64,000 nucleotides of DNA from a virus: positions 1 through 64,000 of the IMG/VR virus record IMGVR_UViG_3300009503_000018; one strand, 5' to 3'. The position numbers and the translations under genes were made by a program. A model generated the notes under the pieces. That model had not been told where the DNA came from. It worked only from the letters and a program-made list of their open reading frames with translations, and did no database searches. Positions 1 to 64,000 of the stretch are shown here, one piece after another. How positions within the stretch are numbered: the first letter of the stretch is position 1; each line of letters opens with the position of its first letter.

Positions 1-135
1 AGGGCGAACGAAATCAACGACACCACTGACCTGGACAACCCCATCCACTCGGACCGGTTGCTCAGCAACACCACTGACCTGAACAACCCCATCTACCCGG
101 ACTGGTTGTTCAGCAACACCACTGACCTGAACGAC
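1..135. repeat. 48-bp tandem repeats encoding VVQVSGVAEQPVRVDG
   Basis: On the plus strand the unit reads roughly caccactgacctgaacaacc, and so on, about every 48 bases. At least two near-identical copies and one diverged copy are visible at the 3' visible end of the first gene. The array continues past the window edge, so copy number cannot be given. Confidence 0.8.
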
Positions 136-639
136 ATCAACAACATGTACATTTTGAATACCACTTTGCGTGACCGTGACCGAGGAGATCGAAACACTGG
201 TGTCAACTGCCAAACGTCGAACACCAGAAACCACAACCACACCAATTTTCTCACCTTCAGCGTCGACGAGGATAGACCGGCGGGCGACTGTTGGTTCTTC
301 TTCGAATTCGTAATCCTCTAAACGAAAATTCGGGATTAATTCATCTTTTGGAATAAAAGGTCGAAGTTGCTCATTGGCAAAAATAAAAGAACTACCGGCC
401 CCATAAGCAGAAATATCCAGGCGACTGTCTGGATTATTATCAATAGGTCCAACAAAAATGATGCCCGAGGCGATCCGTTTTATTGCTGCTTTAAGCGACG
501 GTAAAACAGATGATCCAATGACAACATTTTGACCAACCTTAAATAACCCAGGCTGAGCGATGCTGACTTGCCCATCAACAGTGCCGTTCGTAAGAAATGG
601 CTGAGGCGGAACGGCGGGGAGCTTGTGTTGAAAAGCCAT
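1..639 (-). CDS. Virion appendage-like protein with 16-residue tandem repeats (partial)
   Basis: The gene starts at the ATG at 639 behind an AAAGGTGTAACC ribosome-binding site that lies in the end of the upstream gene, and it runs off the left edge of the window. About 213 residues are visible. The N-terminal half (MAFQHKLPAVPPQPFLTNGT onward) is not recognised. The C-terminal part turns into valine-rich repeats with unit VVQVSGVAEQPVRVDG, seen two to three times before the edge and preceded by degenerate copies. Alternating V-x-V repeats of this kind are typical of beta-rich phage fibre, decoration or baseplate proteins. That family link is inference. Confidence 0.75.
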   Translation of the reverse strand, partial: MAFQHKLPAVPPQPFLTNGTVDGQVSIAQPGLFKVGQNVVIGSSVLPSLKAAIKRIASGIIFVGPIDNNPDSRLDISAYGAGSSFIFANEQLRPFIPKDELIPNFRLEDYEFEEEPTVARRSILVDAEGEKIGVVVVSGVRRLAVDTSVSISSVTVTQSGIQNVHVVDVVQVSGVAEQPVRVDGVVQVSGVAEQPVRVDGVVQVSGVVDFVRP

Positions 640-644
640 AATGG

Positions 645-1145
645 TTACACCTTTGGCAATTCACCATTAAGCAAAACAAGAGATTCACCGGTTAACTTAA
701 ACGACGCAATAAATGCTGATTCATGTTTTACTTCAATAACAAAATCTCCCGTCTCGGTATCTTCGAGAACATGAAACGAATACGAAGACATGTCTTCGGG
801 GGCGCGTGATTTATCAGCGAAACATGACGGACCAACAAACGTGCCTTTCGCATACAAACGTCCACGATTCGTCTCATATGGGGTTTCGACAAATTCTACA
901 TCGAAATCCGTATAACCCAAATCCGCAACATGTTCTTCAAATACAGAAAGAGCGGAATCAAGCCGTTTGTCTTGTCCTTGTCCGGATTCCGATTTAGAAA
1001 TAGATTCTAATTCCTCTGACGGAACGGACAATTCAATGGTTAAAAGTACTTCTTTTTTCGATAAAGCCGGACGCCTTATCGTTAAAAGTACTTCTTTTTT
1101 CGATAAAGCCGGACGCCTTATACTTTGATGCCGCGCCGTTTCCAT
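645..1145 (-). CDS. Unknown protein with duplicated LSKK tag at its N terminus
   Basis: This 166-residue protein overlaps the end of the upstream gene by 28 bases. Residues 9-36 are two exact copies of the 14-residue unit IRRPALSKKEVLLT. The rest is acidic, with a compact mixed region (SSYSFHVLEDTETGDFVIEV) that I do not recognise. The start at 1145 is the only ATG before the repeat, and no good ribosome-binding site was seen. The LSKK segment recurs in many other proteins of the operon, so this gene is part of that shared tag set. The function is unknown; its place beside portal and repeat genes suggests a virion or head-associated protein. Confidence 0.75.
   Translation of the reverse strand: METARHQSIRRPALSKKEVLLTIRRPALSKKEVLLTIELSVPSEELESISKSESGQGQDKRLDSALSVFEEHVADLGYTDFDVEFVETPYETNRGRLYAKGTFVGPSCFADKSRAPEDMSSYSFHVLEDTETGDFVIEVKHESAFIASFKLTGESLVLLNGELPKV
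1035..1121. repeat. 42-bp exact tandem duplication (LSKK tag)
   Basis: Two adjacent copies of a 42-base unit (beginning gttaaaagtacttctttttt on the plus strand) encode IRRPALSKKEVLLT twice. The copies are identical, which points to a recent duplication inside the gene. Confidence 0.9.
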
Positions 1146-1573
1146 TGAATGCTCGTCCCAGTCACGGGAGCACCTGACGTATTCGTTACATTGACTTGAA
1201 ACCGACCCCCGTAATCAGTCGGCGTCAACCCGTTCCGATTTCCCACCGATTGAATCGTCACATTCACCGGTGCCGTAAAAATCGGCTCCGCCGGAAGAAC
1301 ATACGAGACCGTAGAAGAATGATCAATAATAATTGAAGTCGTAGTTTGATCAGGGAATGTGGTCGAACCCAAGTCCCCGCTAATTTCTACAACAATCGGG
1401 ATTAACGCCGTTGGATCAATCGTTAAGGCTTTGCCCGCCGGCACACTCCCATCAATGAGCCCGCCCACGTCCGTATCCAACAACCCCATGTTAAAGTCCC
1501 ATTCTTTCTTCCACGGGGTTTTCCCAAGCTTTGGACGTAACAAACCAATTTTTGGTGTTGGTGTATCTGGCAT
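1118..1573 (-). CDS. Probable virion protein, unknown
   Basis: This 151-residue protein has an N-terminal segment with PKIGLLRPKLGKTPWKKEWDFNM followed by a beta-rich, Thr/Val-rich body (VSYVLPAEPIFTAPVNVTIQ) and a basic end (WKRRGIKV). It has no cysteines and no signal peptide. Composition and position between portal and a repeat-bearing appendage gene suggest a small structural protein such as a head or neck decoration. This is inference; no family is recognised. Confidence 0.75.
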   Translation of the reverse strand: MPDTPTPKIGLLRPKLGKTPWKKEWDFNMGLLDTDVGGLIDGSVPAGKALTIDPTALIPIVVEISGDLGSTTFPDQTTTSIIIDHSSTVSYVLPAEPIFTAPVNVTIQSVGNRNGLTPTDYGGRFQVNVTNTSGAPVTGTSIQWKRRGIKV

Positions 1574-1616
1574 ATTCTTTCCGCTTTGCTATTTCCTAGT
1601 ATTAACTATTTTTTTC

Positions 1617-4600
1617 CTATTTGCCCTCTACAAATATATGCGTGTTCGTGTCATCCGTAGACAAAATCGCACGAATATCACAAGCAATTTCTTCGGGAAT
1701 ATTCTGCAAATCAGCCGTTTTGCGCATTATATCCCGCACGACCGATGCGGGTTGAGACAAACCGCCCGCTGATCCAGGCGCACCAGCCCCTTGACCAACC
1801 TCTTCTCCTGGCGGTGTCTTGGGCGCCGGCTTGATCTCCCCAGGTCCCGGTCCTAGCCCTAATCCAAGGGGCAAACCTAACCCCCCACCACCAGGACCTT
1901 TTCCACCACCCAGGGATGACATTAACAATTGATTTTTTGCAATCGTCGCCGCATCTTGCCCTAACGTGGCCATTTCCGCGTCGTAATCCAAACCAGCGCC
2001 CTGGACCACACTCCGAGGCGAAATCCATCCTTTCTGCGCCAATTCAGACCAGAAACGGAGAATCGCTTCATCTTGCCGCACATCAAGGCGCTTTTCAAAT
2101 TGTAAATGCGGATACAACAAATGTTTACCTTTTTGCACACGGGATTTTGCCGTTGCTGCAACCTTCGACATCGCAATATACCGACGGCTTTTTGCCATAT
2201 TGACTTCTTCAATCAATGGCTGAATTTTCAGAAATTCATATGCTTGTTTTTCCGGATCTTGAATAGCACGAATTTCTCGCATGCGATCCTTGAGAAACAT
2301 CGTCTGCTTTTCCAACACAGGATCGCGAGAATCAGGCAGATCGGGTTCACTCTTTTTTGGCTTTCGGTAAAACCCGTTGAGTTCTGCCATGACCGCAAAG
2401 ACTTTTTTATAAATCCAATCCGATACAAACATTTCACGCAGCGTGCGATACCGCATCATCAATACTTGCAATCCAGCATTCGCGCTATTGTACGTGCCGA
2501 CGTTTTCGGCCAGGAAAGAATGCGTACCTTCTACCGTAATATCAATTACGGTTTCATTATTTTCTATTGGTTCAATTTTTTCTATAGGGAGATACACATA
2601 CTTTTCATCAACCCACGCCTGTTGACGAGAATGCGGAATAGGCCACTCAACACCCCATACCATTTTCGCCAAATCACGAGCAAATTTTCCATAAATATTA
2701 ATTTGATGCAAATCCTGCCGTTCATATCCGTCACGACGCACAACCCCTTTTTGGGTTGTGCGAGAACACGCGTATCCTAATTGCGCAAGCAAAAGCTCGA
2801 CTTGATAGGCGAGTTGTTCACTCGTCGTGCGATATCCAATATAGCGCTGTACCCATTTCTTATTCTTGTACGGCGTTTTTTCGAGTAACGACCCATCTCC
2901 ACGGAAAAGCCCTGTAATAAATTCTCTCTTATACTCTAATGGCCAATGCATGACCTCTTCTGATAATTGCTTGCGATGTGAGTATTGCCCGCCATGATAA
3001 CTAAATAAAAATCCTGAAGGGGCTCCGATGTAAACGCGCGTAACGTTCGGCTGATTTAGAGAATTACCAACAACTTTTGCCCCACTACATGCCAACCGTC
3101 TAGTAGCCGTCATACCAAGAGTTTCAGCCAAAGCGCACGCATCTTTTGCCCACGTGTCGTATTCAGCCGCACTAAAAGTTAGTTCACACCTTTTTCCCCC
3201 AATAATGCTACCTTCAGCCACATAATACCCGAGCAGGCGGGCAAATTCGATGGGTTGGCTTGGAGCAACTGCCTCGAACTCTCGTGGGACCATAAAGTAG
3301 TCACCAATGCGCAAATCTTTTGTCGGGAGTTTTTGATACGGCTCATAATTCGCTGGAAGTTTCTTCAACGATTGATGACGCCCAATGGTCCAGCGCGCAC
3401 CAGTATCCTTAAATGCGGGTTGTCTTTCCACTGTCACATGATGCTTAAGATGTTGGTACCAGGAGGTAAAAACACCCTGTATGGAACGTCCAGGGAAAAA
3501 CTCCTGGGCAAGTTGGTGCCGATTACGGCGTTCCAATAACCACGCGTCATGTAAAGATTTCGAACGAGGATGCCGACACATCAAACACTTTTTCGAAGCG
3601 TTGATCGTGTACGATGTAATACGAGATCTCACCTGTTTTCCACACGTTCGTGGCCATACCCATACTGGCCACCGATGTTTATCACTGGCGATAATGGTTT
3701 TATTCCCGGCCAAGCGAATTTTATACATTGGGTTGATAACCCCTTCATCCCACTTGTCCAAAACTTTCCTTGAATGACCGTCTTTGTCAATGATTTCGTC
3801 CCCAACTTTGATGTCACCCAACGGAACATAAGAACCATTTTTCTTCAGTATTTTCGCGGACTTACACAATGTGGCATACGTGGTTTCTCCGTGCAGGAAA
3901 GATTTATTAATTCCCAACGCAACCAATTTTGCCCGTTCAATCACATCCCATTCATTCGTGATTTTGAGCTGCTTACCTTCAATGCCATGATATTCTACTT
4001 GCAACCCATAATGATAGACAATCGCCGCCAATGGATCGACTTCAGATTCGGCCAAGACTTCAATAAATTCTTCCATGTTCTGCGGCGACGGAATCCATCC
4101 TTCTTTCGGATCGCCGAGCTTGAACACCCGCAGTGGCAACGCATGTCGTTGCGCCTGTTGAATCTGACCATTAAACACGGCGTCTTCATACATCAAAATG
4201 CGGAACAACCGTCCCATAATACTCGTTCCGCGAATATCGTATGGAAACGCCTTCCGTGCGATATGTGAAGCGTTAAGCGGGTCTAAGGGAATATTTTTTC
4301 CACCAGCAATGGACGCCAAAATATCCGAAGGGATCTTATTTCGAAGACGAACATATCGTGGATCTGTACTTTGCAAAATCCGCCGCAAATCTTGGGACGG
4401 ACGCAACGTCAAAATTGGATCGTCATCAATTAGCGGGGAATCAACAACTTCAACGTAATCAGGATTATGTAACGTAATATGCGTGAATATTCCTTCTTTA
4501 TCGTCCCAAAAACAAAAAGGAAAAATCTCCCCGATGATGAGATATTCACGTGTCATTTTGGGGAGCCAAGACAGGAGTTCTGTCTGATTCAGCATGTCTT

Positions 4601-5006
4601 CATAGGCATGCAAAATCGTCTGTGACTCATCACCAGGCTCATCCATAATGAGATATGCCCCAGACCACGGCATATCCCCATGCATGTCGATCGCTCCGCC
4701 GATAACCGGATCGACGTTGTAAAACAAACGCCAATATTGGTTGAGTTGAGCGAGTTGGACCGGAAGTTGTAACCGATCCGGAGAGGAGAATAACGGATGA
4801 TACGGACGCGCGGGTGCCCGTATCACCGAAGCACCGCCGGACCCAGCGAGTCCGGCGGTTGCCGTCCGACGAAAATTCGGGTGCGCTACACCCGTCCCTT
4901 GAACATCTGGTCCACCATAATGAAAAATGGATGGACCCGATCTATTAGCGCTCGCGGTTGCTGACGCGTTTTTCGAAGCAAACTTCTCTAAGTCTTCTCT
5001 CGCCAT
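1617..5006 (-). CDS. Portal protein interrupted by a LAGLIDADG intein
   Basis: The 1129-residue precursor would splice to about 667 residues. Portals form the dodecameric DNA-entry ring at the capsid vertex. The N-extein (1-378) has portal-like features: the segment RLFYNVDPVIGGAIDMHGDM near residue 93, a long alpha/beta wing region, and HGETTYA just before the insertion. The C-extein (from residue 841, SANAGLQVLMMRYRTLREMF) continues the helical crown and ends in a Gly/Pro-rich tail (roughly residues 1025-1085). The intein spans about 379-840 with an endonuclease domain (LLGYYVAEG, GLFRGDG). The start at 5006 (MAREDLEKFA) is the first ATG. The intein is a sister of the one in the terminase at 48.5-49.7 kb. 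The portal call rests on extein pattern and length and on the packaging-motor context. Confidence 0.85.
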   Translation of the reverse strand: MAREDLEKFASKNASATASANRSGPSIFHYGGPDVQGTGVAHPNFRRTATAGLAGSGGASVIRAPARPYHPLFSSPDRLQLPVQLAQLNQYWRLFYNVDPVIGGAIDMHGDMPWSGAYLIMDEPGDESQTILHAYEDMLNQTELLSWLPKMTREYLIIGEIFPFCFWDDKEGIFTHITLHNPDYVEVVDSPLIDDDPILTLRPSQDLRRILQSTDPRYVRLRNKIPSDILASIAGGKNIPLDPLNASHIARKAFPYDIRGTSIMGRLFRILMYEDAVFNGQIQQAQRHALPLRVFKLGDPKEGWIPSPQNMEEFIEVLAESEVDPLAAIVYHYGLQVEYHGIEGKQLKITNEWDVIERAKLVALGINKSFLHGETTYATLCKSAKILKKNGSYVPLGDIKVGDEIIDKDGHSRKVLDKWDEGVINPMYKIRLAGNKTIIASDKHRWPVWVWPRTCGKQVRSRITSYTINASKKCLMCRHPRSKSLHDAWLLERRNRHQLAQEFFPGRSIQGVFTSWYQHLKHHVTVERQPAFKDTGARWTIGRHQSLKKLPANYEPYQKLPTKDLRIGDYFMVPREFEAVAPSQPIEFARLLGYYVAEGSIIGGKRCELTFSAAEYDTWAKDACALAETLGMTATRRLACSGAKVVGNSLNQPNVTRVYIGAPSGFLFSYHGGQYSHRKQLSEEVMHWPLEYKREFITGLFRGDGSLLEKTPYKNKKWVQRYIGYRTTSEQLAYQVELLLAQLGYACSRTTQKGVVRRDGYERQDLHQINIYGKFARDLAKMVWGVEWPIPHSRQQAWVDEKYVYLPIEKIEPIENNETVIDITVEGTHSFLAENVGTYNSANAGLQVLMMRYRTLREMFVSDWIYKKVFAVMAELNGFYRKPKKSEPDLPDSRDPVLEKQTMFLKDRMREIRAIQDPEKQAYEFLKIQPLIEEVNMAKSRRYIAMSKVAATAKSRVQKGKHLLYPHLQFEKRLDVRQDEAILRFWSELAQKGWISPRSVVQGAGLDYDAEMATLGQDAATIAKNQLLMSSLGGGKGPGGGGLGLPLGLGLGPGPGEIKPAPKTPPGEEVGQGAGAPGSAGGLSQPASVVRDIMRKTADLQNIPEEIACDIRAILSTDDTNTHIFVEGK
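2487..3872 (-). mobile_element. Intein with DOD homing endonuclease in the portal gene
   Basis: The segment encodes about 462 residues. Block A is visible as SAKILKKNGSYVPLGDIKVG, and the splice end as ITVEGTHSFLAENVGTYN followed by Ser+1. The endonuclease blocks are EFARLLGYYVAEG (residues 587-599) and EFITGLFRGDG (695-705), with acidic catalytic residues present. Aligned to the terminase intein, the first residue would be Thr379, not Cys; a Cys lies two residues later at 381. The penultimate residue is Tyr, not the usual His. Boundaries at the N end are therefore uncertain by two residues. Confidence 0.85.
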
Positions 5007-5028
5007 TCCCGCGCCAATGACCGATCAC

Positions 5029-5277
5029 CTACTTCGAAACAGCCTGCTTTGCCTGATCAACGAGTTCCCGTACACCGACACCAGCCAACCCCGCCGCAGC
5101 CCCCGTCGCCAAATCGCCACCCGCCGCTGCCGACAACACCGCCCCAGCGACCGTGGACAATACCGGCAAGAGGTATGACGGGACCTTACCCAACATCTTC
5201 TTTACCGCAGCCACAAGAAGGGGTGCGACAACTGCGAGAACCTTTGGATCAGCCAAAAGACTCATAAGTGCGCTCAT
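5029..5277 (-). CDS. Small hydrophobic membrane protein, holin-like
   Basis: This 82-residue protein has three hydrophobic Ala/Leu/Val/Gly segments (about residues 13-25, 36-51 and 55-70) separated by short basic or polar turns, and a polar C terminus (RELVDQAKQAVSK). A strong ribosome-binding site (AGGAGGTCGACC) precedes the ATG. Small phage proteins of this make-up are often holins, which time lysis by opening the inner membrane. It sits directly upstream of portal, so a virion or head-membrane role is equally possible. Confidence 0.6.
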   Translation of the reverse strand: MSALMSLLADPKVLAVVAPLLVAAVKKMLGKVPSYLLPVLSTVAGAVLSAAAGGDLATGAAAGLAGVGVRELVDQAKQAVSK

Positions 5278-5299
5278 GGTCGACCTCCTATTGAAATTT

Positions 5300-5314
5300 G
5301 GGGGATATCCCCCC
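5300..5314. promoter_or_regulatory. GC-rich palindrome in front of the holin-like gene
   Basis: GGGGGATATCCCCCC lies in the 88-base gap between two genes, about 10 bases upstream of the AGGAGG of the 82-residue gene. No T-run follows, so it is not a classic terminator. It could be an attenuating hairpin, an mRNA processing or stability stem, or a protein-binding site. Confidence 0.45.
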
Positions 5315-5365
5315 TGATATGATTAACTCTTTCCTTTAAAATCTCTGATAAAAACCGTGTAGGAA

Positions 5366-5764
5366 TCACGAAGACGAAGCAACGAACGTATAAAGCCAAT
5401 TCTCTATTGATTTCGTTTTGTTAAATCCCCAAATTGACACTGCATTTTGACGAATAACAATTTTGATGATTTCTTGTGTAGGAATTTTTATTACCCACAC
5501 CACCCCAGAATCAACTTGGGTAGGCTCTCCTAAAACAGTTTTCACATATTCCGAAGATACGGGAATATTATCCCATAACAGCCGCATTTTCGCGCCTTCG
5601 ACAAAAGATGCGCGGACAAAGGGAATAAGGTTTTTGGATTTAGGAGAAGGTTCAGTCTCAAGGCAGGACGGAGAATTTTTTACACAAGACACGTCCTTTT
5701 TTTGTCGAACCCGTCTCTTGACGACGAGGACCGACTGACCGTCTACAGTTATCGTGTACACCAA
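5366..5764 (-). CDS. Unknown protein in virion operon
   Basis: This 132-residue protein ends one base after the previous gene begins its own block (a 1-nt gap to the upstream gene). The N terminus is basic (VVKRRVRQKKD). The C-terminal half is a compact alternating hydrophobic region (VVWVIKIPTQEIIKIVIRQN). I recognise no family. Orientation and spacing make it part of the late operon. Confidence 0.65.
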   Translation of the reverse strand: MVYTITVDGQSVLVVKRRVRQKKDVSCVKNSPSCLETEPSPKSKNLIPFVRASFVEGAKMRLLWDNIPVSSEYVKTVLGEPTQVDSGVVWVIKIPTQEIIKIVIRQNAVSIWGFNKTKSIENWLYTFVASSS

Positions 5765-5765
5765 A

Positions 5766-6092
5766 TTAGCGAGTTCTACGGAGATTTTTATATCGAGTAG
5801 GGTACGCCCCCCACTCTTCTTTCACTAAAGCGAATTCTTTGTCATCAGAAATCGCCAATAAACGAGCATAATGATTCGTATCAAGAACCAAGACCACATC
5901 TCCCGGCTCTGGAGGCAATTCTAAATAATCGGGTTGTTTTTTGGCGGTAACATCGACAGGAGACGACCAGAAAAAATTCTCAACAATCTTTCGGGCTCGC
6001 ACATGATCGCCACGATCAAGGCTCGTCTCGTACTTCGCAATGTCTTCGTCTGACGCCAATTGATAAAAGCGGGCTGTTTGAAAAAATTTCAT
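5766..6092 (-). CDS. Unknown small protein in virion operon
   Basis: This 108-residue protein has an N-terminal helical, charged segment followed by LPPEPGDVVLVLDTNHYARLLAISDDKEFALVKE, which reads like a small SH3/KOW-type barrel. The order helix-barrel is visible only by eye. It is spaced 15 bases from the upstream 259-residue gene and 1 base from the downstream one. No function can be assigned. Confidence 0.65.
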   Translation of the reverse strand: MKFFQTARFYQLASDEDIAKYETSLDRGDHVRARKIVENFFWSSPVDVTAKKQPDYLELPPEPGDVVLVLDTNHYARLLAISDDKEFALVKEEWGAYPTRYKNLRRTR

Positions 6093-6107
6093 GTGCCCGC
6101 GATGAAA

Positions 6108-6887
6108 TTATGCAGCCACCAGATCTTTTTCCGCGTGGAGCATCGTCTTCATCGCATTCCGCCATTTCGCCTTATGCGGATTCGAAGGATTGTTTGGTCC
6201 CCAGTTGACCCAATACATATTATCACCGGGGTTTACCGGCGTACCATCAGGAGATACACCTTTCTTCGTAACTGGGATTACCGCAATGACCATCCCAGCT
6301 CCTTGCTCAACGCTTGGTGTCCTCCGACCAACCCGCTTCGAGGCAGACTTGAGGTCAATCGTTTCACTGACAAATTCCTGAGAACCAGAAATCGGTGCCG
6401 AAATCCCTTCAGCAACCGCTGCATGAGGACGACCGCTTGGGAAATTCGGATCAAGCGTGCGCAACGTATCGGTCAAATTCCGATCCACGGCACCTTCATC
6501 CATAACGGAGCCGTCGGCCTGCGTCCCAGTATTAAACAAGGCTTTTGGTGTTGGATCATCAAAAATTCCGTCTGTTGACACGTTCTTTGGAGCAAGCGGA
6601 TTTGCAACCGTTTGCTCTCGCACACCGATATGGACTCCGGCACTATCTACGGTCGATGCCAACGTATCAGCGGACGTAATTGGTGTGGGAAAATCGCTCG
6701 TTTTGATCTGGGGGACGCCCATTGTCGATCCAATCTTAAATGTGGAATCATTCAATGTATTAGCCGCCTTACCACGACCGCCGAGTTCATTATCAAACAC
6801 AACACCAGCGTTACTCGGATCGCCAGAAACAAACGGCGTACTCCCGGCACGCTTGAACCAAACGAAATTACCAACCGCAAAAGCCAT
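6108..6887 (-). CDS. Probable structural protein, unknown
   Basis: This 259-residue protein is rich in Gly, Pro, Thr and Asn, has no cysteine and shows long low-complexity loops in the middle. The C-terminal part has hydrophobic strands (GAGMVIAVIPVTKKG) and a WVNWGPNNPSNPHKAKW segment. It follows an AGGAGGAAAAAGA ribosome-binding site. The composition suits a virion surface or tail protein, but no family is recognised. Confidence 0.7.
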   Translation of the reverse strand: MAFAVGNFVWFKRAGSTPFVSGDPSNAGVVFDNELGGRGKAANTLNDSTFKIGSTMGVPQIKTSDFPTPITSADTLASTVDSAGVHIGVREQTVANPLAPKNVSTDGIFDDPTPKALFNTGTQADGSVMDEGAVDRNLTDTLRTLDPNFPSGRPHAAVAEGISAPISGSQEFVSETIDLKSASKRVGRRTPSVEQGAGMVIAVIPVTKKGVSPDGTPVNPGDNMYWVNWGPNNPSNPHKAKWRNAMKTMLHAEKDLVAA

Positions 6888-6898
6888 TCTTTTTCCTC

Positions 6899-8044
6899 CT
6901 ACTTATGAGCCGCCGGCGTGTGCGGCTTGTGACCCTTCTGCTTCTTCCACCAGGAAAGGGCCCACGGATTATCAATCTTGTCCTTATACTTCTTTAAGTG
7001 TTCTACTTCGTATTTCCGTCCCGGAGGACTTACCGCTTCGCGGGCTTTGAATCCTTGTTCTTCAGCCCGAGCCGCGATCTGTTTCGCAATGAAGCTGGCC
7101 TTTACGGCCTTAATCCCACGTCGAGCCATTTCCTGAGCACACTCAGGGCAGAATCGAGCAATCACCTCTCGTGGGATCAAGCGATCAGCATTTTTCAAAT
7201 CAGGAACCTTAATATCGCGAGGATTCGTCAAACCCGCCCCATGCGACTTTGCCCTTTCTGGACCACTCACACTATTCGCTCCAAGGCTCAAATCGAGATC
7301 TTCATGTGTAGAAGAAGCCGCATGCCGAACATCGGGGACTTTAATATCCAACGGGCTCTTAAGACCGGGACCGTGAGACTTCGCCTTCTCTGGACCACTT
7401 ACACTATTCGCACTATCCCCTTTTTGCCATTTTGGCTCGGGATTCTTTTCTGCGCCAGATCCGGCACTTACGCCACTCTCGGGATGAGCATCCGGAACAT
7501 GACACTCACCAGCTTTTGCCGCGACCAACTCAACCGGCTTACACCCATATTCGACGGGCTTACCTGCGGGAGGCGTGACTTTACTATCCGCCCACAACTG
7601 CTTGGCATAATCGTCGGGATACAGTTTCCGATAATATTCCATAATACTGGTGTCTTTTGCGGATTTGGCTGATCGCTTCGTCGCCTGCGCATAACCACAA
7701 GGACACCGCTCCATGTTCCCAGAAACCTGCATCGCTGCCCCACACTCGGGACACGCGGATGCGGACTTAACTTCGGGAGTATGACCCGGACAGGCACATC
7801 CACACTTACAATTCCCTTGCGGACACGGACAACAGTCGCAATCCGATGCAACTTTCACACTTGCCTGAGCGAATTGCTTATGGCCCGGACAGGCACATCC
7901 ACACTTACAATTTCCTTGCGGACACGGGCAGCAATCACATTCCCCGTCGGCCGTTTTTTCAAATTCGGGAATTCCAAGAGATTCGGCAGCAATTTTTCGA
8001 ATAATGGCGTCCGAATGTCTTTCCCCTGGCGTAACAATCTTCAT
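6899..8044 (-). CDS. Cys-rich metal-binding mosaic protein with duplicated metallothionein-like motif
   Basis: This 381-residue protein carries two copies of a 20-residue motif (residues 36-55 and 69-88), each with eight Cys and a closing His in the pattern CxCCxCxxxxCxCxCxCxxH. These are followed by a zinc ribbon (CPECGAAMQ...CPCG). A second duplicated unit, ANSVSGPE[KR]AKSHG, lies near residues 212-270, and another CxxC (FCPECAQEMARRGIK) near residue 300. The C terminus is basic (WWKKQKGHKPHTPAAHK). Dense alternating Cys spacing is what metallothioneins use to bind clusters of Zn(II), Cu(I) or Cd(II); here that role is inference. It begins with an ATG at 8044 after an AGGGTTCTCG stretch. 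Confidence 0.8.
   Translation of the reverse strand: MKIVTPGERHSDAIIRKIAAESLGIPEFEKTADGECDCCPCPQGNCKCGCACPGHKQFAQASVKVASDCDCCPCPQGNCKCGCACPGHTPEVKSASACPECGAAMQVSGNMERCPCGYAQATKRSAKSAKDTSIMEYYRKLYPDDYAKQLWADSKVTPPAGKPVEYGCKPVELVAAKAGECHVPDAHPESGVSAGSGAEKNPEPKWQKGDSANSVSGPEKAKSHGPGLKSPLDIKVPDVRHAASSTHEDLDLSLGANSVSGPERAKSHGAGLTNPRDIKVPDLKNADRLIPREVIARFCPECAQEMARRGIKAVKASFIAKQIAARAEEQGFKAREAVSPPGRKYEVEHLKKYKDKIDNPWALSWWKKQKGHKPHTPAAHK
7782..7941. repeat. Duplicated 8-Cys module at DNA level
   Basis: Two near-identical segments (about 7782-7846 and 7879-7941 on the plus strand, sharing gcacatccacacttacaatt) encode the two 8-Cys motifs. The few differences are mostly silent, for example ttccct against tttcct, so the duplication is old enough to drift but the protein is conserved. 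Confidence 0.8.
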
Positions 8045-8161
8045 CGAGAACCCTCCAAAGGCTCCTATTTACGATATTCAACTGTTTTTATTGGACACGA
8101 GTGAGAAATTTTATTAGAACGAGAAGAAAAAGAAGAATCAAAAATTAACAAAATTGGATTA

Positions 8162-8380
8162 TTAATAATTACCGGGTCCCCCATATGTCCACAAGCCATA
8201 CCGTCGAAATCCTCCTCCCCGCATAGACACGCTTGGCACGGTATTACGAGCAGTATTTATCTTATGACAATGGGGGCACTCGATTCCTGCCTTTTCCGCT
8301 TCTTCCGCACCAGAAAATGATAAATGCAGCACATCAAAAGTTTCGCCGCAATCTTTACAGTCATATGCATATCTCGGCAT
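8162..8380 (-). CDS. FmdB-type zinc ribbon protein
   Basis: This 72-residue protein opens with MPRYAYDCKDCGETFDV, the signature of FmdB-family regulatory zinc ribbons, and has the second Cys pair as ECPHC at about residues 34-38. The C terminus is a Gly/Arg/Tyr-rich tail (RGGGFRRYGLWTYGGPGNY). FmdB proteins are small zinc-binding proteins of poorly known role. It overlaps nothing and is spaced 2 bases from the upstream SCP2 gene, so the two are co-translated. Confidence 0.85.
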   Translation of the reverse strand: MPRYAYDCKDCGETFDVLHLSFSGAEEAEKAGIECPHCHKINTARNTVPSVSMRGGGFRRYGLWTYGGPGNY

Positions 8381-8382
8381 AA

Positions 8383-8703
8383 TTACCTCCGAGGGAAGTA
8401 CCGAGCGAGTTTTACCGCGAATGTTAAATCACCTTCGACTTTTAATTTCCCCAACATATATAACATTTGCATACTCTCTTTACCATTGACCATATCCAAA
8501 TAATCATCTTTGTTTATTGTTAATGTGCAATCTGGAGATGCACACTCCCCTGTCTCAATGCACAAAGTCCCATTTTGAATCTTCACAACCCATTTACTAT
8601 CCCCAATGATATTGAATTGATAAATCCCGTTTTCTCCTTGCGCTGCTGCCGCATCAAAAAATTGCGGGACATTCTTAAAAACGTCTTCTACCGTTTCGTA
8701 CAT
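8383..8703 (-). CDS. SCP2 sterol-binding-domain protein
   Basis: This 106-residue protein matches the SCP2 (sterol carrier protein 2) fold by eye. An N-terminal helix is followed by NGIYQFNIIGDSKWVVKIQNG, then the paired-strand segment CTLTINKDDYLDMVNGKESM, then the closing LGKLKVEGDLTFAVKLARYF. SCP2 domains bind lipids or other hydrophobic ligands in a tunnel. It is essentially one free-standing domain of the usual ~100 residues. SCP2 domains are rare in phages. Its place between a zinc ribbon gene and a helical-protein gene in the virion operon suggests a virion or membrane-entry role, but that is inference. Confidence 0.75.
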   Translation of the reverse strand: MYETVEDVFKNVPQFFDAAAAQGENGIYQFNIIGDSKWVVKIQNGTLCIETGECASPDCTLTINKDDYLDMVNGKESMQMLYMLGKLKVEGDLTFAVKLARYFPRR

Positions 8704-8824
8704 AAATTTCTCCTATTCAAGTGGAATACTTCTTTCTACCCATAAAACAGCCTTTTGTCAACTCCATAACATGGATCGAATAAATTAAGCAAACAAAAAA
8801 GGCGGTACTCGGGTCCTTTTCGTT

Positions 8825-9199
8825 CTAGTCTTTTCGCATTAACAGCTCTTTACTCCGAAATACATCCTTTGACGACACTGTATGCAACGCTCGACGACTG
8901 AGCCAATGACGAGAGGCTTTCTTTTGATATTTGTTCAGACATTCTTCTCGGCGTTTTTCTAGTTCGGTTTTAATCTCTTCTACTAAAGACACGTCTTTGG
9001 ATAATCCCGCATGTTCAAGAGCCTCATGATACATGTCTTCAGCCCACGAAAATAGCTCAATAGCCCGCTCATCGTGTTCGAGGCACATTTCATAGGCTGC
9101 GGCGGCACGAGAAGCCCATTTGATGGCAGTTTCTGTTTCGATCTGTTCTTCGTCTTTTTCGCGCAATTCTTTTCGCGCTTCTTCAATTTTTAACCGCAT
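8825..9199 (-). CDS. Charged helical protein, unknown
   Basis: This 124-residue protein is almost wholly helical by composition, with heptad-like Glu/Lys/Arg/Leu repeats (residues 1-30 and 70-95) and an Ala-rich middle. It could be a coiled-coil or a TPR-like single repeat (AAAYEMCLEHDERAIELFSWAEDMY). The tail contains LSRRALHTVSSKD, faintly like the LSRRQLIAQESSD unit of the 1037-residue protein. It lies 10 bases from the flavoprotein gene. The function is unknown. Confidence 0.7.
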   Translation of the reverse strand: MRLKIEEARKELREKDEEQIETETAIKWASRAAAAYEMCLEHDERAIELFSWAEDMYHEALEHAGLSKDVSLVEEIKTELEKRREECLNKYQKKASRHWLSRRALHTVSSKDVFRSKELLMRKD

Positions 9200-9209
9200 A
9201 ATTATTCTC

Positions 9210-10154
9210 CTATGTTCGATTTTTTCTTTTTGGCTTCATAGGAGGATATCCCTTTTTGCGAAAATCTTGAGCAAGCGTAATTGCGCTTCGCACAAGGGCT
9301 TTCGCTTTCTTGTGTACTTCGATATCTTCAGAGAGCCGCTGTTTATCATACGCATAATCTTCATTGGGAACCGCCGAAAATCCGACATAATACGGATCAG
9401 GATGAAACATCAAAAAGTCGTCATTGCCATCGTACAGTTGTTTTGCGACGAGTTCAATATAAGAAATATCCATGTTATGGATACCTTTTTCAGGATTTTC
9501 TTGGTCTTTGGACGTAATAAAATAGGCACAGACTTTTCCAAACAATCGGGGGTCGTAGTGGACTTCGTGTTCGGTGGAAAGGCGAATCATTTTTTGTCGC
9601 CACGCCTGATCTTTGAGGGCGAATTCTTCTGGAGCCACGTAATATCCACCATCGAGACTAATACAGCGATCCAGCAATGCCTTAAGCCGCGTAGACATAG
9701 AAGACTGATTCACCCCTGTAGAAATCAACAAGACATCGGCTCGCAAAATCAACGGATACAATTGCTGAGCGCCCTCGTGAGGATAAGGAAAGCAATTACA
9801 CGGAAATCCACATAAGGCAGAACAGGTCGCTAAACAATTATTGCATGGCTCAATCGTATATTCATTTAAATGCACACGTTCGATATGAATCGGCTCATCG
9901 GAAGAAATCTCTTCTAGCCCTTTTTCAAGGAGCATCGTCGAATTAGAAATTTCCCGTGAGCAATTATTCACGCCACGACCAGACCCAAAAAGCGCCAACA
10001 CTTCAAGAGGGCGGTCTTTCTTTTTCCAATATTCGACCGCTTCCTGACACCGCCGGACATTGGTTTCGTGTCCTTTTCGATATTCGGAAAAATCAACGTC
10101 AGGCGCGTTCGATCCATACCGAATTTCTTGCCACTGTGTAAATGTCAATGCCAT
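9210..10154 (-). CDS. Flavodoxin-fold NAD(P)H-dependent FMN reductase-like protein
   Basis: This 314-residue protein has the flavodoxin-like order. It shows strand-loop VLALFGSGRGVNNCSREISN (about residues 53-72) for phosphate binding of FMN, then the Cys cluster CNNCLATCSALCGFPC, then ADVLLISTGVNQSSMSTRLKALLDRC, which resembles the substrate/FMN loop of NADPH-dependent FMN reductases and iron-sulfur flavoproteins. The Cys cluster could ligate an Fe-S centre or zinc. The start ATG overlaps the stop of the upstream 1198-residue gene. Such redox enzymes are unusual in a virion operon. An alternative is a flavodoxin-fold domain reused as a structural scaffold. Confidence 0.75.
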   Translation of the reverse strand: MALTFTQWQEIRYGSNAPDVDFSEYRKGHETNVRRCQEAVEYWKKKDRPLEVLALFGSGRGVNNCSREISNSTMLLEKGLEEISSDEPIHIERVHLNEYTIEPCNNCLATCSALCGFPCNCFPYPHEGAQQLYPLILRADVLLISTGVNQSSMSTRLKALLDRCISLDGGYYVAPEEFALKDQAWRQKMIRLSTEHEVHYDPRLFGKVCAYFITSKDQENPEKGIHNMDISYIELVAKQLYDGNDDFLMFHPDPYYVGFSAVPNEDYAYDKQRLSEDIEVHKKAKALVRSAITLAQDFRKKGYPPMKPKRKNRT

Positions 10155-13100
10155 TATTTCTTTTTTCGCAGACGGATGTAGATATCCTCCGACCCATCTT
10201 TTGTTTTTTCGACAACGTCTGGTCGAAGCGGCAGGGTTTCCCCTTGTAATATGGGAGTTCCGGGTTCAAACTCTTCCTGTGTATTCAATTTCCATTTGCG
10301 AAAAAATTCAATTGGTGGTTCTTTTTCTTGATGCTTTGCTGCGGCCCGTTCAGATTCTTCCGGCGCGCCCGGAACGCCCGGCTCAGGAAGGAAATTTTCC
10401 CCTTCTAACATGCGGACTAATAAATCGAATAATTCTTTTGATGCACGCTTCCGTCGCATAAAAACAACATCCGGTTTTCCAAATTGGCTCACATCCCACT
10501 CCTTTGGTGCCATTTCTTCGCTAAACGGCACTCGCTTATATTCTACAAATCCTTTCGACGTATACAAATTCGTAAGGAATCCTTCAAATGCGTCTAATGT
10601 CTCAGCCCCTTGTGAAAGGGCATGCTCGACGGCAGCGGCACCGGCACCACGAATCGGGCTCGCATTGAATACCGAAACAAGATCATTTTCCGGCGTAATC
10701 GCGTACCCAGTCTGTTCATCGGTAGACAAATATGTTCGCATTTTTCGATAATCATCCAGGCTATATCCGCTGAGAAATCCTAAATATCTTTGCACTTTTG
10801 GCGAAGTTTTTGCTCGTTCAATTGCCGCATAAAATTGCTCGGCCGGGACTTGACGAAACACAACCTGCGCCGTTTTTATCTGTACACGAGAGTTTTGCTT
10901 TTGTAAAGATGGTGTACCGGGCGTATGATCAGGATCGTACCCAGGAGGTTCGTCGCCTTTCCCAAATCCACGACTTGGGGCATTCAAGAATAGATGCGTC
11001 AACAAACAGCCTCCAAAGCCATAGCCGTATTCCCCCCATCCCGCCTGCGTCGGATTTACATCCGCACCCCCGGCATTATCGGCAGATTGTTCATGAATAT
11101 TCGAATCAATCGAATCCCCAAACCCACTCCCAGACGGACCACCAGAATCCGCAGACTTTACCAATGGAGGAACATAAAATGTACACCCACGACACGCCTC
11201 GTGTGTTTGACCTGCCCAAAATGTCGAACAGTCTCCGCCGCTATCATCGGATTCTCCGTCAGCCGATTTTTTCGACAATGACTGAACATAAAAATAATCC
11301 GATACTGCCTTCCGCAGTCCTGGACCAAAGACCCTTCCGTATTTAAGAAATACGGCTTCTTTGTCTTCGCCATTTTGGATATCGTAAATGGCATTCGCCA
11401 GCGCTTTTGATTTTTTCGTAAACTCGTCAATACTCGCAATATAGCGCTTTTGAATAGAAGATCCGGGTACGATTCGTGTAACATCGGCCCAAACATACGA
11501 ACCAGCGATTTTATCCGCGTCGGTATCATGGACCAGGTAATACATGCTCCCATATTGATACAGAGGAACGGGAATAGATGCGGATGATGCACGAATCATT
11601 GGCTTGACTGGTACTCCAAGCACGCGCGATGTCGGAACCCATCGAAATCCTTCGTGGATTAAATCACCGTATAACCGATCCTCACGACTAATCGGGGCGT
11701 GCGCCAAATCCAATGCCGACATTCCCTCGTGAATTAACGAATCAAATTCTGATTTGTAACGATCCACATCGGCGCGGTATTCGTCTGTAAACGGCAACGC
11801 ATAAAGGGCATCAACCAAATCTCCGACCGGAACCGGTTCTCCACGCACGACTTTCGCGAGTGTCTCTAATGCCGATTTATATTCCTCTTTCGCAAATTCC
11901 GTTCCAGAATTCGCTATATACTCTTTCCACTTGTCTTTTGCCCGATGATATGCTTGACTATACAACTTTCCCAGATACCGTTTTCTCCACCAATCGTTGT
12001 ATCCTTGGACCAATGGGTGATCGCGGCGAGACTTGGCTTTGTCGCGCAAAAACACGACTAAGGAATCGTCCAGGTTTGGTTTGGTTTTCGTAAACCAATG
12101 TCCGAAATCGTGATTCCCGGCACTCACGACCCATTGCGTATACAGCGTTGGAGAAATCGTTGATGGATCAGCCGTTGAAAAGTCACCTAAATCAGCGAGG
12201 TCGATATGCGAACACCGCCCCAAATATTTTTTCCACGCTTGAATATCATCCAAATCAGCAAAGACATGAGGAAGTTCTTTTTCGACCCATTCTCTTGGCG
12301 GACTCAAATGATACTGATACGCGTCGAGAGAACCCACGTATTCACCAATAGATTTCGCATAATCAACAACACGCCGAGCGAAATCCGCAAACCGCTCACG
12401 CAGATCACGAGGCATTTCTAAGAGCAACGGCTGATGCTTTTCTTCTTCTCCCTTGTCTTTTTTGTCTTTTGGTATTGGAGAAACATCGACAGCAACTTTA
12501 CCCGACAATTGGCGTTGAGGTCCCGGCATCTGCACATCAAACGACACCGGTTCATGTGTGTCAAATACACCACTTTGTTCTGCGCTTTGCTTTCTTCGAC
12601 CAATCTCATACCATGCCCACGGATCAACTTGAAGCATACGCGAGACCATAGAATGCGTCGAATTTAAAATTCCATCAATGTATACAAGAGGAGAAGACCG
12701 ACCTTCGACGACATCTTTCCGCAAGAGCAACTCGTCAAGGCTTTGCAATTTCTGGGTAAGAAATTCGACTTGAGCCGGAGCAAGATATTTTTTGGCTTTC
12801 CCCGCAAATATCGCGACGGCTTGCGCAGCTTGTTCATAAGCTTGCAATGAAGATTTTCTCTCGGCATCTTGTATCGCGTCATGCGCCCGCCGCCATGCCG
12901 ACCACAAATCTGGTGGGACACGTTCTTGTTCCCATTCTTCCGTTTGCGGCGCAAGAAAAAATAATGGGTCATCGTCTTCTGCGGTTTTTGTGAAAACGGC
13001 ATAGGCTGTTGCGAGTGGACCCCGTTCGGGACGATAGATCGGCGGGACCCGTTTGCGGCGCCTCGTGTCATCGTCATTGACCGTTGGGCTAATAGGCTGG

Positions 13101-13750
13101 AGCGGAATCCCAATGCTATCGGATGGTCGAAATTCCAATTCTCCTCGTTGCATCGGCGCGGCATGGAGCCCAGATTCAGCACCAAATGGTTCCCCAGAAG
13201 CCAATGACCCCGAACCGCCACCCCATTCGTTTTTGATCGTGTCTCCAGGAAATTTATCTTTTGGGGGGTTCCTTTTAAACGGAGGAACAGCGGCCAATCG
13301 GTACAGTAAATCCCGGAGACGAGAAGCCAGTTTTCCTTGTGTCGGTTCCGCCATATCAGCAAATTCTCGCACCGTCATTGTTTGGAATTTTTTAATTATC
13401 TCTTCCACATCTTGCCAAGCCCGTTCTTTCCCTTTCCATGCCCGCTCTCGATGATAAAGCAGTGTTCCAACTTGTTCTATCCAACGCTCTTTTCCTGTTT
13501 GCAAAAATATTTCCACATCGGTTGCCCAATACTCGCCTCGCAGAGGATAAATAAAAATCCGGATACGTAATAATACGTACCACGGTTTTCCGTCAACGAT
13601 AATCGGAATGTCCCGGTCTTCCCAAAACATATCACCGCTATGACCACCGCTATGATATGGCTCTTGGGTAAGACTCGTGATTAACGGTGTTCCGCTTTCA
13701 GGACTATTTCTCAAGTATTCATATAGGGTTTGTGTAGTAAACTCGGGCAT
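10154..13750 (-). CDS. Giant mosaic virion-associated protein with C-terminal GNAT-like domain
   Basis: This is a 1198-residue protein with no single family. Residues 1-150 look like a folded alpha/beta domain. About 150-330 are Pro/Gly-rich linkers. The middle (330-790) is long and helical. Around residue 825 comes LSKKSADGE, followed by a Cys cluster (CSTFWAGQTHEACRGCTFY). Residues about 985-1100 form a GNAT-like domain (VQRYLGFLSGYSLDDYRKM ... VFNASPIRGAGAAAVEHAL ... FGKPDVVFMRRKRA), a pattern seen in acetyltransferase-like domains of large phage polyvalent proteins. The gene lies 2 bases from its upstream neighbour. Large multidomain proteins in this position are often internal head or ejected proteins; that is inference. 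Confidence 0.75.
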   Translation of the reverse strand: MPEFTTQTLYEYLRNSPESGTPLITSLTQEPYHSGGHSGDMFWEDRDIPIIVDGKPWYVLLRIRIFIYPLRGEYWATDVEIFLQTGKERWIEQVGTLLYHRERAWKGKERAWQDVEEIIKKFQTMTVREFADMAEPTQGKLASRLRDLLYRLAAVPPFKRNPPKDKFPGDTIKNEWGGGSGSLASGEPFGAESGLHAAPMQRGELEFRPSDSIGIPLQPISPTVNDDDTRRRKRVPPIYRPERGPLATAYAVFTKTAEDDDPLFFLAPQTEEWEQERVPPDLWSAWRRAHDAIQDAERKSSLQAYEQAAQAVAIFAGKAKKYLAPAQVEFLTQKLQSLDELLLRKDVVEGRSSPLVYIDGILNSTHSMVSRMLQVDPWAWYEIGRRKQSAEQSGVFDTHEPVSFDVQMPGPQRQLSGKVAVDVSPIPKDKKDKGEEEKHQPLLLEMPRDLRERFADFARRVVDYAKSIGEYVGSLDAYQYHLSPPREWVEKELPHVFADLDDIQAWKKYLGRCSHIDLADLGDFSTADPSTISPTLYTQWVVSAGNHDFGHWFTKTKPNLDDSLVVFLRDKAKSRRDHPLVQGYNDWWRKRYLGKLYSQAYHRAKDKWKEYIANSGTEFAKEEYKSALETLAKVVRGEPVPVGDLVDALYALPFTDEYRADVDRYKSEFDSLIHEGMSALDLAHAPISREDRLYGDLIHEGFRWVPTSRVLGVPVKPMIRASSASIPVPLYQYGSMYYLVHDTDADKIAGSYVWADVTRIVPGSSIQKRYIASIDEFTKKSKALANAIYDIQNGEDKEAVFLKYGRVFGPGLRKAVSDYFYVQSLSKKSADGESDDSGGDCSTFWAGQTHEACRGCTFYVPPLVKSADSGGPSGSGFGDSIDSNIHEQSADNAGGADVNPTQAGWGEYGYGFGGCLLTHLFLNAPSRGFGKGDEPPGYDPDHTPGTPSLQKQNSRVQIKTAQVVFRQVPAEQFYAAIERAKTSPKVQRYLGFLSGYSLDDYRKMRTYLSTDEQTGYAITPENDLVSVFNASPIRGAGAAAVEHALSQGAETLDAFEGFLTNLYTSKGFVEYKRVPFSEEMAPKEWDVSQFGKPDVVFMRRKRASKELFDLLVRMLEGENFLPEPGVPGAPEESERAAAKHQEKEPPIEFFRKWKLNTQEEFEPGTPILQGETLPLRPDVVEKTKDGSEDIYIRLRKKK

Positions 13751-13752
13751 GG

Positions 13753-15084
13753 TTACGCCCTCATGGACTGCTCAAGACCACACCAGACACACATCGTCTG
13801 ATCGACGGGATCACGATTTGTAGCGGTTAATTTCCGCGTGCATACGGAACAGCCGACAGCGGACAAAGACACGGTTGAAGGATCATTTTCTGGTGACATA
13901 ATCCCTTCTTGTGGAATGCCACGATACCCAGTCCCGCTGGGGTTCGTATTTTGCCGTTCATACGACAACAAAAAATCTTCAGTATTATCAACTAAATCCG
14001 TTGGCGTTCCCGTGCCAGTCACATACATTGGCAATCCTGAAGCGATTTGCTCGCGAGCACGATCCGTGGACAACAAATGGGAGAGGACTTGATCCATTTG
14101 ATCAAAAAATTCTAACGCCTGTTGTGTCATGTCTCGCGTTCCGGCAGGAACCAATTCTAAGGCGACCCGTGTATCGCTTGGGTATAACACGTCCCGAATT
14201 TCATAATCGGGCATGCGATCAGCAAGAAATGCCCGCACGGTATTTGGATCCCTGGCAAATGCCCCCTCAATGAGCATGTATATCGTTCCATCGTGTCGTT
14301 TTTCTATGTCTTGGACGGTAAGACTGGCTTTTGTCCGCTTTTGCAAACCCACCATGTACGCGACCCCATTCTTACGCACGAAATCTCCCGTCAGGATAAA
14401 TATCCCTTCTGGGGAATCAATGCGACAAACCGACGCCGCCGACCGCATAAATTCGCATTCGATTTCCGCCATCCGTGGTACGGTCAATTCATCCGCCGCG
14501 TAACGCACAATTGCCATTTTTCTCCCGGAAGGAATGGGCGTCACATACAGCCGCTCACCCCATTGTGGCTGTGAATAACTCGCGCGGACAATCTCCCGCA
14601 ATTCCTCTTCCGTCAATCCAGCCAATTTTCGCAATTCCTCGTACACTTTCGTTGGTTGTGGTCGATTCCCTGGATTGACAATTTCACGTTTGAGTTCGAG
14701 CAGCAAATTCCGAATCCGCATGTGCGTCGTGCCTGACTGCGACATGTATTCCTGAAGTTTTGTTTTGAGCAGATCGCGACGATCACGGAGTTCTTTTACC
14801 GGTTTCCCTAACTCTGCTTCCACGTCACGGACCAACTGCTCTGCCTGTTCGATTGCCTTGCGCATGAACTCGGCCTTGCGTTCCTCTAAGGCACGAACGA
14901 TGTTTTCTAGTTCATAAAATTCACGCTTAAGCATCGCCAATTCCCGCTGAGTCAACACGCCCACGACAAGAAGAGAACCGTAGCGTCCTCGAAATGCCAA
15001 AATGTCTTGGCACGCCGCACATCGTTGACCAGTAGTCGGCACGAACAATTTTTCACAAGACACACAAAAACTTAGCGATTCCAT
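13753..15084 (-). CDS. Coiled-coil protein capped by zinc ribbons at both ends
   Basis: This 443-residue protein begins with a zinc ribbon (CVSCEKLF...CAAC, residues 7-25). A long predicted coiled coil follows (about 48-145, for example LKREFYELENIVRALEERKA), then a mixed alpha/beta body and a C-terminal ribbon (CSVCTRKL...CVWC, about 407-435). The start overlaps the end of the mCpol-like gene by 13 bases, which implies coupled translation. Zn ribbons at each end of a rod suggest a scaffold or tethering protein. I do not recognise the family. Confidence 0.75.
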   Translation of the reverse strand: MESLSFCVSCEKLFVPTTGQRCAACQDILAFRGRYGSLLVVGVLTQRELAMLKREFYELENIVRALEERKAEFMRKAIEQAEQLVRDVEAELGKPVKELRDRRDLLKTKLQEYMSQSGTTHMRIRNLLLELKREIVNPGNRPQPTKVYEELRKLAGLTEEELREIVRASYSQPQWGERLYVTPIPSGRKMAIVRYAADELTVPRMAEIECEFMRSAASVCRIDSPEGIFILTGDFVRKNGVAYMVGLQKRTKASLTVQDIEKRHDGTIYMLIEGAFARDPNTVRAFLADRMPDYEIRDVLYPSDTRVALELVPAGTRDMTQQALEFFDQMDQVLSHLLSTDRAREQIASGLPMYVTGTGTPTDLVDNTEDFLLSYERQNTNPSGTGYRGIPQEGIMSPENDPSTVSLSAVGCSVCTRKLTATNRDPVDQTMCVWCGLEQSMRA

Positions 15085-15974
15085 GTGTTATCCCGCTTCG
15101 CGACGCGAATTTTTGGAATCAATGTAAACTCTCCCTGTTTCACCGCATTGCTAAATTTGGACAACGCAATCCGTTCTCGGCCCCCATTCAACCATTGGAC
15201 CGATACGAATTTTCTCCCAACAAAGCGGACCAGTCCAACGCCTTTTTTAGCAACTAGCTTTTGTTCTAAGACCGGTGTTTCTTCCTGCACACGACTTTTA
15301 CTTTCTCCTTCTTTCGATTCATCAGAAGCTTCGGTCCGTGATTTCAACACATCACGATAGCTCGCCGCTTCTTTTGCGTAATACTCTTCGACCAGTTGCC
15401 GCGCCGCTTGATGATCATATCCCAAGCTGCGAAGTCGGTGATAATGCATTACTGCGCGGTATTTGAGTCCTGAAGATTCTCCAACTTCCGCAAGGTCGCT
15501 CTTTTCACGAATTTCTTCTTCACACGACTCTAGCTCTTTTTGTTGCTTGCGAATTTCATCATAGACTTTTTCCTGTTCAGAACTCCAAACCACGACTTGG
15601 TCTTTTCCTGTGTTTTTACCAATAACAAGAGCTTTATGGGCTTCTTCTGGTTTTTTACCGATACCTACCGTCGCCGTATGATTCGTATGCTTTTTGTAAA
15701 TCGCACGAACCGCATCACCAATTTCTTTGGGATCTCCGTCAATAGTAAAAAAGAGATTGTCGCCCCCGTAAAAAATGACGGTTCCACCATGCTCAGTCAC
15801 ATATTCTTCGACTTCAGCAAATGCGCTTTTGATTTGCTTTTCAAATTTTTGGGACTTCGCAAGGTCGTTTTCTTCCAGCGCTTCTTCGACGGTTTTTCCC
15901 ATATCGTCGCCATCCATGCCGACGAACCATTCTCCAGGAGCGGTCCCTACGTTCATTGTGATGTCTTCTGCCAT
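15072..15974 (-). CDS. mCpol/Cas10-palm-like (GGDN) nucleotidyltransferase or cyclase domain protein
   Basis: In this 300-residue protein, residues about 16-130 show the palm pattern of the Cas10/GGDEF superfamily: FVGMDGDDMGKTVEEALEEN (metal-binding Asp pair), helix EKQIKSAFAEVEEYVTEHGG, the turn TVIFYGGDNLFFTI (GGDN), then TVGIGKKPEEAHKALVIGKN. Minimal CRISPR polymerase (mCpol) proteins and archaeal GTP cyclohydrolase III share this layout. A charged coil follows (150-180), then a helical segment (188-215) and a small barrel-like end (GVGLVRFVGRKFVSVQWLNGG). mCpol enzymes make cyclic nucleotide signals; here the reaction is unproven. The gene sits among virion genes, not in a defence operon. 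The start ATG has a weak TTAGGTAAG site. Confidence 0.7.
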   Translation of the reverse strand: MAEDITMNVGTAPGEWFVGMDGDDMGKTVEEALEENDLAKSQKFEKQIKSAFAEVEEYVTEHGGTVIFYGGDNLFFTIDGDPKEIGDAVRAIYKKHTNHTATVGIGKKPEEAHKALVIGKNTGKDQVVVWSSEQEKVYDEIRKQQKELESCEEEIREKSDLAEVGESSGLKYRAVMHYHRLRSLGYDHQAARQLVEEYYAKEAASYRDVLKSRTEASDESKEGESKSRVQEETPVLEQKLVAKKGVGLVRFVGRKFVSVQWLNGGRERIALSKFSNAVKQGEFTLIPKIRVAKRDNTWNR

Positions 15975-15988
15975 ATCACTTACCTAAT

Positions 15989-16222
15989 TTATCCAATATC
16001 TTCTGGCGCGCGTTCTGTAACAACAAAGTCGTGCATGCCCAGCCAAATTTCACGCCGATTAATAGCGCCCCAAACGTCCCGATCAAAATATATGTGAAAG
16101 TGGTTAACCGTCCCCGACGGATTATCGCCAACAGCAATGATGCTTCCTTTCTCTCCGCAAAATCTATGAGGCGGAGAAACTTCGATTTTATCTCCAACTC
16201 GCGGATAATATTTGGCCGCCAC
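15989..16222 (-). CDS. Small KOW/SH3-like protein
   Basis: This 77-residue protein, YYPRVGDKIEVSPPHRFCGEKGSIIAVGD followed by HIYFDRDVWGAINRREIWLG, has the look of a single small barrel of the KOW/SH3 type. The alternative long frame over the same bases (minus strand) has no such pattern and is rejected. The gene lies 14 bases upstream of the mCpol-like gene and 15 downstream of a structural gene. Similar barrels (GDLVKFSHPTLGVVPGKIVRDD) occur inside the neighbouring 407-residue protein, so it may be a free-standing module of the same kind. Confidence 0.7.
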   Translation of the reverse strand: MAAKYYPRVGDKIEVSPPHRFCGEKGSIIAVGDNPSGTVNHFHIYFDRDVWGAINRREIWLGMHDFVVTERAPEDIG

Positions 16223-16237
16223 GTATTTTCCGCTCCA

Positions 16238-16615
16238 TTAGTTGGTGTCAGTCGCTGCATAAAGCGTAATCCCTCGGACTTCAGATGACGAAGGATTCGA
16301 CGCAAGAATACCGGAAATTGTCGCGAACATAACAACCGTATTACTCACGGGAATACTTACCGGAGAGCCATTAAATTTTACATTAATCGCTCCATCCGTG
16401 AGCAGGACAATAACTTTTGCCGTATTCACATTTCCCATATTCAGAGGAACATCAACGGCATTAGCCGGCAAATTAAACTTCATTGCTCCACTGGCTTCGG
16501 CTGCGTTCATCAACGTGTCCGCAATATTATCTATTATAGTTACGGTCGCTCCGCCAGTTGGTGTCTCGTTGAGTTTTCCGGCGACAAAATCAACGCGTCG
16601 TAGTGGCTGTGGCAT
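16238..16615 (-). CDS. Probable virion structural protein
   Basis: This 125-residue protein is Ala/Val/Thr/Asn-rich with repeated beta-strand segments (GATVTIIDNIADTLMNAAEA, TAKVIVLLTDGAINVKFNGS) and ends GITLYAATDTN. It has no Cys and no signal sequence. The AGGAGGAGAACATGCC context gives a strong start. The make-up suits a head decoration, head completion or tail-tube-like protein, but no family is recognised. Confidence 0.7.
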   Translation of the reverse strand: MPQPLRRVDFVAGKLNETPTGGATVTIIDNIADTLMNAAEASGAMKFNLPANAVDVPLNMGNVNTAKVIVLLTDGAINVKFNGSPVSIPVSNTVVMFATISGILASNPSSSEVRGITLYAATDTN

Positions 16616-16625
16616 GTTCTCCTCC

Positions 16626-17849
16626 TTACTCTACTTTTACTTGGCGTGGTCCTGAATTTGGTCGTTTCGCAATATCTGCTAACGACACAGGAGCTTCTGG
16701 AGCTTCAGTCCCTGGAGGTTTTGGCTGTTTAGGTCCAGGGCCCATCGCCCGTTCAAATGCTGCTTGCTCCTCCCACTGCACTTTTTCCCATGCTTTGGTT
16801 GCCCCTTCATATAACTCTTCAGGTGGATTACTGTAATTTTGTCGCATGTATTGGACCAAATCCCACACCCCAATGCGAATTCCTTTATATAACGCATTAC
16901 GAATCAACATCTCTGCTTCCGTAATAATTTCATGTCGTGATAATGGGCGACCAGGTCCACCGACCTGCGGTTGGGGTCGATCTCCTGCGGGGGCTTGGAT
17001 TGGTCCTGTTGGTGTCGAAGACGAGGGAACCGGTTGTGCGATTTTCCTTTGGGCTTGATGATAAGGTCCAAGAATATAATCGTGCGGCACAGCAAGAAGT
17101 TCATCCCCATGACGGATAATGTATTGATAGCCATCATCGCGCACGATCTTTCCCGGCACAACCCCGAGCGTTGGATGAGAAAACTTCACTAAATCACCGA
17201 CTTCCCAATGATATCCACTATTCTTGAGTAGCGCGTTTTTACTCAATGGAGTTCGAACCGCTTCATAGACCATGCCACACTGTGGACACGATTTTTCTGG
17301 ATCTTGTGGATCTTTTCTCTGCAAATACGCCCCATCATGTTGACAATGCTGCGGACGACGATGTGGAAACGCTGCTTTTTTGGACAATCGAGACAACCGA
17401 CGAGCATACGTCGTCCCTGTCCCCGGTTCGATCCGTTGTGCTTCCCCTGGAGCGGGAGTAGGGCCCCCCTCTTCCCCTGACTGCGCTGGTGTAGTCGGCG
17501 TGCTTTTTGGATAGACGCGCGGAGCCGATCCGGGCTGCATATGGGGGATGTTGTATTGCTGTCCCGATTCGTCAACAACAACAACCTGTTGTGACGTATT
17601 TGTCAAAATGCGCATCTTCTTCGGTGTACCATCCGCCATCGTCAATTCGACTTCTTGACCTGGAGCTAAATTGCGCAAGTCTTGAGCCGTTTTTATTCGC
17701 GCTTTTGCGATATAGGTGTATGCTGCCGTGCGATTTGCAAATTCCCACGCCAAATCATGCCCCCATATTGCAGTGATAGGGGATTCAGTATCAGCAATAA
17801 CCCGATACTCATGACCAGACAACAATACACAATCAGCGAGATATTTCAT
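16626..17849 (-). CDS. Mosaic protein with zinc ribbon, barrel modules and two LSKK/LSKN tags
   Basis: In this 407-residue protein the N-terminal 50 residues are a small domain (MKYLADCVLLSGHEYRVIAD). Residues about 58-108 form a barrel-like unit (PGQEVELTMADGTPKKMRIL). A Pro-rich linker follows, then RLSKKAAFPHRRPQHCQHDG with a CPQCG ribbon, then TPLSKNALLKNSGYHWEVGD leading into a second barrel (about 213-255). The C terminus is helical and Pro-rich. The two tag copies sit exactly at domain borders. The function is unknown; membership in the tag-bearing virion set is clear. Confidence 0.75.
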   Translation of the reverse strand: MKYLADCVLLSGHEYRVIADTESPITAIWGHDLAWEFANRTAAYTYIAKARIKTAQDLRNLAPGQEVELTMADGTPKKMRILTNTSQQVVVVDESGQQYNIPHMQPGSAPRVYPKSTPTTPAQSGEEGGPTPAPGEAQRIEPGTGTTYARRLSRLSKKAAFPHRRPQHCQHDGAYLQRKDPQDPEKSCPQCGMVYEAVRTPLSKNALLKNSGYHWEVGDLVKFSHPTLGVVPGKIVRDDGYQYIIRHGDELLAVPHDYILGPYHQAQRKIAQPVPSSSTPTGPIQAPAGDRPQPQVGGPGRPLSRHEIITEAEMLIRNALYKGIRIGVWDLVQYMRQNYSNPPEELYEGATKAWEKVQWEEQAAFERAMGPGPKQPKPPGTEAPEAPVSLADIAKRPNSGPRQVKVE

Positions 17850-17855
17850 ACATAT

Positions 17856-18185
17856 TTATTTCCAAAAAATTTCAAATCGTTCGAGCAAATCCCCAGCAAT
17901 TTCTTGTGGTGTTCTACGCTTCCGCGACATGTCCAACATGAATTTATGCAAATCATGCGTTTCTACGGGGCGACGCGATAATTGGCGAATATACCCTTCA
18001 CCAATCAGGCGGTCTAAGACAGGATCTGGCAATGGGCCTCGACCGGCAGTTCCCAAACCGCACTTTGAACACACAATGCTATGAAAATTATCTTCACCAA
18101 TCACGACCATAACGCCGTCGCAGCGCGTAGGAGCAGTTGCCGGGATTGCCCAACACGGCCAATTGGTCTCCACGCGAATAAACAT
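17856..18185 (-). CDS. Small Cys-containing protein, unknown
   Basis: The start is taken at the ATG at 18185 (MFIRVETNWPCW), because it overlaps the upstream stop by one base (TAATG), a coupling used elsewhere in this operon; a start three codons earlier is also open. The 109-residue protein has a CSKCG half-ribbon near residue 40 and a helical, basic C terminus (MLDMSRKRRTPQEIAGDLLERFEIFWK). No family is recognised. Confidence 0.7.
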   Translation of the reverse strand: MFIRVETNWPCWAIPATAPTRCDGVMVVIGEDNFHSIVCSKCGLGTAGRGPLPDPVLDRLIGEGYIRQLSRRPVETHDLHKFMLDMSRKRRTPQEIAGDLLERFEIFWK

Positions 18186-18529
18186 TACTTCCACCCAAAC
18201 AGCGTTTTAATCACATAATTAAATACCACAACCCCGACTCCACCCCCCAAAATCCCAGCCAGCGCCGACACTAGAGCGACGGTTGTTTTTACCGACAACG
18301 AAAAGGATTCTAGATTTGAAACCCGCGTATCCAACGCCTCACGAATTTTCTCTTGTTTTTCTTCGAACCGTTGCAAAAGTTCTTGGAGGGTGTTTTCGAC
18401 ACGAACCAAAGCAGCCTGCTGATCTTTTTGGCTCTCGCACAAATAGTTTAGGCGGGTGTCAACTTCTCCGCGCCATCGACTCCAATCATGTCCATTTGGC
18501 AGTGTTGACTTTGCCATAGTTTTTGCCAT
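18185..18529 (-). CDS. Coiled-coil protein with C-terminal membrane anchor (XhlA-like)
   Basis: This 114-residue protein has an N-terminal soluble region, a coiled coil (about residues 38-75, LVRVENTLQELLQRFEEKQE) and one membrane helix (about 80-107, TVALVSALAGILGGGVGVVVFNYVI) near the C end. This topology is that of XhlA-type haemolysin/holin partners and of some phage membrane-anchored virion proteins. The stop overlaps the next start by one base. Lysis function is inference. Confidence 0.7.
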   Translation of the reverse strand: MAKTMAKSTLPNGHDWSRWRGEVDTRLNYLCESQKDQQAALVRVENTLQELLQRFEEKQEKIREALDTRVSNLESFSLSVKTTVALVSALAGILGGGVGVVVFNYVIKTLFGWK

Positions 18530-18531
18530 AA

Positions 18532-18765
18532 TTATTGTACCGTGACATCCTTTGGTCGTTCAATCGGAGTAACCGTAATGCGATATTCCATTGGCCAATT
18601 CGTTTCAGGGTCGTGATCACGCACAACCGCTTCGGTTCCCTCCGCGAACCAATTCACTCGGACGCGTTCATAGTGTTCCGGAAGACCCCGGAGCACATCA
18701 TGCATAACTTTTGTCGTAAACGTTACCGCCTTTTTATTAAAAAGATTTCTTGCGAAAACCTTCAT
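18532..18765 (-). CDS. Small unknown protein with tag-like N terminus
   Basis: This 77-residue protein begins MKVFARNLFNKKAVTFTTKV, where LFNKKAV resembles the LSKKA tag of neighbours. The remainder (GLPEHYERVRVNWFAEGTEA ... PMEYRITVTPIERP) is a small strand-rich domain. An AGGACAAATG start context (GAGAGGACAA) supports the start. The function is unknown. Confidence 0.7.
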   Translation of the reverse strand: MKVFARNLFNKKAVTFTTKVMHDVLRGLPEHYERVRVNWFAEGTEAVVRDHDPETNWPMEYRITVTPIERPKDVTVQ

Positions 18766-18778
18766 TTGTCCTCTCTCC

Positions 18779-21700
18779 CTATCGTGGTCTATGCGTGTAT
18801 GGTCCGGTCGATGTCGGCGTCAGATCAGCAACATCGACTTGGAACTGCCGACGCTGACTGTCTTCGACCGTTGCGCGATTTCCAGTATTGTCAATGGCAA
18901 TAACCAAAACTTCCCGTCCACGATACATTGCGGGTTGGAAAATGCCCATCCCCTTGTCAAGAAGGGCTTTCTTTGACAAGGCGACACTTGCCGTGCTCTT
19001 CTTCTGATGACTAAAGTAATGAACTTGCTTTAGTCTCTTTTTGGCCTGTTCTCGCGTCTTATACGGACCACCGAGATTTTTGCCCTCCTCCGATTTTACA
19101 TAATATGCTCCCGGTCGTCCAACAATCTTCCCCACCAAAAGGCGCGCGGATAAGAGTCTCGTAGTCCCAATAAACCATCGTGCTAACTCGTCTGCCTCAT
19201 GAGAAGCCAATTTTCCAGATGCTTTGTAAAAGCGCAAAATCTCTCGAATATCCGCAATGGACAATGCATGACGATATTCAGTAATTGCTTGCTTCAAATC
19301 GCCGGAACGGCGAAATGCCGCGTGTACTTTTTGCTGCACGGCACGATTTGCTTGTCTCTTTGCCTCATAATCTTCTAGATCCCCTCCATACAGATACTCC
19401 CCGCATTGTGAACAATATTGTGGGGAGTCGCTTTCACCGAAAAAGATCGGTTGTGGAGTGATATCCGAATCATACATATCCGCGTCAGGAATAACATTCG
19501 GACCTTGAGCGATAATTTCCGAACCACAATCAGGGCAGTAAATCTCTCCTTGATAGACATACCCATCAAGACCCGGACCACCGAGAAGCAGCTCGGATTT
19601 TGTCACAGCCGTCTTCCTTCGGGCTTCATGACTCCCTAAATTTCCCCCATACAGATACGCCCCGCATTGTGAACAATGCTGTGGGAGTTCATGTTCACCG
19701 AAAAAGATCGGTTGTGGAGTGACATCTGAGTCGTATGCATCTTCATCAGGGACGACATCCGGACCTTGAGCGATAATTTCCGAACCACACGGAATACAAT
19801 AGAGTTCCCCGCGATAAACATACCCATCAAGACCCGGACCACCACGAAGCAATTCAGACTTTGTTGCCGCTTCTTTTGTCGTTGACTTCCATGACGGATA
19901 TTCATCACTCTCTCGGGGATACAACGCGCTTTGATCAGCACGTGGAGTCTCTCGTGGAGCTTGGCTCACCTGATCCGGCCGTTCCATATATTCAGTCTCC
20001 CACGGCGCTTTATACCACCACGCGGTCTTGCGTACTGCTTGTCGCCGCTTGAGCAAATTCCACTGGCGCTGTGCCTCTTCTCGTGTCTCGGGATCTGTTT
20101 CTGGATCATTGATAATATTAAACAACGCCCGAAGCTTTTCTTGAATGTCAGACGATTCTTGAGCAATGAGTTGTCTTCGCGATAATGCTCGTGCGTTCGC
20201 ATGATGCGGATATCGCGTCCATGTCGCACGACACGTTGGACACCAATACTTGTCCTCGGTTTTCTTAATCGTTAATTCTCGACAATTTGGACACGTCCCA
20301 GATTCTAACAACATATGACGGAATCTCTTTTCTAGGTACGCAGCATCCAACTGTCTACGAGCTTCCTGCCGTTTTTCGGGATCCGCACTGGGATCAGCGA
20401 CAATATCAGACAATCGGCGAATTTTTTCGACAAGATCCCGATTCTCGGACTTATCAGACGATTCTTGAGCAATGAGTTGTCTTCGTGCCATTTTGTTTCC
20501 TTCGAGAGTCCACGTGGAATGACAACGCGGACATCGGTATCCGGTCTCGGTCTTATGAACCCGAGATTTTCCACACTCCGGGCAAAATCCAGCGTGTAAC
20601 ATATGGATAGGTTTTGGTGATGTTTTACGGATCAATTCTTGTGCAACTTCTGATACATCGCGCTGTGAATACCGATGCCGACGATATTCTTTTGGCAAAT
20701 CGTACAATTTCTTTTCACAGCGTGTGCATTCTGGCGGATAATCCTCAAGCTCCCCGAGAAAAATTGGCTGAGGGACGATATTCTCGTCATACCCCTCATC
20801 TTCGCTATACACCTCTGGACCTTTTTCGATAATTTTCCGCCCACACTCAATACAATAGGGCTCGCCTTTATAGACGTATGCTTCCAGTGCGGGTCCTTGA
20901 TAAGCCGTTAACAGGTCTTCTTTTGTCCACTGGCTTTGGCGGCGGAAAGACTGTTTTTTTGATTCCTCCGGCGCGTCGGCTTCTTCTTTTTCTTCCGTGA
21001 CAAAATCCTGTAATTGTTCTGTAGCATGTTCAAGATGTTCGACCGTTTTCTCTAGTATTCGAACTTCCTCCGGCTCGACCCCTTCCGCTTTTTCATGTTC
21101 AAGGACATCCTTGACATGTTCGGTTACATGTTCGACATCGGACTTTAGCGTTTCGACAATTTCCTCTTCTAGTAGCTCTTCCGGATCACCAACGAAATCA
21201 AATCCCAATTCTTTTGGCGTCCCAGTATCGACAACTTCTAATTCAATGACTGGAACTTCCGTATCTCCAATTCCTGGAAATGCGACAACGGCAAAATTAT
21301 CGTTTGCATACCGCAAAAAGAGCGCTTCTTTCCCGTTGACACGCACCACATCACCTCGGGCAAATCTCTTTTCGGCTGTTCCGACGACCTGCCGTTCGGC
21401 GAGAGCAGAACTAATTTTCGTTAACTGCCGAAGATATATCTTCACACCGCCGTGCGACTGAAGTCCCGCAGAAATCAAAATCGCATTCGCCTGCTCCCAC
21501 GACATTCCAAATTCATAAATAAGAGCCTGCTCCACGCTATCGCGGGAGAGGTATTCACGCGGTTGTCCTTTTCCAGTATACAGGGTATAGACAAATGAAG
21601 CGCCAGACGTTGCACTCCGTCGGCACGTGATATACGCAGTCGGTGGGATCCGCTTCCACACCTCTCGCTCTTTCTTGAGTTTTTCATTATGCTGATCAAA

Positions 21701-21892
21701 CCATGCGTCTGCGATCTTCACTTGATGACTTGAAAACCGACCACATTTTACGCAATGGTAGTCCACCGTCCCTTGAACATGTTGTGGACCAACCGTGATC
21801 GACGCAGTCCGTTCGCACCAAGGACAAACCACATCAACTGATCGCGAGGATGTGAGTGCCTGTGCAACATCGAGCCCTGATAATTTCGTCAT
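18779..21892 (-). CDS. Zinc-ribbon repeat protein (at least eight ribbons) with LSKK and RRQLIAQESSD tags
   Basis: The protein has 1037 residues. The N terminus has a ribbon (VCPWCERTASI...CVKCG). A barrel-like unit lies near 170-225 and a long acidic coiled coil near 230-310. Module Z (a two-part ribbon, [GA]YVYxGExYC..CG..II...GP then TPQPIFFGE...CSQCG.YLYGG) occurs three times (about residues 330-400, 680-750 and 765-835). A second ribbon unit of about 115 residues ending in RRQLIAQESSD occurs twice (about 435-570). The C terminus has VALSKKALLDKG followed by a barrel (QPAMYRGREVLVIAIDN). The whole reads as a string of duplicated zinc modules. It is likely a large virion-associated or nucleic-acid-contacting protein, by inference only. 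Confidence 0.75.
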   Translation of the reverse strand: MTKLSGLDVAQALTSSRSVDVVCPWCERTASITVGPQHVQGTVDYHCVKCGRFSSHQVKIADAWFDQHNEKLKKEREVWKRIPPTAYITCRRSATSGASFVYTLYTGKGQPREYLSRDSVEQALIYEFGMSWEQANAILISAGLQSHGGVKIYLRQLTKISSALAERQVVGTAEKRFARGDVVRVNGKEALFLRYANDNFAVVAFPGIGDTEVPVIELEVVDTGTPKELGFDFVGDPEELLEEEIVETLKSDVEHVTEHVKDVLEHEKAEGVEPEEVRILEKTVEHLEHATEQLQDFVTEEKEEADAPEESKKQSFRRQSQWTKEDLLTAYQGPALEAYVYKGEPYCIECGRKIIEKGPEVYSEDEGYDENIVPQPIFLGELEDYPPECTRCEKKLYDLPKEYRRHRYSQRDVSEVAQELIRKTSPKPIHMLHAGFCPECGKSRVHKTETGYRCPRCHSTWTLEGNKMARRQLIAQESSDKSENRDLVEKIRRLSDIVADPSADPEKRQEARRQLDAAYLEKRFRHMLLESGTCPNCRELTIKKTEDKYWCPTCRATWTRYPHHANARALSRRQLIAQESSDIQEKLRALFNIINDPETDPETREEAQRQWNLLKRRQAVRKTAWWYKAPWETEYMERPDQVSQAPRETPRADQSALYPRESDEYPSWKSTTKEAATKSELLRGGPGLDGYVYRGELYCIPCGSEIIAQGPDVVPDEDAYDSDVTPQPIFFGEHELPQHCSQCGAYLYGGNLGSHEARRKTAVTKSELLLGGPGLDGYVYQGEIYCPDCGSEIIAQGPNVIPDADMYDSDITPQPIFFGESDSPQYCSQCGEYLYGGDLEDYEAKRQANRAVQQKVHAAFRRSGDLKQAITEYRHALSIADIREILRFYKASGKLASHEADELARWFIGTTRLLSARLLVGKIVGRPGAYYVKSEEGKNLGGPYKTREQAKKRLKQVHYFSHQKKSTASVALSKKALLDKGMGIFQPAMYRGREVLVIAIDNTGNRATVEDSQRRQFQVDVADLTPTSTGPYTHRPR
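19375..20905. repeat. Duplicated zinc-ribbon modules inside the 1037-residue gene
   Basis: Two close copies of module Z lie at about 19380-19595 and 19634-19855 on the plus strand (they share accgaaaaagatcggttgtg and acccatcaagacccggacca). A third, diverged copy lies at about 20695-20905. A different ribbon unit is doubled at about 20040-20310 and 20315-20600, each copy containing gattcttgagcaatgagttg. The near-identity of the closest pair suggests recent duplication or gene conversion. Confidence 0.85.
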
Positions 21893-21955
21893 AATTCCCT
21901 CTTCATTACATATAACGCTTTTTTTGTCAGACCTTCGAGTTTCTTCCTTTTATCC

Positions 21956-22393
21956 CTATAAAGTTTCACCGGTAAGGGCATAATACGCCTTTTGAACACG
22001 ATCTGCTAAATCCAATTCCCCCATATAAACTGCATTATTGTACAATATTCGAAGTTCGTAGGCCGTCATGTCATATGCATAAAACAGAGCGTCACGCTCT
22101 TCTTGCATCTCGTCAGAAAGTTCCGGCTCTTCTGGAGTCGGCAAAGAAGGAGAAGGCTTCCGGGGTTTTCCTGGGGACTTGAGTCTCCGTTTACTCGGGT
22201 CAAACTGCAAAATTTCGGCGGCAGTAATTTTTAACCCCGATTTTGGCAATTCTGTCCATGTATAAGGAATCTCCCGAGGAGTCGGACCTAAAACTTTCTG
22301 TCGGTCACGACCAACGGGTTTTTGTTCTACGCGATACATGTCCCGACTTTTTTCCAGCCAAGCCGCTTTTTTTGATAATGGTATTTTTTTCAT
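21956..22393 (-). CDS. Tag-bearing protein (LSKKAA plus KITAAE), unknown
   Basis: This 145-residue protein starts MKKIPLSKKAAWLEKS and carries LKITAAEILQFDPSKRRL at about residues 54-71. Both segments are shared with the 30-residue gene just upstream. The rest is Pro-rich (KPRKPSPSLPTPEEPEL) followed by a helical C terminus (MQEERDALFYAYDMTAYELR...ADRVQKAYYALTGETL). The helical end could be a small independent domain. No family is recognised. Confidence 0.7.
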   Translation of the reverse strand: MKKIPLSKKAAWLEKSRDMYRVEQKPVGRDRQKVLGPTPREIPYTWTELPKSGLKITAAEILQFDPSKRRLKSPGKPRKPSPSLPTPEEPELSDEMQEERDALFYAYDMTAYELRILYNNAVYMGELDLADRVQKAYYALTGETL

Positions 22394-22396
22394 GAT

Positions 22397-22489
22397 TTAA
22401 ACACGCCTTTTTATCATATTTACAACTTCAGCCGCCGTAATTTTCAATCTTTTTTCAAGCAAAGCCGCTTTTTTTGATAATATTTTCAT
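22397..22489 (-). CDS. 30-residue peptide made only of two shared tags
   Basis: This short gene encodes 30 residues: MKILSKKAALLEKR followed by LKITAAEVVNMIKRRV. The ATG overlaps the stop of the 858-residue gene by one base (TAATG), the same coupling used at 18185. It ends four bases before the next gene. Its whole length is the LSKKAA..LEK tag plus the KITAAE tag, with no domain attached. Either it is an expressed minimal tag or the remnant of a larger gene; the intact overlap and frame favour expression. Confidence 0.6.
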   Translation of the reverse strand: MKILSKKAALLEKRLKITAAEVVNMIKRRV

Positions 22490-25065
22490 TATTGCATCAC
22501 TTCAGTCAATGTATCAGCAAGCTGACGCGCAATTCCCCGCCCGCGCCAATGCAGTGGAATTTCCACAACCCGCAATTTCAGTGGATTACATTCTACGCTC
22601 AATCGGGCCCGAGCAATCATATGAAATGCAGTCACGATATTCCCTGTTTTTATCATCACAACAGGACTCCAACACGCCTTGAGTTTACTCTCGATGTGTT
22701 TTCTTCTCCACCGAACAGATTCCATTTCTTTTCTTCGTAATTCTTTTCTTTGTTCTGGTGTCAAATGAGAAATATCCGTTCCATACAAGCTCGGATAGCC
22801 AGTCCGGCGAGACCACATCCGATAATCACGCAGCATTTGCTTGGTCTCATCGGTGAACGCGGGTTCCATCCAATACATCGCATGTTCGCTTCCCTTCGTA
22901 TCCAAAGCATCATCAATCCATCTTGAGGGATCTCCGGGCCAACTTTTCCCGCTAAAAATATTCCCGGTATTGTGTTGCAACGTATTGATTTGATCTATCA
23001 GGATCCCCAAATACCGCCACGGCATGTTTCGACGCAACGCTTCTTGAAGTTGCAACGCGCGAATAGCAGCCAAAGCCCATCGCGGACCTCCCCAATTCGA
23101 AGCCGACAAATCGGTATTAAACGCCCGAGCCAAATCAGCTAAGTCCGCGCTTTGTAAGTCATCTATATCATCTCGATATACTTTTTTATTCAAAATTTTT
23201 TCCATTTCTAGGATATTCGAAAATTCTTCGTTCCATTGTTCTTGCAATATTCCTTCTTCATCTTCTTCTTTTTCTTCTCGTTCGACTGTCTCTTCTGTTG
23301 GTCCTGTTGCGGCGAGGATTTCACCGGTTGTTCCGTTAATCATAATCAAGGTTCCGACATCGAGAGTCTTCCCATCTGGAAACTTAACTTGATTATCGTC
23401 TATGGTAAATCCGGCCCCTGTCACACACGGTTTTCCCATTTGCCGGGCCACGATCGCGGCATGCGCTGTAGGACCTCCATGCGCCGTCAGAAATCCCACA
23501 GCCGCATTCATCGCAGAAATATCTTCTGGCGTTGTCTCGGGCCGTACCAAAATTACTGGCCCTTCTTGTGCCATTTGAACCGCCATTTCGGCAGTTGTCG
23601 CAATACGCCCGGTCGCTGTCCCTGGAGAAGTCCCAATCCCTTTTGCAATTACTGCGCGATCAGCAAATTCTTTCACCCAATCTGGTGGAACGATGTTGGG
23701 GTATTTTTCAAAAAACTGTTCCAAATCGGGGTCAGTTTGCGTTTGCAACAAGACATTCTTATATCGTTTCCATGCCGCCGTGAGATCTGGTTGGATTTCT
23801 TTCCAAATCAACGCATCATATTCATCGGGGTTTTTCGTATTGTACAGTGGTTTCACACCAACGATTGTCAAAAATACATCATCAGCATCTGTACTTAAAA
23901 TATCCTCATAGCCTTTTAGGCGCTCAACCGCTTGAGCAATTTCCTGTTCATCTAATGCATTTATCAATCGCTTGAGTTGCACCAAATATTTGAATTTCTT
24001 AAGCTTCTCTTCGTCGAGTTGTTCGCGTAGGGTTTCACCAACTGGCGCCACCGTTGTAAGCACGGACTCAGGATGCGCAATCAATGCGCGTTCAAAAAGA
24101 CGCCAGGAAGACGGCTTATATGTGGAGCGAATCGTAGACCACGGCACCCATTGATTACGCTCGGGGTCGAACAAAGAAAAATCAAACCATTTTGAAGTAT
24201 CAATAGTAATAGGAGGCGGTTCCGACCGCGCTGGGAAAAGTCGCTGTCGTGGCTGTGCAATAATACGCCAACCAGATTTTGTGACTTCTGGCTGTTCTTG
24301 CTGTTCTTGCTGTTCTTGTCTTGGCGTAATGTGTGGTAATATTAATTGGACTTGACCTGTCGTATCGAGAAATGCTCGTCCACATAACGGGCACCGATAC
24401 GGTTCTCCAGGCAATTCTACAGGAGTAATACTCTCATAATCCACTTCAACTTCATCTGGCTGCGGATAAGGTTGGAATTGGTGTTGATGATGTTCTTCCC
24501 AAAAATCCCCAGCGTAAGGCGCCTCTTCGTCGTCCGGTAACATATCCGTTTCAGCGGAGCACCCCAAATATGTTACCCCTGTCTTATCAGTAAAATTCAC
24601 GCATTTGTATGTTTGGTCCCCTACGAGAGCCCACATGTGCGGTTTTTTGTCTCCACACTCCACACAACGGTGTCTTAACGATGTGTCCTCATACTCATGC
24701 AAATATTTGTCTCCGCAGGAATCACAAGTGTGGTATAACGTGCCTTCGGCAGTAAAGTCATGTTCGTCTGTTTCGCCGCAAACCTCACAGGAATGATAAC
24801 CTTTATTATCCGTCGACCATTCATGCACGTGTTCTTCTTCTTCTTCTTCATTCTTTATAGCTGTAAGAGTGTGGTCAGCTTCTGTGCGGACGAAGTCTTC
24901 AAGCTGGGAAGCATATTCTCGTGCGAGGGGGAGCACAATTTCTTCCGCATATCTATCCCATTTAGGAAATGCTCGATAAAATGCGGGCGGAAGTTGCATG
25001 ACCGCATAAAAATTGTACAGTTCGTCTATAGCGACAGCGCGACGAATGAATCGGGGTCGTGTCAT
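22489..25065 (-). CDS. Chimera: zinc ribbons, PPDK-type phosphohistidine domain and GNAT-like C terminus
   Basis: This is an 858-residue protein. Residues about 80-185 hold a string of Cys/His pairs (CEVCGETDEHDF, CDSCGDKYLHEY, CVECGDKK), and a ribbon near 224-229 has CPLCG. Residues about 475-587 match the swivelling phosphohistidine domain of pyruvate phosphate dikinase/PEP synthase (GIGTSPGTATGRI, VILVRPETTPEDISAMNAA, and GGPTAHAAIVARQMGKPCV with His535 as the expected phospho-acceptor). The C terminus (about 795-855) resembles a GNAT core (LRVVEIPLHWRGRGIARQLA). No ATP-grasp or TIM-barrel partner domain of PPDK is present. How the histidine would be phosphorylated is unknown. The start at 25065 lies 3 bases from the phosphatase gene. 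Confidence 0.8.
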   Translation of the reverse strand: MTRPRFIRRAVAIDELYNFYAVMQLPPAFYRAFPKWDRYAEEIVLPLAREYASQLEDFVRTEADHTLTAIKNEEEEEEHVHEWSTDNKGYHSCEVCGETDEHDFTAEGTLYHTCDSCGDKYLHEYEDTSLRHRCVECGDKKPHMWALVGDQTYKCVNFTDKTGVTYLGCSAETDMLPDDEEAPYAGDFWEEHHQHQFQPYPQPDEVEVDYESITPVELPGEPYRCPLCGRAFLDTTGQVQLILPHITPRQEQQEQQEQPEVTKSGWRIIAQPRQRLFPARSEPPPITIDTSKWFDFSLFDPERNQWVPWSTIRSTYKPSSWRLFERALIAHPESVLTTVAPVGETLREQLDEEKLKKFKYLVQLKRLINALDEQEIAQAVERLKGYEDILSTDADDVFLTIVGVKPLYNTKNPDEYDALIWKEIQPDLTAAWKRYKNVLLQTQTDPDLEQFFEKYPNIVPPDWVKEFADRAVIAKGIGTSPGTATGRIATTAEMAVQMAQEGPVILVRPETTPEDISAMNAAVGFLTAHGGPTAHAAIVARQMGKPCVTGAGFTIDDNQVKFPDGKTLDVGTLIMINGTTGEILAATGPTEETVEREEKEEDEEGILQEQWNEEFSNILEMEKILNKKVYRDDIDDLQSADLADLARAFNTDLSASNWGGPRWALAAIRALQLQEALRRNMPWRYLGILIDQINTLQHNTGNIFSGKSWPGDPSRWIDDALDTKGSEHAMYWMEPAFTDETKQMLRDYRMWSRRTGYPSLYGTDISHLTPEQRKELRRKEMESVRWRRKHIESKLKACWSPVVMIKTGNIVTAFHMIARARLSVECNPLKLRVVEIPLHWRGRGIARQLADTLTEVMQ

Positions 25066-25068
25066 AAC

Positions 25069-26250
25069 TTAGAAGAACTTGTGGAATTCCTTTTTACTCA
25101 AAATCCGCTTGGGTTTTCTACGGAACAAACTCGGAAAAGGAAAATGCCATTTCGGTAGCCGCTCCATCGTAGTACGGGGTTCAACTTTTGGCAATCCGAC
25201 ATATTCTCGAATCGCTTCCTCCATCACTCCTTCCGGCATAGCAACAGGTCTCTTTTCATTAATCTCGTTGATGATTTGGCTGTAAACTTTTTCTTTTTTT
25301 CTTTTTGTTAAATTCAAATCACGAAGTTGGTTCTGTAACAAATACGCTGCGATTACAGAAGGCGAACGGTTCATTCCCTCTCGACAGTGAACATAAATAT
25401 TCTTGCCTTCGCTCGTCCAACGTTCGAGGGTTTCCACCGCACGGCGAATATCCTGGAGACGACGAGCATTTCCTTCGGGCGATTCATCGAATTCATCGAT
25501 TGGGATATGTACATATTCTACATCTGGAGGTGGTGAATACGTATTTTGACTCACATTCAAAATGGCATCAAACGGTTTCCCCGTCTGACGATCACGCATT
25601 AACCACGCATTGATAATATCTCCAAGCCAGATATTTGGCGTAATTTGATCGGCTTTAATATCCTTTCTGTCCATATATTTTGTCAATAAAAATTGGACTA
25701 TACGGGACATATGAGGGCCGTGCTGCACTTTTGGCGGTGCGGAGAACCCTTGCGGTACAGAAAACAGTTCCGGTTGTGATGGCCGGGACAAATCACGTTC
25801 AACATATCCGCATGTGTTACAAAAATAATAAGGCTCTTTACCAATTTCGACCATCCCTATACCCGAACCACAATGTGGACATTTCCCAAAACTAATATCC
25901 TTTGAAGGATCAGGATCTTGATATTCGGGAAATTCTTCAAATTCAAAATCTTGATATTCTTCGGGGATTTCTTCGTGATATTGTTTCCAATGCTCCGATT
26001 GGTACAATTGTTCATTGGGGCTCAAAAGAACCGTTTGTCCACATTCTGGACACTGGATATTCCATGCTGAATATTTAACAATACTCTTTTTCGATAATGC
26101 TGTGGATTTACGATGTTTTTTCCAATGTTCCGATTGGCGAAGATTCTCGTGCGCCTGGAGAACGACCATCTGCCCGCACTCAGGGCATTGAACGATATCC
26201 CAACCCCATGCTGAAAATTTAACAATACTCTTTTTCGATAAAATACGCAT
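25069..26250 (-). CDS. Dual-specificity phosphatase with N-terminal zinc ribbons and LSKK tags at both ends
   Basis: This is a 393-residue protein. The N terminus is a duplicated unit, LSKKSIVK[FY]SAW plus a CPECG ribbon ending EHWK (residues 4-43 and 52-89), then a third ribbon (CPHCG...CNTCG, 124-148). Residues about 205-350 form a DSP/PTP catalytic domain with VHCREGMNRS (Cys289, Arg295) and candidate acid Asp252 or Asp255 in PIDEFDESP. DSPs remove phosphate from Tyr/Ser/Thr or from nucleotides and RNA 5' ends. The C terminus is RILSKKEFHKFF, another tag. It directly precedes the phosphohistidine-domain gene, so a joint phosphate chemistry is possible. Confidence 0.85.
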   Translation of the reverse strand: MRILSKKSIVKFSAWGWDIVQCPECGQMVVLQAHENLRQSEHWKKHRKSTALSKKSIVKYSAWNIQCPECGQTVLLSPNEQLYQSEHWKQYHEEIPEEYQDFEFEEFPEYQDPDPSKDISFGKCPHCGSGIGMVEIGKEPYYFCNTCGYVERDLSRPSQPELFSVPQGFSAPPKVQHGPHMSRIVQFLLTKYMDRKDIKADQITPNIWLGDIINAWLMRDRQTGKPFDAILNVSQNTYSPPPDVEYVHIPIDEFDESPEGNARRLQDIRRAVETLERWTSEGKNIYVHCREGMNRSPSVIAAYLLQNQLRDLNLTKRKKEKVYSQIINEINEKRPVAMPEGVMEEAIREYVGLPKVEPRTTMERLPKWHFPFPSLFRRKPKRILSKKEFHKFF

Positions 26251-26373
26251 ATAGTAGTCCTAATCAATTAAATTATTAACGGAGTCGGGAAAATCGAAGG
26301 CTCCATTACTGAATAAAACTGATTGTAAAAAAGGATATGGAAAGAAAAAGGAAGAAGTGTGGGAAAGAGATTA

Positions 26374-27324
26374 CTACGAAGAAAAACCTGTCTTCTGTCG
26401 AAATTCTTCACTCGAAGCAGACGCGCGAGAGAGATTTTTCAAAATCCGGATAGTCTCTTCAAAAGAATTGCCCAAGCACTTGACACTGACGACGGCTTCG
26501 GCCAATGCTGCGAATGATAGTCCCTCCGTCTCATGAACCCATCGGTCAATATCTTCGGTCTTGGGGAGCTTTCTCGAAAAATAAAACCGCCGAACATCTG
26601 CGTTAGGCATATCAATTTTAATTAAACGATCAAATCGCCTCGGGCGAGCAACCAACCGTTTATCTAAGCGCTCGGGATAATTGGTCGTCGCGATATTGAG
26701 CACTCGATCAATCTGATTTTCGCCATCAAGGAGCGAGAGGACTTCGTCTTCTTCATACGAGCGAATAATCGCATCAAGATCTTCGAACACACATACGACC
26801 GGTCGTTTCGGCTCAATTTCGCGAAAAACATGAAGCGCTCGATTTAAAATTGCCGGATGCCCACACATAAAAACGATTCCCCCACGGCCAATGATGTCCG
26901 ACACAATTTGCTGCACTAGCGAACTCTTCCCGCTTCCTTGAGGTCCATAAAACAAATACCCGCGCCGATGCAAATATCCGTATTTAGCAAATTCTTTTCC
27001 ACGAGTCCAAAACCGATCAATTTCGGACAACACAGCATCCGCAATACCGTCAGGAAATCGAATCAAATCGTCAACCGTAATTGGGATTCTTTTAAATGCA
27101 ATGCGATCATCAGACAATTCTCGACAGGTATACATTCCGGATTCTAATCGCGCGATAGTTCGTCCAACACCGACGTATTCTCCCGAACTCAGATACGCCC
27201 ATTGAATATGGGCAATGGGCGTAGTCTCATCGAAATGAACTTTCGGCATAGCCGGTTGTTCCTTTACCGCCGCTTTAGAAACATTTTCACCAAATTCTTC
27301 GAGATTGATTTCATGTGACGACAT
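26374..27324 (-). CDS. AAA+ ATPase (BCS1/CDC48-like)
   Basis: The start is taken at MSSHEINLEE (27324), because the upstream lipoprotein gene ends at 27326; a longer frame is open. The 316-residue protein has Walker A GPQGSGKS (about 127-134), Walker B VVCVFEDLDAI (about 176-186), sensor 1 LNIATTNYPE and an arginine-rich region RPRRFDR. This is the classic AAA layout of remodelling ATPases that thread or refold protein. In a virion operon it may act in assembly. It shows no tag. Confidence 0.85.
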   Translation of the reverse strand: MSSHEINLEEFGENVSKAAVKEQPAMPKVHFDETTPIAHIQWAYLSSGEYVGVGRTIARLESGMYTCRELSDDRIAFKRIPITVDDLIRFPDGIADAVLSEIDRFWTRGKEFAKYGYLHRRGYLFYGPQGSGKSSLVQQIVSDIIGRGGIVFMCGHPAILNRALHVFREIEPKRPVVCVFEDLDAIIRSYEEDEVLSLLDGENQIDRVLNIATTNYPERLDKRLVARPRRFDRLIKIDMPNADVRRFYFSRKLPKTEDIDRWVHETEGLSFAALAEAVVSVKCLGNSFEETIRILKNLSRASASSEEFRQKTGFSS

Positions 27325-27325
27325 C

Positions 27326-27565
27326 TTATTTCTTTTCCGCTGGCGTGTACCCAAATGCCTGCATGCATTCATTATACGATTCCCAATTCACCCCAACCGC
27401 ATTATCTGGTCCATTAAATTGGGATTGCTGAATACACACAAACTTCGTCCAATAAAAATCCGCTGGTGTTGCTCCATCTTTTACCCACATTTGCGTTGGA
27501 GTGCAACTACTACGCAGGAAACATCCAGACAGCAATAGCAAAAGACTAACGATTACGTATTTCAT
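27326..27565 (-). CDS. Small lipoprotein
   Basis: This 79-residue protein has a signal peptide MKYVIVSLLLLLSGC, where LSGC is a lipobox with Cys15 as the lipidation site. The mature part has two further Cys (FVCIQQ, ESYNECMQAFGYTP). The W..Y.ECM.AFGY ending is common in small phage-borne and enterobacterial lipoproteins. It could be an outer spanin-like or superinfection-exclusion lipoprotein. The ATG overlaps the upstream stop (ATGA). Confidence 0.8.
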   Translation of the reverse strand: MKYVIVSLLLLLSGCFLRSSCTPTQMWVKDGATPADFYWTKFVCIQQSQFNGPDNAVGVNWESYNECMQAFGYTPAEKK

Positions 27566-27729
27566 GACTCCTCCTTATTTTTTGGATCCGCAAGCTTATC
27601 TTCAATGGCTTCGATGATGAATCGTTCAATACGTTTTGGTTGCCTTCCGCAATATCGACGTACCTCTTCGATGAGTCTCTCAGGGACCGAAACATTTAAC
27701 ACTTCAGGTAACTCAATGACTTTACCCAT
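27562..27729 (-). CDS. Ribbon-helix-helix (Arc/CopG-like) DNA-binding protein
   Basis: This 55-residue protein begins MGKVIELPEVLNVSVPERLI. The strand (LNVSVPE), helix (RLIEEVRRYCGR) and second helix (RIERFIIEAIEDKLA) match the RHH fold. It has a GAAGAGGTG ribosome-binding site and overlaps the lipoprotein start by ATGA. RHH proteins act as dimeric repressors; here the likely target is a nearby promoter. It is too short for most gene callers. Confidence 0.7.
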   Translation of the reverse strand: MGKVIELPEVLNVSVPERLIEEVRRYCGRQPKRIERFIIEAIEDKLADPKNKEES

Positions 27730-27754
27730 AAACACCTCTTCTCGTCAAATTTTC

Positions 27755-28246
27755 TTACAAAACGCAACCCGGAATTACTTCTCCTGTCTCAATATTACGA
27801 AGTCGAAGTTTTTGAACACCCCCATCACTCAGATTTCCAGGAGATTGCCGCCACACCTCGATCCACCTCTTCAATTCCTGAATCGCCTGTTCTAATGTCC
27901 AGGGACCAAACGTGTCTTCATCAAATACCGCATCGGGACCTCGCGCGATAATAGCTTCACCACACGGAACACAATATTCTTTTCCTTGATACCAATATGC
28001 GGTGAGTCCTATATGAGCTTTATCACTTTCATTAAGAAACAACCCACCATATACATACTCCCCGCATTGAGAACAATAATGAGGACTTTCATTATCATCA
28101 CCACCAAACAACACGGGTTGTGGGGTAATATTTGAATCAAAATCTTCTTCTTCCTCGAAGATTCTATCATCTAAAGGACACCGGCGGACATATATCCAAT
28201 TCCAATCAGGATGGAAATATTCAATAATCCAAGTCTTGTGCTTCAT
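27755..28246 (-). CDS. Small-paralogue family member carrying a permuted zinc-ribbon module
   Basis: This is a 163-residue protein. Its ends (MKHKTWIIEYFHPDWNWIYV and PWTLEQAIQELKRW ... LRLRNIETGEVIP) match the neighbouring gene at 28280-28498. Between them (residues about 24-114) lies module Z of the 1037-residue protein, but with its halves in the opposite order: TPQPVLFGG...CSQCGEYVYGG first, then YWYQGKEYCVPCGEAIIARG. The function is unknown. The split is sharp at residue level, so a domain insertion is a direct reading of the sequence. Confidence 0.75.
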   Translation of the reverse strand: MKHKTWIIEYFHPDWNWIYVRRCPLDDRIFEEEEDFDSNITPQPVLFGGDDNESPHYCSQCGEYVYGGLFLNESDKAHIGLTAYWYQGKEYCVPCGEAIIARGPDAVFDEDTFGPWTLEQAIQELKRWIEVWRQSPGNLSDGGVQKLRLRNIETGEVIPGCVL

Positions 28247-28279
28247 AGTAGGTGTGAGACCTTATTTCGTTGGTGCATT

Positions 28280-28498
28280 CTACACCAAAACACAACACGG
28301 AATTACTTCTTCTGTTTCAATATTGCTAATTCGAAGATTCGGAACACATCCCATGATTCCGCGTCCCCACACTTTAGCCCATAGCTTTAATTCTTGAATC
28401 GCCTGTTCTAATGACCATGCATTCCGATGATGCGCGATCCAGCGCGAATCATGGAAATACTCAATCATCCAAGTCCCTGGTTTAGTGTTATGCTTCAT
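28280..28498 (-). CDS. Small-paralogue family member (W-I-E-Y ... RNIETEE)
   Basis: The start is taken at MKHNTKPGTWMIEYFHD (28498), which follows the upstream stop at 28503; an earlier in-frame start overlaps that gene. The 72-residue protein has the family pattern: W.IEYF, then SLEQAIQELK, then LRISNIETEEVIPCCVLV. It is the version of the 163-residue neighbour that lacks the zinc module. The family has other members at 32.0, 32.3, 37.7, 37.9, 38.2 and 46.0 kb. The function is unknown. Confidence 0.7.
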   Translation of the reverse strand: MKHNTKPGTWMIEYFHDSRWIAHHRNAWSLEQAIQELKLWAKVWGRGIMGCVPNLRISNIETEEVIPCCVLV

Positions 28499-28502
28499 AA
28501 GA

Positions 28503-29126
28503 TCACGACTCTCGATTTGGTGGAACAACAATCGCAAAGCGCTCTTGCTTCCCCCACTTCTTTGCAGTTTTTAGCGAATCCGATAGTATATCCAAACGGT
28601 ACCCTTTGATTGCACCGCCCACATCTTGCGCCTGGTACCATCCAAATCCTTCGATCCATACCCACGATCCGAGCGGAATCAACGTAGGATCTACGGCCAC
28701 AATGTTCTTCCGCGCATCGGTCAGCATCATCGTCGCCGTATGCTTGCGATCTCGATCTGCGTTCATGCCGCCTGCTTTCGGCACATACTGTGTGATTTTG
28801 AATTTCCGACCCCACGAACGCGATCCCACAGCGGCGATTTGGTTTGAGGCATTGAGCACGTCAATGTGAGATCGCGACAATGCAGACAATGCAGTCGTTG
28901 CCGCGTGTTCTCTTTTTCGCGATTGTCCAAGCTCTTGCTGACTCAAGGCATAGGATCGAGCATACCACACTGCCGATCCCCATCCACCACTGCCAAAGAC
29001 TACAGCCGCCAAAAAACATCCGGTTAGCCATCGAGTCCGACGACGAAGAACGCGGATGGTCTTTTGCTCTCGGGCGTATGCTTTCGGATCGACGACAATC
29101 GCCGATCCCCAATCGTTGGTTTGCAT
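28503..29126 (-). CDS. Membrane-anchored 3D-domain (RlpA-like barrel) peptidoglycan protein
   Basis: The start is taken at the ATG at 29126 (MQTNDWGSAI), with an AGGTGG close upstream; a TTG at 29147 is an alternative. One membrane helix (about residues 31-55) is followed by a periplasmic domain. The C-terminal 3D domain is clear: TATMMLTDARKNIVAVDPTL, IPLGSWVWIEGFGWYQAQDV and GGAIKGYRLDIL, with the three conserved Asp. 3D/double-psi-barrel proteins cleave or bind peptidoglycan. It is a good candidate for lysis or for local wall degradation during DNA entry. Confidence 0.8.
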   Translation of the reverse strand: MQTNDWGSAIVVDPKAYAREQKTIRVLRRRTRWLTGCFLAAVVFGSGGWGSAVWYARSYALSQQELGQSRKREHAATTALSALSRSHIDVLNASNQIAAVGSRSWGRKFKITQYVPKAGGMNADRDRKHTATMMLTDARKNIVAVDPTLIPLGSWVWIEGFGWYQAQDVGGAIKGYRLDILSDSLKTAKKWGKQERFAIVVPPNRES

Positions 29127-29189
29127 CCCACCTATGATAATTGCCAATTACGCCGAAGTCAAGACACGTATTCTATTGCAAACGGCATA

Positions 29190-29426
29190 TCAGTCTCTGC
29201 ACAAATTGTCAATGACTTCGTAAACTTCTTCAAGATCCGTATAACGATGTAATCTCCGCAGTTTTTGCAGCAACCCAAGAAATTTTTGGATTCTCAAATC
29301 TGGATATGCGGTCAAATCTATATCAGAAGCTTCTCCTCGATAGATCAAAACAAGCGCTTCTAAACTCGCATCCGGCCAGCTCTCTAAATATTGTAATAAT
29401 GCCTTTTTAACTTCATTCATGTTCAT
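29190..29426 (-). CDS. Small helical protein, unknown
   Basis: This 78-residue protein begins MNMNEVKKALLQYLESWPDA; the start could be either of the first two Met. It is mostly helical with hydrophobic heptads (KFLGLLQKLRRLHRYTDLEE). It is the first gene (most upstream) of the minus-strand block. No family is recognised. Confidence 0.6.
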   Translation of the reverse strand: MNMNEVKKALLQYLESWPDASLEALVLIYRGEASDIDLTAYPDLRIQKFLGLLQKLRRLHRYTDLEEVYEVIDNLCRD

Positions 29427-29490
29427 GAACAGGGGAGCAAAATTCAGTCACTTTATACAACTCTGTACTTCAGATAACGAATTAGGTAAC

Positions 29491-29727
29491 ACAAAATGTC
29501 GGCACAGCGAACTGACATACTCACGACTTTAGTCGTGGGGTTCTGAGGTTAGCGTCCTTCACGCCAGAGCCTCTTTAGGGGTATCAGTGCTCCCTTTGCC
29601 AGAAACTCTTTCTTCTGGCAATCGAGTATGCCTTGATGTCTCAGCGAAATTACGAAGGACGCACCACGACTGCGACTGAAGTCGTGGGCTTTCCCGCTCA
29701 TGTGTCGTAAATGCCGACATTTTGTGT
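29491..29727. ncRNA. Structured inverted-repeat element, IS200/IS605- or IscB-type guide-RNA-like
   Basis: The segment is bounded by a perfect 16-base inverted repeat (acacaaaatgtcggca at 29491 and its complement at 29712). Inside are hairpin cacgactttagtcgtg (29522-29537), paired arms gcgtccttc/gaaggacgc, hairpin tgccagaa...ttctggca (about 29596-29620) and hairpin ccacgact...agtcgtgg (about 29665-29688). The ACGACT[TA][TA]AGTCGTGGG hairpins at both ends are like those that end IS200/IS605-family and IscB/TnpB elements and their omega/HEARO RNAs. No nuclease gene is present. The transcribed strand is not certain, but the minus strand reads like a multi-stem RNA. The whole 29427-29831 stretch has no other gene that I can support. 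Confidence 0.5.
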
Positions 29728-29831
29728 CGTATTAGGCGATACGCCGCACGTCGTTGCTAATTCATGATTTAGTACGGCTCGTCGTCTTACGTTCAACGCG
29801 TGCGCTTTATGCATCGCCAACTATTTTCAAA

Positions 29832-29903
29832 TTGGGGCAGTGGGAGTCGAACCTCACATCGAGCGCTTATAAGGCGCTTGCTCTGCCGTTGAGCTACACC
29901 CCA
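29832..29903 (-). tRNA. tRNA-Ile(UAU)
   Basis: A cloverleaf is readable on the minus strand: acceptor TGGGGTG/TGCCCCA, D-arm GCTC...GAGC, anticodon stem AGCGC/GCGCT with loop CTTATAA and anticodon UAU. This reads the rare AUA codon without needing lysidine-modified tRNA. The T-arm is imperfect (a mismatch in the stem and an 8-base loop around GTTCGACT), and position 1 is T. It may be a degraded or unusual tRNA. Confidence 0.75.
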
Positions 29904-30020
29904 ATAGAGTGAAGTACATTGCTGCGTGAATGAACACACAGGAGGAGCACCCTATTTTGAGCTAGAGACTACGCAATGTACTCCACTCCTTCTTGCCTGG
30001 TTTATTTGCCTGGTTTATTT

Positions 30021-30107
30021 ACACAATATTGAGCCAAAAACTCAAGGCTCCCCAGGCATATACACAATATTGAGCCAAAACTCAAGGCTCCCCAGGCAAA
30101 ACAAATT
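30021..30107. repeat. Two ~40-bp direct repeats with internal hairpin
   Basis: The unit acacaatattgagccaaaa...ctcaaggctccccaggca is present twice in a row (differing by one A), preceded by a duplicated cctggtttattt. GAGCC...GGCTC can form a stem in each unit, and TGCCTGG/CCAGGCA an outer stem. On the minus strand they follow the end of the 30130 gene. A tandem terminator or RNA-processing site is possible. The rest of 29904-30129 shows no gene. Confidence 0.65.
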
Positions 30108-30129
30108 GTAGCAGCTTTTCCGAACAAAG

Positions 30130-30438
30130 TCAAGAACACGCACAGGTCCCTGCGCTTACGACCATACCACACTCACTACACGACCGCGGTTCACACATTG
30201 GTTTTGACTTTGCTTTTGCTTTAATACGAATTTCCATGCGTGGGCGCCCAGGTCGCTTAGAACGAATCAATTCGGTCTCAATTAGCTCTTCTTGTTCCAT
30301 ATTGTGCAAAATTTCGTCGAGCTTTTGAGGAGTCACTTGCCGCTGGAGACGGCGGAGTAAAAGGTAGCGAGGGAGAAAGCCGTTCGCTTCTTCGAGGTGT
30401 GCTAGGATATATGCTTTGATGTAATCCGCAGTTCTCAT
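30130..30438 (-). CDS. Winged-helix-like protein with C-terminal Cys cluster
   Basis: This is a 102-residue protein from ATG 30438 (a GTG at 30444 is also open). The N-terminal 60 residues (TADYIKAYILAHLEEANGFL ... LDEILHNMEQEELIETELIR) read like a winged helix. A basic AT-hook-like segment (SKRPGRPRMEIR) follows, then a Lys/Ala linker and CSECGMVVSAGTCAC. It is likely a DNA-binding regulator. It stands alone between the tRNA and an inverted repeat. Confidence 0.7.
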   Translation of the reverse strand: MRTADYIKAYILAHLEEANGFLPRYLLLRRLQRQVTPQKLDEILHNMEQEELIETELIRSKRPGRPRMEIRIKAKAKSKPMCEPRSCSECGMVVSAGTCACS

Positions 30439-30474
30439 GACCACAAAAAATCTTAGTGGTACTTTATGGTAAGT

Positions 30475-30583
30475 GATGGTATAAATAATTATTGAATAAT
30501 AAATTTATAAGTACTTGTAAATAAACAGAAAGTGTATTTCATGATCATGACTTCAGTATCTTCATGAATTATTTATACCAACA
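30475..30583. promoter_or_regulatory. AT-rich intergenic inverted repeat
   Basis: Tggtataaataatt (about 30475) and its complement aattatttatacca (about 30570) flank about 80 bases. Within lies the perfect palindrome tcatgatcatga (about 30539-30550). The stretch lies between two minus-strand genes and holds no ORF. It could be a regulator-binding region for the winged-helix gene or a large hairpin. Confidence 0.45.
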
Positions 30584-30590
30584 CTACACC

Positions 30591-30779
30591 CTATTCTCTA
30601 CCAAAATTTTTTCGTCGCCCCTTCTTGGTCTTTTTCGTATTTTTCGTCTTTCTGAGTTCTGCGACACGCTGTGACAAATACACAATCTTCTTCTTCCGAC
30701 AAATGGGCATATGATGTCGCCAACTCCATCGGAAAATTTTCTTTTTACAATGGGGGCAAATTTTATGCAAAAGGAACAT
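30591..30779 (-). CDS. Small zinc-finger protein with basic tail
   Basis: This 62-residue protein has a finger CPHCKKKIFRWSWRHHMPIC (residues 8-27, C-x2-C...H...C) and a Lys/Arg-rich C terminus. An AAGGAAAC site precedes the ATG. A small nucleic-acid-binding protein is the likely reading. Confidence 0.7.
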   Translation of the reverse strand: MFLLHKICPHCKKKIFRWSWRHHMPICRKKKIVYLSQRVAELRKTKNTKKTKKGRRKNFGRE

Positions 30780-30788
30780 AGTGTTTCC

Positions 30789-30977
30789 TTATTGTATTGT
30801 TGCTTCTTCGATTGGAGAAAATCGTAAAGCCCACCGCCGTAAATTAGAATAGGGCTGTCCCACAAACCGGCGAACAATGGGCGGACCATGTACAATAATA
30901 TCGTTCTGATCTGTTTCAACAAGAACTGTGAATTGAGTACAACTCAAATATCGCGCTATGGAAGATTGGTATACCAC
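30789..30977 (-). CDS. Small unknown protein, GTG start
   Basis: The open frame of 62 residues starts at a GTG and overlaps the upstream gene by 22 bases. The core FTVLVETDQNDIIVHGPPIV looks like a beta hairpin. No family is recognised. The start is uncertain. Confidence 0.5.
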   Translation of the reverse strand: MVYQSSIARYLSCTQFTVLVETDQNDIIVHGPPIVRRFVGQPYSNLRRWALRFSPIEEATIQ

Positions 30978-31234
30978 TTTTCAGCCATTGTCCGCGCGGA
31001 GTCAATTCGCATTCCATGTGCGTCGTACAAATCGACATACAGCTTCGCCAGCATTGGGGCTGGAAGAGCACTGATCATCTGTCGCAGTGCATCAACATCC
31101 GCCTTGGTCTTCGGCTCTGGAAGTGTAGTCTGTGCAGATGAAGATGCCGTTGTCATTGGCCATCCCCACCAACCCCCTACTGCCATAGATTTGTAGAATT
31201 CGTCAACTTCATCTTCAAATCGCGGGTAATCCAT
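30956..31234 (-). CDS. Small unknown protein
   Basis: This 92-residue protein has an N-terminal acidic helix (FEDEVDEFYKSM), a Gly/Trp/Pro linker and a C-terminal helical part (DALRQMISALPAPMLAKLYV). A GGAGAGCG site precedes the ATG. The function is unknown. Confidence 0.65.
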   Translation of the reverse strand: MDYPRFEDEVDEFYKSMAVGGWWGWPMTTASSSAQTTLPEPKTKADVDALRQMISALPAPMLAKLYVDLYDAHGMRIDSARTMAEKWYTNLP

Positions 31235-31271
31235 AACGAACGCTCTCCTTGAATTTTACTCAATCAACTTT

Positions 31272-31673
31272 TTATAAAAGAAATTCTGTAACATCTTCGG
31301 GTCCATCAACCATGACAATCAGTCCCGGCCGTGCAACTCTAACCGCCCCTTCGCCAATTCCAATCCATTCGATTATTACACATTTCTCCATGTCCACCAA
31401 AAGGCATCGAGATGCCGTTATGTATAAATCGGATTCCACATCGTCTTGACAAACAATAGTGTCAACCAATGACCGAAGACCAATGCGGTCTATGATCCGA
31501 TTCGTTCTTTCGGAGTCTAGGGTCGAGCAGACCGCAATTTTCACGCCTCGCTGCCGTAATGATTGAAATAACGCGACTTTTCGATCATCACGACTCGATG
31601 ATTCTGGATCGGTCATATTGACCAATGCGCCTAATCCAAAAATTGCGGCCTCAAAAGACTGTTCTTGATCCAT
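31272..31673 (-). CDS. HAD-like protein lacking the catalytic Asp motif
   Basis: This 133-residue protein follows the HAD phosphatase order. AAIFGLGALVN stands at the place of the usual DxDGTLV motif; both Asp are replaced by Gly. Next come GVKIAVCSTLDSERTNRII (motif II region), DTIVCQDDVESD and CLLVDMEKCVIIEWIGIGEG. The cap is minimal. Loss of the nucleophile suggests a non-catalytic binding role or a decaying gene. It has a GGAGATGG site before the ATG. Confidence 0.65.
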   Translation of the reverse strand: MDQEQSFEAAIFGLGALVNMTDPESSSRDDRKVALFQSLRQRGVKIAVCSTLDSERTNRIIDRIGLRSLVDTIVCQDDVESDLYITASRCLLVDMEKCVIIEWIGIGEGAVRVARPGLIVMVDGPEDVTEFLL

Positions 31674-31692
31674 CTTGATCCATCTCCGATTT

Positions 31693-31854
31693 TTAATCTG
31701 ATATTTTAGGCCACAAGTCGATCCAAATCAGGGAATACACGAGTTCCTTTTTCCTGTCAAGAGAAAATGGAGCATTGGCAATACCTGTAAGCACTGTTGC
31801 AATACTATTGAGCAATTTATCGAATTCTTGAATTTTTGATATGTTCTTTTTCAT
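31693..31854 (-). CDS. Small unknown protein (53 residues)
   Basis: The frame MKKNISKIQEFDKLLNSIAT ... VYSLIWIDLWPKISD is complete and helical. It ends 19 bases before the HAD-like gene. The ribosome-binding site is weak (ACAAAGA). It is supported by fit to the operon spacing and amino-acid make-up, not by family. Confidence 0.5.
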   Translation of the reverse strand: MKKNISKIQEFDKLLNSIATVLTGIANAPFSLDRKKELVYSLIWIDLWPKISD

Positions 31855-31864
31855 TCTTTGTAGT

Positions 31865-31990
31865 CAATTTATTCCATGTTAATGTCTGCGTTTAATATAG
31901 AGACCAATTTATTCCATGTTAATGTCTGCGTTTAATATAAACGATCATTTAGATTTTATATTAAACTTTGCTTAACATGGAGGCCAATTT
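31865..31990. repeat. Tandem 35-bp repeat plus large interrupted hairpin
   Basis: Caatttattccatgttaatg...tctgcgtttaatata occurs twice (about 31866-31900 and 31906-31940). The second copy can fold onto tttatattaaac...ttaacatgg (about 31955-31980), giving a long interrupted stem. It lies in the 3' trailer of the minus-strand gene that ends at 31992. Possible roles are termination, RNA stability or a protein-binding site. Confidence 0.6.
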
Positions 31991-31991
31991 A

Positions 31992-32297
31992 TCACGTTAG
32001 AATATCGCCGTAAATCTCTTCGTCAGTTCTCATATTGCGAATTCGATAATGCATAGAATTTGGGGGGAATCTATAGTACATTACGGTTGTACCGAACCGG
32101 CCAAAAGCGACTTCAATGCAGTTCTCCTTTACCAATGCTTGCAATCCACGCAACGCCACATCAAAAGAAATCGGATAGTTATTAATGCATTGCCAAATAT
32201 TTTTATCGTTGCGATAGCAAAAGTCAATCATCCACTCATGCTCTGGAGAGGTGTCTCTTTCGCAATAAATAGTGAATATGTCGGGAGAAGGTTCCAT
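31992..32297 (-). CDS. Small-paralogue family member A
   Basis: This 101-residue protein has the pattern EWMIDFCYRNDKNIWQCI, then SFDVALRGLQALV, then MHYRIRNMRTDEEIYGDILT. It is a close copy of the next gene (32305-32682), which shares WQCINNYPISFDVALRGLQA. The family motif is W[IM][IV][DE] ... R[IL]RN..T.EI. The function is unknown. Confidence 0.7.
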   Translation of the reverse strand: MEPSPDIFTIYCERDTSPEHEWMIDFCYRNDKNIWQCINNYPISFDVALRGLQALVKENCIEVAFGRFGTTVMYYRFPPNSMHYRIRNMRTDEEIYGDILT

Positions 32298-32304
32298 AAG
32301 ATAA

Positions 32305-32682
32305 TCACATCAGAACATCACCGTAAATCCCTTCGTCAGTTCTCATATTGCGAATTCGATAATGCGTACAATTCGGGGGGAACCGGTAATAAAATACGGA
32401 CTGACCAAAATCGAGGGAGAGCCCAATACGGTTCGTATTGACCAAAGCTTGCAATCCACGCAATGCCACATCAAAAGAAATCGGATAGTTATTAATGCAT
32501 TGCCAGATATTAATTGTCGCAATGCTTATGAAATATTCAATCACCCACTCATATTTTGGAGATGGGTCTCTTTTGCAATAAATAGTGAATGTGTCGGGAG
32601 CATGTTCCATATTGTGAACTGATTCGATTTCTGCTATCCCGTCCGCATTGTACTGAATTTCGTGGACGCGGATGTGTATCAT
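32305..32682 (-). CDS. Small-paralogue family member B
   Basis: This 125-residue protein may start at ATG 32682 (MIHIRVHEIQYNADG) or internally at MEHAPDTF, which aligns with the start of member A. Apart from the N-terminal extension it matches the neighbour over its length. The two genes are a tandem duplication 7 bases apart. The function is unknown. Confidence 0.7.
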   Translation of the reverse strand: MIHIRVHEIQYNADGIAEIESVHNMEHAPDTFTIYCKRDPSPKYEWVIEYFISIATINIWQCINNYPISFDVALRGLQALVNTNRIGLSLDFGQSVFYYRFPPNCTHYRIRNMRTDEGIYGDVLM

Positions 32683-32731
32683 ACATTACTTTTGTTCGAT
32701 CTCAAAGAATAGGACTCCGAACGAGGACTGT

Positions 32732-33055
32732 TCACAGTACATGAAAAACATGTGATAAAGAAAAGAGAACAACCGTCAAATATACCACGAGGAGAAATCG
32801 CCAGGCTGTTTGCACCAGAGGTCGATGCCTCCACGGAATGGACAATGTCAGCAATCCCGTTTTATACAAAAAAATCATCATCATGGCTTGTGGCAATCCA
32901 TGCACTCCAATCAAATATTTGACAATCGGATTCAATTCGACCACGTCATGACGTGCAGTCAATCCGATGTAGGTCGTGATGGAATCCAAAGCAAATAGGC
33001 AAATCAAAAAACCATAAAGAAAAAACTGGGAATTCTTTTTTACATAGTTTTGCAT
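32732..33055 (-). CDS. DUF5658-like membrane protein
   Basis: The start is taken at MQNYVKKNSQFF (33055). This 107-residue protein has three membrane helices and the segment LDSITTYIGLTARHDVVELN-PIVKYLI, which matches the DUF5658 pattern (conserved D..TT...G..E.NP). It is an inner-membrane protein of unknown role, possibly superinfection exclusion or lysis control. Confidence 0.7.
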   Translation of the reverse strand: MQNYVKKNSQFFLYGFLICLFALDSITTYIGLTARHDVVELNPIVKYLIGVHGLPQAMMMIFLYKTGLLTLSIPWRHRPLVQTAWRFLLVVYLTVVLFSLSHVFHVL

Positions 33056-33132
33056 AAAAAACTCCACACGAACCAGCTCAGATATGCTCCGACCAGAACG
33101 CCATAAACAAATGCAATGTCGCTGTCACGCAT
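33040..33132 (-). CDS. 30-residue single-helix membrane peptide
   Basis: MRDSDIAFVYGVLVGAYLSW FVWSFLCKTM is a complete frame with a TTGGGTG site, one membrane helix and an overlap with the start of the DUF5658-like gene. The two may be co-translated membrane partners. Support is by frame, hydrophobicity and coupling only. Confidence 0.5.
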   Translation of the reverse strand: MRDSDIAFVYGVLVGAYLSWFVWSFLCKTM

Positions 33133-33162
33133 AAATTTTCACCCAATAGTCTTTGCTCATTC

Positions 33163-33420
33163 CTATTTTACAAATGTTGGCAATATTGGCAAAAGGTGCC
33201 ACATTGCCGTATCTCTAGGATCGACAGAACGACAGGACGCTAACGCCCGTCTTTCCTCATCCTGAATGAGGAGATCGTACAAAGAAACTGTGGCGTAGGA
33301 AACCGCTAGACGAAGCGTCTGTTTATGCTCCTTCGACAGGATTTCGTCATTGACGCGATCAAGCGCGTCCAGCGCTTCATCAAATTTTCTTTGCCATTCC
33401 TCAAATTCTTTCGGAGTCAT
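33163..33420 (-). CDS. Small helical protein, unknown
   Basis: This 85-residue protein begins MTPKEFEEWQRKFDEALDAL with a charged helical N-terminal half and a helical C-terminal half. It is probably translated with the membrane genes downstream. No family is recognised. Confidence 0.6.
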   Translation of the reverse strand: MTPKEFEEWQRKFDEALDALDRVNDEILSKEHKQTLRLAVSYATVSLYDLLIQDEERRALASCRSVDPRDTAMWHLLPILPTFVK

Positions 33421-33484
33421 AATGAATGATTTTTCTTTTTATAAACTACTTATTGGAGTGTATGGCATAGACTACGCACCGTTA

Positions 33485-33655
33485 TTACAATCTCGATCTC
33501 TCTTCACGCGCGGCACGCTGTCCCTGAATATAGCCGCTACGATACATAGGATTGGGCGAGGTCAATGCGGTGATAAGACGAATGCCGTTGCGCGCGTCCA
33601 AATAGCCATTGCGCCATGCATCACGCCACGTTGGATCACTGGGATACTCGGTCAT
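33485..33655 (-). CDS. Small phage protein (56 residues)
   Basis: A complete frame starts MTEYPSDPTWRDAWRNGYLD and ends GYIQGQRAAREERSRL. It has an AGAGGAG ribosome-binding site and lies 24 bases downstream of a consensus promoter at 33679-33707. The W..AW..GY.DARNG pattern is typical of small early phage proteins of unknown role. Confidence 0.7.
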   Translation of the reverse strand: MTEYPSDPTWRDAWRNGYLDARNGIRLITALTSPNPMYRSGYIQGQRAAREERSRL

Positions 33656-33678
33656 TTGTACTCCTCTTCTAAAATTCG

Positions 33679-33707
33679 AGAATATCAGGATTGATGATCA
33701 ATGTCAA
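33679..33707 (-). promoter_or_regulatory. Sigma70-type promoter, conserved-spacer family
   Basis: TTGACA, 17-base spacer ttgatcatcaatcctga, TATTCT. It drives the 56-residue gene. The spacer resembles that at 42141. Confidence 0.75.
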
Positions 33708-33786
33708 TAATCTTTGGCCTGTGCGTAAAACATATAGGAAGACATAGCGCTTGGATCGGCACAGACCGAGGACCATCCTCGGCGTA

Positions 33787-34200
33787 CTATTTCCACTGAA
33801 TGCCGGCTCGAAATACCGGCATGACTTCGTACCGGAATTGTGGGCTTAAATGTATTACACAATGATAGGTAAATCCCGCATTTGCAATGCGCCGTAGAAC
33901 AGTATCCGCCCATTCCTTTTCTTTGTCGTGCTGTGGATCAATTAGTAACAGAAAGTACACATCCTGATAAATCACGCGCAGAGCATCGAATGCTTTTTCA
34001 AGTCGGGGAAGAGTAAACACGTTCGGATATTCACCACCATATGGATCACTGTCATCGAGCAGAATTTCGTATTGTCCTATAATTTCATTTTGAAAAACTG
34101 ACGACAAATCCACTTCTTTATACAAGAGCCGACCATGTGGAATAAACACAACGCCCCGAATATGTTCTTTTTCTTTTTTTGAGTCCTTCAGTAGTAGCAT
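33787..34200 (-). CDS. Unknown protein
   Basis: This 137-residue mixed alpha/beta protein has GVVFIPHGRLLYKEVDLSSV at the N terminus and VYFLLLIDPQHDKEKEWADT in the middle. It starts one base after the GNAT gene ends, so the pair is co-expressed. The alternative frame at 33704-33913 is rejected as a shadow. No family is recognised. Confidence 0.65.
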   Translation of the reverse strand: MLLLKDSKKEKEHIRGVVFIPHGRLLYKEVDLSSVFQNEIIGQYEILLDDSDPYGGEYPNVFTLPRLEKAFDALRVIYQDVYFLLLIDPQHDKEKEWADTVLRRIANAGFTYHCVIHLSPQFRYEVMPVFRAGIQWK

Positions 34201-34201
34201 C

Positions 34202-34627
34202 TTATAACTTGTGCTCCACGTAATGTCCGACGACGCAGTCGTACCCGCGCTCCTTCGCCGCCTCTAGTGCTTTAGCCCGTAGCTTGGCGGATACACCCGA
34301 ACGGCGCCAAATGTGCGCAACGAACGTGCCCCAGTCGTAACAAACGCGCTTCGCGCACCAACCCGGCGCCGCGCTCTCGCCCCACAGAATATATCCCACG
34401 ATCGCGCCACATGGCCCCATTTCCGCAATGAACGTCGGCTCGCCGCGTTGCGACCATTCGAGGCCCATCTTCCACAGCCGATCCACGTTTTCGTCCGTCG
34501 GCGCCAGGAGGAATCGGAATCCGTCTCGCGCTGCCTCTTCGAGACATGCACGGATCATCGACTTGAGGATAAACGAGTCTTCGGGCCGCCACGGACGAAT
34601 GTTAATCACTTGTGCCTTCTTAGCCAT
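34202..34627 (-). CDS. GNAT-family acetyltransferase
   Basis: This 141-residue protein follows the GNAT order: INIRPWRPEDSFILKSMIRA (N-terminal strand-helix), PTFIAEMGPCGAIVGYILWG (central sheet), FVAHIWRRSGVSAKLRAKAL (acetyl-CoA pyrophosphate loop, R-R-S-G-V/A) and AAKERGYDCVVG. GNAT enzymes transfer acetyl groups to amines of proteins, peptides or small molecules. The leader and the first residues MAKKAQ are shared almost exactly with two plus-strand genes at 40.4 and 40.7 kb. Base composition is more GC-rich than the neighbours. Confidence 0.85.
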   Translation of the reverse strand: MAKKAQVINIRPWRPEDSFILKSMIRACLEEAARDGFRFLLAPTDENVDRLWKMGLEWSQRGEPTFIAEMGPCGAIVGYILWGESAAPGWCAKRVCYDWGTFVAHIWRRSGVSAKLRAKALEAAKERGYDCVVGHYVEHKL

Positions 34628-34742
34628 AAGGGTCTCCTTTGTTAACGGGAAAGCCTATCATACACGGGTTCGTGAATTTTGTCAATGCGCGAGTGCTATG
34701 TTTATGCCTATAGCTGCCGTAGCAAGTAGTGAATCACACTAT
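34622..34742 (-). repeat. Promoter-leader cassette, copy A
   Basis: About 120 bases including TTGACA (34680-34685), spacer aaattcacgaacccgtg, TATGAT (34657-34662), the leader, GGAGACCCTTATG and the first codons are nearly identical to 40320-40417 and 40563-40707. Copies A and C also share the upstream agtgtgattcactacttgct, the 3' end of the 69-residue gene at 40401. Confidence 0.9.
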
Positions 34743-34867
34743 ATACAGTTAACTTAACTAACCCAGTTTTGGAATGCCTTGAGGATTCTCGTAGCGTACC
34801 ACTTGATACAGTTAACTTAACTAACCCAGTTTTGGAATGCCTTGAGGATTCTCGTAGCGTACCACTT
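34741..34867. repeat. 62-bp tandem duplication at a gene's 3' end
   Basis: The end of the 94-residue gene (tacagttaacttaactaacc through gtagcgtaccacttgata) is repeated immediately downstream of its stop, with no change seen. The duplicate carries the last codons and the stop but no start, so it is untranslated. Confidence 0.9.
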
Positions 34868-35101
34868 GATATCTATTGACGATTGTTCCCACTCATACCA
34901 TTCTTTGGCATCAGCAACTAAATCTTTAACTTTTTCTAACAACTGTTGATCAGTCAGCAAAGCCCAATTACCGAGTTTTTTCAAGACTCTGACGGCATAC
35001 CATTTGAGGTCTGGTGACGAGCGTTCCCATGTATACCATTCGTCGGCATCAGTGACCAAATCTTTAACGCGCCAGCGCAGTCCTTCAAGGTCATTTTCCA
35101 T
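34817..35101 (-). CDS. Internally duplicated helical protein
   Basis: This 94-residue protein consists of two copies of a 36-residue unit: RVKDLVTDADEWYTWERSS...NW and KVKDLVADAKEWYEWEQSS...NW. Each unit is a helix-turn-helix of Trp/Tyr-rich amphipathic segments. It directly follows the 65-residue gene. The function is unknown. Confidence 0.7.
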   Translation of the reverse strand: MENDLEGLRWRVKDLVTDADEWYTWERSSPDLKWYAVRVLKKLGNWALLTDQQLLEKVKDLVADAKEWYEWEQSSIDIKWYATRILKAFQNWVS

Positions 35102-35299
35102 TTATTCCTCCGAACGACGGACTAGTTCAAACCAGTTTCCGCGAGCGTATCCAAATGCGCGACCGTCCGTTGTCTCGGCATACGCGGTTTTGTTTTCTTC
35201 ATCGTAAAAAAGCAGCGCCGCATATTCATTTTTTGATAACCGCCGGTCGAGCGTTGTCATGAGCGCTCGTTCGACGGGGAATCGAATGATTTTTGACAC
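35102..35299 (-). CDS. Small unknown protein, GTG start, MSKI leader
   Basis: This 65-residue protein starts GTG (VSKIIRFPVERALMTTLDRR) behind AAGGAGAAATCAC. The middle LSKNEYAALLFYDEENKTAY has strands, plus a possible LSKN tag. The leader and first codons match those of the clamp gene (35370-36149). No family is recognised. Confidence 0.65.
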   Translation of the reverse strand: MSKIIRFPVERALMTTLDRRLSKNEYAALLFYDEENKTAYAETTDGRAFGYARGNWFELVRRSEE

Positions 35300-35369
35300 G
35301 TGATTTCTCCTTTACAATCGAGTATACGGAAAAGGAACCCATGTATGACAAATACGCCATCTTCGGAAG

Positions 35370-36149
35370 TCACAATTCCAATTTTTCCAGCACGGGCATG
35401 AGGACGTAAGTGAAGCGCGGATCGCGCGACCCACGGATAACCACGGGACTGGCGTCGTCCGTGATCCCAATCGAAATGATATCGTATGCCGCATGGAGGC
35501 GCAACACATCGGTCAGGTGGCGCGTGTCGAACGCAATGGTGAGCGGCCTTGCGTCGTAACGTATCGGCAGCGCGCTGGCTTGCGGATTCGCGTCCGGCAC
35601 AACGTCGAGGCGGCCGTGGTCGAAGTGCAAACGGACGGTTGGGGAGTGCTTGGGATAGAGACGATATAAGGCGTCGAGGAACTCTTCGCACGGGACCTCA
35701 GCGGTTATACCATGAGGCTTTGGGATGGCCTCATGGTACGGAAAGGTGACATCGCGCAGCACGGGCAAGACGATGATGGAAGTGCCGTCGGTCGTCCGCA
35801 CGTCAAGGCCGCGGTCGGTCAGCGCAAGGGTCATTTGAGCGTCCGACCGGCCACCCACGAGTCGCTCGTGTAGGTCGGCCAGCGGCTTGCGCGGGATAAC
35901 GAGCCCGGGCGGTAGATCGACGGCCTCGCAGTCCCGTTCAACGACGGCGAGCCGATACCCATCGCTGGCGACCAGGCGCAGCGCGCAGGGCGGTTGGGTC
36001 TCTATGAGGACGGTGCTCAGATAGGGACGTGCCGGATCACGCCCCGCAGCGAACAGGGTCCGGTCTAGCATTTCGCGGAACGTGCGTGCGACAATCCGTA
36101 CCGTAGGGGCCGCGTCCGTACTGTTACTGAGCGTCGTTATTTTTGACAC
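35370..36149 (-). CDS. DnaN-like sliding clamp, short (two-domain) form
   Basis: This 259-residue protein resembles the DNA polymerase III beta clamp by RLVASDGYRLAVVERD (the classic L.ATDG.RLA motif), IPRKPLADL and the C-terminal SPVVIRGSRDPRFTYVLMPV. Bacterial DnaN is about 366 residues with three domains per monomer; here one domain is absent. A shorter clamp may trimerise, as T4 gp45 does, or may act as a decoy; both are inference. It has a GTG start with GGAGAAATTAC and a promoter at 36181-36209. The gene is clearly GC-richer than its neighbours, which suggests transfer. Confidence 0.75.
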   Translation of the reverse strand: MSKITTLSNSTDAAPTVRIVARTFREMLDRTLFAAGRDPARPYLSTVLIETQPPCALRLVASDGYRLAVVERDCEAVDLPPGLVIPRKPLADLHERLVGGRSDAQMTLALTDRGLDVRTTDGTSIIVLPVLRDVTFPYHEAIPKPHGITAEVPCEEFLDALYRLYPKHSPTVRLHFDHGRLDVVPDANPQASALPIRYDARPLTIAFDTRHLTDVLRLHAAYDIISIGITDDASPVVIRGSRDPRFTYVLMPVLEKLEL

Positions 36150-36180
36150 GTAATTTCTCCTTCATTCATTCGCTATATTG

Positions 36181-36209
36181 ACTTTACCCGGATTAGCGAA
36201 TTTTGTCAA
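36181..36209 (-). promoter_or_regulatory. Promoter of the clamp gene, conserved-spacer family
   Basis: TTGACA, 17-base spacer aaattcgctaatccggg, TAAAGT. The spacer is nearly that of 40276-40304 and 41149-41177. Confidence 0.75.
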
Positions 36210-36264
36210 TACGCAAATGCTATGTTCTCTTAGCAGCCTCCCCGGTACGTAGATGTGATCAGCG

Positions 36265-36969
36265 TCAACTCAGCGACGGGCTTGAAGACTTCTCCGTATG
36301 TGGGTTATTATTGAGTACTGTCGTTTTTCCCTTGGAACCGGGCTTCGGTTTTGCTGCCATAATATTGTTAATTTCCGGCGTGTACTTTCCAGTCTTGGGA
36401 TTGAGCTTATTCTCGATCACGAGCCGACATTCGCGACCAATGACGGTATCCTTAAAAAAAGGAATAGAAAGCTTCAAGGCATTCAACGTCTTCACCAACT
36501 TGGACTGTGAATCGAAAGTATATCGGGTATACCAACTTAGTACGCCCTTGTCTTCATGACCAATTAGGACAAAATCCCAACGAAATCCCGAATACTGATC
36601 TACTAACACAACCCGTCCAGATTGCGGCTTATTCCCTTTAAATACAGAGCTATCACGCTCGAATTGAACATTGACAACAATCGCTAAATACGTATCATCG
36701 TCGAGGCTGCCCTTAAAAAGGGGGTTGTGCTTGTACTTATTGCAAAATTTCGCTTTGAATTCGTTTTCAATACGGGATCGCCAAAGCTGACGGCGAACGA
36801 CATCTCCCCGCGTATGAGCCAAAGCACACTGTAGTTCAGTAGCGAGTAGGGCAGACCGATCTTCTTCGGATAGTGGCGATTTGACAATATCATCAAAATA
36901 TGATATGGCATTTTGCCGTCTAATATCGAATAGCTTATCGGCGGGTCGTTGTACAGTTTTGGTCGCCAT
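36265..36969 (-). CDS. Unknown protein, possible DUF669-like or single-strand-DNA-binding protein
   Basis: This 234-residue protein has a helical N-terminal half. The C-terminal half reads VIGRECRLVIENKLNPKTGK-YTPEINNIM, a pattern like small phage DUF669/SSB-type domains, and a Lys/Ser-rich unstructured tail. An AAAGGAG site precedes the ATG. The call is tentative. Confidence 0.55.
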   Translation of the reverse strand: MATKTVQRPADKLFDIRRQNAISYFDDIVKSPLSEEDRSALLATELQCALAHTRGDVVRRQLWRSRIENEFKAKFCNKYKHNPLFKGSLDDDTYLAIVVNVQFERDSSVFKGNKPQSGRVVLVDQYSGFRWDFVLIGHEDKGVLSWYTRYTFDSQSKLVKTLNALKLSIPFFKDTVIGRECRLVIENKLNPKTGKYTPEINNIMAAKPKPGSKGKTTVLNNNPHTEKSSSPSLS

Positions 36970-37002
36970 TTTTTTCTCCTTTTCTATTGCTTATATAAAT
37001 CT

Positions 37003-37031
37003 TACTTACCATAGTCGGTAATCAATTGCAA
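37003..37031 (-). promoter_or_regulatory. Weak promoter of the 36265-36969 gene
   Basis: TTGCAA, 17-base spacer ttgattaccgactatgg, TAAGTA. Spacing and spacer are like those of other members, though both hexamers are off consensus. Confidence 0.5.
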
Positions 37032-37198
37032 GTACCCCCTGTTGTCCGCAATGCGGTTTCTTTCTTCGCGGTTGTGGCGTGCGGCCTAGCGGAGTTGCGT
37101 CATGTTTCTACCTTATTCCTAATTCCTATCTTCTTCCTGCCCAGATTTCGCACGCGGCGCGCATCGGATCGTCAGAAAGCAAGAAAACGAACCGGGAT

Positions 37199-37363
37199 TC
37201 AATCTGGCTCATCACACAACGGACACACCAGCGCACGACCTTCGTACCTCCAACCCGCCGGCAACAAACACATCGGTGGTCGGTCAAAGGCGCCGAGAAC
37301 GTTGTGCATAGTGACCCACCCACAGCGGTCGCAGACAAAGCGATACTCAATGTAGATCGGCAT
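37199..37363 (-). CDS. Small zinc-ribbon protein
   Basis: This 54-residue protein MPIYIEYRFVCDRCGW ... ALVCPLCDEPD has two CxxC pairs (residues 11-14 and 47-50) and an AAGGATT site. A plus-strand frame over the same bases is rejected. It is a likely small zinc-binding early protein. Confidence 0.75.
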   Translation of the reverse strand: MPIYIEYRFVCDRCGWVTMHNVLGAFDRPPMCLLPAGWRYEGRALVCPLCDEPD

Positions 37364-37422
37364 GATCAATCCTTCTATCTCTTTTATTTTCCAATACTTA
37401 TTTCCAATTTTTTACCATTTAT

Positions 37423-37689
37423 CTATTTGAAATTCTTACGATTTTTGTGGCCTTTGCTATCCTTTTTCCCCTTTTCTTTTGTTACTAAATCCAATTTTTT
37501 CGCCAACCTTTTCTGAATTGTAATTTTCAATTCCGTTTTTCGTACCGGGATGTGTATCCCAATAGAACGACCTTTTCGGTCGATAACGTCAAAAATGTAA
37601 TATCGAGGATTCACTGTTTTATAGACTCGGAATTTACAAAATCGACCTTGGATTTCAACTCCGGGTTGGAATTTATGCGAAAACTGCAT
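37423..37689 (-). CDS. Small basic protein
   Basis: This 88-residue protein has a barrel-like N-terminal part (GVEIQGRFCKFRVYKTVNPR ... YYIFDVIDRKGRSIGIHIPV) and a highly basic C terminus. It may bind nucleic acid. It overlaps the start of the upstream gene's stop region by 17 bases. Confidence 0.65.
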   Translation of the reverse strand: MQFSHKFQPGVEIQGRFCKFRVYKTVNPRYYIFDVIDRKGRSIGIHIPVRKTELKITIQKRLAKKLDLVTKEKGKKDSKGHKNRKNFK

Positions 37690-37909
37690 ATGGGATAATC
37701 TCCCCTGTTATGATATTGCGAAATCTAAAAGAAAAAATGCAATCCTTAACGCGACCGCAACGGGCGCGGACAATAGACACACAATCTTCGAGAGTACATG
37801 GGTTCATTGGAATCCCATTACATCCACGCCGACAGTTTTCATGATACCACGAATCTTCAGTCACAGTCCACCGCCCCGCTTCGGTGTAAATGTCAATAAC
37901 CCATTCCAT
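37673..37909 (-). CDS. Small-paralogue family member C
   Basis: This 78-residue protein starts MEWVIDIYTEAGRWTVTEDS and ends FRFRNIITGEIIPYAVFA. It has an internal CRRGC-type Cys pair. It is the first of three tandem copies (37.7-38.5 kb) that share WYHENCRRGC/WFRNSCRHGC, the TLEDC/SLEEC helix and the RFRNI.TGEIIPY ending. The function is unknown. Confidence 0.75.
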   Translation of the reverse strand: MEWVIDIYTEAGRWTVTEDSWYHENCRRGCNGIPMNPCTLEDCVSIVRARCGRVKDCIFSFRFRNIITGEIIPYAVFA

Positions 37910-37912
37910 GAC

Positions 37913-38161
37913 TTATACGAAAAGCTCATAGGGAATGATTTCTCCCGTTTTGATATTGCGAAATCTCCAATACGGAGCGCACTTTCGTTTGTTACGAACC
38001 ACGACTAAACACTCTTCGAGAGAATGTGGCTTCATTGGAAGCTGATTACATCCATGCCGGCAGCTATTGCGAAACCACGAATCTTCAGCTACACCCCAAT
38101 TGAGATTACCCTGATCGTCGTAGTCTCGTATTTCGATAATCCACTCCCTCTTTTGTCTCAT
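37913..38161 (-). CDS. Small-paralogue family member D
   Basis: The start is taken at MRQKREWIIEIRDYDDQGNL (38161) behind CAGGATT; an earlier Met would overlap the upstream gene. This 82-residue protein is a close copy of members C and E, with HSLEECLVVVRNKRKCAPYW and RFRNIKTGEIIPYELFV. The function is unknown. Confidence 0.75.
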   Translation of the reverse strand: MRQKREWIIEIRDYDDQGNLNWGVAEDSWFRNSCRHGCNQLPMKPHSLEECLVVVRNKRKCAPYWRFRNIKTGEIIPYELFV

Positions 38162-38171
38162 AATCCTGGCG

Positions 38172-38462
38172 TTAATAAACAGTACTTCCCGCATCAACGA
38201 AAAGCTCATAGGGAATGATTTCTCCCGTTTTGATATTGCGAAATCTCCAATTAGGAGCGAGCTTTCGTTTTATAAGAACCACGGCTAAACAATCTTCAAG
38301 AGAATGTGGCTGCATCGGAAGATTATATGCCCAAGCAGACTGGCAAATTCGACGGGTTTTACATCCATGCCGGCAGCTATTGCGAAACCACGAATCTTCA
38401 GCTACCATCCACTGTCCCGCAGTGGTATAAATGTCAATAACCCACGATTTGCTTTGTCTCAT
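38172..38462 (-). CDS. Small-paralogue family member E
   Basis: This 96-residue protein starts MRQSKSWVIDIYTTAGQWMV and has an extra insertion (KTRRICQSAWAY) compared with member D. The C terminus RFRNIKTGEIIPYELFV is identical at protein level to member D and nearly so at DNA level. A GTAGGATT site precedes the ATG. The gap 38463-38623 holds only short overlapping hydrophobic frames that I cannot support. Confidence 0.75.
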   Translation of the reverse strand: MRQSKSWVIDIYTTAGQWMVAEDSWFRNSCRHGCKTRRICQSAWAYNLPMQPHSLEDCLAVVLIKRKLAPNWRFRNIKTGEIIPYELFVDAGSTVY

Positions 38463-38623
38463 AATCCTACGTTAAGAAGCAAATGTGGAAGGCGCGGGTG
38501 TTCATATTTCGAAAAAGGATTTGGACGGTGAATAAGCAAGTAGAACAAAAAAAAGATTGCACCGGCTAAACACACAATATTGATAATTTTTTTTAACATT
38601 TTTAGTACAAACCGGGATGTCGT

Positions 38624-38953
38624 CTACGCTCGACGTGGACGGCCGCGATATTCGCGGGTGTCGCACTCGCCGGGATTCCTTTGCCACCCCATGTGAACCT
38701 CTACACGACGCATACCACATCGAGTGCATACCCATTCAAATCGGTACGTTGTCCCGCCAAGCGACCAAACGCCGGGGTTTGTATTGCAGCCGCCAACGAG
38801 TTTTACGTCATCGCTCCAGGCATGTTCTTCGTCCTCGTCCTTCGGGCATGGCGGCTCGTCCGCCCATGCTTCACAAATGCCATCCCCGCCACAACAAAAG
38901 TCGGTGGGATCATGGTCAATATCCCTAGTACAGTCATCGCAATAGTGAGCCAT
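38624..38953 (-). CDS. Zinc-binding small protein
   Basis: The start is taken at MAHYCDDCTRDIDHDP (38953) behind AGGAGGAAACGT. This 109-residue protein is acidic with Cys pairs (CDDC, DFCCGGDGIC, CTRCGMRRV) and a W..W-type end. It is likely a zinc ribbon/adaptor protein. It is co-expressed with the AAA+ gene 10 bases upstream. Confidence 0.75.
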   Translation of the reverse strand: MAHYCDDCTRDIDHDPTDFCCGGDGICEAWADEPPCPKDEDEEHAWSDDVKLVGGCNTNPGVWSLGGTTYRFEWVCTRCGMRRVEVHMGWQRNPGECDTREYRGRPRRA

Positions 38954-38963
38954 ACGTTTCCTC

Positions 38964-39932
38964 CTATGCTCCCTGCTTCCAGCACACGAGACGGGCAATG
39001 CGCTCAAACGTTTCTTGATCCTGCGAAGCCTTCAAGACATTCGCCAATTTCACGACGGTACGCAAAGAGACCTCGCGGAGCTGGGCCTGATGCGCTCGGA
39101 TGTATTCCAACACCGAAGCCCCTTGTTCCGGTGTAATCCCGAGATGTTCGACCATATCGGTCTTTTGCACGACCTGTTCAAGCCGCAAGAATAGCTCCTG
39201 AGCAGACCGCAGGTGCAGATCCAGATAATACGAGCGACTAAGTAGCGCCTCGATATGGGGGGCGAGTCGGCTCTTGAGCGATCGTTCGAAGTCCATGTTG
39301 GTCACGAAAATGACCGCGCCGTCGAACGTGAAAGAATTCGGCAAAATATTGCCGTTTTCATCCTTGAATCGGTATTCGCTCAACCAGGAGATGTGCCGGC
39401 TCTTTGTCGTATCCAGGGCGGTCTTGAGCATGTTGAGCGATGTTTCATCGCCAAAGATCGAATCACAATCGTCGAGCATCAGGATAGACGATGCCTCGCG
39501 CGAGTCATACAAGAGACCATACAACCCGCTCGCCCGAGCATATCCATGCACCACTCGGGTCTTGAAATTCCCCCATGCCGTTGCCGCGAGCAGCGCCCGC
39601 TCGATTGTGTACGTCTTGCCGATGCCGGGATTCCCGGCGACGATCAGCGCCCGATAATGCCCACGCAGCACCCCATAGGCCATGTCTTCGAGGGCATCGA
39701 ATCGTTCGGCAATTTCTTGCCGGAGTACCTCGACAGACTTCGTCTTGACCGGCTCGGGCGGGGAATCGGAGGAATCGGGGGCTGAATCGAAAGCATAGAC
39801 CGGATTTCGACCCCGAGACACACACCGGAGCTTCGGCACGGCCAAAGAGTGTTGTGCGCAATACGCCAGCAAATCGCTGCGCCGCACCGTCTTCCCAAAC
39901 TGATTCCTCAACGCGCAAAGATCAACCTTCAT
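38964..39932 (-). CDS. AAA+ ATPase
   Basis: This 322-residue protein has Walker A GNPGIGKT (about 98-105), Walker B SILMLDDCDSIF (about 147-158), sensor 1 AVIFVTNMDF and a C-terminal helical lid. The N terminus (1-60) is a small domain that may recognise a partner. The layout fits phage clamp-loader-like or remodelling ATPases. It is GC-rich like the clamp gene. The promoter is at 40018-40046. Confidence 0.85.
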   Translation of the reverse strand: MKVDLCALRNQFGKTVRRSDLLAYCAQHSLAVPKLRCVSRGRNPVYAFDSAPDSSDSPPEPVKTKSVEVLRQEIAERFDALEDMAYGVLRGHYRALIVAGNPGIGKTYTIERALLAATAWGNFKTRVVHGYARASGLYGLLYDSREASSILMLDDCDSIFGDETSLNMLKTALDTTKSRHISWLSEYRFKDENGNILPNSFTFDGAVIFVTNMDFERSLKSRLAPHIEALLSRSYYLDLHLRSAQELFLRLEQVVQKTDMVEHLGITPEQGASVLEYIRAHQAQLREVSLRTVVKLANVLKASQDQETFERIARLVCWKQGA

Positions 39933-40017
39933 ATCGGTTCCTTCAAGTCGAAGAAGTCATCAGCGTCGATGTGCTTTGCTCTTTGCTTAGGACTCACCTT
40001 ATTCTCCAAACTCTTTC

Positions 40018-40046
40018 ATAGTACCCCGTTTAATCGAAAATGTCAA
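40018..40046 (-). promoter_or_regulatory. Promoter of the AAA+ gene, conserved-spacer family
   Basis: TTGACA, 17-base spacer ttttcgattaaacgggg, TACTAT. It lies about 85 bases upstream of the ATG at 39932. Confidence 0.7.
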
Positions 40047-40249
40047 TACGGTCGGGCTTCCTTAACGGTTGGTGGATGCAGTACGCGGAACCACGACGGC
40101 GGGATCGCACGACCGGACCGTGCGTACTCAGCTTGTGCCGCGCGCAGATGCCATTCACACACTGCTACGCCGTGGACATCATAATGCCCGGGCGCCCAAC
40201 AGCGGCGGCCGTCTCGACGAGTCCAAGTACATTTCATGTAATGGCGCAT
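40043..40249 (-). CDS. Small zinc-finger protein
   Basis: This 68-residue protein starts MRHYMKCTWTRRDGRRCWAP and continues to GVAVCEWHLRAAQAEYARSG. Cys/His spacing C-x9-C...C-x2-H suggests a small zinc finger. It has a GGAGGAGGATAGCA site. The next gene's promoter overlaps its stop. Confidence 0.75.
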   Translation of the reverse strand: MRHYMKCTWTRRDGRRCWAPGHYDVHGVAVCEWHLRAAQAEYARSGRAIPPSWFRVLHPPTVKEARPY

Positions 40250-40275
40250 TGCTATCCTCCTCCCTGATTGTTCCT

Positions 40276-40304
40276 ATCATACCCGGATTAGCGAATAATG
40301 TCAA
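40276..40304 (-). promoter_or_regulatory. Promoter of the zinc-finger gene, conserved-spacer family
   Basis: TTGACA, 17-base spacer ttattcgctaatccggg, TATGAT. The ATG at 40249 lies 27 bases downstream of the -10 hexamer. Confidence 0.8.
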
Positions 40305-40342
40305 GAGGAATAATGAATAGGCATAAACATAGCACTCGCGCA

Positions 40343-40371
40343 TTGACAAAATTCACGAACCCGTGTATGAT
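40343..40371 (+). promoter_or_regulatory. Promoter-leader cassette, copy B
   Basis: TTGACA, 17-base spacer aaattcacgaacccgtg, TATGAT, followed by cgttaacaaaggagaccctt and ATG. The cassette covers about 40320-40417, and the sequence is shared with copies A and C. Confidence 0.9.
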
Positions 40372-40400
40372 AGGCTTTCCCGTTAACAAAGGAGACCCTT

Positions 40401-40610
40401 ATGGCTAAGAAGGCACAGACGATGTACAACTGGTGGCTAGCTCGACTCGAAGGGGACAAGGCAACTCCAGAGCAACATGCGCGGATTCTGGAGTTGGCCA
40501 AACAATTGAATAAGAATTATCCTGAAAAGGTAATTCTGGAAGCAGTCCAGAGCACAATGTGCAGAGAATTCGCTTATAGTGTGATTCACTACTTGCTACG
40601 GCAGCTATAA
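40401..40610 (+). CDS. Small unknown protein MAKKAQTMY, copy B
   Basis: This 69-residue protein starts MAKKAQTMYNWWLARLEGDK and continues as a helix pair. It has an AAAGGAGACCC site. The leader and first nine residues are identical to those of the next gene. A fragment of its 3' end is also present upstream of the GNAT gene at 34.7 kb. The function is unknown. Confidence 0.7.
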   Translation: MAKKAQTMYNWWLARLEGDKATPEQHARILELAKQLNKNYPEKVILEAVQSTMCREFAYSVIHYLLRQL

Positions 40611-40632
40611 GCATAAACATAGCACTCGCGCA

Positions 40633-40661
40633 TTGACAAAATTCACGAACCCGTGTATGAT
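40633..40661 (+). promoter_or_regulatory. Promoter-leader cassette, copy C
   Basis: Identical to copy B (spacer aaattcacgaacccgtg) and directly downstream of the 69-residue gene. It drives the deoxyribosyltransferase-like gene. The cassette covers about 40563-40707. Confidence 0.9.
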
Positions 40662-40690
40662 AGGCTTTCCCGTTAACAAAGGAGACCCTT

Positions 40691-41152
40691 ATGGCTAAGA
40701 AGGCACAGACGATGTACCAGATCACGATTGACGGATCGCCGCTGAACGTGCGGCGGTTGGACCGTGTTCCGCTTATCTACGTGAGCGGCCCGTTGACGAC
40801 GGGCCACATGCCAACGAACATCCGTAACGCGCTAGAAATCGCGTACATGTTGATGACAAGCGGCTACTCCGTCATTGTGCCGCACGAGCAAGCGCTGCTG
40901 ATGGAAGCGCTGTATCCGATGAGCTATGTGGAGCGGCTACGCTACAACTTCAAATGCCTCCTTGCGTGCGATGCGGTATACCGTATCAGCGGCGAATCGC
41001 GGGGCGCGGATTTGGAAGTGCGGTTCGCGGAGTCTCGCGGTATCCCCGTGTTTAGTCAGCTTATCGACTTGATGAAGAACGTACCGCCGGACAAGTACCG
41101 CCCGCGCGTCAAGGCAAACAGGAGAGTCAAGCCGACGACGCGGTGTGCTTGA
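40691..41152 (+). CDS. Nucleoside 2-deoxyribosyltransferase-like (DUF4406) protein
   Basis: This 153-residue protein has the family core: PLIYVSGPLTTGHMPTNIRN (N-terminal strand and loop), VERLRYNFKCLLACDAVYRI and SRGADLEVRFAESRGIPVF. These enzymes cleave or exchange deoxyribose-base bonds; DUF4406 members are common in phages, where the substrate is not known. GC content is high. The first residues MAKKAQTMY come from the shared cassette. Confidence 0.8.
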   Translation: MAKKAQTMYQITIDGSPLNVRRLDRVPLIYVSGPLTTGHMPTNIRNALEIAYMLMTSGYSVIVPHEQALLMEALYPMSYVERLRYNFKCLLACDAVYRISGESRGADLEVRFAESRGIPVFSQLIDLMKNVPPDKYRPRVKANRRVKPTTRCA

Positions 41153-41177
41153 CAAAATTTGCGAATCCGGGTATATT
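41149..41177 (+). promoter_or_regulatory. Promoter, conserved-spacer family
   Basis: TTGACA, 17-base spacer aaatttgcgaatccggg, TATATT. It overlaps the stop of the previous gene. Confidence 0.8.
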
Positions 41178-41197
41178 CTAAGTGAAAGGAGCTAATC

Positions 41198-41425
41198 ATG
41201 GGTCTTTGGACAGCCGCGAGTGACGTAGATTACGACACGGAGTGTGGAAACGGGGATTTGTGGGACAACTCCGATCATGCCGAGTTCGAGGCGTGGCTTG
41301 AAGACTCCGGGTTTTTGAGCATGCCGGAAGACGAAGCATGGGAAGAGTTTTTGCGCCAGCGGTGGGAAACGTCAGTTCCCTTTTCGAACGATGTCGATGT
41401 CGAAGAAGATGACATTGCTTTTTAA
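41198..41425 (+). CDS. Small acidic protein
   Basis: This 75-residue protein starts MGLWTAASDVDYDTECGNGD. It is very acidic (many Asp/Glu) with a Trp-rich core. A GAAAGGAGC site precedes the ATG. Small, acidic, early-promoter phage proteins are often DNA mimics or inhibitors; that is inference. Confidence 0.65.
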   Translation: MGLWTAASDVDYDTECGNGDLWDNSDHAEFEAWLEDSGFLSMPEDEAWEEFLRQRWETSVPFSNDVDVEEDDIAF

Positions 41426-41599
41426 TAAGAGGTCTATGAAGAAGAACAAATAATTCCAACGAAGCCGAAAAGATTCGTGTAGGTTGCTGAAGCGCTGCAA
41501 AGCCTATCTGAACCATTGCACAGCATCTGCGATTCGCTCGATAGCATTGCTGAGGTGGTGAAAGGCAAGAGTGAATCGGCGATTAGACGTGGCTAATGC
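41426..41599 (+). pseudogene. Possible gene remnant after the acidic gene
   Basis: The same frame continues past TAA TAA as VYEEEQIIPTKPKRFV, then TAG, then VAEALQSLSEPLHSICDSLD...KSESAIRRG and TAA. The second part has protein-like make-up but no start codon. It may be a decayed gene fused to or following the acidic gene. The rest of 41600-41690 is the promoter region. Confidence 0.3.
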
Positions 41600-41654
41600 G
41601 CTCAACAATGACTAGACGGCGCCGGACCAAGGAAAAGGCCATAGCACTTGCGTA

Positions 41655-41683
41655 TTGACAATATTTGAAAATCCGTGTAAAGA
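41655..41683 (+). promoter_or_regulatory. Promoter of radC, conserved-spacer family
   Basis: TTGACA, 17-base spacer atatttgaaaatccgtg, TAAAGA. The ATG at 41691 is seven bases beyond the -10, so the transcript may be leaderless. Confidence 0.65.
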
Positions 41684-41690
41684 TGAGGTT

Positions 41691-42119
41691 ATGGATGAGC
41701 TACGGATCGTTCGCGAACGCCGAAAGGGATATGGGCAGTGCCGTGTTGCCCGCGACCCTAAGGCGGTCGTAGAGGCATTCAAGGATCATTTTCAAAGCCT
41801 TGATCGTGAGCAAGTGATCGCCATTGTCCTAGACACGAAAAATCACATTCAGGGCTTTCACGTCGTTAGCACTGGTTCGTTGGATTCCTCAATCGTACAT
41901 CCCCGAGAAGTCTATAAAATCGCTGTACTGTCCAACGCTTCGGCGATTATTCTCGTCCACAACCACCCAAGCGGCGATCCGACTCCATCATCGGAGGACG
42001 TTTCTCTTACTCGGCGGTTGAAGCAGGCTGGTGACATTCTCGGGATTAAGCTGCTCGACCACATCGTCATCGGCGATGACACATATGTGTCAATTTGCGA
42101 AAAGTATGGTCTCGATTGA
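41691..42119 (+). CDS. radC: RadC-type JAB/MPN-domain protein
   Basis: The start is taken at MDELRIVRERR (41691). The 142-residue protein has the RadC signature HNHPSGDPTPSSEDVSLTRR and LLDHIVIGDDTYVSI, with metal-binding His residues. RadC proteins belong to the JAB family of metal-dependent hydrolases; their role in DNA repair is unproven, and they often travel with mobile elements. It has its own promoter with little or no leader. Confidence 0.85.
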   Translation: MDELRIVRERRKGYGQCRVARDPKAVVEAFKDHFQSLDREQVIAIVLDTKNHIQGFHVVSTGSLDSSIVHPREVYKIAVLSNASAIILVHNHPSGDPTPSSEDVSLTRRLKQAGDILGIKLLDHIVIGDDTYVSICEKYGLD

Positions 42120-42140
42120 TTGCTGATTGATTTCAGACTA

Positions 42141-42169
42141 TTGACATTAGTCATCAATCCTGGTATGCT
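42141..42169 (+). promoter_or_regulatory. Promoter, conserved-spacer family
   Basis: TTGACA, 17-base spacer ttagtcatcaatcctgg, TATGCT. It drives the 42222 gene and the genes that follow. Confidence 0.7.
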
Positions 42170-42221
42170 TCGATGAAGCGCTGGACGCACGCAACGGCAA
42201 TTTTAACGGGAGAAAAGAGTT

Positions 42222-42437
42222 ATGGCAATTCAAAATGCAGTCCGGACTTTAAATGTTGAAGTCGCGTGCGAAGAAAATGGCGATTTTGTGGCACGTGTGC
42301 CCCAAGCCGACAGTACGTTCATTTTCATAGAAAAGTCATGGGAGGCGCTAATGCGCAAAATCGCAACGAAGCTCCGTCCATCAATTACAGAACCGGTGCG
42401 TTGTTCGTTTAATTTGCTTGTTTATCCCGCTGATTAA
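42222..42437 (+). CDS. Small unknown protein
   Basis: This 71-residue protein MAIQNAVRTLNVEVACEENG has strand-rich segments (GDFVARVPQADSTFIFIEKS). A GGGAGAAAAGAG site precedes the ATG. No family is recognised. Strong promoter upstream. Confidence 0.65.
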   Translation: MAIQNAVRTLNVEVACEENGDFVARVPQADSTFIFIEKSWEALMRKIATKLRPSITEPVRCSFNLLVYPAD

Positions 42438-42480
42438 TCGTGACTTATGTATGGGGTTTAGGGCGTCAATAACAACAACA

Positions 42481-42621
42481 ATGAGCGCAAAAAAGTCAAA
42501 AACTGATGGCTTTTGGACCGAGGTTGCACGGCTCGTGGAAGCCTACAAAGAAGGAACCGAAGAAGTTTCACAATTCTTGGCGTATCTAAAAGCGGATGAC
42601 GCGCCAAAGCAAGAAGATTAA
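42481..42621 (+). CDS. Small helical protein
   Basis: The start is taken at MSAKKSKTDGFWTEVARLVE (42481); earlier starts overlap the previous gene and read as a signal-free hydrophobic end. The 46-residue protein is acidic and helical. The function is unknown and the start is uncertain. Confidence 0.45.
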   Translation: MSAKKSKTDGFWTEVARLVEAYKEGTEEVSQFLAYLKADDAPKQED

Positions 42622-42635
42622 GAAAGGGCTAATAC

Positions 42636-43394
42636 ATGGCATACTCATTTCGCCTTGGTGATTCGGGGAATACGGAAATATGGGTGGAAGATCTGTATCG
42701 AACCCAGGGGACTGTGAATGGGAAGTATCCTGGCATTTGCCAACACTGCGGTAAAACCGGAATCCGGTACATTGCACATGTCCGCCAGGATGTCGCCGAT
42801 ACGCTTGCTCGGGGATTGGGCAATGCAACAAGCGCCGGTGGCCCCTTGACTTTGGATGATACGCAACAGACTGTCTTGTCCGCTGCTTTGCTCGAAGGCA
42901 AGGCAAAGAAACAAGTCGATGTCGGGTGTGTCTGTGTATCGCAGTATTTTGTTGATTGCGGTGTCGATGCGGGTTTGGCGACCCGCGCACAACGAGTAGT
43001 CAATCGGATTATGCATTGTTTGCAGACCATCGCTGCCCTCGAAGGTGATAGTGCTCCCGAGCGACTCCAGAGCGCTGTTGCCCGATGGGAGCTTGTGGCC
43101 GATCTTCGAGATCGCGCCGAGGCTATTGGTAGTGTGCCGTATTGGAACGAACCGAAGCTCGCCGATCCAGTTGCTCGGCAGATCTATTTTGCCATCCGTT
43201 CAAAGGCGCGTAGTGACTACGCGCAAGCGGCGGAAAAGTGGAAGCGACTTGCCCACGGATATTACACGCATTTTCGGAGGAATACGCCTACCCCTGTGAC
43301 TGTCGACAATCTGCTTGATTACTATCAGAGAAAAATTGCCGAAATTCAACAGAAATTGACAGCATATGAACAGGGTCCGAAATTCGTAGCCTAA
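42636..43394 (+). CDS. Unknown protein with Cys ribbon
   Basis: This 252-residue protein has a CQHCGKTG half-ribbon near residue 35 and a second Cys pair GCVCV near residue 98, followed by a long helical C-terminal half (SAVARWELVADLRDRAEAIG...YYQRKIAEIQQKLTAYEQGP). A GAAAGGGC site precedes the ATG. It may be a zinc-stabilised DNA-binding or virion protein. No family is recognised. Confidence 0.65.
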   Translation: MAYSFRLGDSGNTEIWVEDLYRTQGTVNGKYPGICQHCGKTGIRYIAHVRQDVADTLARGLGNATSAGGPLTLDDTQQTVLSAALLEGKAKKQVDVGCVCVSQYFVDCGVDAGLATRAQRVVNRIMHCLQTIAALEGDSAPERLQSAVARWELVADLRDRAEAIGSVPYWNEPKLADPVARQIYFAIRSKARSDYAQAAEKWKRLAHGYYTHFRRNTPTPVTVDNLLDYYQRKIAEIQQKLTAYEQGPKFVA

Positions 43395-43413
43395 AAATAA
43401 TCTATTCTTTTGT

Positions 43414-43998
43414 ATGGCTATTTCATCATTTGCCGACAATACTGGACTGCGTCAGGTCGGGAAATTAGAAGACGCCGATTCTGACGCTATTTTTGCTGCA
43501 CTTCAGCAGCTACATTCTGCTGGTGTGTCATGTGTGAGTGTGATCAACATTGCGGATCGTATTCTTGTGTATGAATGCAGACAATGCAAAAAGTTGTGGA
43601 TTAATGATACACTACATAAAATTCCGCGTTGGAATATTAGTCGTACTGGCCATAAAGGAAGACCGATTAACGTTGACGAAATTATTACCGCGCTAGCGCT
43701 GTGGGATTCCGATTCATTATATTGCGAACCGTGTTTGTTGGACATTATCGTTCCATTTCTAGCTCGGGAAGTCCTAGATACGTTAAAAAATAAAAATCTG
43801 AAAAAGTTTTTTCGCGCTTTTGTTCAGCGACTAGAAATCGAATCGTCTAATTTTAAGTCTGACAACCCTAAGCAACAAGTCAAATACAGATTTTATGTGA
43901 AATTTGTAGAAAAAATGATAAAAGATCTTTCCCCGCGCTATAGAACCGCGTGCAAAGACTTGACACGGGCGATGGTTATTCTGGGGCTGATTCAGTGA
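43414..43998 (+). CDS. Unknown protein with zinc knuckle
   Basis: This 194-residue protein has CRQCKKLWIN near residue 55 and CEPC near residue 105, then a helical C terminus (EVLDTLKNKNLKKFFRAFVQ). Its stop overlaps the next start (GTGA). The function is unknown. Confidence 0.65.
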   Translation: MAISSFADNTGLRQVGKLEDADSDAIFAALQQLHSAGVSCVSVINIADRILVYECRQCKKLWINDTLHKIPRWNISRTGHKGRPINVDEIITALALWDSDSLYCEPCLLDIIVPFLAREVLDTLKNKNLKKFFRAFVQRLEIESSNFKSDNPKQQVKYRFYVKFVEKMIKDLSPRYRTACKDLTRAMVILGLIQ

Positions 43999-44345
43999 GT
44001 ATAGGACCAATACGGGCTACGTACCGACACCGCACATTCGGCGGTTCTTCGTATTTTTTCCTTGATGACGAAGAAGTTCGCCAATTTTTTTATCAACCAA
44101 AGGAAACTGGAGAACTACGACTCGCATACGCTGTGCTGAAACAGGCGCTGGAAGATTTTTGTGAATATGCTAAATCCAAACAGAAGAAAAAGTTTAGAAA
44201 AGTGGCGTCCTGGATTTACAGTAATGACACATCTTGGCCGTTTTCATTCGTTTCATTATGTCACATATTAGGAATTAATGAAACCGTCTTAAGAGACCGT
44301 ATTGACAAGTGGCGCATGTATTCCGCTTGTGTGGAAAATAAATAA
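43995..44345 (+). CDS. Unknown protein, small conserved phage/bacterial type
   Basis: The start is taken at GTG 43995 (overlap GTGA with the upstream stop); a longer frame from 43950 overlaps coding sequence. The 116-residue protein has the pattern VASWIYSNDTSWPFSFVSLC-HILGINETVLRDRIDKW, seen in many small phage proteins that look like helix-turn-helix types. The role is unknown. Confidence 0.65.
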   Translation: MSIGPIRATYRHRTFGGSSYFFLDDEEVRQFFYQPKETGELRLAYAVLKQALEDFCEYAKSKQKKKFRKVASWIYSNDTSWPFSFVSLCHILGINETVLRDRIDKWRMYSACVENK

Positions 44346-46043
44346 ATGGCCCAACTGTATGTCGGAGTAGCGATTCACGGTTGTCGTGACTACGTCGCGC
44401 CGTGTCTTGAATCACTTTTGAGTAGTGAGTTAGACTTTCCTACGCATTTTATTTTTTTAGATAATGGATCCCCCAATCCCACCGAAATTCTTGATATATT
44501 TAACATAATGAAAGCAAAATACGGCGACGTTCTCGAATGTTACAAAAGCGCAGTCAATAAGGGGTGTGCTGGGGGTTGGAATTTCTGTATTCAAAAAGCC
44601 CTGGCCGATCCAGAATGCCAATGGGTGATTCTTGCTGGACACGATATCGTTGTTCATCCACGTACACTCAGCAATCTCGTCCATCGGTATTTGCGCGGCG
44701 GCGTCGATATTACTTCAGGTGTAGACGCCGTGTACGATGCGGACATGCCCACTCCCGAAGACAAAGAAGTGCCAGGAGCAAACTTCTCGCTAATCTTGTT
44801 GCCACGAAAAGTTATTGAGACAGTTGGTTTGTTCGATGAAAATTTCTGGCCGGCGTATTTTGAAGATAATGATTATCACTATAGAGCAATTCTTGCCGGG
44901 TGTGGTAATGGTGTCTGGACCTGGCTTGCTCCATTTCGACATGCGCGATCATCAACGATCCGGACCTATCCCCAATTGCTAGCACAATCGAAAAGTGCCG
45001 CCTATTTTATTCAAAAATGGGGCGGACTCCCGAATGAAGTCTTAAAAAATAACGAAACTCTTCGTATAGCATGTGAACGTGAAGACTTGCGCCGATCTTT
45101 AGAATCAGGTAAAGGGTGGAAAGGAGAAAGTACTATGTTTGTTTTGTGCATTCCGGCCTTAGATACGCATGATCTGACTCATCAGACTATTCTGCATCTG
45201 AATGAAACAGTCGTCGATAAAAATGGCTTTATCGCCTTAATAGTAGATAATGACTCCGAAGTTCCTTATGATCTCAGCGAATTTTCTGGCACCAACTTAC
45301 GCATCGAAATTATCCGTAATACGGAGAATAAGGGGAATTTCTATCCACTGCTTCAGGCAGACATGTGGGTCAAAACCCATTTCCCTTCTGATCGTGATCA
45401 CATTGTCGGCGTGATGCACAACGATGTGTTTATTTATGAAAAAGGTTGGGATTTGCGTGTGCGAGATGCTTTTTGGAAAGACGAAAAGCTCGGGGCGCTA
45501 GGTTTCTGCGGTTCGAATGAAGTATGCGAACGAGGCGGTCGCGGCGGCGGAACGATGTGTTATTTCGATGGACGAGCGGGGCAGAGCCCGAATACGGGGC
45601 GTCGAATTATCGGACTTCATCCGGCCTTGATTTTTGATGCTTTGTGTATGATCTTCCGTTCCAGCGTTCTTCCGGTATTGAAAATCGACGACAGTATTAC
45701 TCTGATGCATTTTTATGATCGGATTTGGCCATTAAGACTCGTTGATGCAGGTTATCACGTCGCCGTTTTGGGCGTCCAAATTGACCATGTCGGCGGAAGG
45801 ACGAGCCCAAAACATAATATTGACGCAGCGAAGTGGTGCAAAAAGTACGGTATTCCCTATAATGAAGCCGATATCGGCAGCGCTGGACATGCTGTATATC
45901 TCGAAGCCGAGCGCCGAATGTTTGAAGAATTCGCCCCGAAAGGGCTCATTCCAAGCTGCATTGACGCTAATTATAATGTCACACGATTTTATAACAGGGC
46001 GAAATGGCCTAATCCATCGCCTTACAAAAAACCTAATTCATGA
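44346..46043 (+). CDS. Double glycosyltransferase (two GT-A domains)
   Basis: This is a 565-residue protein. The first half is a GT2-like domain: VGVAIHGCRDYVAPCLESLL, FLDNGSPNP, VNKGCAGGWNF, VILAGHDIVVHPRTL (DxD-like region) and a late ENFWPAYFEDNDYHYR. The second half (from about 265) is another GT-A-like fold: FVLCIPALDTHDLT, IVDNDSEVPYDLSE, IVGVMHNDVFIYEKGWDLRV and a second DxD-like region. These enzymes add sugars to cell-surface polysaccharide, virion proteins or modified DNA bases. The partner RmlB (53 kb) makes a dTDP-sugar donor precursor. It has no clear ribosome-binding site. Confidence 0.85.
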   Translation: MAQLYVGVAIHGCRDYVAPCLESLLSSELDFPTHFIFLDNGSPNPTEILDIFNIMKAKYGDVLECYKSAVNKGCAGGWNFCIQKALADPECQWVILAGHDIVVHPRTLSNLVHRYLRGGVDITSGVDAVYDADMPTPEDKEVPGANFSLILLPRKVIETVGLFDENFWPAYFEDNDYHYRAILAGCGNGVWTWLAPFRHARSSTIRTYPQLLAQSKSAAYFIQKWGGLPNEVLKNNETLRIACEREDLRRSLESGKGWKGESTMFVLCIPALDTHDLTHQTILHLNETVVDKNGFIALIVDNDSEVPYDLSEFSGTNLRIEIIRNTENKGNFYPLLQADMWVKTHFPSDRDHIVGVMHNDVFIYEKGWDLRVRDAFWKDEKLGALGFCGSNEVCERGGRGGGTMCYFDGRAGQSPNTGRRIIGLHPALIFDALCMIFRSSVLPVLKIDDSITLMHFYDRIWPLRLVDAGYHVAVLGVQIDHVGGRTSPKHNIDAAKWCKKYGIPYNEADIGSAGHAVYLEAERRMFEEFAPKGLIPSCIDANYNVTRFYNRAKWPNPSPYKKPNS

Positions 46044-46348
46044 ATCAAGATCAATGGATCATAGAATTTCGTATAGACTTTGAAGAAAATTATATTGGTG
46101 TATTTCGGGGAACGAGAGAATATAAAAAAACAGTGGTGCTATGTTCTAATTCCACAGGTTGGTATCGTTTAGCGGAAGGGACGTTTCGCGAAGGACAGGG
46201 ACGTGTTCGATCAGGATTTATGCACCCGCGTCCTCTTAGAAAATGTATCCAAAGAATTCACAAAATGTATCAATTTGATAAAAGCGCACAAACACGTTTG
46301 AGAAATATAAACACGGATGAAATAATTGTAGGGGAGTTGTTCGTCTAA
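46040..46348 (+). CDS. Small-paralogue family member F
   Basis: This 102-residue protein MNQDQWIIEFRIDFEENYIG ends RLRNINTDEIIVGELFV, the same frame pattern as the minus-strand members. Its start overlaps the glycosyltransferase stop (ATGA). The function is unknown. It is the only family member on the plus strand. Confidence 0.75.
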   Translation: MNQDQWIIEFRIDFEENYIGVFRGTREYKKTVVLCSNSTGWYRLAEGTFREGQGRVRSGFMHPRPLRKCIQRIHKMYQFDKSAQTRLRNINTDEIIVGELFV

Positions 46349-46521
46349 TGCCGAGTTGGAAAAGAAAACTGTTTGACAAAATTAAGCACCGTAATCCTTA
46401 TGCAGTGCCTGCTCGTCAGCGCAAATCCGGCGTCGTTGATCCTCGTAACAAGCCGCGTGGCGGCGCCAAAAATTGGCGCGACTTTTTGGATGATTTTGAT
46501 ACGGACTCTGATTTAAAATAA
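46348..46521 (+). CDS. Small basic protein
   Basis: This 57-residue protein MPSWKRKLFDKIKHRNPYAV ... ends DFDTDSDLK and is basic for most of its length. Its ATG overlaps the previous stop (TAATG). It is probably a small DNA- or capsid-binding protein. No family is recognised. Confidence 0.7.
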   Translation: MPSWKRKLFDKIKHRNPYAVPARQRKSGVVDPRNKPRGGAKNWRDFLDDFDTDSDLK

Positions 46522-46540
46522 GACAGAGAGGAGAATTGTT

Positions 46541-47164
46541 ATGAACAAGTTCGTAGTAAGTATAATTGTCGCCGCATTTTTATTTGGTACGGCAGCGTTT
46601 GGAAACGGAAATGGGAATGGAAATGGGAATGGAAATGGGAATGGAAATGGGAATGGGCATGGGGGTGATACTATATGCACACTAGAAAATGCGACGTTTA
46701 GTCCGGCTGAGGCCGTAAGTTTTTGTTCCCAATTGGACACTAATCTGTTGACTAATATTTGTCGTCCAGTAGTAACAGCGCATGTTGCAGATTACTGCGA
46801 GCCGTATATAAACACCGAAGTCGAGAACCGCATTAATCAGCGAATTGGTGATATTTCTAATTTCTGTGGCGGAGATGTTGATTTGACCAAAATTGCTGTC
46901 TATCTCGGCAGTATTTATCATATGTGTGCGCAAACTCAAAATGCGGCATTAAATACTTCTAGTGTGTGTGAAATGACTCAGAACACCTGTGCTCCAAACC
47001 AGACTGTTCATTGCCCCGATTTTCAGCCGATGTGCGCGAAATGGGTTAAGCGCCGTCGGAAGTTTTTTGTCGTCGACTCAGCGACTGGAAAAAGAGTTCC
47101 TGTTGTTGATAATATGACTTTTTGTGTAAAGTGGGTTAAGCCCGCAGTGATACCTGTCCCGTAA
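46541..47164 (+). CDS. Secreted Cys-rich protein with Gly-Asn repeat
   Basis: This is a 207-residue protein. Residues 1-20 (MNKFVVSIIVAAFLFGTAAF) are a signal peptide. A (GN) repeat of nine units follows, from a 12-base repeat ggaaatgggaat, then H-G-G. The mature part has about 14 Cys (for example CTLENATF, FCSQLDTNLL, ICRPVV, YCEPYI, FCGGDV, VCEMTQNTCAPN) in a disulfide-rich extracellular pattern. It is likely exported and could be a host-modifying or virion-surface protein. A GAGAGGAG site precedes the ATG. The promoter is not obvious. Confidence 0.7.
   Translation: MNKFVVSIIVAAFLFGTAAFGNGNGNGNGNGNGNGNGNGHGGDTICTLENATFSPAEAVSFCSQLDTNLLTNICRPVVTAHVADYCEPYINTEVENRINQRIGDISNFCGGDVDLTKIAVYLGSIYHMCAQTQNAALNTSSVCEMTQNTCAPNQTVHCPDFQPMCAKWVKRRRKFFVVDSATGKRVPVVDNMTFCVKWVKPAVIPVP
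46600..46661. repeat. Gly-Asn coding microsatellite
   Basis: About five 12-base units of ggaaatgggaat (imperfect at the ends) encode the (GN) stretch of the exported protein. Copy number is likely to vary in relatives. Confidence 0.9.
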
Positions 47165-47190
47165 GGAGTAGTACTTTCTTCGCTAATAGC

Positions 47191-47238
47191 AAGGGAATCT
47201 CGCAGCTAATAGCTGCGAGATTCCCTTGGACAACTTTT
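47191..47238 (+). terminator. Strong intrinsic terminator
   Basis: A 17-base-pair perfect stem aagggaatctcgcagct/agctgcgagattccctt with an AAT loop is followed by ggacaacttttttct. It ends the plus-strand block that starts near 42 kb. In the opposite direction no T-run is present. Confidence 0.85.
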
Positions 47239-47332
47239 TTCTGTCCTTCGTGGGTTCAAGCTGTAAGAGGTGGGGGTTTACTATTCGGTCTCAGAGGTCC
47301 GACGAGAACGATAAAAAGGAACAAGGAACTAA

Positions 47333-47449
47333 ATGAAGCCACAGCTTCCGAGTTTGTTTGCCCAAAATCAAAACATTGGGCACCAACCAGAACATTCTTT
47401 GAGAGAAGTCCAGACGGGAAAACGACGAAATAATCGAGGATTCTTTTGA
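47333..47449 (+). CDS. Possible 38-residue peptide
   Basis: The frame MKPQLPSLFAQNQNIGHQPE...NNRGFF has an AAGGAACTAA site. It lies in an otherwise gene-free stretch (47239-47493) between a terminator and a convergent deaminase. There is no other support. The stretch shows no other feature. Confidence 0.3.
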   Translation: MKPQLPSLFAQNQNIGHQPEHSLREVQTGKRRNNRGFF

Positions 47450-47493
47450 GCTATATCGCGATGTGCCGGACCAAACAGAAATACTAAACAACG

Positions 47494-47940
47494 TCAATGA
47501 GGAATTACCTTCATTATACCGCACGGGTATCTCATAAATCGGACATTTTTCCGCACGACTTTTTTGCCGGACCACAAAGTCGGAATATTCTCATGCACTA
47601 GCTCGCGAGCGTCGTTTATATAGTATACTTTTTTGACGCCGTAGTCTCGAAGCATAGCAAAACACGCCTGACACGGTCGTGAGGTTGCCAAGAGTCCCGT
47701 CCGAGTAATCCGGACGACGAACATCGTCCCGCCTTTCGATTCCGACAAAGGAACTCCCAACAACGCATCTGCCTCGGCATGAATGGTCTTCCAGAAACAA
47801 TAGCTCTGTGGATGCGTTTTCGGCTGATTTGTACCGAATGAAACAACTTTGTTCCCTCGGGTTAGGACCGCACCCACATGATACTTGTGCGAAGACCGCA
47901 AAGCGGCCCTCTTTGCGAGTTCAACAAAACGCGTATTCAT
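47494..47940 (-). CDS. dCMP/cytidine-type deaminase
   Basis: This 148-residue protein has the zinc deaminase motifs IHAEADAL (His54, Glu56) and SRPCQACFAML (Cys90, Cys93). The layout fits dCMP or related deaminases that make dUMP for dTMP synthesis or alter base pools. Phages use such enzymes for nucleotide supply. It is divergent from terL with only 10 bases between the start codons. Confidence 0.85.
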   Translation of the reverse strand: MNTRFVELAKRAALRSSHKYHVGAVLTRGNKVVSFGTNQPKTHPQSYCFWKTIHAEADALLGVPLSESKGGTMFVVRITRTGLLATSRPCQACFAMLRDYGVKKVYYINDARELVHENIPTLWSGKKVVRKNVRFMRYPCGIMKVIPH

Positions 47941-47950
47941 AAAGAGTTAC

Positions 47951-50900
47951 ATGTTTAGGATGACATCAATATCTTCGGATGAAGTCGTGCCGGTAGAAGA
48001 CCCTTTTGCTTCTGATCCAAGTGTAGCACACATATTGGACAAAATCAAGAGCGCTGTTACTACCCGCTGTGATCGAGGTCTGCCGAAAATTACTCTAGCA
48101 CAGAACTTCAAACAATTCAAGAACATCATCCATTTCGTGACCGATCCAGAAGGACTCGCATTGAATACGCTATGGCATTTTAATCGGCAGTATCAGTACA
48201 TGCGGGATTTTTATTCGCTACTGTGTCCACAATGTAATAAGCCAGGTCCGAATCCCGAAGCCCCATTCGATTGTTGGGGAAAATCCGCCTTACAGCTCCA
48301 AGACGATGTGTTATTTGAAAAAAACGCGATGGGCGAATATCAATGCCCACAATGCGGTCTTTTGCAAAAAGACTCGGGACTACCGAACTATCGTGAAATG
48401 ATTGGAGTCTGTGGAATGCGCAGTGGCAAAACCATGCTCGCAGCGCAAATCCTGTTATACGAGCTTCATTGTGATTTACTCCTTAATGACCCACAAAAAT
48501 CTTGGGGTTTGGCGCCGGGGCAAGAAGTTTATTATTGCTTAAAAAAAGGCAGTCTCATCAATACTACACAAGGATATAAACCAATTGAAATTATTGGTGA
48601 AGGAGACGTTGTTATTGACAAAGACGGGAATGAAAATGTGGTAATGCAGGCCTGGGGAGAGGGTGTTCGTCCTATTATGGAAATTTCTTTGTACGGAGGA
48701 AAAAAAATATACGCCACCCCTCAACATACTCACCCCGTTTGGGCTTGGCCAAGATTATGTGCATGTGGATGTCGACGACCGGTTAATTCTGGTGTTTTAT
48801 ACGTGTCTGGACATAATTTTAATCGGCAGGTTGTAACGAAAAAAGCCGGCGCGACGATTACACAAGGTCATAACACATATCGGAATATCCCCTACGATTA
48901 TAATCCTTTTCAGCGCTTACGCACTGATGAACTACGAAAAGGTGATTATTTTCTTATTCCACGACATTTCAATGAAATCAAACCAAAACAACCAATTGAA
49001 TTTGCACGGTTGTTAGGATACTACATCGCTGAAGGAAATTCCGTTTCAAATCGAAAGGCCATTTACTTGAACTTTAGCGCTCACGAATATGAAACGTGGG
49101 CAAAAGATGCGGTAGACTTGGCGCGCGGGCTTTCCTTTGTTGCTTCTCGGAATGTACGATCTCCTCGATCACGTGTGTATATTGGATCCCAATCTTTAGA
49201 ATTATTTGAGTATCACGGTGGACGGTATTCTTCAAAAAAGCACTGTAGTGAAGAAGTAATGCGTTGGCCCCTCAAATATAAGCGTGAATTGATTATTGGA
49301 TTATTTCGCGGTGATGGAACACGAGGATATTATAAACGAAATAAAGACAAAAAAATATTTATGGTCCAATATACTACAACTTCTAAAATTTTAGCATTAC
49401 AAATTGAATTACTTCTGGCTCAACTCGGTTTTCCTTGTGCGGTATCGTGTGTTCACAAAAAGCTGCCGCGCCACGATTGTTATATTTTGCAAATTCGTGG
49501 AAATTTTGCTAAACAATTGGCACATATGATTTGGGGTGATGAATTTCCTGTTTTACCATCCAAGAAATGGAGAACCCAAGCGTGGGTAGACGACCAGTAT
49601 GTGTATATTCCAGTCCGATCTGTGAAGTTTGTTCCTTCCGATGAAGTATACAACATTACAGTCGATAATTCACATTCATATTTATGTGAAAACATTGCAA
49701 CTTATAATTCCGTTGCAACCACGAAAGGCGAACAAGCCAAAGACACGATTTTTGCCGCGATTGATGGCCTATTTACGAATTCTCCGTGGTTTACGCGCTA
49801 TGTCAATGCCCTTAAACATACAGCAAAAAACCAAGGAGTTCCTGTAGACAGCGTTTTCGTCAAAAACTTGTCGGAGATTCGCTTCTTGCACAAACAGCTT
49901 TTTGTGGATTTAACCGGCTCGAACTCGGCTGGCATAGCCGGAAAAACCCGAAAAGTGTGCGTTGTCGACGAAGTCGCGCGATTTATGGAAACCGAAAGTC
50001 GCATGGGTGTAGACGCTGTTTACGATACGCTCAAAGCGTCGCTTCTTACGCTTTCCAAATACGGATCGAAAATGATCTGTATTTCGTCTCCACTGTTCAA
50101 AACCGACAAAATCATGCGCCTCAAAGAAGAAGCACTCACAACGATAGAACACGCAAAAGCGGAGGGAAAAACCCCCTTTGTCCTCGTATTTCATCATGCG
50201 ACATGGGATTTTAATCCGAATATTAAACTAGAAGACGCATTTATTCAAGAAGAATTTCGGAAAAATCCTGTCGCAGCACGCCGAGACTTTGGTGCGGACC
50301 CTCCTGGGGCGTTAGATCCGTGGATCCCCGAGGAATCTTGGATTGATAGATGTGTAGACCCAGACATTACAAATCTCGTGTTCGTTCGCGATAGGACAAG
50401 ACCACGTCTATTGAAAGACAATGTCACAACAGTTGTGCAAAAAGATCTGGCGAGCATGGTCTTGGATGTGCCGACGACCCGACACATCACAATTGCCTGT
50501 GACCCAGGATATCGCAAAGACTCGTTTGGTATGGTCTTAGGATATACAAAGTTCACGGAAACACAGCGAGGGGGTGAGGAACATTTGTACGTGGGTGCCG
50601 TTCTTGTATGGGAACCCCGGGAAAAACCGCGAATCGAAGTTGATTTTGTGAATGTCCTAGACTGTATTCGTCGATTTGCGAAACATTGGATCGTTGACAA
50701 AGTGTATTATGACCAATGGCAGTCAATTTTTCAAATTCAACAACTTCGAGATGAAGGAATTGATACTGATCGAATATCCTTGGAACCAAAAGATTGGGAT
50801 TTGCTTGCAACGCTGATTTACAATCAGCAAATCCATTTACTCTCACCAGACAAAGGGGGGAAAGCGGCAGAACGGTTGCTTTGGGAACTCAAAAATCTTC

Positions 50901-51070
50901 AAATCAAAGACAAAGGCAGAGTAGACCACGCTTCGTATTCTTCCAGCGATTTGGCAGTTTGTTTAGCTCGTCTTGCAAAAGCTTTAGTAAGTCCTCAAGC
51001 GGGACGGAAAAAGACTTTGGATCAACGCTCGGCGGGGATTGCTCGGACCGTGCATTTGCGCCGACCGTGA
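47951..51070 (+). CDS. terL: Large terminase subunit interrupted by an intein
   Basis: The start is taken at MFRMTSISSDEV (47951); an earlier frame overlaps the deaminase gene. The spliced protein would be about 648 residues. Walker A is in CGMRSGKT and Walker B in KTRKVCVVDEVARFM. The nuclease Asp lie in CDPGYRKDSFG, YYDQWQSIFQ and DHASYSSSDLAV. The ATPase lies before the nuclease, as in other TerL. A zinc-ribbon pair (CPQCNK, CPQCGLL) lies near the N terminus, which is unusual. The intein (48536-49708) sits just before VATTKGEQAKDTIF. TerL packs DNA through the portal. Confidence 0.9.
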   Translation: MFRMTSISSDEVVPVEDPFASDPSVAHILDKIKSAVTTRCDRGLPKITLAQNFKQFKNIIHFVTDPEGLALNTLWHFNRQYQYMRDFYSLLCPQCNKPGPNPEAPFDCWGKSALQLQDDVLFEKNAMGEYQCPQCGLLQKDSGLPNYREMIGVCGMRSGKTMLAAQILLYELHCDLLLNDPQKSWGLAPGQEVYYCLKKGSLINTTQGYKPIEIIGEGDVVIDKDGNENVVMQAWGEGVRPIMEISLYGGKKIYATPQHTHPVWAWPRLCACGCRRPVNSGVLYVSGHNFNRQVVTKKAGATITQGHNTYRNIPYDYNPFQRLRTDELRKGDYFLIPRHFNEIKPKQPIEFARLLGYYIAEGNSVSNRKAIYLNFSAHEYETWAKDAVDLARGLSFVASRNVRSPRSRVYIGSQSLELFEYHGGRYSSKKHCSEEVMRWPLKYKRELIIGLFRGDGTRGYYKRNKDKKIFMVQYTTTSKILALQIELLLAQLGFPCAVSCVHKKLPRHDCYILQIRGNFAKQLAHMIWGDEFPVLPSKKWRTQAWVDDQYVYIPVRSVKFVPSDEVYNITVDNSHSYLCENIATYNSVATTKGEQAKDTIFAAIDGLFTNSPWFTRYVNALKHTAKNQGVPVDSVFVKNLSEIRFLHKQLFVDLTGSNSAGIAGKTRKVCVVDEVARFMETESRMGVDAVYDTLKASLLTLSKYGSKMICISSPLFKTDKIMRLKEEALTTIEHAKAEGKTPFVLVFHHATWDFNPNIKLEDAFIQEEFRKNPVAARRDFGADPPGALDPWIPEESWIDRCVDPDITNLVFVRDRTRPRLLKDNVTTVVQKDLASMVLDVPTTRHITIACDPGYRKDSFGMVLGYTKFTETQRGGEEHLYVGAVLVWEPREKPRIEVDFVNVLDCIRRFAKHWIVDKVYYDQWQSIFQIQQLRDEGIDTDRISLEPKDWDLLATLIYNQQIHLLSPDKGGKAAERLLWELKNLQIKDKGRVDHASYSSSDLAVCLARLAKALVSPQAGRKKTLDQRSAGIARTVHLRRP
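48536..49708 (+). mobile_element. Intein with DOD homing endonuclease in terL
   Basis: This 391-residue intein begins with Cys1 (CLKKGSLINTTQGYKPIEI) and ends NITVDNSHSYLCENIATYN before Ser+1. Endonuclease blocks are FARLLGYYIAEG and ELIIGLFRGDG. It is a clear sister of the portal intein (shared FARLLGYY[VI]AEG, YETWAKDA, WPL[KE]YKRE and ELLLAQLG). The penultimate residue is Tyr rather than His. Confidence 0.9.
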
Positions 51071-51219
51071 CTCGAAGACTTTTAAGGAATAAAACTGAAG
51101 AACTCCGAGTGAGGAATTCCAAGCCAATGCAAAATAAGATGTAGAATAGGAAAGACCAACGAAAGTCTCCACAGCCAACAACACGCGTGATTTTGAATAT
51201 TTTTTGTACAAATCCTCAT

Positions 51220-52190
51220 TTACGCTCTCTCCAAATACGTATTACTAACGACTTTGAGAATTACTCGTTCGCATTCAGGATGCCATCGTTCCTGCATTGG
51301 CTTTATGACGATACCTTCTCGGCAATGATTGGCTCCCGGGATAAGCGTATTTCCTTCAGCCAACGCGAGCATTCGATCATAGTCCATAGGGCAGCAATCT
51401 ACAATCGGCACCCACGGCAAATCCGGCCCTCCGAAGCTGTACAGATCTTTGGCATCTACCCATTGGCCATTATGCCAAATATCAAATACCGCAATATGGA
51501 CCTGTCCCGGCTTAGCCCCATAGCGCAGGTCTTGGACCCATCCGTAGACTTCACCGTACACAGCAGTCCCGGGATTCGCTCGGAGAAAGTCTTGCAAAGC
51601 TGGATACTGACGCAGCGCCTTCCACCACACCACATCATCCGCTTCGCTTTTCCATGTTGTCCGAGAGCCGGCACGAAACCGTCCATCCACATAGACCCAT
51701 CGCCCATTGGTTCCATGGATCTTCTCTGTTACTACAACCATTTCTCCAGACTCAAACACACTGCGCCCGTACTTTCGAAAAGACTCAATGTCGTATACAG
51801 GATAATGACCAGGGGGGGCCTGCTCGCATTTTCCGCAAGACGTGGATTGGACTCCGGCGGTTCGTAATGCACAATCCCAAGAACCTGTGTCATGTCTTCG
51901 CCGATTTGCGCTCCGGGAGGAGCCGGGACTAGGAGTCCGGCACTCCATTGCCCTCGCAAGCGTCGAGCTTTGATGCGCCGCTCGTCTTTGAGAAAGGCGA
52001 ATTCTGGTGTATCAGGGACGACGTTATCGGGCGGAATGTACACACCTCGATCCTTCCCGATCCAATCTTCGGTTCTGACCACAACTTGATAGCCTCCGCC
52101 GTAGATTTTCACGATCGAGAGACGATCAGCATTCGGGTGCGGCTCCAAAACCACAGGAACAACTTCTGCCTTGTGTGTACTACTGGCCAT
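51220..52190 (-). pseudogene. DraRnl-like RNA ligase split by a frameshift
   Basis: Two frames together make one ligase. The N-terminal part (starting MASSTHKAEVVPVVLEPHPN at 52190) is an OB-like domain (VVVRTEDWIGKDRGVYIPPD, IKARRLRGQWSAGLLVPAPP) like that of Deinococcus Rnl (DraRnl). The catalytic part in the other frame has the nucleotidyltransferase KxHG motif in VVVTEKIHGTNGRWVYVDG, AVYGEVYG and CREGIVIKPMQE. The frames meet at a run of seven C (plus-strand G at 51812-51818); one extra C would restore a single frame. It may be a sequencing slip, a real mutation, or programmed frameshifting. DraRnl-type enzymes seal 3'-OH/5'-P breaks in RNA. Confidence 0.8.
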
Positions 52191-52341
52191 GTCGCTTCCT
52201 TTTGATCTTAAGACGTTTGTCTAATTCGTCCATGTTCTTACGCATTTCAGGATCGTTATCCGCATGGCGGACGATTACGCGCTTCTTTGTCGAGTCGTAG
52301 TACGAACTACAAACCAATCGGCGAGGTTTGATATTCATCAT
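52180..52341 (-). CDS. Small basic protein
   Basis: This 53-residue protein MMNIKPRRLVCSSYYDSTKK ... ends KRLKIKRKRHGQ. It is basic and overlaps the RNA ligase start by 11 bases. The AAGGAAG inside it is the ligase ribosome-binding site. The function is unknown. Confidence 0.6.
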   Translation of the reverse strand: MMNIKPRRLVCSSYYDSTKKRVIVRHADNDPEMRKNMDELDKRLKIKRKRHGQ

Positions 52342-52380
52342 ATGTTACTGCAAAGTCTGAGAGAATTTCCCAAGCACGCG

Positions 52381-52641
52381 CTACTCTGTCACATACCTTT
52401 GTTTTAGGGGTTGCCATATGTCTTTTAGGACCCACGCAACCGCGCTACACCTTTGCAGGATGTCGTTCACAACCTCTTGCTGCGGATATTCGGTCAACAC
52501 GATCCCCAGCACCATCAGTACTTTGAGCGTTGTTGCAACGTCTCGCGGGAGTTCCGCCGGTAGGTTTCCGTCGTGTCGTTGGAAGAATGCCGCGAGTTCG
52601 GCGATATCGCGCCGCATCATTTGCCTATTGGTTTGTGTCAT
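52381..52641 (-). CDS. Small helical protein
   Basis: The start is taken at MTQTNRQMMRRDIAELAAFF (52641), which has an AAAGGAAGG site; the longer open frame runs into the promoter. This 86-residue protein is helical (TTLKVLMVLGIVLTEYPQQE) and of unknown function. Its promoter is at 52748-52776. Confidence 0.65.
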   Translation of the reverse strand: MTQTNRQMMRRDIAELAAFFQRHDGNLPAELPRDVATTLKVLMVLGIVLTEYPQQEVVNDILQRCSAVAWVLKDIWQPLKQRYVTE

Positions 52642-52747
52642 AAAATAAACCTTCCTTTCGGCTACCTCTTTCTGACGGGTTTTGCGAGCAATTGCATTCA
52701 GCCGGCCAAACGTCGCCATTGTGTCAAGTCCGTTCGAGTCAAACTTG

Positions 52748-52776
52748 AGAATACACGAACTGTCGGCAGAAGTCAA
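52748..52776 (-). promoter_or_regulatory. Promoter of the 52381-52641 gene
   Basis: TTGACT, 17-base spacer tctgccgacagttcgtg, TATTCT. It lies right after the RNA-ligase remnant at the end of rmlB. Confidence 0.65.
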
Positions 52777-52782
52777 GAGGGG

Positions 52783-52846
52783 GGGGGCAAATTTTTTGAT
52801 AAGACGGACTCCGGCGGTTTATAATGCACAATCCCACGAACCTGCG
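52783..52846 (-). pseudogene. RNA-ligase fragment at the 3' end of rmlB
   Basis: Bases on the minus strand read CAGGTTCGTGGGATTGTGCA and onward, matching the RNA ligase gene at 51837-51890, where the frame gives TQVLGIVHYEPPES; here the out-of-frame reading is TQVRGIVHYKPPES...PPP, including the C-run. The fragment supplies the last codons of rmlB (KYAGSWDCAL) in a different frame. Confidence 0.75.
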
Positions 52847-53823
52847 TATTTTTTTGATTCCCACCACGACCGATGCGCGCGATACCACTCAACCGTAGCT
52901 GCAAGCCCGTCTCGCAGCGACCAGCGCGGTCGCCAGCCCGTTGCCCGCAGTCGGCTAGAGTCAAGTGCGTAACGTCGATCATGTCCCGGTCGATCTGTTA
53001 TATACTGCACAAGACTTTCGGGACGCCCCGTTAGCTCAAGGATAGCCTTAGCAATTTCCAGATTTGACGCTTCATTTTCCGCACTTACATTGAATACACT
53101 ACCAATGTCGCCTTCTTGCCCCAGCAAGTGCCATAACGCTGCGCAATGATCCTCGACGTGAATCCAGTCACGCACATTCATTCCATCCCCATAAAGTGGA
53201 AGTGGCTTTCCGTCGAAGGCATTTGTCACGAAAAGCGGAATAAGCTTTTCTGGAAATTGGTAAGGACCATAATTGTTCGAACAGCGTGTAATCACAGTTG
53301 GTAGCCCATAGGTTGTAGCATATGCTTGAACAAATGCATCGGCTGCGGCCTTACTTGCCGCATACGGGCTCGATGGTCGCGTAGGCCATTCCTCTGTTGC
53401 CCGTCCTTTTGCAATGCTTCCGTAGACTTCATCAGTTGACACATGAAGAAATCGCCGAAGTCCCCGCAATCCCCGCGCGACCTTCAGCAAAGCCACTGTT
53501 CCTACAACATTGGTCTGAAGAAATGGAGCGGGATCGACAATGCTGCGATCCACATGGGACTCGGCTGCGAAATGTACAATTGTATCAATTCGTTCCTCGC
53601 GGAGGAGTAATGCCACGGCTGGCCAATCTACTATATTTCCGCGCACGAACCGAAAGCGAGCGTCGCCCTCCAAGTCAGCGAGGTTCGCCCAATTTCCTGC
53701 ATACGTAAGGAGATCTAAGACTACCAACCGTTCAATGAGCGGAGTGCCCGGTGTTCCCTCGAACATTCCACGAACAAAGTTTGTGCCAATAAAGCCGGCT
53801 CCTCCGGTCACGAACAGACGCAT
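52819..53823 (-). CDS. rmlB: dTDP-glucose 4,6-dehydratase (RmlB family)
   Basis: This 334-residue protein is a short-chain dehydrogenase of the RmlB type: TGGAGFIGTNFVRGMF (NAD-binding), HFAAESHVDRSI, STDEVYGSI, YAASKAAADAFV (the catalytic Tyr/Lys) and RCSNNYGPYQFPEKLIPLF. It turns dTDP-glucose into dTDP-4-keto-6-deoxyglucose, the first step to dTDP-rhamnose and related sugars. This fits the double glycosyltransferase in the window. The C-terminal codons come from an RNA-ligase remnant. It is GC-richer than its neighbours. Confidence 0.95.
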   Translation of the reverse strand: MRLFVTGGAGFIGTNFVRGMFEGTPGTPLIERLVVLDLLTYAGNWANLADLEGDARFRFVRGNIVDWPAVALLLREERIDTIVHFAAESHVDRSIVDPAPFLQTNVVGTVALLKVARGLRGLRRFLHVSTDEVYGSIAKGRATEEWPTRPSSPYAASKAAADAFVQAYATTYGLPTVITRCSNNYGPYQFPEKLIPLFVTNAFDGKPLPLYGDGMNVRDWIHVEDHCAALWHLLGQEGDIGSVFNVSAENEASNLEIAKAILELTGRPESLVQYITDRPGHDRRYALDSSRLRATGWRPRWSLRDGLAATVEWYRAHRSWWESKKYAGSWDCAL

Positions 53824-53841
53824 GATCTTTTCAAAAAATAG

Positions 53842-54051
53842 TTATTTGATCTTTTCAAAAATAGAAATTTCGATGTGAGACCCATCTTCAAATTCTAAGT
53901 ACAACCCATACGGAGAAGGTGCTGCATCGGCGTGGCTGTACCGTGTGACCTTATTTAAAACGGCAATTCGACTATCATGTCGAAAACGTATATCCGCCCT
54001 AGCTAAAGCGTCAGCAATAAGATTTTCAATATCAACTAAATCTACCGTCAT
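53842..54051 (-). CDS. Small unknown protein
   Basis: This 69-residue protein MTVDLVDIENLIADALARAD ... continues YLEFEDGSHIEISIFEKIK. It has a mixed fold and an AAAGGAGAATAATA site. It lies 2 bases from dnaJ. The function is unknown. Confidence 0.65.
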   Translation of the reverse strand: MTVDLVDIENLIADALARADIRFRHDSRIAVLNKVTRYSHADAAPSPYGLYLEFEDGSHIEISIFEKIK

Positions 54052-54053
54052 TA

Positions 54054-55034
54054 TTATTCTCCTTTTGAAAATTCCTGGAGTAACTTCTTTTGTTTTTCTG
54101 TTAATTTTTGCGGGACTTCAATGGTTATCTCTACGATTTGGTCTCCTGTTTTCTGTCGGCTTTTTACGCCCTTGCCTGGAACGCGAAAACATGTGCCGAT
54201 TTGTGTACCGGCGGGTATATGAAGAATAATATTGCCAAACAGTAACGTGGGGACTTCGATGGTCCCACCGAGAACAGCCGTAGAAAAAGGAATAGGGTAT
54301 TTTATTTTCAAATCGTCGCCTATTCGTTCAAACTTGTGGTGGGGGAGTACGGAAATATGTAGATAAAAATTTCCGGGTCTTCCTCCACACCGTCCTGCAT
54401 GACCAAAATTGTGCTTTACAAGGACTGCGTCGTGCTCTGTCGCCGGACGCAACTCTACAGCGACGACTTCTTTTTTCGGAACACGTCCCTCTCCATGACA
54501 GGTCTGACATTTGGCCTTTATCGCAGCGCCGTACCCGCCGCAAGAAATGCAAGTCTGTGTAAATGAAAAATATCCCGCGCGCTGGGAAATATGCCCTTGT
54601 CCTTTACAATGTTCACAAGGCGCTTCTTCTCCACCCCGTCCACGACACTCGCTGCATTCTTGAAGTCGGGAAATCTCAAATCGTTTGGTACATCCAGCAA
54701 TCGCTTCTTCTAAGGTAATATGAAGAACATGGTGCAAATCTTCTCCACGCCGGGTCCGAGAAACTCTCTCTTGTGCAAAGAAAGAATTAAACGCATTATA
54801 TATTCCTTCGAGATTATCAGTGAAGAACTCTGGTTCTTTCTTTTGACCGTCTTTATTTAAAAGCGTGTCTTTTGCTTCAAGTATCTCGCGAAATTTTTCT
54901 TCCGCTTCTTTTCGATTATTAGGACACTTATCGGGATGCCATTGTACTGCTAATTTCCTAAATGCCGCTTTAATGTCATCCGCAGTTGCGGATTCGTTGA
55001 GTCCCAGAATTTGATATGCGCGAGTATGTGTCAT
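54054..55034 (-). CDS. dnaJ: DnaJ (Hsp40) co-chaperone, full length with zinc centre
   Basis: This 326-residue protein has a J domain with WHPDK (HPD motif), followed by four CxxCxGxG repeats (CSECRGRG, CEHCKGQG, CISCGGYG, CQTCHGEG), and C-terminal substrate-binding domains. DnaJ activates DnaK and binds unfolded proteins. The G/F linker after the J domain is short. A phage DnaJ could recruit host DnaK for virion or replication-complex assembly. It has no obvious own promoter and lies downstream of tRNA-Leu. Confidence 0.95.
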   Translation of the reverse strand: MTHTRAYQILGLNESATADDIKAAFRKLAVQWHPDKCPNNRKEAEEKFREILEAKDTLLNKDGQKKEPEFFTDNLEGIYNAFNSFFAQERVSRTRRGEDLHHVLHITLEEAIAGCTKRFEISRLQECSECRGRGGEEAPCEHCKGQGHISQRAGYFSFTQTCISCGGYGAAIKAKCQTCHGEGRVPKKEVVAVELRPATEHDAVLVKHNFGHAGRCGGRPGNFYLHISVLPHHKFERIGDDLKIKYPIPFSTAVLGGTIEVPTLLFGNIILHIPAGTQIGTCFRVPGKGVKSRQKTGDQIVEITIEVPQKLTEKQKKLLQEFSKGE

Positions 55035-55120
55035 TGAAAGTTACATATTAGCTGACACAAAATAGTATAATCTGAATCATAACTAATTGTACACAAAATT
55101 GCACATAAAATGTTGGTTAG

Positions 55121-55205
55121 TAGCGGCGGAGGGACTCGAACCCCCACGGATATTAATTCCGCCGGTTTTTGAGACCGGAGCGTCTGCCAATTCCGCCACG
55201 CCGCC
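55121..55205 (-). tRNA. tRNA-Leu(CAA)
   Basis: The minus strand gives a class II tRNA: acceptor GGCGGCG/CGCCGCT, D-arm with AATTGGCAGACGC, anticodon loop CTCAAAA (anticodon CAA, reads UUG), a long variable arm (CGGAATTAATATCCG) and T-arm GGGGGTTCGAGTCCC. The first pair is G-U. Confidence 0.95.
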
Positions 55206-55245
55206 ATTTTCCAATCCTTTAGCGCGGGATTGGAGATATGTCGCA

Positions 55246-55701
55246 TTATGTGTCTGAACCTACCTGAACCGGAATTTTCACGACTTGAGGTTTGGGATTA
55301 TTCTTTTTTACAGTAATTGTCAAAACCCCATATTGCAGTTTAGCGGTAACGTCCTCTTCTTTTATCGGTATATTGGCGATAGAAGGATCCCTTGCGATAC
55401 AAGTGCATGTGTGCGAAGTCTGCGTTTCTGCATTATGGCGCTTCGCTGTTACTGAGACATAATTTCCGGGACGTAATTCGATTGTTATGTCTTCTGGACG
55501 TACTCCGAGCATATCGAAATTAAAAGTTACGGTATCTTCCTTGTCATAAATTTTTGGATATGAATGGTCTGCACAATACCTCACATACTGGTTAGAAAAA
55601 TTATCTCTCATATAAGAGTCATACCACTCCCTATAAGAATCATACCACGACCAAAAAGAATAATCCATACCTGGTGGATTCACATTCAATAGCCACGTCA
55701 T
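55246..55701 (-). CDS. Hsp20/alpha-crystallin small heat-shock protein
   Basis: The start is taken at MTWLLNVNPPGMDYSF (55701), behind AGGAGGATTAGA; a longer frame reads into the upstream gene. This 151-residue protein has the alpha-crystallin domain: YDKEDTVTFNFDMLGVRPED, ITIELRPGNYVSVTAKRHN and KLQYGVLTITVKKNNP. The N terminus has a WYDSYREWYDSYM repeat. Small Hsps hold unfolded proteins. Together with DnaJ it forms a chaperone pair close to tRNA-Leu. Confidence 0.9.
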   Translation of the reverse strand: MTWLLNVNPPGMDYSFWSWYDSYREWYDSYMRDNFSNQYVRYCADHSYPKIYDKEDTVTFNFDMLGVRPEDITIELRPGNYVSVTAKRHNAETQTSHTCTCIARDPSIANIPIKEEDVTAKLQYGVLTITVKKNNPKPQVVKIPVQVGSDT

Positions 55702-55714
55702 TCTAATCCTCCTT

Positions 55715-56047
55715 TTAGTGAAGAGTTCTTTGTATTGGTTCCTGCTGTTGTAATGGGAAATGCACATCGAACCATCGGTCAGCACAAGAGTCACAGAACG
55801 TGTCAGGGAGATATCGTCCATGTGGACACGTCACAAACCCAAACATCGCCCGAACAATAAATTCTCGTTGAAGGCACGGCGTATATATTCGTTTATCGTA
55901 TAGATAAACGAACAGACAAATCCCGAAAAATAGCCCTGTAGCCCACCAAGGGCAAAAGTAAACAACTAAAGTACATAGCCATCCAATCGGAGCAAAAAAT
56001 ACCGCCGGTGAAACAAAACTCTTCGCGATACGATTTTTAAATTTCAT
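55715..56047 (-). CDS. Membrane protein with zinc ribbon
   Basis: The start overlaps the ligase stop by one base (TGATG). This 110-residue protein has one or two membrane helices (about 13-50) and a cytosolic C-terminal zinc ribbon (CPHGRYLPDTFCDSCADRW). The function is unknown. Confidence 0.65.
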   Translation of the reverse strand: MKFKNRIAKSFVSPAVFFAPIGWLCTLVVYFCPWWATGLFFGICLFVYLYDKRIYTPCLQREFIVRAMFGFVTCPHGRYLPDTFCDSCADRWFDVHFPLQQQEPIQRTLH

Positions 56048-57234
56048 CACTCCAACTCTCCAGTTTTATTGTTTCCAAAAATAGACAAATCAACTTGTTT
56101 TGTGTTTTGTAGAAGTAGAGATTTTAGCAACTTTTCACGATTCGCCATTTCTCCCAAATACACGCTCATTGCATATGCAAACTTCTTGGTATGTCCATAT
56201 TCCTGTTGGGCTCGAATCGCAAATTCTTTCCTATCTTCGCGACGAATATTATCAATATTTCTAGGTCGAGCTTCCGTTTCTTTGCGCTCTCGTGCTGTTT
56301 TCCAGTTCGTTACTTTGGTTTGAATATGCTGCTCGATTGCTTCGAGTTCTCGGACCCCGTCGTACAGCGTCGAGATCGCTGGCATTGCCCACATCGTGAT
56401 TTCTTCGTCAAATGACTCCTTAAACTTATCGACGAATTGAGAAAATGTCGGTCGTCCGTATTGGAAATACATATCGGCCAACTTTTCGGTCGTTAAGTTA
56501 GATTTGAGTGCATGTTTTGTCAAGTAGTGGGCGCACTTTACTTTAACCAATGATTGCTCATGGCGCAGCCGAATAACGTACCCTTCAATGTCTTTGTTCT
56601 TTTCCAAATCTGTATACAGGTCTGCCCAACCTTGCGATGTCAAAGGGAAAAATTGTGTTACCGGAATATTCAAAATTTGTCCAATTTCTGTCAATTCAGA
56701 CATGCGGACATAAGACATTGTCCGATGGTCTACAGCGCCGATCAAGTACAAAGCAGGTTCTGGATACTTAATTACAATGGTGTTAAATGGACTCACCCAT
56801 TCGAAGAGCAAGCTATGATTTTTTGCGAATCCCACGTCGAACAGTTTTGGATACTTTTTAGTAAACTCTGTGTCAATCTCAAAGGCATTTTCCAAATGCG
56901 AATACCCGAATGATCCTCGGGTCCGTAGATAGACTTTGTTGTTATACACTGAGCGGATAAGCAAAGATCCGTCGATTTTCAATGTTGCCAAAGCATCATT
57001 ATGCTCAATAGCTTGAGCAATATCATTAATCGCTATGCGCAAATCGTCCGGTCCTTGTCCCACATTAAAGAATTTTCCAAATCCTTGGGACACGACTTGA
57101 CCGTCGAGAGTTTCAACCCGCGACCGCCACCACACATTTTTTGGCGTCCATCCTGCATTGCCTATCGCAGCACTATGCGCGGGAACAATCAATCGCAGCC
57201 CGTCTTTTTCTTGGATATTGAAATATTCATTCAT
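56047..57234 (-). CDS. rnlA: T4 Rnl1-type RNA ligase
   Basis: The start is taken at MNEYFNIQEKDGLRLIV (57234); a GTG eight codons earlier is in the duplicated tRNA-half segment. The 395-residue protein has the Rnl1 motifs ATLKIDGSLLIRSVY (KxDGS nucleotidyl-lysine), LFEWVSPFNTIVIKY, EGYVIRLRHE and VKVKCAHY. Rnl1 repairs tRNA cleaved by anticodon nucleases such as PrrC, whose target is tRNA-Lys. The phage tRNA-Lys(UUU) lies immediately upstream. Confidence 0.9.
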   Translation of the reverse strand: MNEYFNIQEKDGLRLIVPAHSAAIGNAGWTPKNVWWRSRVETLDGQVVSQGFGKFFNVGQGPDDLRIAINDIAQAIEHNDALATLKIDGSLLIRSVYNNKVYLRTRGSFGYSHLENAFEIDTEFTKKYPKLFDVGFAKNHSLLFEWVSPFNTIVIKYPEPALYLIGAVDHRTMSYVRMSELTEIGQILNIPVTQFFPLTSQGWADLYTDLEKNKDIEGYVIRLRHEQSLVKVKCAHYLTKHALKSNLTTEKLADMYFQYGRPTFSQFVDKFKESFDEEITMWAMPAISTLYDGVRELEAIEQHIQTKVTNWKTARERKETEARPRNIDNIRREDRKEFAIRAQQEYGHTKKFAYAMSVYLGEMANREKLLKSLLLQNTKQVDLSIFGNNKTGELE

Positions 57235-57349
57235 AATGCCAACGTTTGCTACACCCACTACTAGGATAGTGGAAAATTACTCAAGACGCAGGTGATTGAT
57301 CTTCGTGCATGTTACCGCGCGATTGCTATAGCACGTTAGCGTGACGTAG

Positions 57350-57424
57350 TGGGGGCGGTGGGAATCGAACCCACGTTTAGCCGGATTAAAAGTCCGGAGC
57401 AATGCCAACGTTTGCTACACCCCC
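57350..57424 (-). tRNA. tRNA-Lys(UUU)
   Basis: On the minus strand: acceptor GGGGGTG/CGCCCCC with A73, D-arm GCAA...TTGC, anticodon stem CCGGA/TCCGG with loop CTTTTAA (anticodon UUU) and T-arm GTGGG/CCCAC. It has its own promoter at 57431-57458 and lies directly upstream of an Rnl1-type ligase. Confidence 0.95.
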
Positions 57425-57430
57425 ACTACT

Positions 57431-57458
57431 AGTATATTGGAAAATTACTCGAAGTCAA
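57431..57458 (-). promoter_or_regulatory. tRNA-Lys promoter
   Basis: TTGACT, 16-base spacer tcgagtaattttccaa, TATACT, ending 7 bases before the tRNA 5' end. A damaged copy of the same promoter stands upstream of the ligase in the duplicated segment. Confidence 0.7.
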
Positions 57459-57519
57459 GACGCAGGCGATTGATCTTCGTGCATGTTACCGCGCGATTGC
57501 TATAGCACGTTAGCATGAC

Positions 57520-57677
57520 CGCGCCTTGTTCGGAGAACTTGAAATCACGAACTGTGACCTCAAGTTATTGAACTTCTCCCTCATGAGCAGGAAGTCATCA
57601 AATGTTTGAATACGCAGGTTGAATACGCAGATTACAAAGACTTTACAATCGCGATGACTTCGGAGGAGTATGTGTAT
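57520..57677. other. Gene-free stretch
   Basis: No gene or clear structure was seen here. A short direct repeat (gaatacgcagnttgaatacgcag) lies at about 57608-57632. The stretch lies between the tRNA promoter copy and a minus-strand gene end. Confidence 0.6.
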
Positions 57678-57974
57678 CTAAAGATCTATTAACCCATTCG
57701 CGGCTCCCCAATGAAGCCAGCGTCGGGCCATCGCCTCAAGGTTGCCTTTCTCTTCGGGCGGCACCGGATCTGCACCCGTAATTTCATGTAGGACCCAAAA
57801 CCAGTGATCCGGCTGCCGTTTTAACTCCTTGAAGAGAAATGGGAGAGCTTCTCTGCCCATGCCGATGATTTTTTGATAAGCAGGATGCAGAACCATGTCA
57901 TGCACAGAAGAGAGATATTGCGTCTCTTTTTTCCACTTTTCAACCAACTTGTGAAATTCCTTTTTTGACATCAA
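57678..57974 (-). CDS. Conserved protein of unknown function with LSKKEFHK-like start
   Basis: This 98-residue protein starts MMSKKEFHKLVEKWKKETQY; SKKEFHK also ends the phosphatase at 25 kb. The body IIGMGREALPFLFKELKRQP-DHWFWVLHEITGADPVPPEE is a conserved bacterial and phage domain I have seen without known role. It directly follows the methyltransferase gene (7 bases). Confidence 0.7.
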   Translation of the reverse strand: MMSKKEFHKLVEKWKKETQYLSSVHDMVLHPAYQKIIGMGREALPFLFKELKRQPDHWFWVLHEITGADPVPPEEKGNLEAMARRWLHWGAANGLIDL

Positions 57975-57981
57975 GAATGTC

Positions 57982-58545
57982 TTACAATAATGCTGTTTTG
58001 CTCAAAATCCCTAAACCACAACAATGGGGATAATTGTAAAACAGCATATTTTCTTGTGCAGCAATATCCCCAACAGCTCTTTTCACCTCGGGAAAGCTTT
58101 CTGTGTCATGGAAAATTACCACATTGGCGTGTTTCGCCGCCCACAAACCACATTGATATGTAGGTGTATACTCATGAACAATGTCAATATGAACTAAATC
58201 ATATTGTTCAGTATTATTTTGAATGAAATCTTCAAAACTGCTGGCTATTACTTCAATATTTGAGTAGGGTGATAATGTGTGTCGTACCCGATTTTCAAAA
58301 TCGTAATCCCTAAAGCCAGCGCACACATCACCTTTGAAATGATCAACAGCAATAACGCGCGAAAAATAATTACTTAAAGCCACGGTTGAGTATCCATAAT
58401 CTACACCAAATTCTAATGCCGTATTCCGAGGAATACGAAACCTCTCAATTAAGTCAAGAAGAATGCTCTCTAAGCCCTTCCACGCCGAAGGAACATCAAT
58501 GAGTTTAGGTGGAAGATTAATTTTGCGGGGGAAATACAGAATCAT
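57982..58545 (-). CDS. Class I SAM-dependent methyltransferase
   Basis: This 187-residue protein has motif I TALEFGVDYGYSTVALSNYF, VIAVDHFKG, YDLVHIDIVHEYTPTY and VVIFHDTESFPEVKRAV. The layout fits the Methyltransf_24-like family that modifies small molecules or sugars. The C terminus ends GILSKTALL, a tag-like segment. The start overlaps the next gene's stop by 4 bases (ATGA). Confidence 0.8.
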   Translation of the reverse strand: MILYFPRKINLPPKLIDVPSAWKGLESILLDLIERFRIPRNTALEFGVDYGYSTVALSNYFSRVIAVDHFKGDVCAGFRDYDFENRVRHTLSPYSNIEVIASSFEDFIQNNTEQYDLVHIDIVHEYTPTYQCGLWAAKHANVVIFHDTESFPEVKRAVGDIAAQENMLFYNYPHCCGLGILSKTALL

Positions 58546-59261
58546 GTAATCGGTCCAGACTTAAGCGCTTGGCTGAGATCTGGAGTTTGCGTCAATTGCT
58601 GCAAATTTTTTTGGAACAGTTCCGCTTGTTGCTGCGCCGGCATAGTCATGACTTGTAACGCGGCAATATTCGCTTTCAAACTCATAGCGGCTTCCATAAA
58701 TTTAGTAAATACTTTGGATAATTTTTCGCTACTTTCTGGGGGAATGACTTTCATTAAAGCGAGCATACTATTACTAATATCTTGAATAGCCTCGTCAGTA
58801 AAGTGCTGGTCTAGTGTTTGGATAATGCTTTTAAGATCAGTAGGTTCAGATTCTGGTTTTTCTTGTATTGGCTTTTTTGGCGCGTCCTCAGTCGGCGGGG
58901 GTTGGAGTTCGGAAGAAGGGCGCTCCGGGCGTTCTGAACTTACTGGAGATGGTGTGCGCGAAGGAAAGGCTTTTGCTCCTGGAAGAGGAGCCGCCATTTT
59001 CTGCAATACTTCGACTCCTGTTACTTTCATACCCTCTTTCATCCACCGATTAAGCTTTTCGGCCCGTTCTTCGGCATCCTCCCGTCTCAAATACTGAGTT
59101 GACTCTGGATATCCTTCAGGACTCACAACAAGATAATAATCGTCCCAGCTTGTTTTTCTCCCAGGAGGTCTAAAGTACACAACACGCCACTCGCCAGTCC
59201 CTTCAAACTTTAGAGGTTTAAAACCCTTTTCATTCGCCACTTCGGCCGCTGTTACTTTCAT
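58542..59261 (-). CDS. Tag-bearing protein (KVTAAE and KGFKPLKFEG), unknown
   Basis: The start is taken at MKVTAAEVANEKGFKPLKFE (59261) behind TTGGAGAAAAAGC; the earlier Met lacks a site. The 239-residue protein begins with both tags, then GTGEWRVVYFRPPGRKTSW, then a second MKVTGVEVLQKMAA copy near residue 76. The rest is Pro-rich, then helical. The function is unknown. It shares tags with 59710-59961. Confidence 0.75.
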   Translation of the reverse strand: MKVTAAEVANEKGFKPLKFEGTGEWRVVYFRPPGRKTSWDDYYLVVSPEGYPESTQYLRREDAEERAEKLNRWMKEGMKVTGVEVLQKMAAPLPGAKAFPSRTPSPVSSERPERPSSELQPPPTEDAPKKPIQEKPESEPTDLKSIIQTLDQHFTDEAIQDISNSMLALMKVIPPESSEKLSKVFTKFMEAAMSLKANIAALQVMTMPAQQQAELFQKNLQQLTQTPDLSQALKSGPIT

Positions 59262-59445
59262 GCTTTTTCTCCAAGAGATCACAAATTTTATTAATATCTC
59301 TACAAATACCTTCTATTCGACGGAGGATCAGATACTCAACATTTAACTGATCTTTTAAAACAGCCAAAACATCCCCTAAATCATACTGCTTTTCTACTAC
59401 TTCAATAGGTTCGCGTCGAGACCGTTTACTCACTATAATACACAA
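59230..59445 (-). CDS. Small helical protein
   Basis: This 71-residue protein contains VEKQYDLGDVLAVLKDQLNV and DINKICDLLEKK. It overlaps the following gene by 32 bases. No family is recognised. Confidence 0.6.
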   Translation of the reverse strand: MCIIVSKRSRREPIEVVEKQYDLGDVLAVLKDQLNVEYLILRRIEGICRDINKICDLLEKKHESNSGRSGE

Positions 59446-59664
59446 CTATTTTTCGTCGAGCGTAGGAGTATTCCGCAAAATCTCGCGAAAATCCTGCCCC
59501 GGATATTGGGCATACGTGCGAGTTTTACTCTCCTGATTAGGAAGCTGGCTATGAAATGTAAATACTATTCTCTTTTTTTCGATTGTGTATTCGACATTTT
59601 TTAAAATCTCGTTGGGAAATGCCTCTTGAAATGCTTCTCGAATTTTTAAAATATTCGGGGACAT
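59446..59664 (-). CDS. Small unknown protein
   Basis: This 72-residue protein MSPNILKIREAFQEAFPNEI has strand-rich segments (YTIEKKRIVFTFHSQLPNQE). It is part of the same minus-strand operon. The function is unknown. Confidence 0.6.
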   Translation of the reverse strand: MSPNILKIREAFQEAFPNEILKNVEYTIEKKRIVFTFHSQLPNQESKTRTYAQYPGQDFREILRNTPTLDEK

Positions 59665-59709
59665 GACCTTATTGGCATCAGATAATGTTTGAATTTTTTG
59701 AATCTTTTG

Positions 59710-59961
59710 TTAGATGATTGTGACTCCGCGTTTGTGTTCTTCATCAAGCCACCTCTGGATAATCGTTGTTGCGATACTGGGTTCCGATGCCCCTTTAATA
59801 ATTGAAATAATCTCGTTAATAGAAAGGGTGATATTAATTTTGGCTAAACGGGGTTGATATTCCACGGCGAGTTGCTCGACGGTTTTTCGAGAGACCCGCC
59901 CCCGCCATTTGTTGGTCCCCTCGAACTTTAGAGGTTTAAAACCCTTTTTCCCCGCTCTCAT
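59710..59961 (-). CDS. Tag-bearing small protein (KGFKPLKFEG)
   Basis: The start is taken at MRAGKKGFKPLKFEGTNKWR (59961); a GTG earlier overlaps the exonuclease stop. This 83-residue protein shares KGFKPLKFEG plus its exact DNA (aactttagaggtttaaaacc) with 58542-59261, then is helical (KTVEQLAVEYQPRLAKINIT). The function is unknown. Confidence 0.65.
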   Translation of the reverse strand: MRAGKKGFKPLKFEGTNKWRGRVSRKTVEQLAVEYQPRLAKINITLSINEIISIIKGASEPSIATTIIQRWLDEEHKRGVTII

Positions 59962-59965
59962 GTCA

Positions 59966-61579
59966 TCACAACGTATCAGCCAATTCACGAATCAGTTTCC
60001 AATCGTGAAGAGACTTCACGACATCACTGTGTCCGTTCGGACCTTGCTGTAACCGCATTAAATACGAGGGGTGGAACACGGGTATGAAAGTAATCCCAGG
60101 CCAATCAGGATGCGTCAGAATAGCGCCTCTTGCTGTCGAAATTTTTTCAGTAACATGTGGAAATACGGCTTTGAAGGCTTTATCTCCTAGCAGGATCACC
60201 AATTTTGGGTTCACTAAACGGATATGCGCACGAAGGCGTATGTTGCACGCCGAAATTTCCTCCGGTGTTGGAGCACGAATTTCCCCATTCGAATTTGGAA
60301 AGCACAAAACGACATTAGTAACGTGAATTTGGTTACGATCTAGTCCTGCATGGGCAAGTAAGGTTTCATTGAGATATTTCCCCGCTCGACCGCAAAATGG
60401 CGAACCGAAAAAGTCTTCACTTGGACCCGGTGCCTCACCAAGCGCCATAATCTTTGCCTTAGCCGGTCCCGAATATTTTACGATAGTGTTTCTTTTTTCG
60501 TGCAGCGGACATCGTGTACAGTCGCCCCATACACTAAACATGTCGTCTAGAGATTCGGCAGATAACAACTTTTTTTCAAATGATGACGTATCAGTCAAAA
60601 TATCACGTAATCCAGTCCCGACTTTTTTGAGTTCGTATGCGTCGAGGAATCTGTGGATTTCGTCCCAATCTACTTGAGGTTGTATATTCCATTGTTTTAG
60701 AAAAACGGTCCTCTGGTCTTCATCTAATTGATCAACTGATGAAAGAATATATGATAATTCATAGGCCATACGAATCTGTTCAGCATATTCGGGGATTTGA
60801 CTCATAATCGCTGTTTTGGGGTTGTTGTTGGCTTCATCAAGCAAATTAACAATATTGCCATATTGAGCAATCAATTTAGCGGCGATCTTTGCCCCAATTC
60901 CCGGAACGCCCGGAATATCGTCATGTACATCCCCCATCAACGCTTTTACTTCGGCCCATTGCGCGGGCTCTATTCCGTATTTTTCCACGAAATCAGATGC
61001 GGTGAACAATTTCTTTTTAACCGGGTCGTATTGAGATACCGTTGGCGATAATAATTGATATAAATCTTGATCTGAAGAGACGACTATAACATGCCCCAAT
61101 GCAGACAACGTATCAACCGCGATTCCGATTAAGTCATCGCCTTCGACTTCATGAATCGTCAGTTGCATAATCCCCATCGCTGGGAGAATCTGTTGTAGCG
61201 CTTCCATTTGAGGTAAGATCTTTTCTTGAAAGTTGCGGTGCTCTTCATCGGAACGGTTTTTGTAGCGACTCTCTTTGTACTGCATCGGCAGATCGTCGAA
61301 GATTCTAGCCGCCGAAGAGTCGGGGTCCTTCCGCGCTAACTCTTCGATTTTCGCACGATAGGCTTTAAGGACTCGTCGGCGATACCGGGATTTGTGGTCC
61401 CAAACAACAACAATTTTTTCAGGCTTAAACTTTTTAACAACTGCACAAAACGAAGAAAGAAATCCGTGGATTATTCCAGTGGCATCACCGCGCTTTGTCC
61501 GAAGAGCCTGCCCGCTTGCCGTATTCCAAATACGGTAAACTAAATAATTTCCATCAATTACGACAAATGTCGTGGGCAT
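59966..61579 (-). CDS. 5'-3' exonuclease fused to family-4 uracil-DNA glycosylase
   Basis: The start is taken at MPTTFVVIDGNYLVYRIW (61579) behind GGAAAGTC; a longer frame overlaps a zinc-finger gene. This is a 537-residue protein. Residues 1-320 are a FEN/T5-exonuclease domain: VVIDGNYLVYRIW, EVEGDDLIGIAVD, VVSSDQDLYQLL and the helical clamp IPGVPGIGAKIA. Residues about 345-535 are a UDG of family 4: Fe-S Cys (CTRCP, then Cys426 and Cys445), GEAPGPSEDFFG, LVILLGDKAFKAVFP and HPSYLMRL. This would remove uracil and process 5' flaps in one protein. I am not aware of this fusion being common. Confidence 0.9.
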   Translation of the reverse strand: MPTTFVVIDGNYLVYRIWNTASGQALRTKRGDATGIIHGFLSSFCAVVKKFKPEKIVVVWDHKSRYRRRVLKAYRAKIEELARKDPDSSAARIFDDLPMQYKESRYKNRSDEEHRNFQEKILPQMEALQQILPAMGIMQLTIHEVEGDDLIGIAVDTLSALGHVIVVSSDQDLYQLLSPTVSQYDPVKKKLFTASDFVEKYGIEPAQWAEVKALMGDVHDDIPGVPGIGAKIAAKLIAQYGNIVNLLDEANNNPKTAIMSQIPEYAEQIRMAYELSYILSSVDQLDEDQRTVFLKQWNIQPQVDWDEIHRFLDAYELKKVGTGLRDILTDTSSFEKKLLSAESLDDMFSVWGDCTRCPLHEKRNTIVKYSGPAKAKIMALGEAPGPSEDFFGSPFCGRAGKYLNETLLAHAGLDRNQIHVTNVVLCFPNSNGEIRAPTPEEISACNIRLRAHIRLVNPKLVILLGDKAFKAVFPHVTEKISTARGAILTHPDWPGITFIPVFHPSYLMRLQQGPNGHSDVVKSLHDWKLIRELADTL

Positions 61580-61739
61580 GACTTTCGGCTTTCCGGCTCT
61601 TAAGTCGGTTTCTTCTACAAACGGGACCACAAAAGCGACGTTGCGTCCGTCCCTTTTCGTTTTCCGCTGTTGTTGCCGGGAGGACAATACCTTTGTTGCA
61701 GGTTTCGCATATCCCGACCACTTCAACTAGTAAGCTCAT
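61554..61739 (-). CDS. Small zinc-finger protein
   Basis: This 61-residue protein has CETCNKG near residue 11 and CGPVC near residue 37, a C2/C2 finger with a basic tail. AGGATCAACT precedes the ATG. It overlaps the start of the exonuclease gene by 26 bases. The long alternative N terminus of the exonuclease gene uses the same DNA in another frame. Confidence 0.65.
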   Translation of the reverse strand: MSLLVEVVGICETCNKGIVLPATTAENEKGRTQRRFCGPVCRRNRLKSRKAESHAHDICRN

Positions 61740-61747
61740 AGTTGATC

Positions 61748-61945
61748 CTAATCTTTCGTTTCTGTTGCAAGGCGAATAATGTAATCTGGCGCCCGCTCAT
61801 TTGCTTTGTGTTCTTCTTTAAAGACCACAATCGGGACTTCTCCGAACAGCCCAACACTTAGTGGGCCCGCGAGATACTCTCGACCTTGCTTGTCCTTTTT
61901 AATCCACAAGTAGCCAATTGGAATTTTTGTCTGATCACGTACCAT
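61748..61945 (-). CDS. DUF736-like small protein
   Basis: This 65-residue protein contains IPIGYLWIKKDKQGREYLAG and VPIVVFKEEHKANERAPDYI, the pattern of the small DUF736-like proteins in phages and plasmids. The role is unknown. It overlaps the upstream gene by 11 bases. Confidence 0.7.
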   Translation of the reverse strand: MVRDQTKIPIGYLWIKKDKQGREYLAGPLSVGLFGEVPIVVFKEEHKANERAPDYIIRLATETKD

Positions 61946-62186
61946 GATGGGTTTCCTCCGAATTAAGAATAGTGATAAAAACTCGAAGCTTTTTGTCAGC
62001 TTCTTGCTCGAACTCTTGAAATTTCTTTCGAATTTCTCCTACGGAAATAAAATCTGTGTCCGCCATATTTGATATATACTTTTCAAAGGCGGTGTGTATA
62101 AGTGCGCATTTGTTCATGGACACGTACTCGCGAAGTACGTTTTGAACAATGTCTTTCGGGGCTTTGCTTTCTTTACTTTCTTCCAT
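61935..62186 (-). CDS. Small helical protein
   Basis: This 83-residue protein MEESKESKAPKDIVQNVLRE is charged and helical (VGEIRKKFQEFEQEADKKLR). It is part of the operon, overlapping the 145-residue gene. The function is unknown. Confidence 0.6.
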   Translation of the reverse strand: MEESKESKAPKDIVQNVLREYVSMNKCALIHTAFEKYISNMADTDFISVGEIRKKFQEFEQEADKKLRVFITILNSEETHHGT

Positions 62187-62610
62187 AAAGAATATCTACT
62201 GTGTTTGGAGTAACATTCTCCGATGCCATATGATAGTGACCTTGTATCGCTAGACTTAGCAGATACTGAGGTGTAAAAATATATGTTTGTGTGACGCCCG
62301 GAATGGCATTTAATAATTCGGAGAACTTCGTCCAATGATTTTTACGAATAGCGGCAATAATATAAACTTCATATAGTCCGTTTTTCCCGTTGTTAATCAG
62401 CAAAACCAACTTTTTGAGCGCTTCATGGTTTGGCGGAAACAAAATATTTATTAATTTTATAAAAGCCTTGATAGATTCTGGTTCGCTGTACGGAAATTCC
62501 CATATGACGCAACGCGCATCTTTAAAAAATCGGGACTCTATAATGTTTTGTGTTTGATAAAAAATAAAAGAGCATAATTTAGCAAATTTGAGTAAAAAGA
62601 AATTCAACAC
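62173..62610 (-). CDS. Unknown protein
   Basis: This 145-residue protein has a hydrophobic N-terminal part (MLNFFLLKFAKLCSFIFYQT) and mixed segments (IKAFIKLINILFPPNHEALK). No family is recognised. The N terminus may be a signal anchor or simply a buried helix. Confidence 0.55.
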   Translation of the reverse strand: MLNFFLLKFAKLCSFIFYQTQNIIESRFFKDARCVIWEFPYSEPESIKAFIKLINILFPPNHEALKKLVLLINNGKNGLYEVYIIAAIRKNHWTKFSELLNAIPGVTQTYIFTPQYLLSLAIQGHYHMASENVTPNTVDILYGRK

Positions 62611-62668
62611 ATTTCGTCCTATTTTTAAGCGAATTTGATTTTATTTGTAACACATTTTAACAGTCATG

Positions 62669-64000
62669 TCAAGATTCAGCGTCAGAATAATTTCTCCTTT
62701 CTGGAACTTTATTGTCCCACAAAGGATTCACATCAAAAACTTGACCACGATGTTGATGTCTCCCGTTCGTATTAGCATCACGAATAAAGCCACGGTCCAT
62801 AAGATACAGTAAGGCATTTTCAATAACGCGTCCGTGTTTTTTGGTGCAACGAACCGCATCTTGTTTGGTGATTTGCTTTTTATTATTACGCGCGATATAT
62901 AACAGAATATTTCTCGCAACGTCGTGGGACACTGAAGATTGCATTTGTTCATGGGCAGCAATCGCGTGAGAAATAAAATATGCGCCCAACTCTCTTGCAT
63001 TTGAGAATGTCCGTGCGTCGATTTCCCACTCCCACGGACACCCCTCGATGATGTTTTCAGCCATGTGAAATAAACCAGCGATACGAATAACGGCGCCCGC
63101 GAGTTTGGCTCCCCACTCTTTGAGTTCATCGCAGGTTGCTAAGACCCCGCCAGGTCGACACTGAGTATTAATCCATGTCCGAAACTCATCTAACAGCTCT
63201 TTTGCCTCCGACGATAGTGTCAAAACGTGCGGGACATCAGTTTCTCCTTCTATTGATTCTCGATATGGAATACTCAATAAGGCCCGAACGTTTTTTCGAT
63301 ATACGTCGAAAACGCGAAATGGGATTGTTTGTGGATTCATATTCTCTTTAAATTCTTTTTCTACCATACTATACAAGAACCGAGCATATAATCCACGGTA
63401 CGCCAAACCCGTTTTATCCAAAAGCCCTCGAAGTGATTTCGTCTGCGTGCAAATACCAATAGTCAAAGCGGGTTTTCGAATATCTTCTTCCCGCCGAGAT
63501 ATTCTATTGACTCGAATATCGTCGCCCGCATGACCCTTTAAATACACGTCAATATCAGGCTCTCCGTTGGTTTGGTAACGTCCATTCATCATAGCGAAGA
63601 TATCGCCTTCAGCACTCAAAATAGCCAATCGACCACTTTGTTCATAGAGCTTTGTTTTAATGGCTTGCGGCGTAATATCATCACCGATAAGGCTTGGAAG
63701 GATAGCCTTTTTTTCAAGTTCGGCGATTTTTTCGAGAATTTTGGTTGTTTCTTCGAGTATAGATGGTTCGTCTATACCCGCTTTCGCAGTCCGAGACCGG
63801 AGTGAGCGATACCGTGATTCAAGTAAATCCATATGGGCTTTGATTTTGCGAATTTCACTTTCTGCTCGTGTCTTCAGATACGACTCGTGTTCTTGTATTA
63901 CTTCGACCATATGCCGAAATACAACACCTTTGCGACTTCCCGGCGGTGCGCACACTACCGTAAACAAATTCAGCGGTTCACTCCAATCGCTTGTCACAAA
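62669..64000 (-). CDS. DUF3987-type replication-associated protein (partial)
   Basis: At least 442 residues are visible, and the frame is open at the right edge. The pattern EPLNLFTVVCAPPGSRKG (a Walker A-like loop), LSAEGDIFAMMNGRYQTNGE, DVYLKGHAGDDIRVNRISRR and LTIGICTQTKSLRGLLDKTG fits the DUF3987 (YfjI-like) domain found in phage and plasmid primase/helicase-type proteins. The C terminus has a winged-helix-like part (IARNNKKQITKQDAVRCTKK). It is likely a replication ATPase. Confidence 0.8.
   Translation of the reverse strand, partial: FVTSDWSEPLNLFTVVCAPPGSRKGVVFRHMVEVIQEHESYLKTRAESEIRKIKAHMDLLESRYRSLRSRTAKAGIDEPSILEETTKILEKIAELEKKAILPSLIGDDITPQAIKTKLYEQSGRLAILSAEGDIFAMMNGRYQTNGEPDIDVYLKGHAGDDIRVNRISRREEDIRKPALTIGICTQTKSLRGLLDKTGLAYRGLYARFLYSMVEKEFKENMNPQTIPFRVFDVYRKNVRALLSIPYRESIEGETDVPHVLTLSSEAKELLDEFRTWINTQCRPGGVLATCDELKEWGAKLAGAVIRIAGLFHMAENIIEGCPWEWEIDARTFSNARELGAYFISHAIAAHEQMQSSVSHDVARNILLYIARNNKKQITKQDAVRCTKKHGRVIENALLYLMDRGFIRDANTNGRHQHRGQVFDVNPLWDNKVPERRNYSDAES

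Follow-up and report, generated by a model that had tools for sequence, protein, structure and literature searches.

In the open-licence literature, mCpol is described as a bacterial and archaeal defence enzyme. Its known products, 2',3'-c-di-AMP and 3',2'-cGAMP, bind immune effectors and not housekeeping receptors. In KpOptS, the mCpol protein of Panoptes, residues D6 and D57 bind metals and are required for activity; residues S30 and N34 of OptS adjoin the nucleobase, and position 30 controls the product mix (PMC12657218, PMC12657230). In Panoptes the mCpol product controls OptE, which is released once that product vanishes, e.g. when a phage makes Acb2; control of the same kind is predicted for the CARF/SAVED relatives of Panoptes. 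The known phage counters to cyclic-nucleotide immunity remove signals by means of sponges or nucleases, and it is this removal that Panoptes punishes (open-licence literature). A second group of described proteins, the polyvalent proteins, is encoded near late genes, and phages and plasmids are predicted to inject them; their known domains include GGDEF and RelA, for which interference with the nucleotide responses of the host was proposed, and mCpol is not mentioned among them (PMC5512222). No report of mCpol in a phage head operon was found in the open-licence literature, and PHROG searches did not reveal one either.

The window, a stretch of 64,000 nucleotides, is part of a 139,527-base IMG/VR record, the remainder of which was also read. 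On its minus strand, an ORF (15974..15072, ATG to stop) encodes a protein of 300 amino acids, P0001. The motifs quoted for this frame in the first-pass annotation, MDGDDMGK, FYGGDNLFF and VGIGKKPEEAHKAL, are all present, and the Cas10/mCpol palm layout that it had read at the N terminus was recovered with Pfam: residues 17-129 (15588-15926) match the mCpol family PF18182 with 75.4 bits (E = 5.9e-21, cut-off 26.4). The Cas10-Cmr2 palm2 family PF22335 reached 40 bits. In a phmmer search of the PDB sequences, P0001 matched the two distinct mCpol entries, 9nwn and Panoptes OptS, with an E-value of 1e-4, which improved to 5e-15 with a profile of four phage sequences.

As a Cas10 control, the mCpol model was run over 399 bacterial genomes. 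This gave 31 matches, mostly frames of Cas10/Cmr2 size scoring 21-38 bits, with one at 64 bits. A genome scan for mCpol yielded just one Cas10/Cmr2, which was used as a negative control. Because such frames match the model, passing the Pfam cut-off is not enough to tell mCpol from Cas10. The phage mCpol proteins scored 70-80 bits, above every control frame, apart from one cut by a contig end that scored 53. Like P0001, the Cas10/Cmr2 palm2 carries DGDDMG and GGD motifs; unlike it, P0001 is a 300-residue protein with a single palm, no HD domain, no palm1 and no CRISPR locus, and no cas gene was found among the neighbouring proteins searched. A Cas10 origin was rejected, given the lower Cas10 scores on the mCpol model and a 16-sequence tree in which Cas10 stands apart with 100% support and the mCpol part has little resolution. 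The GGDEF family was also considered and rejected: it ranks below mCpol by fold, and the record of the window gave no Pfam GGDEF match. Judged by profiles and by the predicted fold, P0001 almost certainly belongs to a phage branch of the mCpol family.

The fold was predicted with AlphaFold2 from a seven-row alignment; residues 12-150 were confidently modelled as a palm (block pLDDT 71-96). In Foldseek searches against the PDB, the top six matches were OptS/mCpol chains (9mnr, 9pd0, 9nwn) with E-values of 3e-6 to 2e-5 and TM-scores on the target of 0.76-0.85, followed by GTP cyclohydrolase III of M. jannaschii (E 9e-5) and then by GGDEF domains and Cas10 complexes. Structure prediction and fold comparison therefore agree with the initial palm reading, with mCpol chains ranking first. 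Conservation of the metal aspartates was borne out as well, by alignment rather than by coordinates: Asp21 of the DGDD motif (15912-15914) and Asp72 of the GGDN motif (15759-15761) align with the catalytic Asp6 and Asp57 of KpOptS. Across ten aligned sequences, seven from phages and three from bacteria, OptS positions D6, G7, D8, D57 and K105 are invariant, and the catalytic residues D21, D23, D72 and K120 of P0001 are identical throughout. At the position of OptS Ser30, which governs nucleobase selectivity (PMC12657218, PMC12657230), P0001 has Glu45 (15840-15842), whereas all six other phage sequences have Ser; the equivalent of N34 is Lys49. With Glu45 at this position, the product of P0001 may differ or its activity may be altered, and the alignment makes a shift in base preference plausible. 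Going by its conserved residues, P0001 is probably catalytically active.

The C-terminal extension (15072-15587) consists of predicted helices and then possibly a small beta domain. The first-pass annotation had placed a coil and a barrel here. The coil holds, in that AlphaFold2 models helices to about residue 221, with moderate-to-low confidence beyond about residue 150. The barrel (about residues 240-290), guessed from the sequence, stays conjectural: pLDDT is below 40, and residues 206-300 are left without an AlphaFold2 model.

In the PDB, OptS is the best match of P0001 both by sequence and by fold. The two proteins share the mCpol palm, the metal aspartates and a compact DGDD...GxG...GK arrangement (KpOptS; PDB 9mnr/9pd0, also 9nwn). 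However, they are only about 20% identical, P0001 has GGDN and OptS AADG, and a Glu occupies the Ser30 position. P0001 also differs from OptS in being encoded by a phage, within a head-gene operon, with a long C-terminal extension and without OptE. The best named tblastn relative (28% identity) is the CARF/2TM-coupled mCpol on a plasmid of Nostoc sp. UHCC 0302, which differs in being bacterial and in forming a two-gene unit with a downstream gene for a TM-tailed protein. Using PADLOC, effectors of the 2TM, CARF, SAVED and HEPN families were not found in 16 neighbouring proteins of the window, in line with the earlier remark that no effector gene lies nearby; as a positive control, this search did pick up the 2TM effector beside a Sulfitobacter mCpol. 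Likewise, the arrangement that marks Panoptes, in which mCpol shares a two-gene operon with an effector of the S-2TMbeta (OptE) or CARF/SAVED-2TM kind, was not recognised among the 16 neighbours, and no effector was recognised in the other mCpol-bearing phages.

The phage of this record is contractile-tailed, with a sheath gene at 122544-124553. Its capsid protein (133657-134820) has homologues among phage major head proteins, including that of phage G, and homologues of its protease (135680-137857) preserve the order portal-protease-capsid. The portal gene lies within the window (1617-5006, minus strand; phrog_16240, E 6e-80, PHROG). Portal, protease and capsid are consecutive in the sister contig G003; by this synteny, the left portion of the window most likely forms one late block with the record's right end. 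The late virion operon proposed as the setting of the gene is thus supported, for the portal by PHROG and for protease, capsid and sheath by homology. A single strand is used throughout from 29 kb to the portal, and within this block the mCpol gene precedes the portal gene by about 10 kb.

The neighbours of the mCpol gene described here are all on the minus strand. Upstream, after a gap of 14 nt, a gene for 77 amino acids follows (15989-16222). Downstream, the next gene (13753-15084) overlaps the mCpol stop by 13 nt; its product has two zinc ribbons, recognised by eye, and a coiled coil, matches no effector family, and gave a mean pLDDT of 45 in single-sequence fold prediction. Beyond it lies a gene for a 1198-residue late-operon protein with a phrog_2563 domain near its C terminus (10154-13750; PHROG). 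Further upstream are a 407-residue protein with a zinc ribbon and LSKKA-type motifs (16626-17849), an 858-residue protein with a match to the PEP-utiliser mobile domain (22489-25065) and a protein combining zinc ribbons with a dual-specificity phosphatase domain (25069-26250). The latter two belong to a set of four late-operon enzymes without obvious virion role, the others being an FMN reductase (9210-10154, minus strand) and an SCP2 sterol-carrier domain protein (8383-8703, minus strand).

Relatives were searched in several ways. A tblastn search of 50,697 phage records (INPHARED) with five mCpol sequences, namely that of the window, two bacterial and two phage ones, gave no credible match; the single marginal one was to a tape-measure protein (E 0.8). 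Queried singly against IMG/VR, P0001 and two neighbouring genes gave no matches either. A degenerate DNA pattern, DGDD-x-G followed about 43 codons later by GGD/AAD, identified 94 stretches in IMG/VR, four of which encode mCpol domains according to a profile search, with Pfam in agreement. An IMG/VR alignment search with the mCpol of the window and three pattern-found relatives added four more places. In total, mCpol was found in eight further IMG/VR contigs (G408, G409, G411, G410, G412, G413, G415 and G414), or seven when G411, a near-copy of G409, is counted once; G412, G413 and G415 form a close trio. The seven contigs represent about five lineages with a GC content of 26-65%, each lies over the Pfam cut-off, and all mCpol-bearing phage contigs are metagenomic. 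A relative search with the most divergent phage copy, G414, returned only G414 itself.

The place of the gene is similar in these phages. G408, G410, G412, G413 and G415 have mCpol directly before the portal, then the protease and, if the contig extends that far, the capsid; G409 has it between capsid and sheath. In six of the seven contigs mCpol is thus found beside portal or capsid genes, G414 being too short for placement. The mCpol domain of P0001 is 40-43% identical to those six and so better conserved than the virion proteins, for which the identity between the same phages and the window's phage is 27-36% (portal), 22-31% (capsid) and about 25% (sheath); RecA, a cellular-type protein, reached 49% in the same comparison. 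The DGDD/GGD and GK..GK motifs are fully retained although the phages span 26-65% GC and identity is only 40-50%, and for one close pair the pN/pS of mCpol was about 0.25, a value drawn from 9 differences only. Position among head genes and sequence constraint together argue for a real role in the head module and against a stray acquisition. The gene was not found in Rctr197k, the closest phage with a named genome (capsid 44% identical), nor in contig G008, a 32.7-kb relative, so mCpol is not essential to the wider group. In the tree, G414 groups with the OptS and Sulfitobacter sequences at poor resolution, and the tree thus does not establish one phage clade or a single origin. As a side observation, the top viral fold match to P0001 in BFVD was A0A6J5L1I5 (E 1.4e-7), an uncharacterised protein of an uncultured Caudovirales phage and possibly another phage mCpol.

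In the case of G409, mCpol is part of a frame of 1992-2002 residues which also holds an ATP-dependent DNA ligase, a GGDEF domain, a LigD primase-polymerase, a sigma-70-like domain and a LigD 3'-phosphoesterase. The GGDEF domain is canonical (107 bits), so that two distinct cyclic-nucleotide synthase folds are found in a single phage protein (L180:7652-13657, 2002 aa). The peptide FHKEAQIGK occurs twice in this frame, once immediately before mCpol. Phage mCpol genes share the late-gene location of polyvalent proteins, and G409 shares their multi-enzyme fusion; unlike these and its relative G409, P0001 has one recognised enzyme domain. In G410, giant frames upstream of mCpol and portal (34833-62275, L172-L174) contain NILLREG or near variants about 22 times, often about 150 residues apart and frequently with K-x-A directly after. 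From their sequence, these frames look like polyproteins cut at L-x-E sites. L-x-E before G fits the sites of the T4 prohead protease. An A-X-E processing site is documented in SPN3US (PMC10052503).

In the window itself, LSKKA/KTA-like motifs stand between zinc ribbons and other domains in the minus-strand genes from 5 to 29 kb, e.g. in 25069-26250, 18779-21892 and 16626-17849, and could be a processing or head-targeting signal. In the window's phage, a phi-x-K-[TKER]-A motif is modestly enriched, being counted 10 times against 2.7 expected in the genes upstream of the portal. As it is also enriched in non-late genes (15 against 7.4 expected), the prohead-protease reading is only suggestive. 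In P0001, no clear processing site was found. On sequence grounds, the chances that mCpol is packaged in the virion or delivered appear evenly balanced.

Altogether, several distantly related phages carry a domain previously known only from bacterial signalling immunity, which suggests that some phages bring their own nucleotide signal. According to the proposed mechanism, phage mCpol would, like OptS, use NTPs to make a small cyclic (di)nucleotide. The enzyme would be made late with the head proteins and probably be packaged and delivered with the DNA; alternatively, it would be made late and act within the same infection. The product would then occupy host receptors, such as Panoptes OptE-type proteins, CARF/SAVED-2TM proteins or CBASS effectors, and keep them off or confused. 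As no effector accompanies phage mCpol, the receptor should be that of the host. The full account, in which an active mCpol-type synthase is probably carried in or delivered by the virion and its product disturbs the nucleotide immunity of the host, is the favoured reading, though somewhat short of an even chance. Taken alone, interference of the P0001 product with host immunity is a tentative proposal. More doubtful is a narrower version, in which a conserved phage class of virion-delivered mCpol floods the cell at infection with a decoy cyclic dinucleotide that restrains Panoptes effectors and/or blocks CBASS, with product specificity varying between phages (Ser or Glu at the OptS Ser30 position). 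If true, a signal-making phage would represent a counter-move different from, and logically opposite to, the removal of signals. It would account for a phage using signal-removing proteins without triggering Panoptes, and the bacterial decoy strategy would have been reversed by phages.

Several other explanations have to be weighed against interference with host immunity. An active cyclic-nucleotide synthase could instead reprogram the host by a c-di-AMP or c-di-GMP type of signal, or time the late programme, with no immune target. The canonical GGDEF in the same G409 polypeptide, the signalling roles proposed for GGDEF in polyvalent proteins (PMC5512222) and the lack of a recognised effector gene nearby are in its favour; nevertheless we regard it as unlikely, since the known mCpol products are unusual and bind immune effectors (PMC12657218, PMC12657230). 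Less probable still is a structural or regulatory head protein whose palm merely binds nucleotide or metal and makes no cyclic product. The head-module position, the fusion to coils and extra domains and the replacement of Ser by Glu45 would suit such a protein, but not the complete retention of the DGDD/GGD and GK..GK motifs across divergent phages. A solo OptS-like defence, or superinfection exclusion, in which the signal controls a host effector or an unrecognised phage effector against rival phages, is improbable to a similar degree: the characterised mCpol genes do belong to defence, and the fold prediction for the overlapping downstream gene (13753-15084) leaves room for such a partner, yet neither the 16 neighbours nor the remaining phages yielded a recognised effector, and the genes are part of virion modules. 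Lastly, a GTP cyclohydrolase III-like enzyme, which had been named as the main alternative, is hardly credible, as this second-best PDB fold group ranks clearly below mCpol by profile (a weak Pfam match of 14.6 bits, under the family cut-off of 21.3) and by fold, where mCpol structures are better throughout, and the palm of P0001 is single and not tandem.

Besides mCpol, the record showed some further features. The portal gene (1617-5006, minus strand) is apparently split by an intein, with matches to LAGLIDADG and intein-splicing domains. A terminase-like protein (47885-51070, plus strand) also appears intein-split, from similar sequence seen by eye and split homology; its gene is distant from the portal gene and runs on the other strand, whereas in G008 and Rctr197k it is found a few kb upstream of the portal. 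Small paralogous protein families were noted at 37673-38462 and 27755-28537 (minus strand; WVIDIYT.../WIIEYF...), and the peptide TGEIIPY is common to three proteins of the record. Finally, a repeat-rich segment (58-321, LSNTTDLN) lies at the end of the record and, in the same-species contig G005, upstream of the protease gene; these repeats are probably the reason for the assembly break there.

Follow-up and report, generated by a model that had tools for sequence, protein, structure and literature searches.

A 30-residue frame built largely from two recurring protein motifs in the late module of an uncultivated phage, and its probable origin from a neighbouring leader

Why should a phage carry a frame of 30 codons, most of which spell two short motifs that recur on larger proteins around it? 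The question was raised by positions 22397-22489 of IMG/VR record IMGVR_UViG_3300009503_000018, a record of 139,527 bases from an uncultivated phage of about 140 kb. Positions 1-64,000 of the record were analysed and are called the window below. The frame and its neighbours are listed here.

22489-22397, minus strand: 30-residue frame (MKILSKKAALLEKRLKITAAEVVNMIKRRV), with tag A (LSKKAALLEK) at residues 4-13, a 2-residue gap, and tag B (KITAAEVV) at residues 16-23
21956-22393, minus strand: 145-residue protein, with tags at residues 6-15 and 55-62
22489-25065, minus strand: 858-residue multidomain protein with a PEP-utilizer mobile domain and an N-terminal RFIRRAVA, without an LSKK tag
25069-26250, minus strand: 393-residue zinc-ribbon and dual-specificity phosphatase protein, with an LSKK tag at residue 4, another at 52 and a C-terminal one at 384

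The frame was confirmed on the minus strand, as was its coupling by TAATG, in which its ATG overlaps the stop of the upstream 858-residue gene; 3 nt separate its own stop from the ATG of the 145-residue gene. A sequence-only reading had described the frame as nothing but two tags. Both segments are present, but they make up 18 of the 30 residues, the rest being MKI, RL and NMIKRRV. The 145-residue protein, for which no Pfam family was found, carries both segments, as had been described (LSKKAAWLEK and KITAAEIL); they stand in the same order, with a gap of 39 residues and not 35. The proposed position between two tagged genes was not borne out: the upstream 858-residue protein has neither an LSKK nor a KITA tag, and the nearest tagged gene on that side is the one beyond it (393 residues). 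The ribosome-binding site 5' of the frame is weak, and AAAAAGGCG lies close to the frame's end, ahead of the 145-residue gene. AlphaFold2, run on the single sequence, gave one confident helix at residues 6-29, which is weak evidence for so short a peptide.

Related motifs were found on the following window proteins.

645-1145, minus strand: 166-residue protein in which the RRPALSKKEVLL tag stands twice in tandem, near the N-terminus
1617-5006, minus strand: portal protein (phrog_16240), with FRRTA at residues 45-49, RKTA near the C-terminus and an intein-like insertion
10154-13750, minus strand: 1198-residue protein, with IKTAQ just ahead of a phrog_2563 domain (residues 970-1101)
16626-17849, minus strand: 407-residue protein with the motifs IKTAQ, RLSKKAA, PLSKNALL and RKIAQ
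18779-21892, minus strand: 1037-residue multi-zinc-ribbon protein with repeated tags between its domains (RKTA, KTAVTKSELL, ALSKKALL, ALSRRQLIAQ)
57982-58545, minus strand: 187-residue methyltransferase-like protein with a C-terminal tag A (GILSKTALL)
58542-59282, minus strand: 246-residue protein that carries tag B close to its N-terminus (MKVTAAEVANEKG)

The tags are real, recurring protein-level motifs. Counts were made over the late module, on the minus strand at about 0.6-27 kb, with the 30-residue frame left out. The pattern L[ST][KR][KNTR] occurred 14 times in eight proteins (2.0 expected) and [KR][KRTSIV][TSI]A 16 times (5.0 expected); neither count was reached in 300 shuffles, in a test that counts internal duplications more than once and with patterns picked after the sequence had been viewed. 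Neither pattern was in excess over shuffled proteins in the other window genes outside the late module. First-order Markov simulations gave on average 0.07 frames with both patterns; the window has two, the 30-residue frame and the 145-residue gene. Copies of LSKK differ in their serine codon (TCA, TCG, TCC, AGT and AGC), so the motif is conserved as protein and not as DNA. Tags are N-terminal in the 30-, 145-, 166- and 393-residue proteins and mid-protein or C-terminal in the others. The same short motif is carried by several otherwise unrelated proteins, which are putative cargo. Some tagged proteins are encoded at a distance from the head genes (58-59 kb of the window and L002:12972-13229), and tail genes show little enrichment.

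All 1,836 short frames of the whole record were scored against the 30-residue frame. The next best scored 36 (the frame against itself, 136), and no second short tag-only frame with both motifs was found among them. An overlapping 36-residue frame at window positions 21889-21999, which ends in LTKKALYVMKREL and is ATGA-coupled to the 1037-residue gene, was considered as a second tag-like frame and rejected, its likeness to the 30-residue frame being no better than chance (shuffle P 0.10). L002:12972-13229 encodes an 85-residue protein with an N-terminal MFLSKRAFLKKA followed by a C2H2 zinc finger, a further tagged candidate. The genes at 58542-59282 and 59710-59988 adjoin and have GFKPLKFEGT near the start in common; one is led by MKVTAAEVANEK.

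Other classes of element were also set aside. A DNA-level repeat was rejected on the differing codons of the tag copies, and a structured RNA element on the lack of any Rfam match over 16-28 kb. An ssrA-type degradation tag was rejected since the tags are genome-encoded and mostly N-terminal or internal, and no tmRNA was found in the window. Amphipathic-helix targeting was dropped because the LSKKAA tags have no elevated helical hydrophobic moment. Scans for promoters and terminators turned up nothing specific.

The origin of the frame was examined at the codon level, in a comparison of copying and constraint that concerns one pair of short sequences. Between the frame and the 145-residue gene, tag A uses the same codon at eight of nine comparable positions (3.5 expected, P ~0.001), which points to copying of that gene's leader. 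Tag B does so at three of six (2.5 expected). Over LKITAAE[VI], 5 of 24 nt differ with one conservative residue change (P 0.025 for random placement). Shared tag A codons, together with tag B residues kept despite codon change, suggest a shortened duplicate whose second half has been held as protein. The frame is thus probably a reduced, still peptide-coding copy of the 145-residue gene's leader, and its tag B is apparently under some protein-level constraint. The suggestion of the sequence-only reading that the frame is the eroded end of a gene comes close to this result, in that it is a reduced copy of the neighbour's leader, but the coding of tag B was apparently kept.

The same data bear on a reading in which translation of the frame, if any, has no effect and the frame is a decaying duplicate, now a spacer or leader that holds the ribosome-binding site of the 145-residue gene. 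The weak start context and the position of AAAAAGGCG fit it, as do gaps of 88-123 nt between other genes of the late module. The frame is nevertheless intact and overlaps the upstream stop, and its tag B residues were kept while the codons changed. We regard this reading as unlikely.

What the tags might do was approached through the genes around them. The late module runs across the record end into head genes (portal, protease and capsid), two of which are given here.

L005:11680-13857: head maturation protease fused to a scaffold-like part (phrog_18299, E 2.8e-33)
L005:9657-10820: capsid protein, a head gene of the module

The record ends appear to join at the gene of a repeat protein (window 1-639), which makes a circular or circularly permuted genome probable. 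This protein has many VSGVAEQPVRVD-type repeats (window 1-639 and L010:3-2885) and is found in two adjacent genes of the near-identical relative L010. The protease gave a tblastn match to the annotated prohead protease of Rhodococcus phage E3. A search with the capsid protein yielded 23 records of relatives. In most of them, basic-x-A sites are kept in the otherwise variable N-terminal ends of head proteins. The portal has RRTA or KKTA (FRRTA here), the protease PFYKTA or PFFKTA, the scaffold a basic stretch that closes with KxAQ (including KKAQ), and the capsid protein KxSA-like sites. Lying in removable ends of the portal, scaffold and capsid proteins, such sites could be cut sites of the head protease. 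Tag B (KITA, KVTA) and the interdomain motifs IKTAQ, RKTA and RRKTA fit this pattern, and tag A (LSKKA) is similar to the basic stretch at the scaffold ends. Scored with a matrix made from the relatives' scaffold ends only, LSKKAALLEKRLK of the 30-residue frame (tag A) came 26th among 40,535 positions of the genome's proteins, a match that reflects the lysine pattern alone, with the A-Q cut position out of register. The candidate capsid site is not strictly conserved (VTAE here, VTAS in an 84% relative), and the protease of the 84% relative begins with MFVKLG, without KTA. The intein-like insertion of the portal spans residues ~382-840 and includes a part resembling an endonuclease, with a phrog_4645 match at 681-780; the sequence of the 84% relative, L008, is uninterrupted there.

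The nearest named virus by capsid protein is Rctr197k (44%). It encodes a 2175-residue multi-domain protein between terminase and portal (L037:16139-22663), with seven [KR]TA sites where 1.6 are expected (P 0.0015). One of them lies shortly before a GNAT domain, and another ahead of VAVDLDGTI, which by eye looks like the start of a HAD phosphatase. With KTA sites near its domain edges, the protein resembles a polyprotein of head-carried proteins. It is like the tagged proteins here, as read from motifs and position, in being multi-domain, in lying in the head module and in having K/R-T-A near domain edges; it differs in having no clear LSKK excess (2 vs 0.4 expected, P 0.05).

Short head signals shared by unrelated proteins are known from other phages. 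In T4, about ten N-terminal residues suffice for head entry and are then cut off by gp21, and capsid-targeting sequences are common to unrelated cargo (PMC9026906). In SPN3US, gp53 and gp54 have 15 identical N-terminal residues with cut motifs, in proteins that are 34% identical (PMC5694885). The tags resemble the T4 capsid targeting sequences (IPI-III, Alt) with gp21 in being short putative signals, N-terminal in several cases, on unrelated proteins in the presence of a head protease (PMC9026906, PMC5694885). They resemble the propeptides of SPN3US and phiKZ, which have a gp245-type protease, in that identical short N-termini stand on diverged head proteins and one propeptide holds several candidate cut sites (PMC5694885). 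Glutamate, not alanine, is the last residue of the cut sites in T4, phiKZ and SPN3US (PMC9026906, PMC5694885). T4 signals end in an acidic cut site and SPN3US and phiKZ cut at AxE or SxE, whereas the motifs here are basic, end in alanine and present putative sites of the pattern K/R-x-A. Unlike the T4 signals, they also stand mid-protein and at C-termini, and once as a free 30-residue frame. A strict T4-type targeting sequence (L/I-x-E cut) was therefore rejected, since T4-type proteases cut after E and the KTA, RRTA and KxAQ sites end in A. A first idea, a T4-like cut after the E of KITAAE, was rejected because the similar capsid position is E here and S in the 84% relative.

The likeliest reading is that the tags work like T4-type head signals. 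They were read as head signals because they are enriched in a module that reaches the head genes, because a head protease is present and because basic-x-A sites recur in the relatives. The variable capsid site, the protease of the 84% relative without KTA, and the mid-protein and C-terminal tags argue against this. The explanation that we favour, tentatively and with somewhat less than even confidence, is that the tags are signals for head targeting and maturation cleavage and that the 30-residue frame is an orphan signal copied from its neighbour, likelier a tolerated remnant than essential. Short basic motifs would direct proteins of this phage lineage to the head as it forms. The head maturation protease would cut at tag B and the KTA/RRTA motifs, and tag A (LSKKxxLL) would be the targeting part or a variant site. 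The frame would be a signal with no cargo, copied from the 145-residue gene's leader minus linker and body and translated by coupling to the upstream 858-residue gene; its peptide would enter the prohead and be broken down as other propeptides are. We infer cleavage, head targeting and translation, as well as the lack of an essential role for the frame.

The tags could instead be docking motifs for another partner (a regulator of the phage, a chaperone or protease of the host, or a membrane) on early-acting proteins that are encoded beside head genes by chance. Their placement is independent of position, C-termini included, and the tagged proteins at 58-59 kb and L002:12972-13229 are far from head genes, as would be expected. 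This reading sits badly with the enrichment in a module that runs into the portal, protease and capsid genes while tail genes show little, and with the similar basic-x-A sites in the relatives' head proteins; it is considered rather improbable.

Conservation of the locus would bear on whether the frame is a working gene. The 145-, 393-, 858- and 1198-residue proteins and a zinc-ribbon alignment were searched against viral contigs with no relative found, and the 407-, 858-, 1037- and 1198-residue proteins gave no match in up to 14 of the 23 capsid-found records. A degenerate DNA pattern for the tag hit no other viral contig, tblastn of the 30-residue sequence gave no match in named phages, and the phosphatase protein gave a single 24-residue partial match in genome contigs. 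A mini-gene, whose free signal peptide binds scaffold or protease (for example, helping the core assemble) or acts as a decoy that tunes loading through competition with tagged cargo, would account for the tight coupling on both sides and for the apparent keeping of tag B as protein. It would also agree with the predicted helix at residues 6-29, and in T4, too, small core proteins are processed to fragments (PMC5694885). The record holds no second tag-only frame, however, the viral contig searches gave no relative that would show conservation, and a helix prediction for 30 residues says little. A regulatory role, or the decoy that the sequence-only reading had proposed, is possible, but nothing observed here speaks for either. 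A functional minimal tag peptide, another of its suggestions, is conceivable, and the mini-gene as a whole is judged quite unlikely. A bolder scheme, in which modular short signals load and cut arrays of effector domains in the head and the bare signal is also made as a 30-residue peptide that regulates loading or head assembly, was thought very unlikely.

If the tags are loading and cut signals, as in the favoured reading, they would provide a simple sequence rule that predicts head-carried, host-entering proteins of a large uncultivated phage group. Such a rule, if true, would cover the zinc-ribbon, phosphatase and PEP-utilizer domain proteins, and the 30-residue frame would be a natural minimal signal.

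Follow-up and report, generated by a model that had tools for sequence, protein, structure and literature searches.

A set of promoters in one large uncultured phage shares, besides the two hexamers, a strongly conserved spacer, and the family has at least nine matching members. The 29-base element TTGACA-WWATTCGCN-AATCCGGG-TATNNT, with a spacing of exactly 17 bases, is common to 10 of the 12 sites listed in the original prediction. As a rule the spacer sequence of a sigma70 promoter can vary freely, and conservation of this strength in a fixed register therefore argues for a further recognition event there. We give about an even chance to the reading that this is a coordinated sigma70-type promoter family, probably early, whose conserved spacer is the putative site of one regulator overlapping RNA polymerase. 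The window analysed here consists of the first 64,000 bases of a virus record of 139,527 bases, and the remainder of the record was also retrieved and scanned.

The listed promoter sequences were all found where they had been placed, and family members do lie on both strands as predicted. The coordinates listed for minus-strand sites are those of the low end, which is the -10 end; named instead by the first base of TTGACA, the ten sites are 33707-, 34685-, 36209-, 40046-, 40304-, 40343+, 40633+, 41149+, 41655+ and 42141+. All ten (the sites from 33679 to 42141) have TTGACA, an exact 17-base gap and then a -10-like hexamer. On the minus strand, the promoter at 33679..33707 (TTGACA-ttgatcatcaatcctga-TATTCT) has its -10 23 nt before the ATG of a 56-aa ORF, that at 34657..34685 (TTGACA-aaattcacgaacccgtg-TATGAT) precedes a GNAT acetyltransferase-like gene (34202-34627), and that at 36181..36209 (TTGACA-aaattcgctaatccggg-TAAAGT) precedes a sliding-clamp-like gene (35370-36149). 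The marginal member at 40018..40046 (TTGACA-ttttcgattaaacgggg-TACTAT) precedes a 22-codon ORF, by way of which it serves an AAA-ATPase-like gene (38964-39932), and the promoter closest to the consensus, at 40276..40304 (TTGACA-ttattcgctaatccggg-TATGAT), precedes gene 40043-40249. On the plus strand, the promoters at 40343..40371 and 40633..40661 precede gene 40401-40610 and the nucleoside 2-deoxyribosyltransferase-like gene 40691-41152, respectively, both of whose products begin with MAKKAQTMY. They are followed by the promoters at 41149..41177 (TTGACA-aaatttgcgaatccggg-TATATT; upstream of gene 41198-41425), 41655..41683 (TTGACA-atatttgaaaatccgtg-TAAAGA; upstream of the RadC-like gene 41691-42119) and 42141..42169 (TTGACA-ttagtcatcaatcctgg-TATGCT; upstream of gene 42222-42437). 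The predicted combination of TTGAC[AT] with a 17-base gap holds for these ten, always as TTGACA, and for 52748..52776 on the minus strand (TTGACT-N17-TATTCT), while 37003..37031, also on the minus strand and upstream of gene 36265-36969, has TTGCAA and lacks a good -35. The spacers of these last two sites are unrelated to the motif, and both were rejected as family members; 37003 has a matrix score of 1.5 and 52748, despite its hexamers and 17-bp gap, a score of 11.0, compared to 27-42 for members.

The spacer motif is thus present in ten of the listed sites and absent from two, being clear in nine of the ten and marginal in 40018, whose spacer-only score is -0.2 when the site is left out of the training, a value that 3205 genome windows equal or exceed. 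The spacer consensus first proposed fits well only at 36181, 40276 and 41149. What is robust across the family is a core consisting of AA at spacer positions 10-11 and C at position 13 (each in 9/9 independent sites) and C at position 14 (8/9), followed by a G-rich stretch. With regard to the hexamers, these are sigma70-type promoters, with a TTGACA-like -35 and a TANNNT-like -10 placed 17 bp apart, inside the 16-18 bp range of such promoters, upstream of genes; the -35 is TTGACA in all nine independent sites, and the -10 of 41655 is TAAAGA.

That the spacer is conserved beyond the needs of sigma70, as the original prediction had it, was borne out. The nine independent spacers, a set in which the three copies of a duplicated cassette are counted once and one member is marginal, contain 19.8 bits of information, compared to 4.8 +/- 0.9 bits after shuffling of their letters, and none of 20,000 shuffles came as high. 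Random upstream 17-mers from the same phage gave 4.8 +/- 0.9 bits with a maximum of 9.7, again with none of 20,000 draws at the observed value; these draws and a set of T4 promoters served as controls in place of a pool of bacterial promoters that yielded too few sites. The mean identity between pairs of sites is 0.76 over spacer positions 10-17 and 0.26-0.32, the chance level, in the flanks, so that the conservation is separate from the flanks, and its register is constant among members. Spacer positions 10, 11, 13 and 14 carry 1.6-2.1 bits each, while positions 3-5 of the -10 carry 0.1-0.7 bits. Since these spacer bases outrank part of a hexamer that sigma itself reads, something other than sigma is probably reading the spacer.

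A scoring matrix trained on the eight non-copied window sites was scanned across the whole record. The ten window sites scored 27-42, and an additional member outside the window, at record position 95203 on the plus strand and upstream of gene 95251-95844, scored 34.2 although it was absent from the training; the next hit scored 14.9. In leave-one-out scans of the record with the full matrix, each member ranked about 13th or better among all windows. A survey of the 117 TTGACA in the record gave the same set, with 11 of them followed by a spacer matching the consensus at 10 or more of 17 positions, and these are exactly the promoter sites. All eleven have a -10-like hexamer starting with TA at 17 bp, compared to none of the nine next-best listed. 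The training sites had been chosen in the original prediction with the spacer in view, a bias against which the recovery of 95203 and the TTGACA survey guard only partly. Among gene-proximal TTGACW-N15-19-TANNNT sites in the record, most of those with 17-bp spacing carry the motif, with 94263 on the plus strand as a clear exception. The spacer of this promoter (TTGACA-gaacaacatgttccagg-TATACT), a neighbour of the member at 95203, holds the sequence GAACAACATGTTC, a dyad that is almost perfect and recalls a LexA-type site.

An origin of the likeness in chance or in the reader's selection among ordinary strong sigma70 promoters is very improbable and was rejected on the shuffle and upstream 17-mer controls, neither of which reached the observed information in 20,000 attempts, and on the recovery of 95203 outside the training set. 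Exact-pattern scans of public collections, which found 5 viral and 29 genome stretches, at about chance or modestly above it by our own estimate of the expectation, are what such an origin would predict, and many of these matches resemble ordinary promoters. Recent copying is a more substantial matter, since three of the sites (34657, 40343 and 40633) are one cassette of 110-133 bp in three near-identical copies. The segment 34611..34743 on the minus strand, comprising promoter, leader, ribosome-binding site and the first codons (MAKKAQ), is complementary at 99% to 40575-40707, and the segments 40317-40427 and 40607-40717 share 99% identity. Because the copied cassette spans promoter, leader and first codons, three different proteins (34202-34627, 40401-40610 and 40691-41152) have the MAKKAQ start in common. 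Some of the promoters have also spread through copying of the promoter-leader cassette, and it could be argued that shared ancestry is all there is, with a promoter copied around the genome and spacers that are alike from too little time. Some further likenesses fit this, as the upstream sequences of 36181 and 41655 each match the cassette at 14/20 positions and one another at 16/20, and the spacers of 33679 and 42141 match at 14/17. However, 36181 and 41149 match at 15/17 positions in the spacer but at only 4/20 upstream and 8/40 downstream, and variable -10 positions are interleaved with conserved ones. Removal of the cassette copies, named in the original prediction as the test that could overturn it, left the spacer conserved; the six sites that share neither cassette nor flank contain 21.7 bits, compared to 7.5 +/- 1.3 after shuffling (0 of 20,000 as high). 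Bases beyond the hexamers are thus common to several promoters without copied flanks that explain them. Because conservation remains without the copies, we reject cassette copying as the full explanation, and shared ancestry alone appears improbable.

The main rival to a bound regulator is tuning for RNA polymerase, in which the spacer would be conserved because it helps the host enzyme (perhaps modified, or with an unusual host sigma) to bind or open the promoter and so to outcompete host promoters, without a separate regulator. We consider this possible, if on the unlikely side. It would account for the fact that the motif is always accompanied by a -35 and a -10 at a fixed spacing, and there is precedent in the extra consensus regions of T4 early promoters, which may optimise the interaction with host RNA polymerase (PMC2988021), and in some unrelated environmental phages that have spacer-conserved promoter families of their own. 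On the other hand, the conserved AATCCGGG differs from the extended -10 (TGn), which is present in only 2/9 sites, conservation in the spacer exceeds that in part of the -10, and the information in the T4 early-promoter spacer is 6.4-7.3 bits, compared to 19.8 here.

The T4 figures come from 13 sites in 45 kb (6.4 bits; 7.3 +/- 1.1 in nine-site samples), and the comparison is approximate since the T4 set was obtained by pattern search and not from mapped starts. A T4 review describes regions of consensus in the early promoters in addition to the established elements (PMC2988021), and the early-promoter motif is a different one in each T4-like phage (PMC1524935). The likeness to the present family is that sigma70-type promoters with consensus -35 and -10 occur phage-wide upstream of scattered early genes and carry a consensus, specific to the phage, that goes past the hexamers (PMC2988021, PMC1524935). 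The conservation in T4, however, is in the UP region, a GTTTAC -35 and TGn, without the AATCCGGG core, and the present sites are not of that type, with TG at -15/-14 in 2/9 and a -35 of TTGACA in 9/9. Staphylococcus Kayvirus 515A1 has 58 sigma70-type early promoters with TTGACW, a 17-bp spacer and TATANT, but the extension reported there is the known TRTGN beside the -10 and not a full conserved spacer (PMC7698491). In cluster A mycobacteriophages (L5, TipsytheTRex), the operators and stoperators are likewise many asymmetric sites, there for a single regulator, with some in promoters and oriented with transcription; they differ in that they are also found between genes away from promoters and that the repressor is known (PMC9283540), whereas here a spacer-only scan of the record found the motif only inside promoters.

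Also similar are unrelated environmental phages (e.g., L044, L048, L050 and L042), which have repeated sigma70-type promoters with a conserved spacer of their own, such as TTTACA-TTCGTTTAGAATCAGTG-TATTCT, although the spacer sequence and the phages are different. These genomes were retrieved through a distant RNA-ligase homologue, and some of the promoter copies in them may be recent duplicates. Such promoters were seen in L042, L044-L046, L048, L050 and L051, and several in L042 show AATAGTA-TAGATT-ACTATTATA, with a dyad around the -10. The kind of family is therefore not unique and is already known from other phages, while the conservation in the present one is, as judged from sequence comparison, unusually strong. 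Relatives carrying the same promoters were looked for by protein searches (AAA-like, clamp, RNA-ligase, portal and 36265-36969), which gave only distant homologues or short relatives of 98-99% identity that, from their length and match position, we infer to stop outside the 33-42 kb region. Pattern scans of viral and bacterial collections gave no relatives carrying the promoters, and a BLAST search with the element against annotated phages gave none either. The portal and terminase have no close match in any annotated phage, and Virus Rctr197k, which gave the best match to the portal (47%), had no site above the threshold anywhere in its record. A literature search on repeated promoter spacers turned up no paper bearing directly on the matter.

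Under the reading that we prefer, in which a regulator occupies the spacer, the consensus -35, the -10 and the 17-bp gap between them would be read by host RNA polymerase, while the conserved WWATTCGCN-AATCCGGG would be the site of one sequence-specific protein between the two hexamers. This protein and RNA polymerase would either exclude or contact one another, so that all of the genes served are switched together, and the likeliest version of the regulator would be a phage-encoded shut-off repressor. That the element is an operator for a regulator from phage or host, as the original prediction proposed, is plausible; the spacer conservation speaks for it, the symmetry is weak, and Pfam and PHROGs scans revealed no recognised DNA-binding repressor among the part of the phage proteins that was scanned, most phage proteins being without a family. 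The scans gave one match to a WYL domain, not pinned to a protein. A weak dyad, ATTCG|CNAAT, is centred in the spacer (arms of 5 bp match at 67%, with z 3.7 among centres) and would fit a dimer, but the core AATCCGGG is asymmetric. One candidate regulator, to be taken as a lead only, is the 102-aa product of 30130..30438 on the minus strand, for which a single-sequence model is winged-helix-like (pLDDT 73) and has a PadR-family regulator as its best Foldseek match (E 7e-3). The predicted structure of the 36265-36969 product (pLDDT 41) was uninformative. The spacer-only scan of the record found no convincing copy of the motif without a -35, the one high isolated match, at 102476, looking like chance, and a promoter-independent operator was rejected for this reason. 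More tentatively, an as yet undescribed regulator encoded by the phage may read an asymmetric AATCCGGG-containing site that always lies between -35 and -10 and switch the dispersed genes of an early regulon all together. If so, spacer-embedded operators with other sequences would be a widespread and little-described layer of phage gene control.

The promoters probably serve scattered early genes, the timing being taken from gene content only; the genes served encode the sliding clamp and the RadC-like, nucleoside deoxyribosyltransferase-like, GNAT-like and AAA-like proteins, alongside small unknown ORFs, a content that suggests early expression. The distance from a member to the start codon downstream of it is about 10-50 nt, in most cases with a ribosome-binding site, and the members form a divergent block with minus-strand sites from 40304 leftwards and plus-strand sites from 40343 rightwards, apart from the lone site at 95203. 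At the centre of divergence, the 40276 and 40343 promoters point away from each other, their -35 ends 38 bp apart. In this way a regulon of an uncultured phage, with its clamp, RadC-like and nucleotide-metabolism genes and small unknown ORFs, can be defined from sequence alone, and the conserved element is a ready-made bait in the search for its regulator. Comparable families seen in unrelated phages suggest that a broad map of spacer-embedded control could be drawn from metagenomic phages.

Some other features of the window were noted in passing. Tandem diverged repeats at 31992-32682 and 37673-38411 resemble duplicated small genes, and a short 12-base tandem repeat at 46600-46663 encodes a glycine/asparagine run within 46541-47164. 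The terminase large subunit (about 1040 aa; 47951-51070) and the portal (1129 aa; 1617-5006) each have an internal stretch of the phrog_4645 endonuclease family, which suggests that both genes contain inteins.

Follow-up and report, generated by a model that had tools for sequence, protein, structure and literature searches.

Two neighbouring, otherwise different phage genes share a short in-phase DNA segment near their starts: a probable trace of local partial duplication

Two neighbouring genes of an uncultured phage encode proteins that carry the same peptide, KGFKPLKFEG, close to their N termini. This raises the question of whether this peptide, together with a second motif, K[IV]TAAE, is a mobile tag carried on a short start cassette from gene to gene, as proposed in the initial annotation, or whether the shared residues have a more local origin.

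The phage and the two host genes

The locus lies in IMGVR_UViG_3300009503_000018, a record of 139,527 bases, of which bases 1-64000 constitute the window, that is, the whole stretch of DNA analysed. The record encodes a major head protein and a head maturation protease; its best-ranked terminase match, at 27% identity, belongs to a virus of a DAMO/AAA enrichment culture, Virus Rctr197k, and portal, head, tail and packaging genes are common to both. From these head and terminase genes and the matches to Rctr197k, the record is assigned to a tailed phage remote from the well-studied ones. Two of its genes are interrupted.

1617-5006, minus strand: portal gene carrying an inserted segment with endonuclease-like matches
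47885-51070, plus strand: large terminase gene carrying an inserted segment with endonuclease-like matches

These two inserted segments are 41% identical over 474 aa and, judging from their sequences, are probably inteins. The genes that carry the shared peptide, called here P1 and P2, and the repeated DNA within them are as follows.

58542..59261, minus strand: P1, open reading frame for a 239-aa protein starting MKVTAAEVANEKGFKPLKFEG, with GGAG 7 bases ahead of the ATG at 59261
59710..59961, minus strand: P2, open reading frame for an 83-aa protein starting MRAGKKGFKPLKFEGTNKWR, with its ATG at 59961
59185..59230, minus strand: P1 copy of the repeat, KGFKPLKFEGTGEWR; 85% identical to the other over 46 nt, 25 of them exact (59206-59230)
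59903..59948, minus strand: P2 copy of the repeat, KGFKPLKFEGTNKWR; 85% identical to the other over 46 nt, 25 of them exact (59924-59948)

The upstream neighbour of P2 is an exonuclease-UDG gene (59966-61726, minus strand), in which a 5'-3' exonuclease is fused to a uracil-DNA glycosylase domain, and its stop codon stands 4 bases before the ATG of P2; in Rctr197k, a similar UDG segment sits at the start of a polA-like gene. Compared with their counterparts in two related contigs, L007 and L008, P1 and P2 have 14 and 5 synonymously differing codons, and 2 and 3-4 nonsynonymous ones, respectively. Since both genes are present in these relatives with such counts, the codon comparison indicates that P1 is clearly, and P2 probably, a real gene. 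P1 gave no confident match in Pfam, PHROGs or a PDB sequence search and was assigned to no family; its only relatives among viral contigs are in two near-identical ones (97-99%), and none was found in annotated phages, plasmids or prokaryote genomes, weak matches (E > 1) being discarded.

The copied segment, its limits and its distribution

The extended peptide KGFKPLKFEGT[GN][EK]WR was found as annotated near the starts of both proteins, at 59225 and 59943, and the figure of at least 24 identical bases was borne out by an exact match of 25 nt, a kind of pair of which about 4e-7 are expected within 3 kb. In an all-against-all comparison of the 180 predicted proteins, P1 and P2 scored 36.2 bits (E 8.5e-6); in three shuffled proteomes the top-scoring pairs reached 28.5-30.8 bits. 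The two copies are 718 bp apart, on one strand and in the same reading phase. The proteins are indeed otherwise different: BLASTP aligns 18 residues only, no further DNA match was found, and the full-length alignment named beforehand as evidence against copied tags was looked for and not seen. As neither the protein alignment nor the DNA match extends further, full-length paralogy is unsupported. An old paralogy of P1 and P2 over their full length, with a single conserved segment left, might be suggested by RW[LM], which by eye stands near the end of a comparable stretch in both. Nevertheless, an exact 25-nt match next to complete divergence would not be expected of such a pair, and the predicted structural elements differ (strands plus a helix in P1, at low confidence, and three helices in P2), so that common descent over the full length is highly improbable.

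The repeat starts 31 bases into P1 and 13 bases into P2, and thus neither the ribosome-binding site nor the start codon was copied. The proposal of a copied start tag therefore stands in one respect, KGFKPLKFEG having been copied as DNA, and fails in another, since a repeat lacking both signals and present in two local copies is not a mobile start cassette. Nor did the idea of a tag spread beyond a local pair hold: in the whole 139.5-kb record the peptide occurs twice, in these two genes only. At the sensitivity used, a degenerate pattern of KGFKPLKFEGT searched against 2.9 million viral contigs matched only L007 and L008, both copies being present in each, and the exact 19-base core gave the same outcome; a scan of 84,980 prokaryote genomes with the degenerate pattern yielded nothing, and neither KGFKPLKFEGT nor K[IV]TAAE was found in the distant relative Rctr197k. 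Being near-identical relatives with both copies, L007 and L008 show no gain or loss. It may be added that both also hold the tRNA-Lys gene of this phage (57349-57424, within 57281-57519) and the 65-nt direct repeats, 97% identical, that flank it on both sides.

As read in the window, the two copies disagree at 9 of 24 bases in their right part and at none in the left 25 nt (Fisher p 0.0006, with a split point picked post hoc). In L008, the copies are identical at 33 of 34 bases, after which a third-position change and then decay are observed. All changes inside KGFKPLKFEGT fall at third codon positions (n=3), a faint sign that selection acts on the peptide. Alternatively, the 25 nt of DNA or RNA could itself be a conserved element, such as a binding site or an RNA structure, with the peptide incidental, since the left seven codons have no synonymous change and the right part has changed. 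Such an element is very unlikely here: no other copy exists in the record at up to 7 mismatches, the RNA of the two copies folds no better than shuffled sequences (z -0.06 and 1.56), and the distances to the start codons are unequal.

The K[IV]TAAE motif and the gene pair at 22 kb

The second proposed tag occurs in P1 and in two reading frames some distance away.

21956..22393, minus strand: open reading frame for a 145-aa protein with LSKKAAWLEK and LKITAAEI
22397..22489, minus strand: 30-aa open reading frame, MKILSKKAALLEKRLKITAAEVVNMIKRRV, a short relative of the 21956-22393 gene with LSKKAA[LW]LEK and LKITAAE in common
59238..59261, minus strand: MKVTAAEV, the start of P1, with a short helix predicted from residue 5 at low confidence
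59007..59030, minus strand: MKVTGVEV inside P1 (residues 78-85), with a short helix predicted from residue 82 at low confidence

The motif is located as first described, with KITAAEI at 22231, KITAAEV at 22444, KVTAAEV at 59258 and the variant KVTGVEV at 59027, all on the minus strand. Its assignment to N termini was only partly correct: one copy starts P1, whereas the 59.03-kb variant and the 22.23-kb copy are internal, the latter about 54 residues into its protein. The view that it was copied as a tag between 22 and 59 kb did not survive comparison with shuffled proteomes, where matches of this kind are near chance. At the composition of these proteins 0.001 occurrences of the pattern are expected, a value to be read with the fact that the pattern was chosen after looking; pairs of 8 residues scoring as high as the match between the 22-kb and 59-kb copies numbered 385-401 in three shuffled proteomes, and triples of that score 0, 0 and 1. 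Across 22 and 59 kb, K[IV]TAAE is thus not clearly above chance. T-x-x-E is a common helix-start pattern, and the motif at the two loci is best read as this pattern recurring by chance. K[IV]TAAE[VI] has no occurrence in the record beyond the three named copies.

Within each locus the situation is different. In the two reading frames at 22.2 and 22.4 kb, LSKKAA[LW]LEK (33 nt, 94% identical) is followed by LKITAAE, and because the two motifs stand in the same order in both, these frames most likely derive from a local duplication in which one copy lost sequence or the other gained it. A search for relatives of the 22.2-kb protein found none. In P1, the two copies, compared from the K codon onwards, agree at 17 of 21 bases and may represent an internal repeat (residues 1-8 and 78-85).

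Two further features were observed in the record. LS[KR][KNR] occurs 19 times in the predicted proteins of the record (200 shuffles: mean 4.2, maximum 11), mainly on the minus strand of window positions 645-26250, often as MxxLSKKxxxL at N termini or close to zinc-ribbon modules. A large protein encoded at 18779-21892 (minus strand) contains several internally repeated zinc-ribbon modules, one of which is also found at 27755-28246.

Origin and possible function of the shared segment

We consider, with a probability of about three in four, that KGFKPLKFEGT arose by local, partial gene duplication and that both copies were then kept. In this event, some 35-46 bp near the 5' end of one gene would have been duplicated, with the phase preserved, into the 5' part of another gene 718 bp away on the same strand. 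The data show directly that DNA was copied, how far the copy extends, that it is in phase, that in the collections searched the segment is confined to this lineage, and that two relatives retain it; the route, which we infer, would be template switching during replication or recombination at short homologies. Exact direct repeats (16 bases or longer, copies within 3 kb) number 36 in the record and 0 in three shuffles; most of the 36 are coding, agree in phase, and fall inside a single gene or between adjacent paralogues. The repeat shared by P1 and P2 fits this habit of local duplication, but the genes that flank it are not paralogues. Two observations weigh against duplication: the 718-bp spacing exceeds that of most other local repeats in the genome, and the difference between the right and left parts is not predicted by a single event followed by uniform decay, a difficulty that L008 softens but does not remove.

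Alternatively, KGFKPLKFEGT and K[IV]TAAE could be functional tags, for docking or, as in the T4 internal proteins, for capsid targeting, that spread to several proteins. Consistent with this, the amino acids of KGFKPLKFEGT are unchanged between copies and relatives, and the phage has a head maturation protease. AlphaFold modelled residues 12-22 of P2, where the peptide lies, with a pLDDT below 50, as a predicted disordered N terminus ahead of a folded three-helix body (residues 21-83, block pLDDT 69-88). The P1 model is poor around the peptide, and the models of both proteins were built on three near-identical sequences. By contrast, the peptide is confined to two genes, K[IV]TAAE[VI] is near chance level and absent from the major head protein, the protease and the portal, and P1 and P2 adjoin the exonuclease-UDG fusion gene and a methyltransferase gene rather than head genes. 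Because of these neighbours and of that absence from head genes, a capsid-targeting role is unsupported, and spread functional tags as a whole are unlikely. A docking role for KGFKPLKFEGT is possible, and any function of the peptide would most likely be that of a short flexible N-terminal binding segment in P1 and P2. The bolder idea that the phage equips unrelated early proteins with a disordered N-terminal docking peptide, by in-phase copying of tens of bases between neighbours, seems quite improbable. Foldseek, run for P2 against PDB and viral models and for P1 against the viral models, gave no match at E 0.001 or better; with VIA-align 2, all Z scores for P2 were below 5, DNA-binding and ribosomal L11-like chains appearing at Z 2.3-3.9. 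A scan for promoter-like sequences gave matches at chance level. A literature search on short peptides common to phage proteins returned nothing relevant.

Local partial duplication remains our preferred reading, and KGFKPLKFEGT is a real copied segment, ordinary in this genome. It would provide a small, clean case of short-range duplication giving two unrelated proteins one N-terminal segment, and it separates a segment that was copied from a motif, K[IV]TAAE, that looks copied and is not clearly above chance.

This record does contain a true start cassette. It is present in exactly three copies of 107-133 nt, nearly identical, ahead of three different open reading frames; none was found in other viral contigs.

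34611-34743, minus strand: MAKKAQ cassette
40321-40427, plus strand: MAKKAQ cassette
40611-40717, plus strand: MAKKAQ cassette

The cassette consists of a TTGACA-17-TATGAT promoter, AAAGGAG, ATG and the codons for MAKKAQ(TMY). Here copied DNA gives different genes identical first residues, as the KGFKPLKFEGT repeat does for residues near the start; the cassette, however, holds a promoter, a ribosome-binding site and a start codon, and the repeat holds none of them. The T4-type capsid-targeting sequence is likewise a short N-terminal peptide common to otherwise different phage proteins, but in P1 and P2 there are only two copies, beside replication and repair genes. With the local and partial gene duplications of phage genomes, the P1/P2 repeat has in common a short in-phase direct repeat, neighbouring genes and a repeat-rich genome; it differs from them in being very short (35-46 nt) and in being joined to two otherwise unrelated genes.
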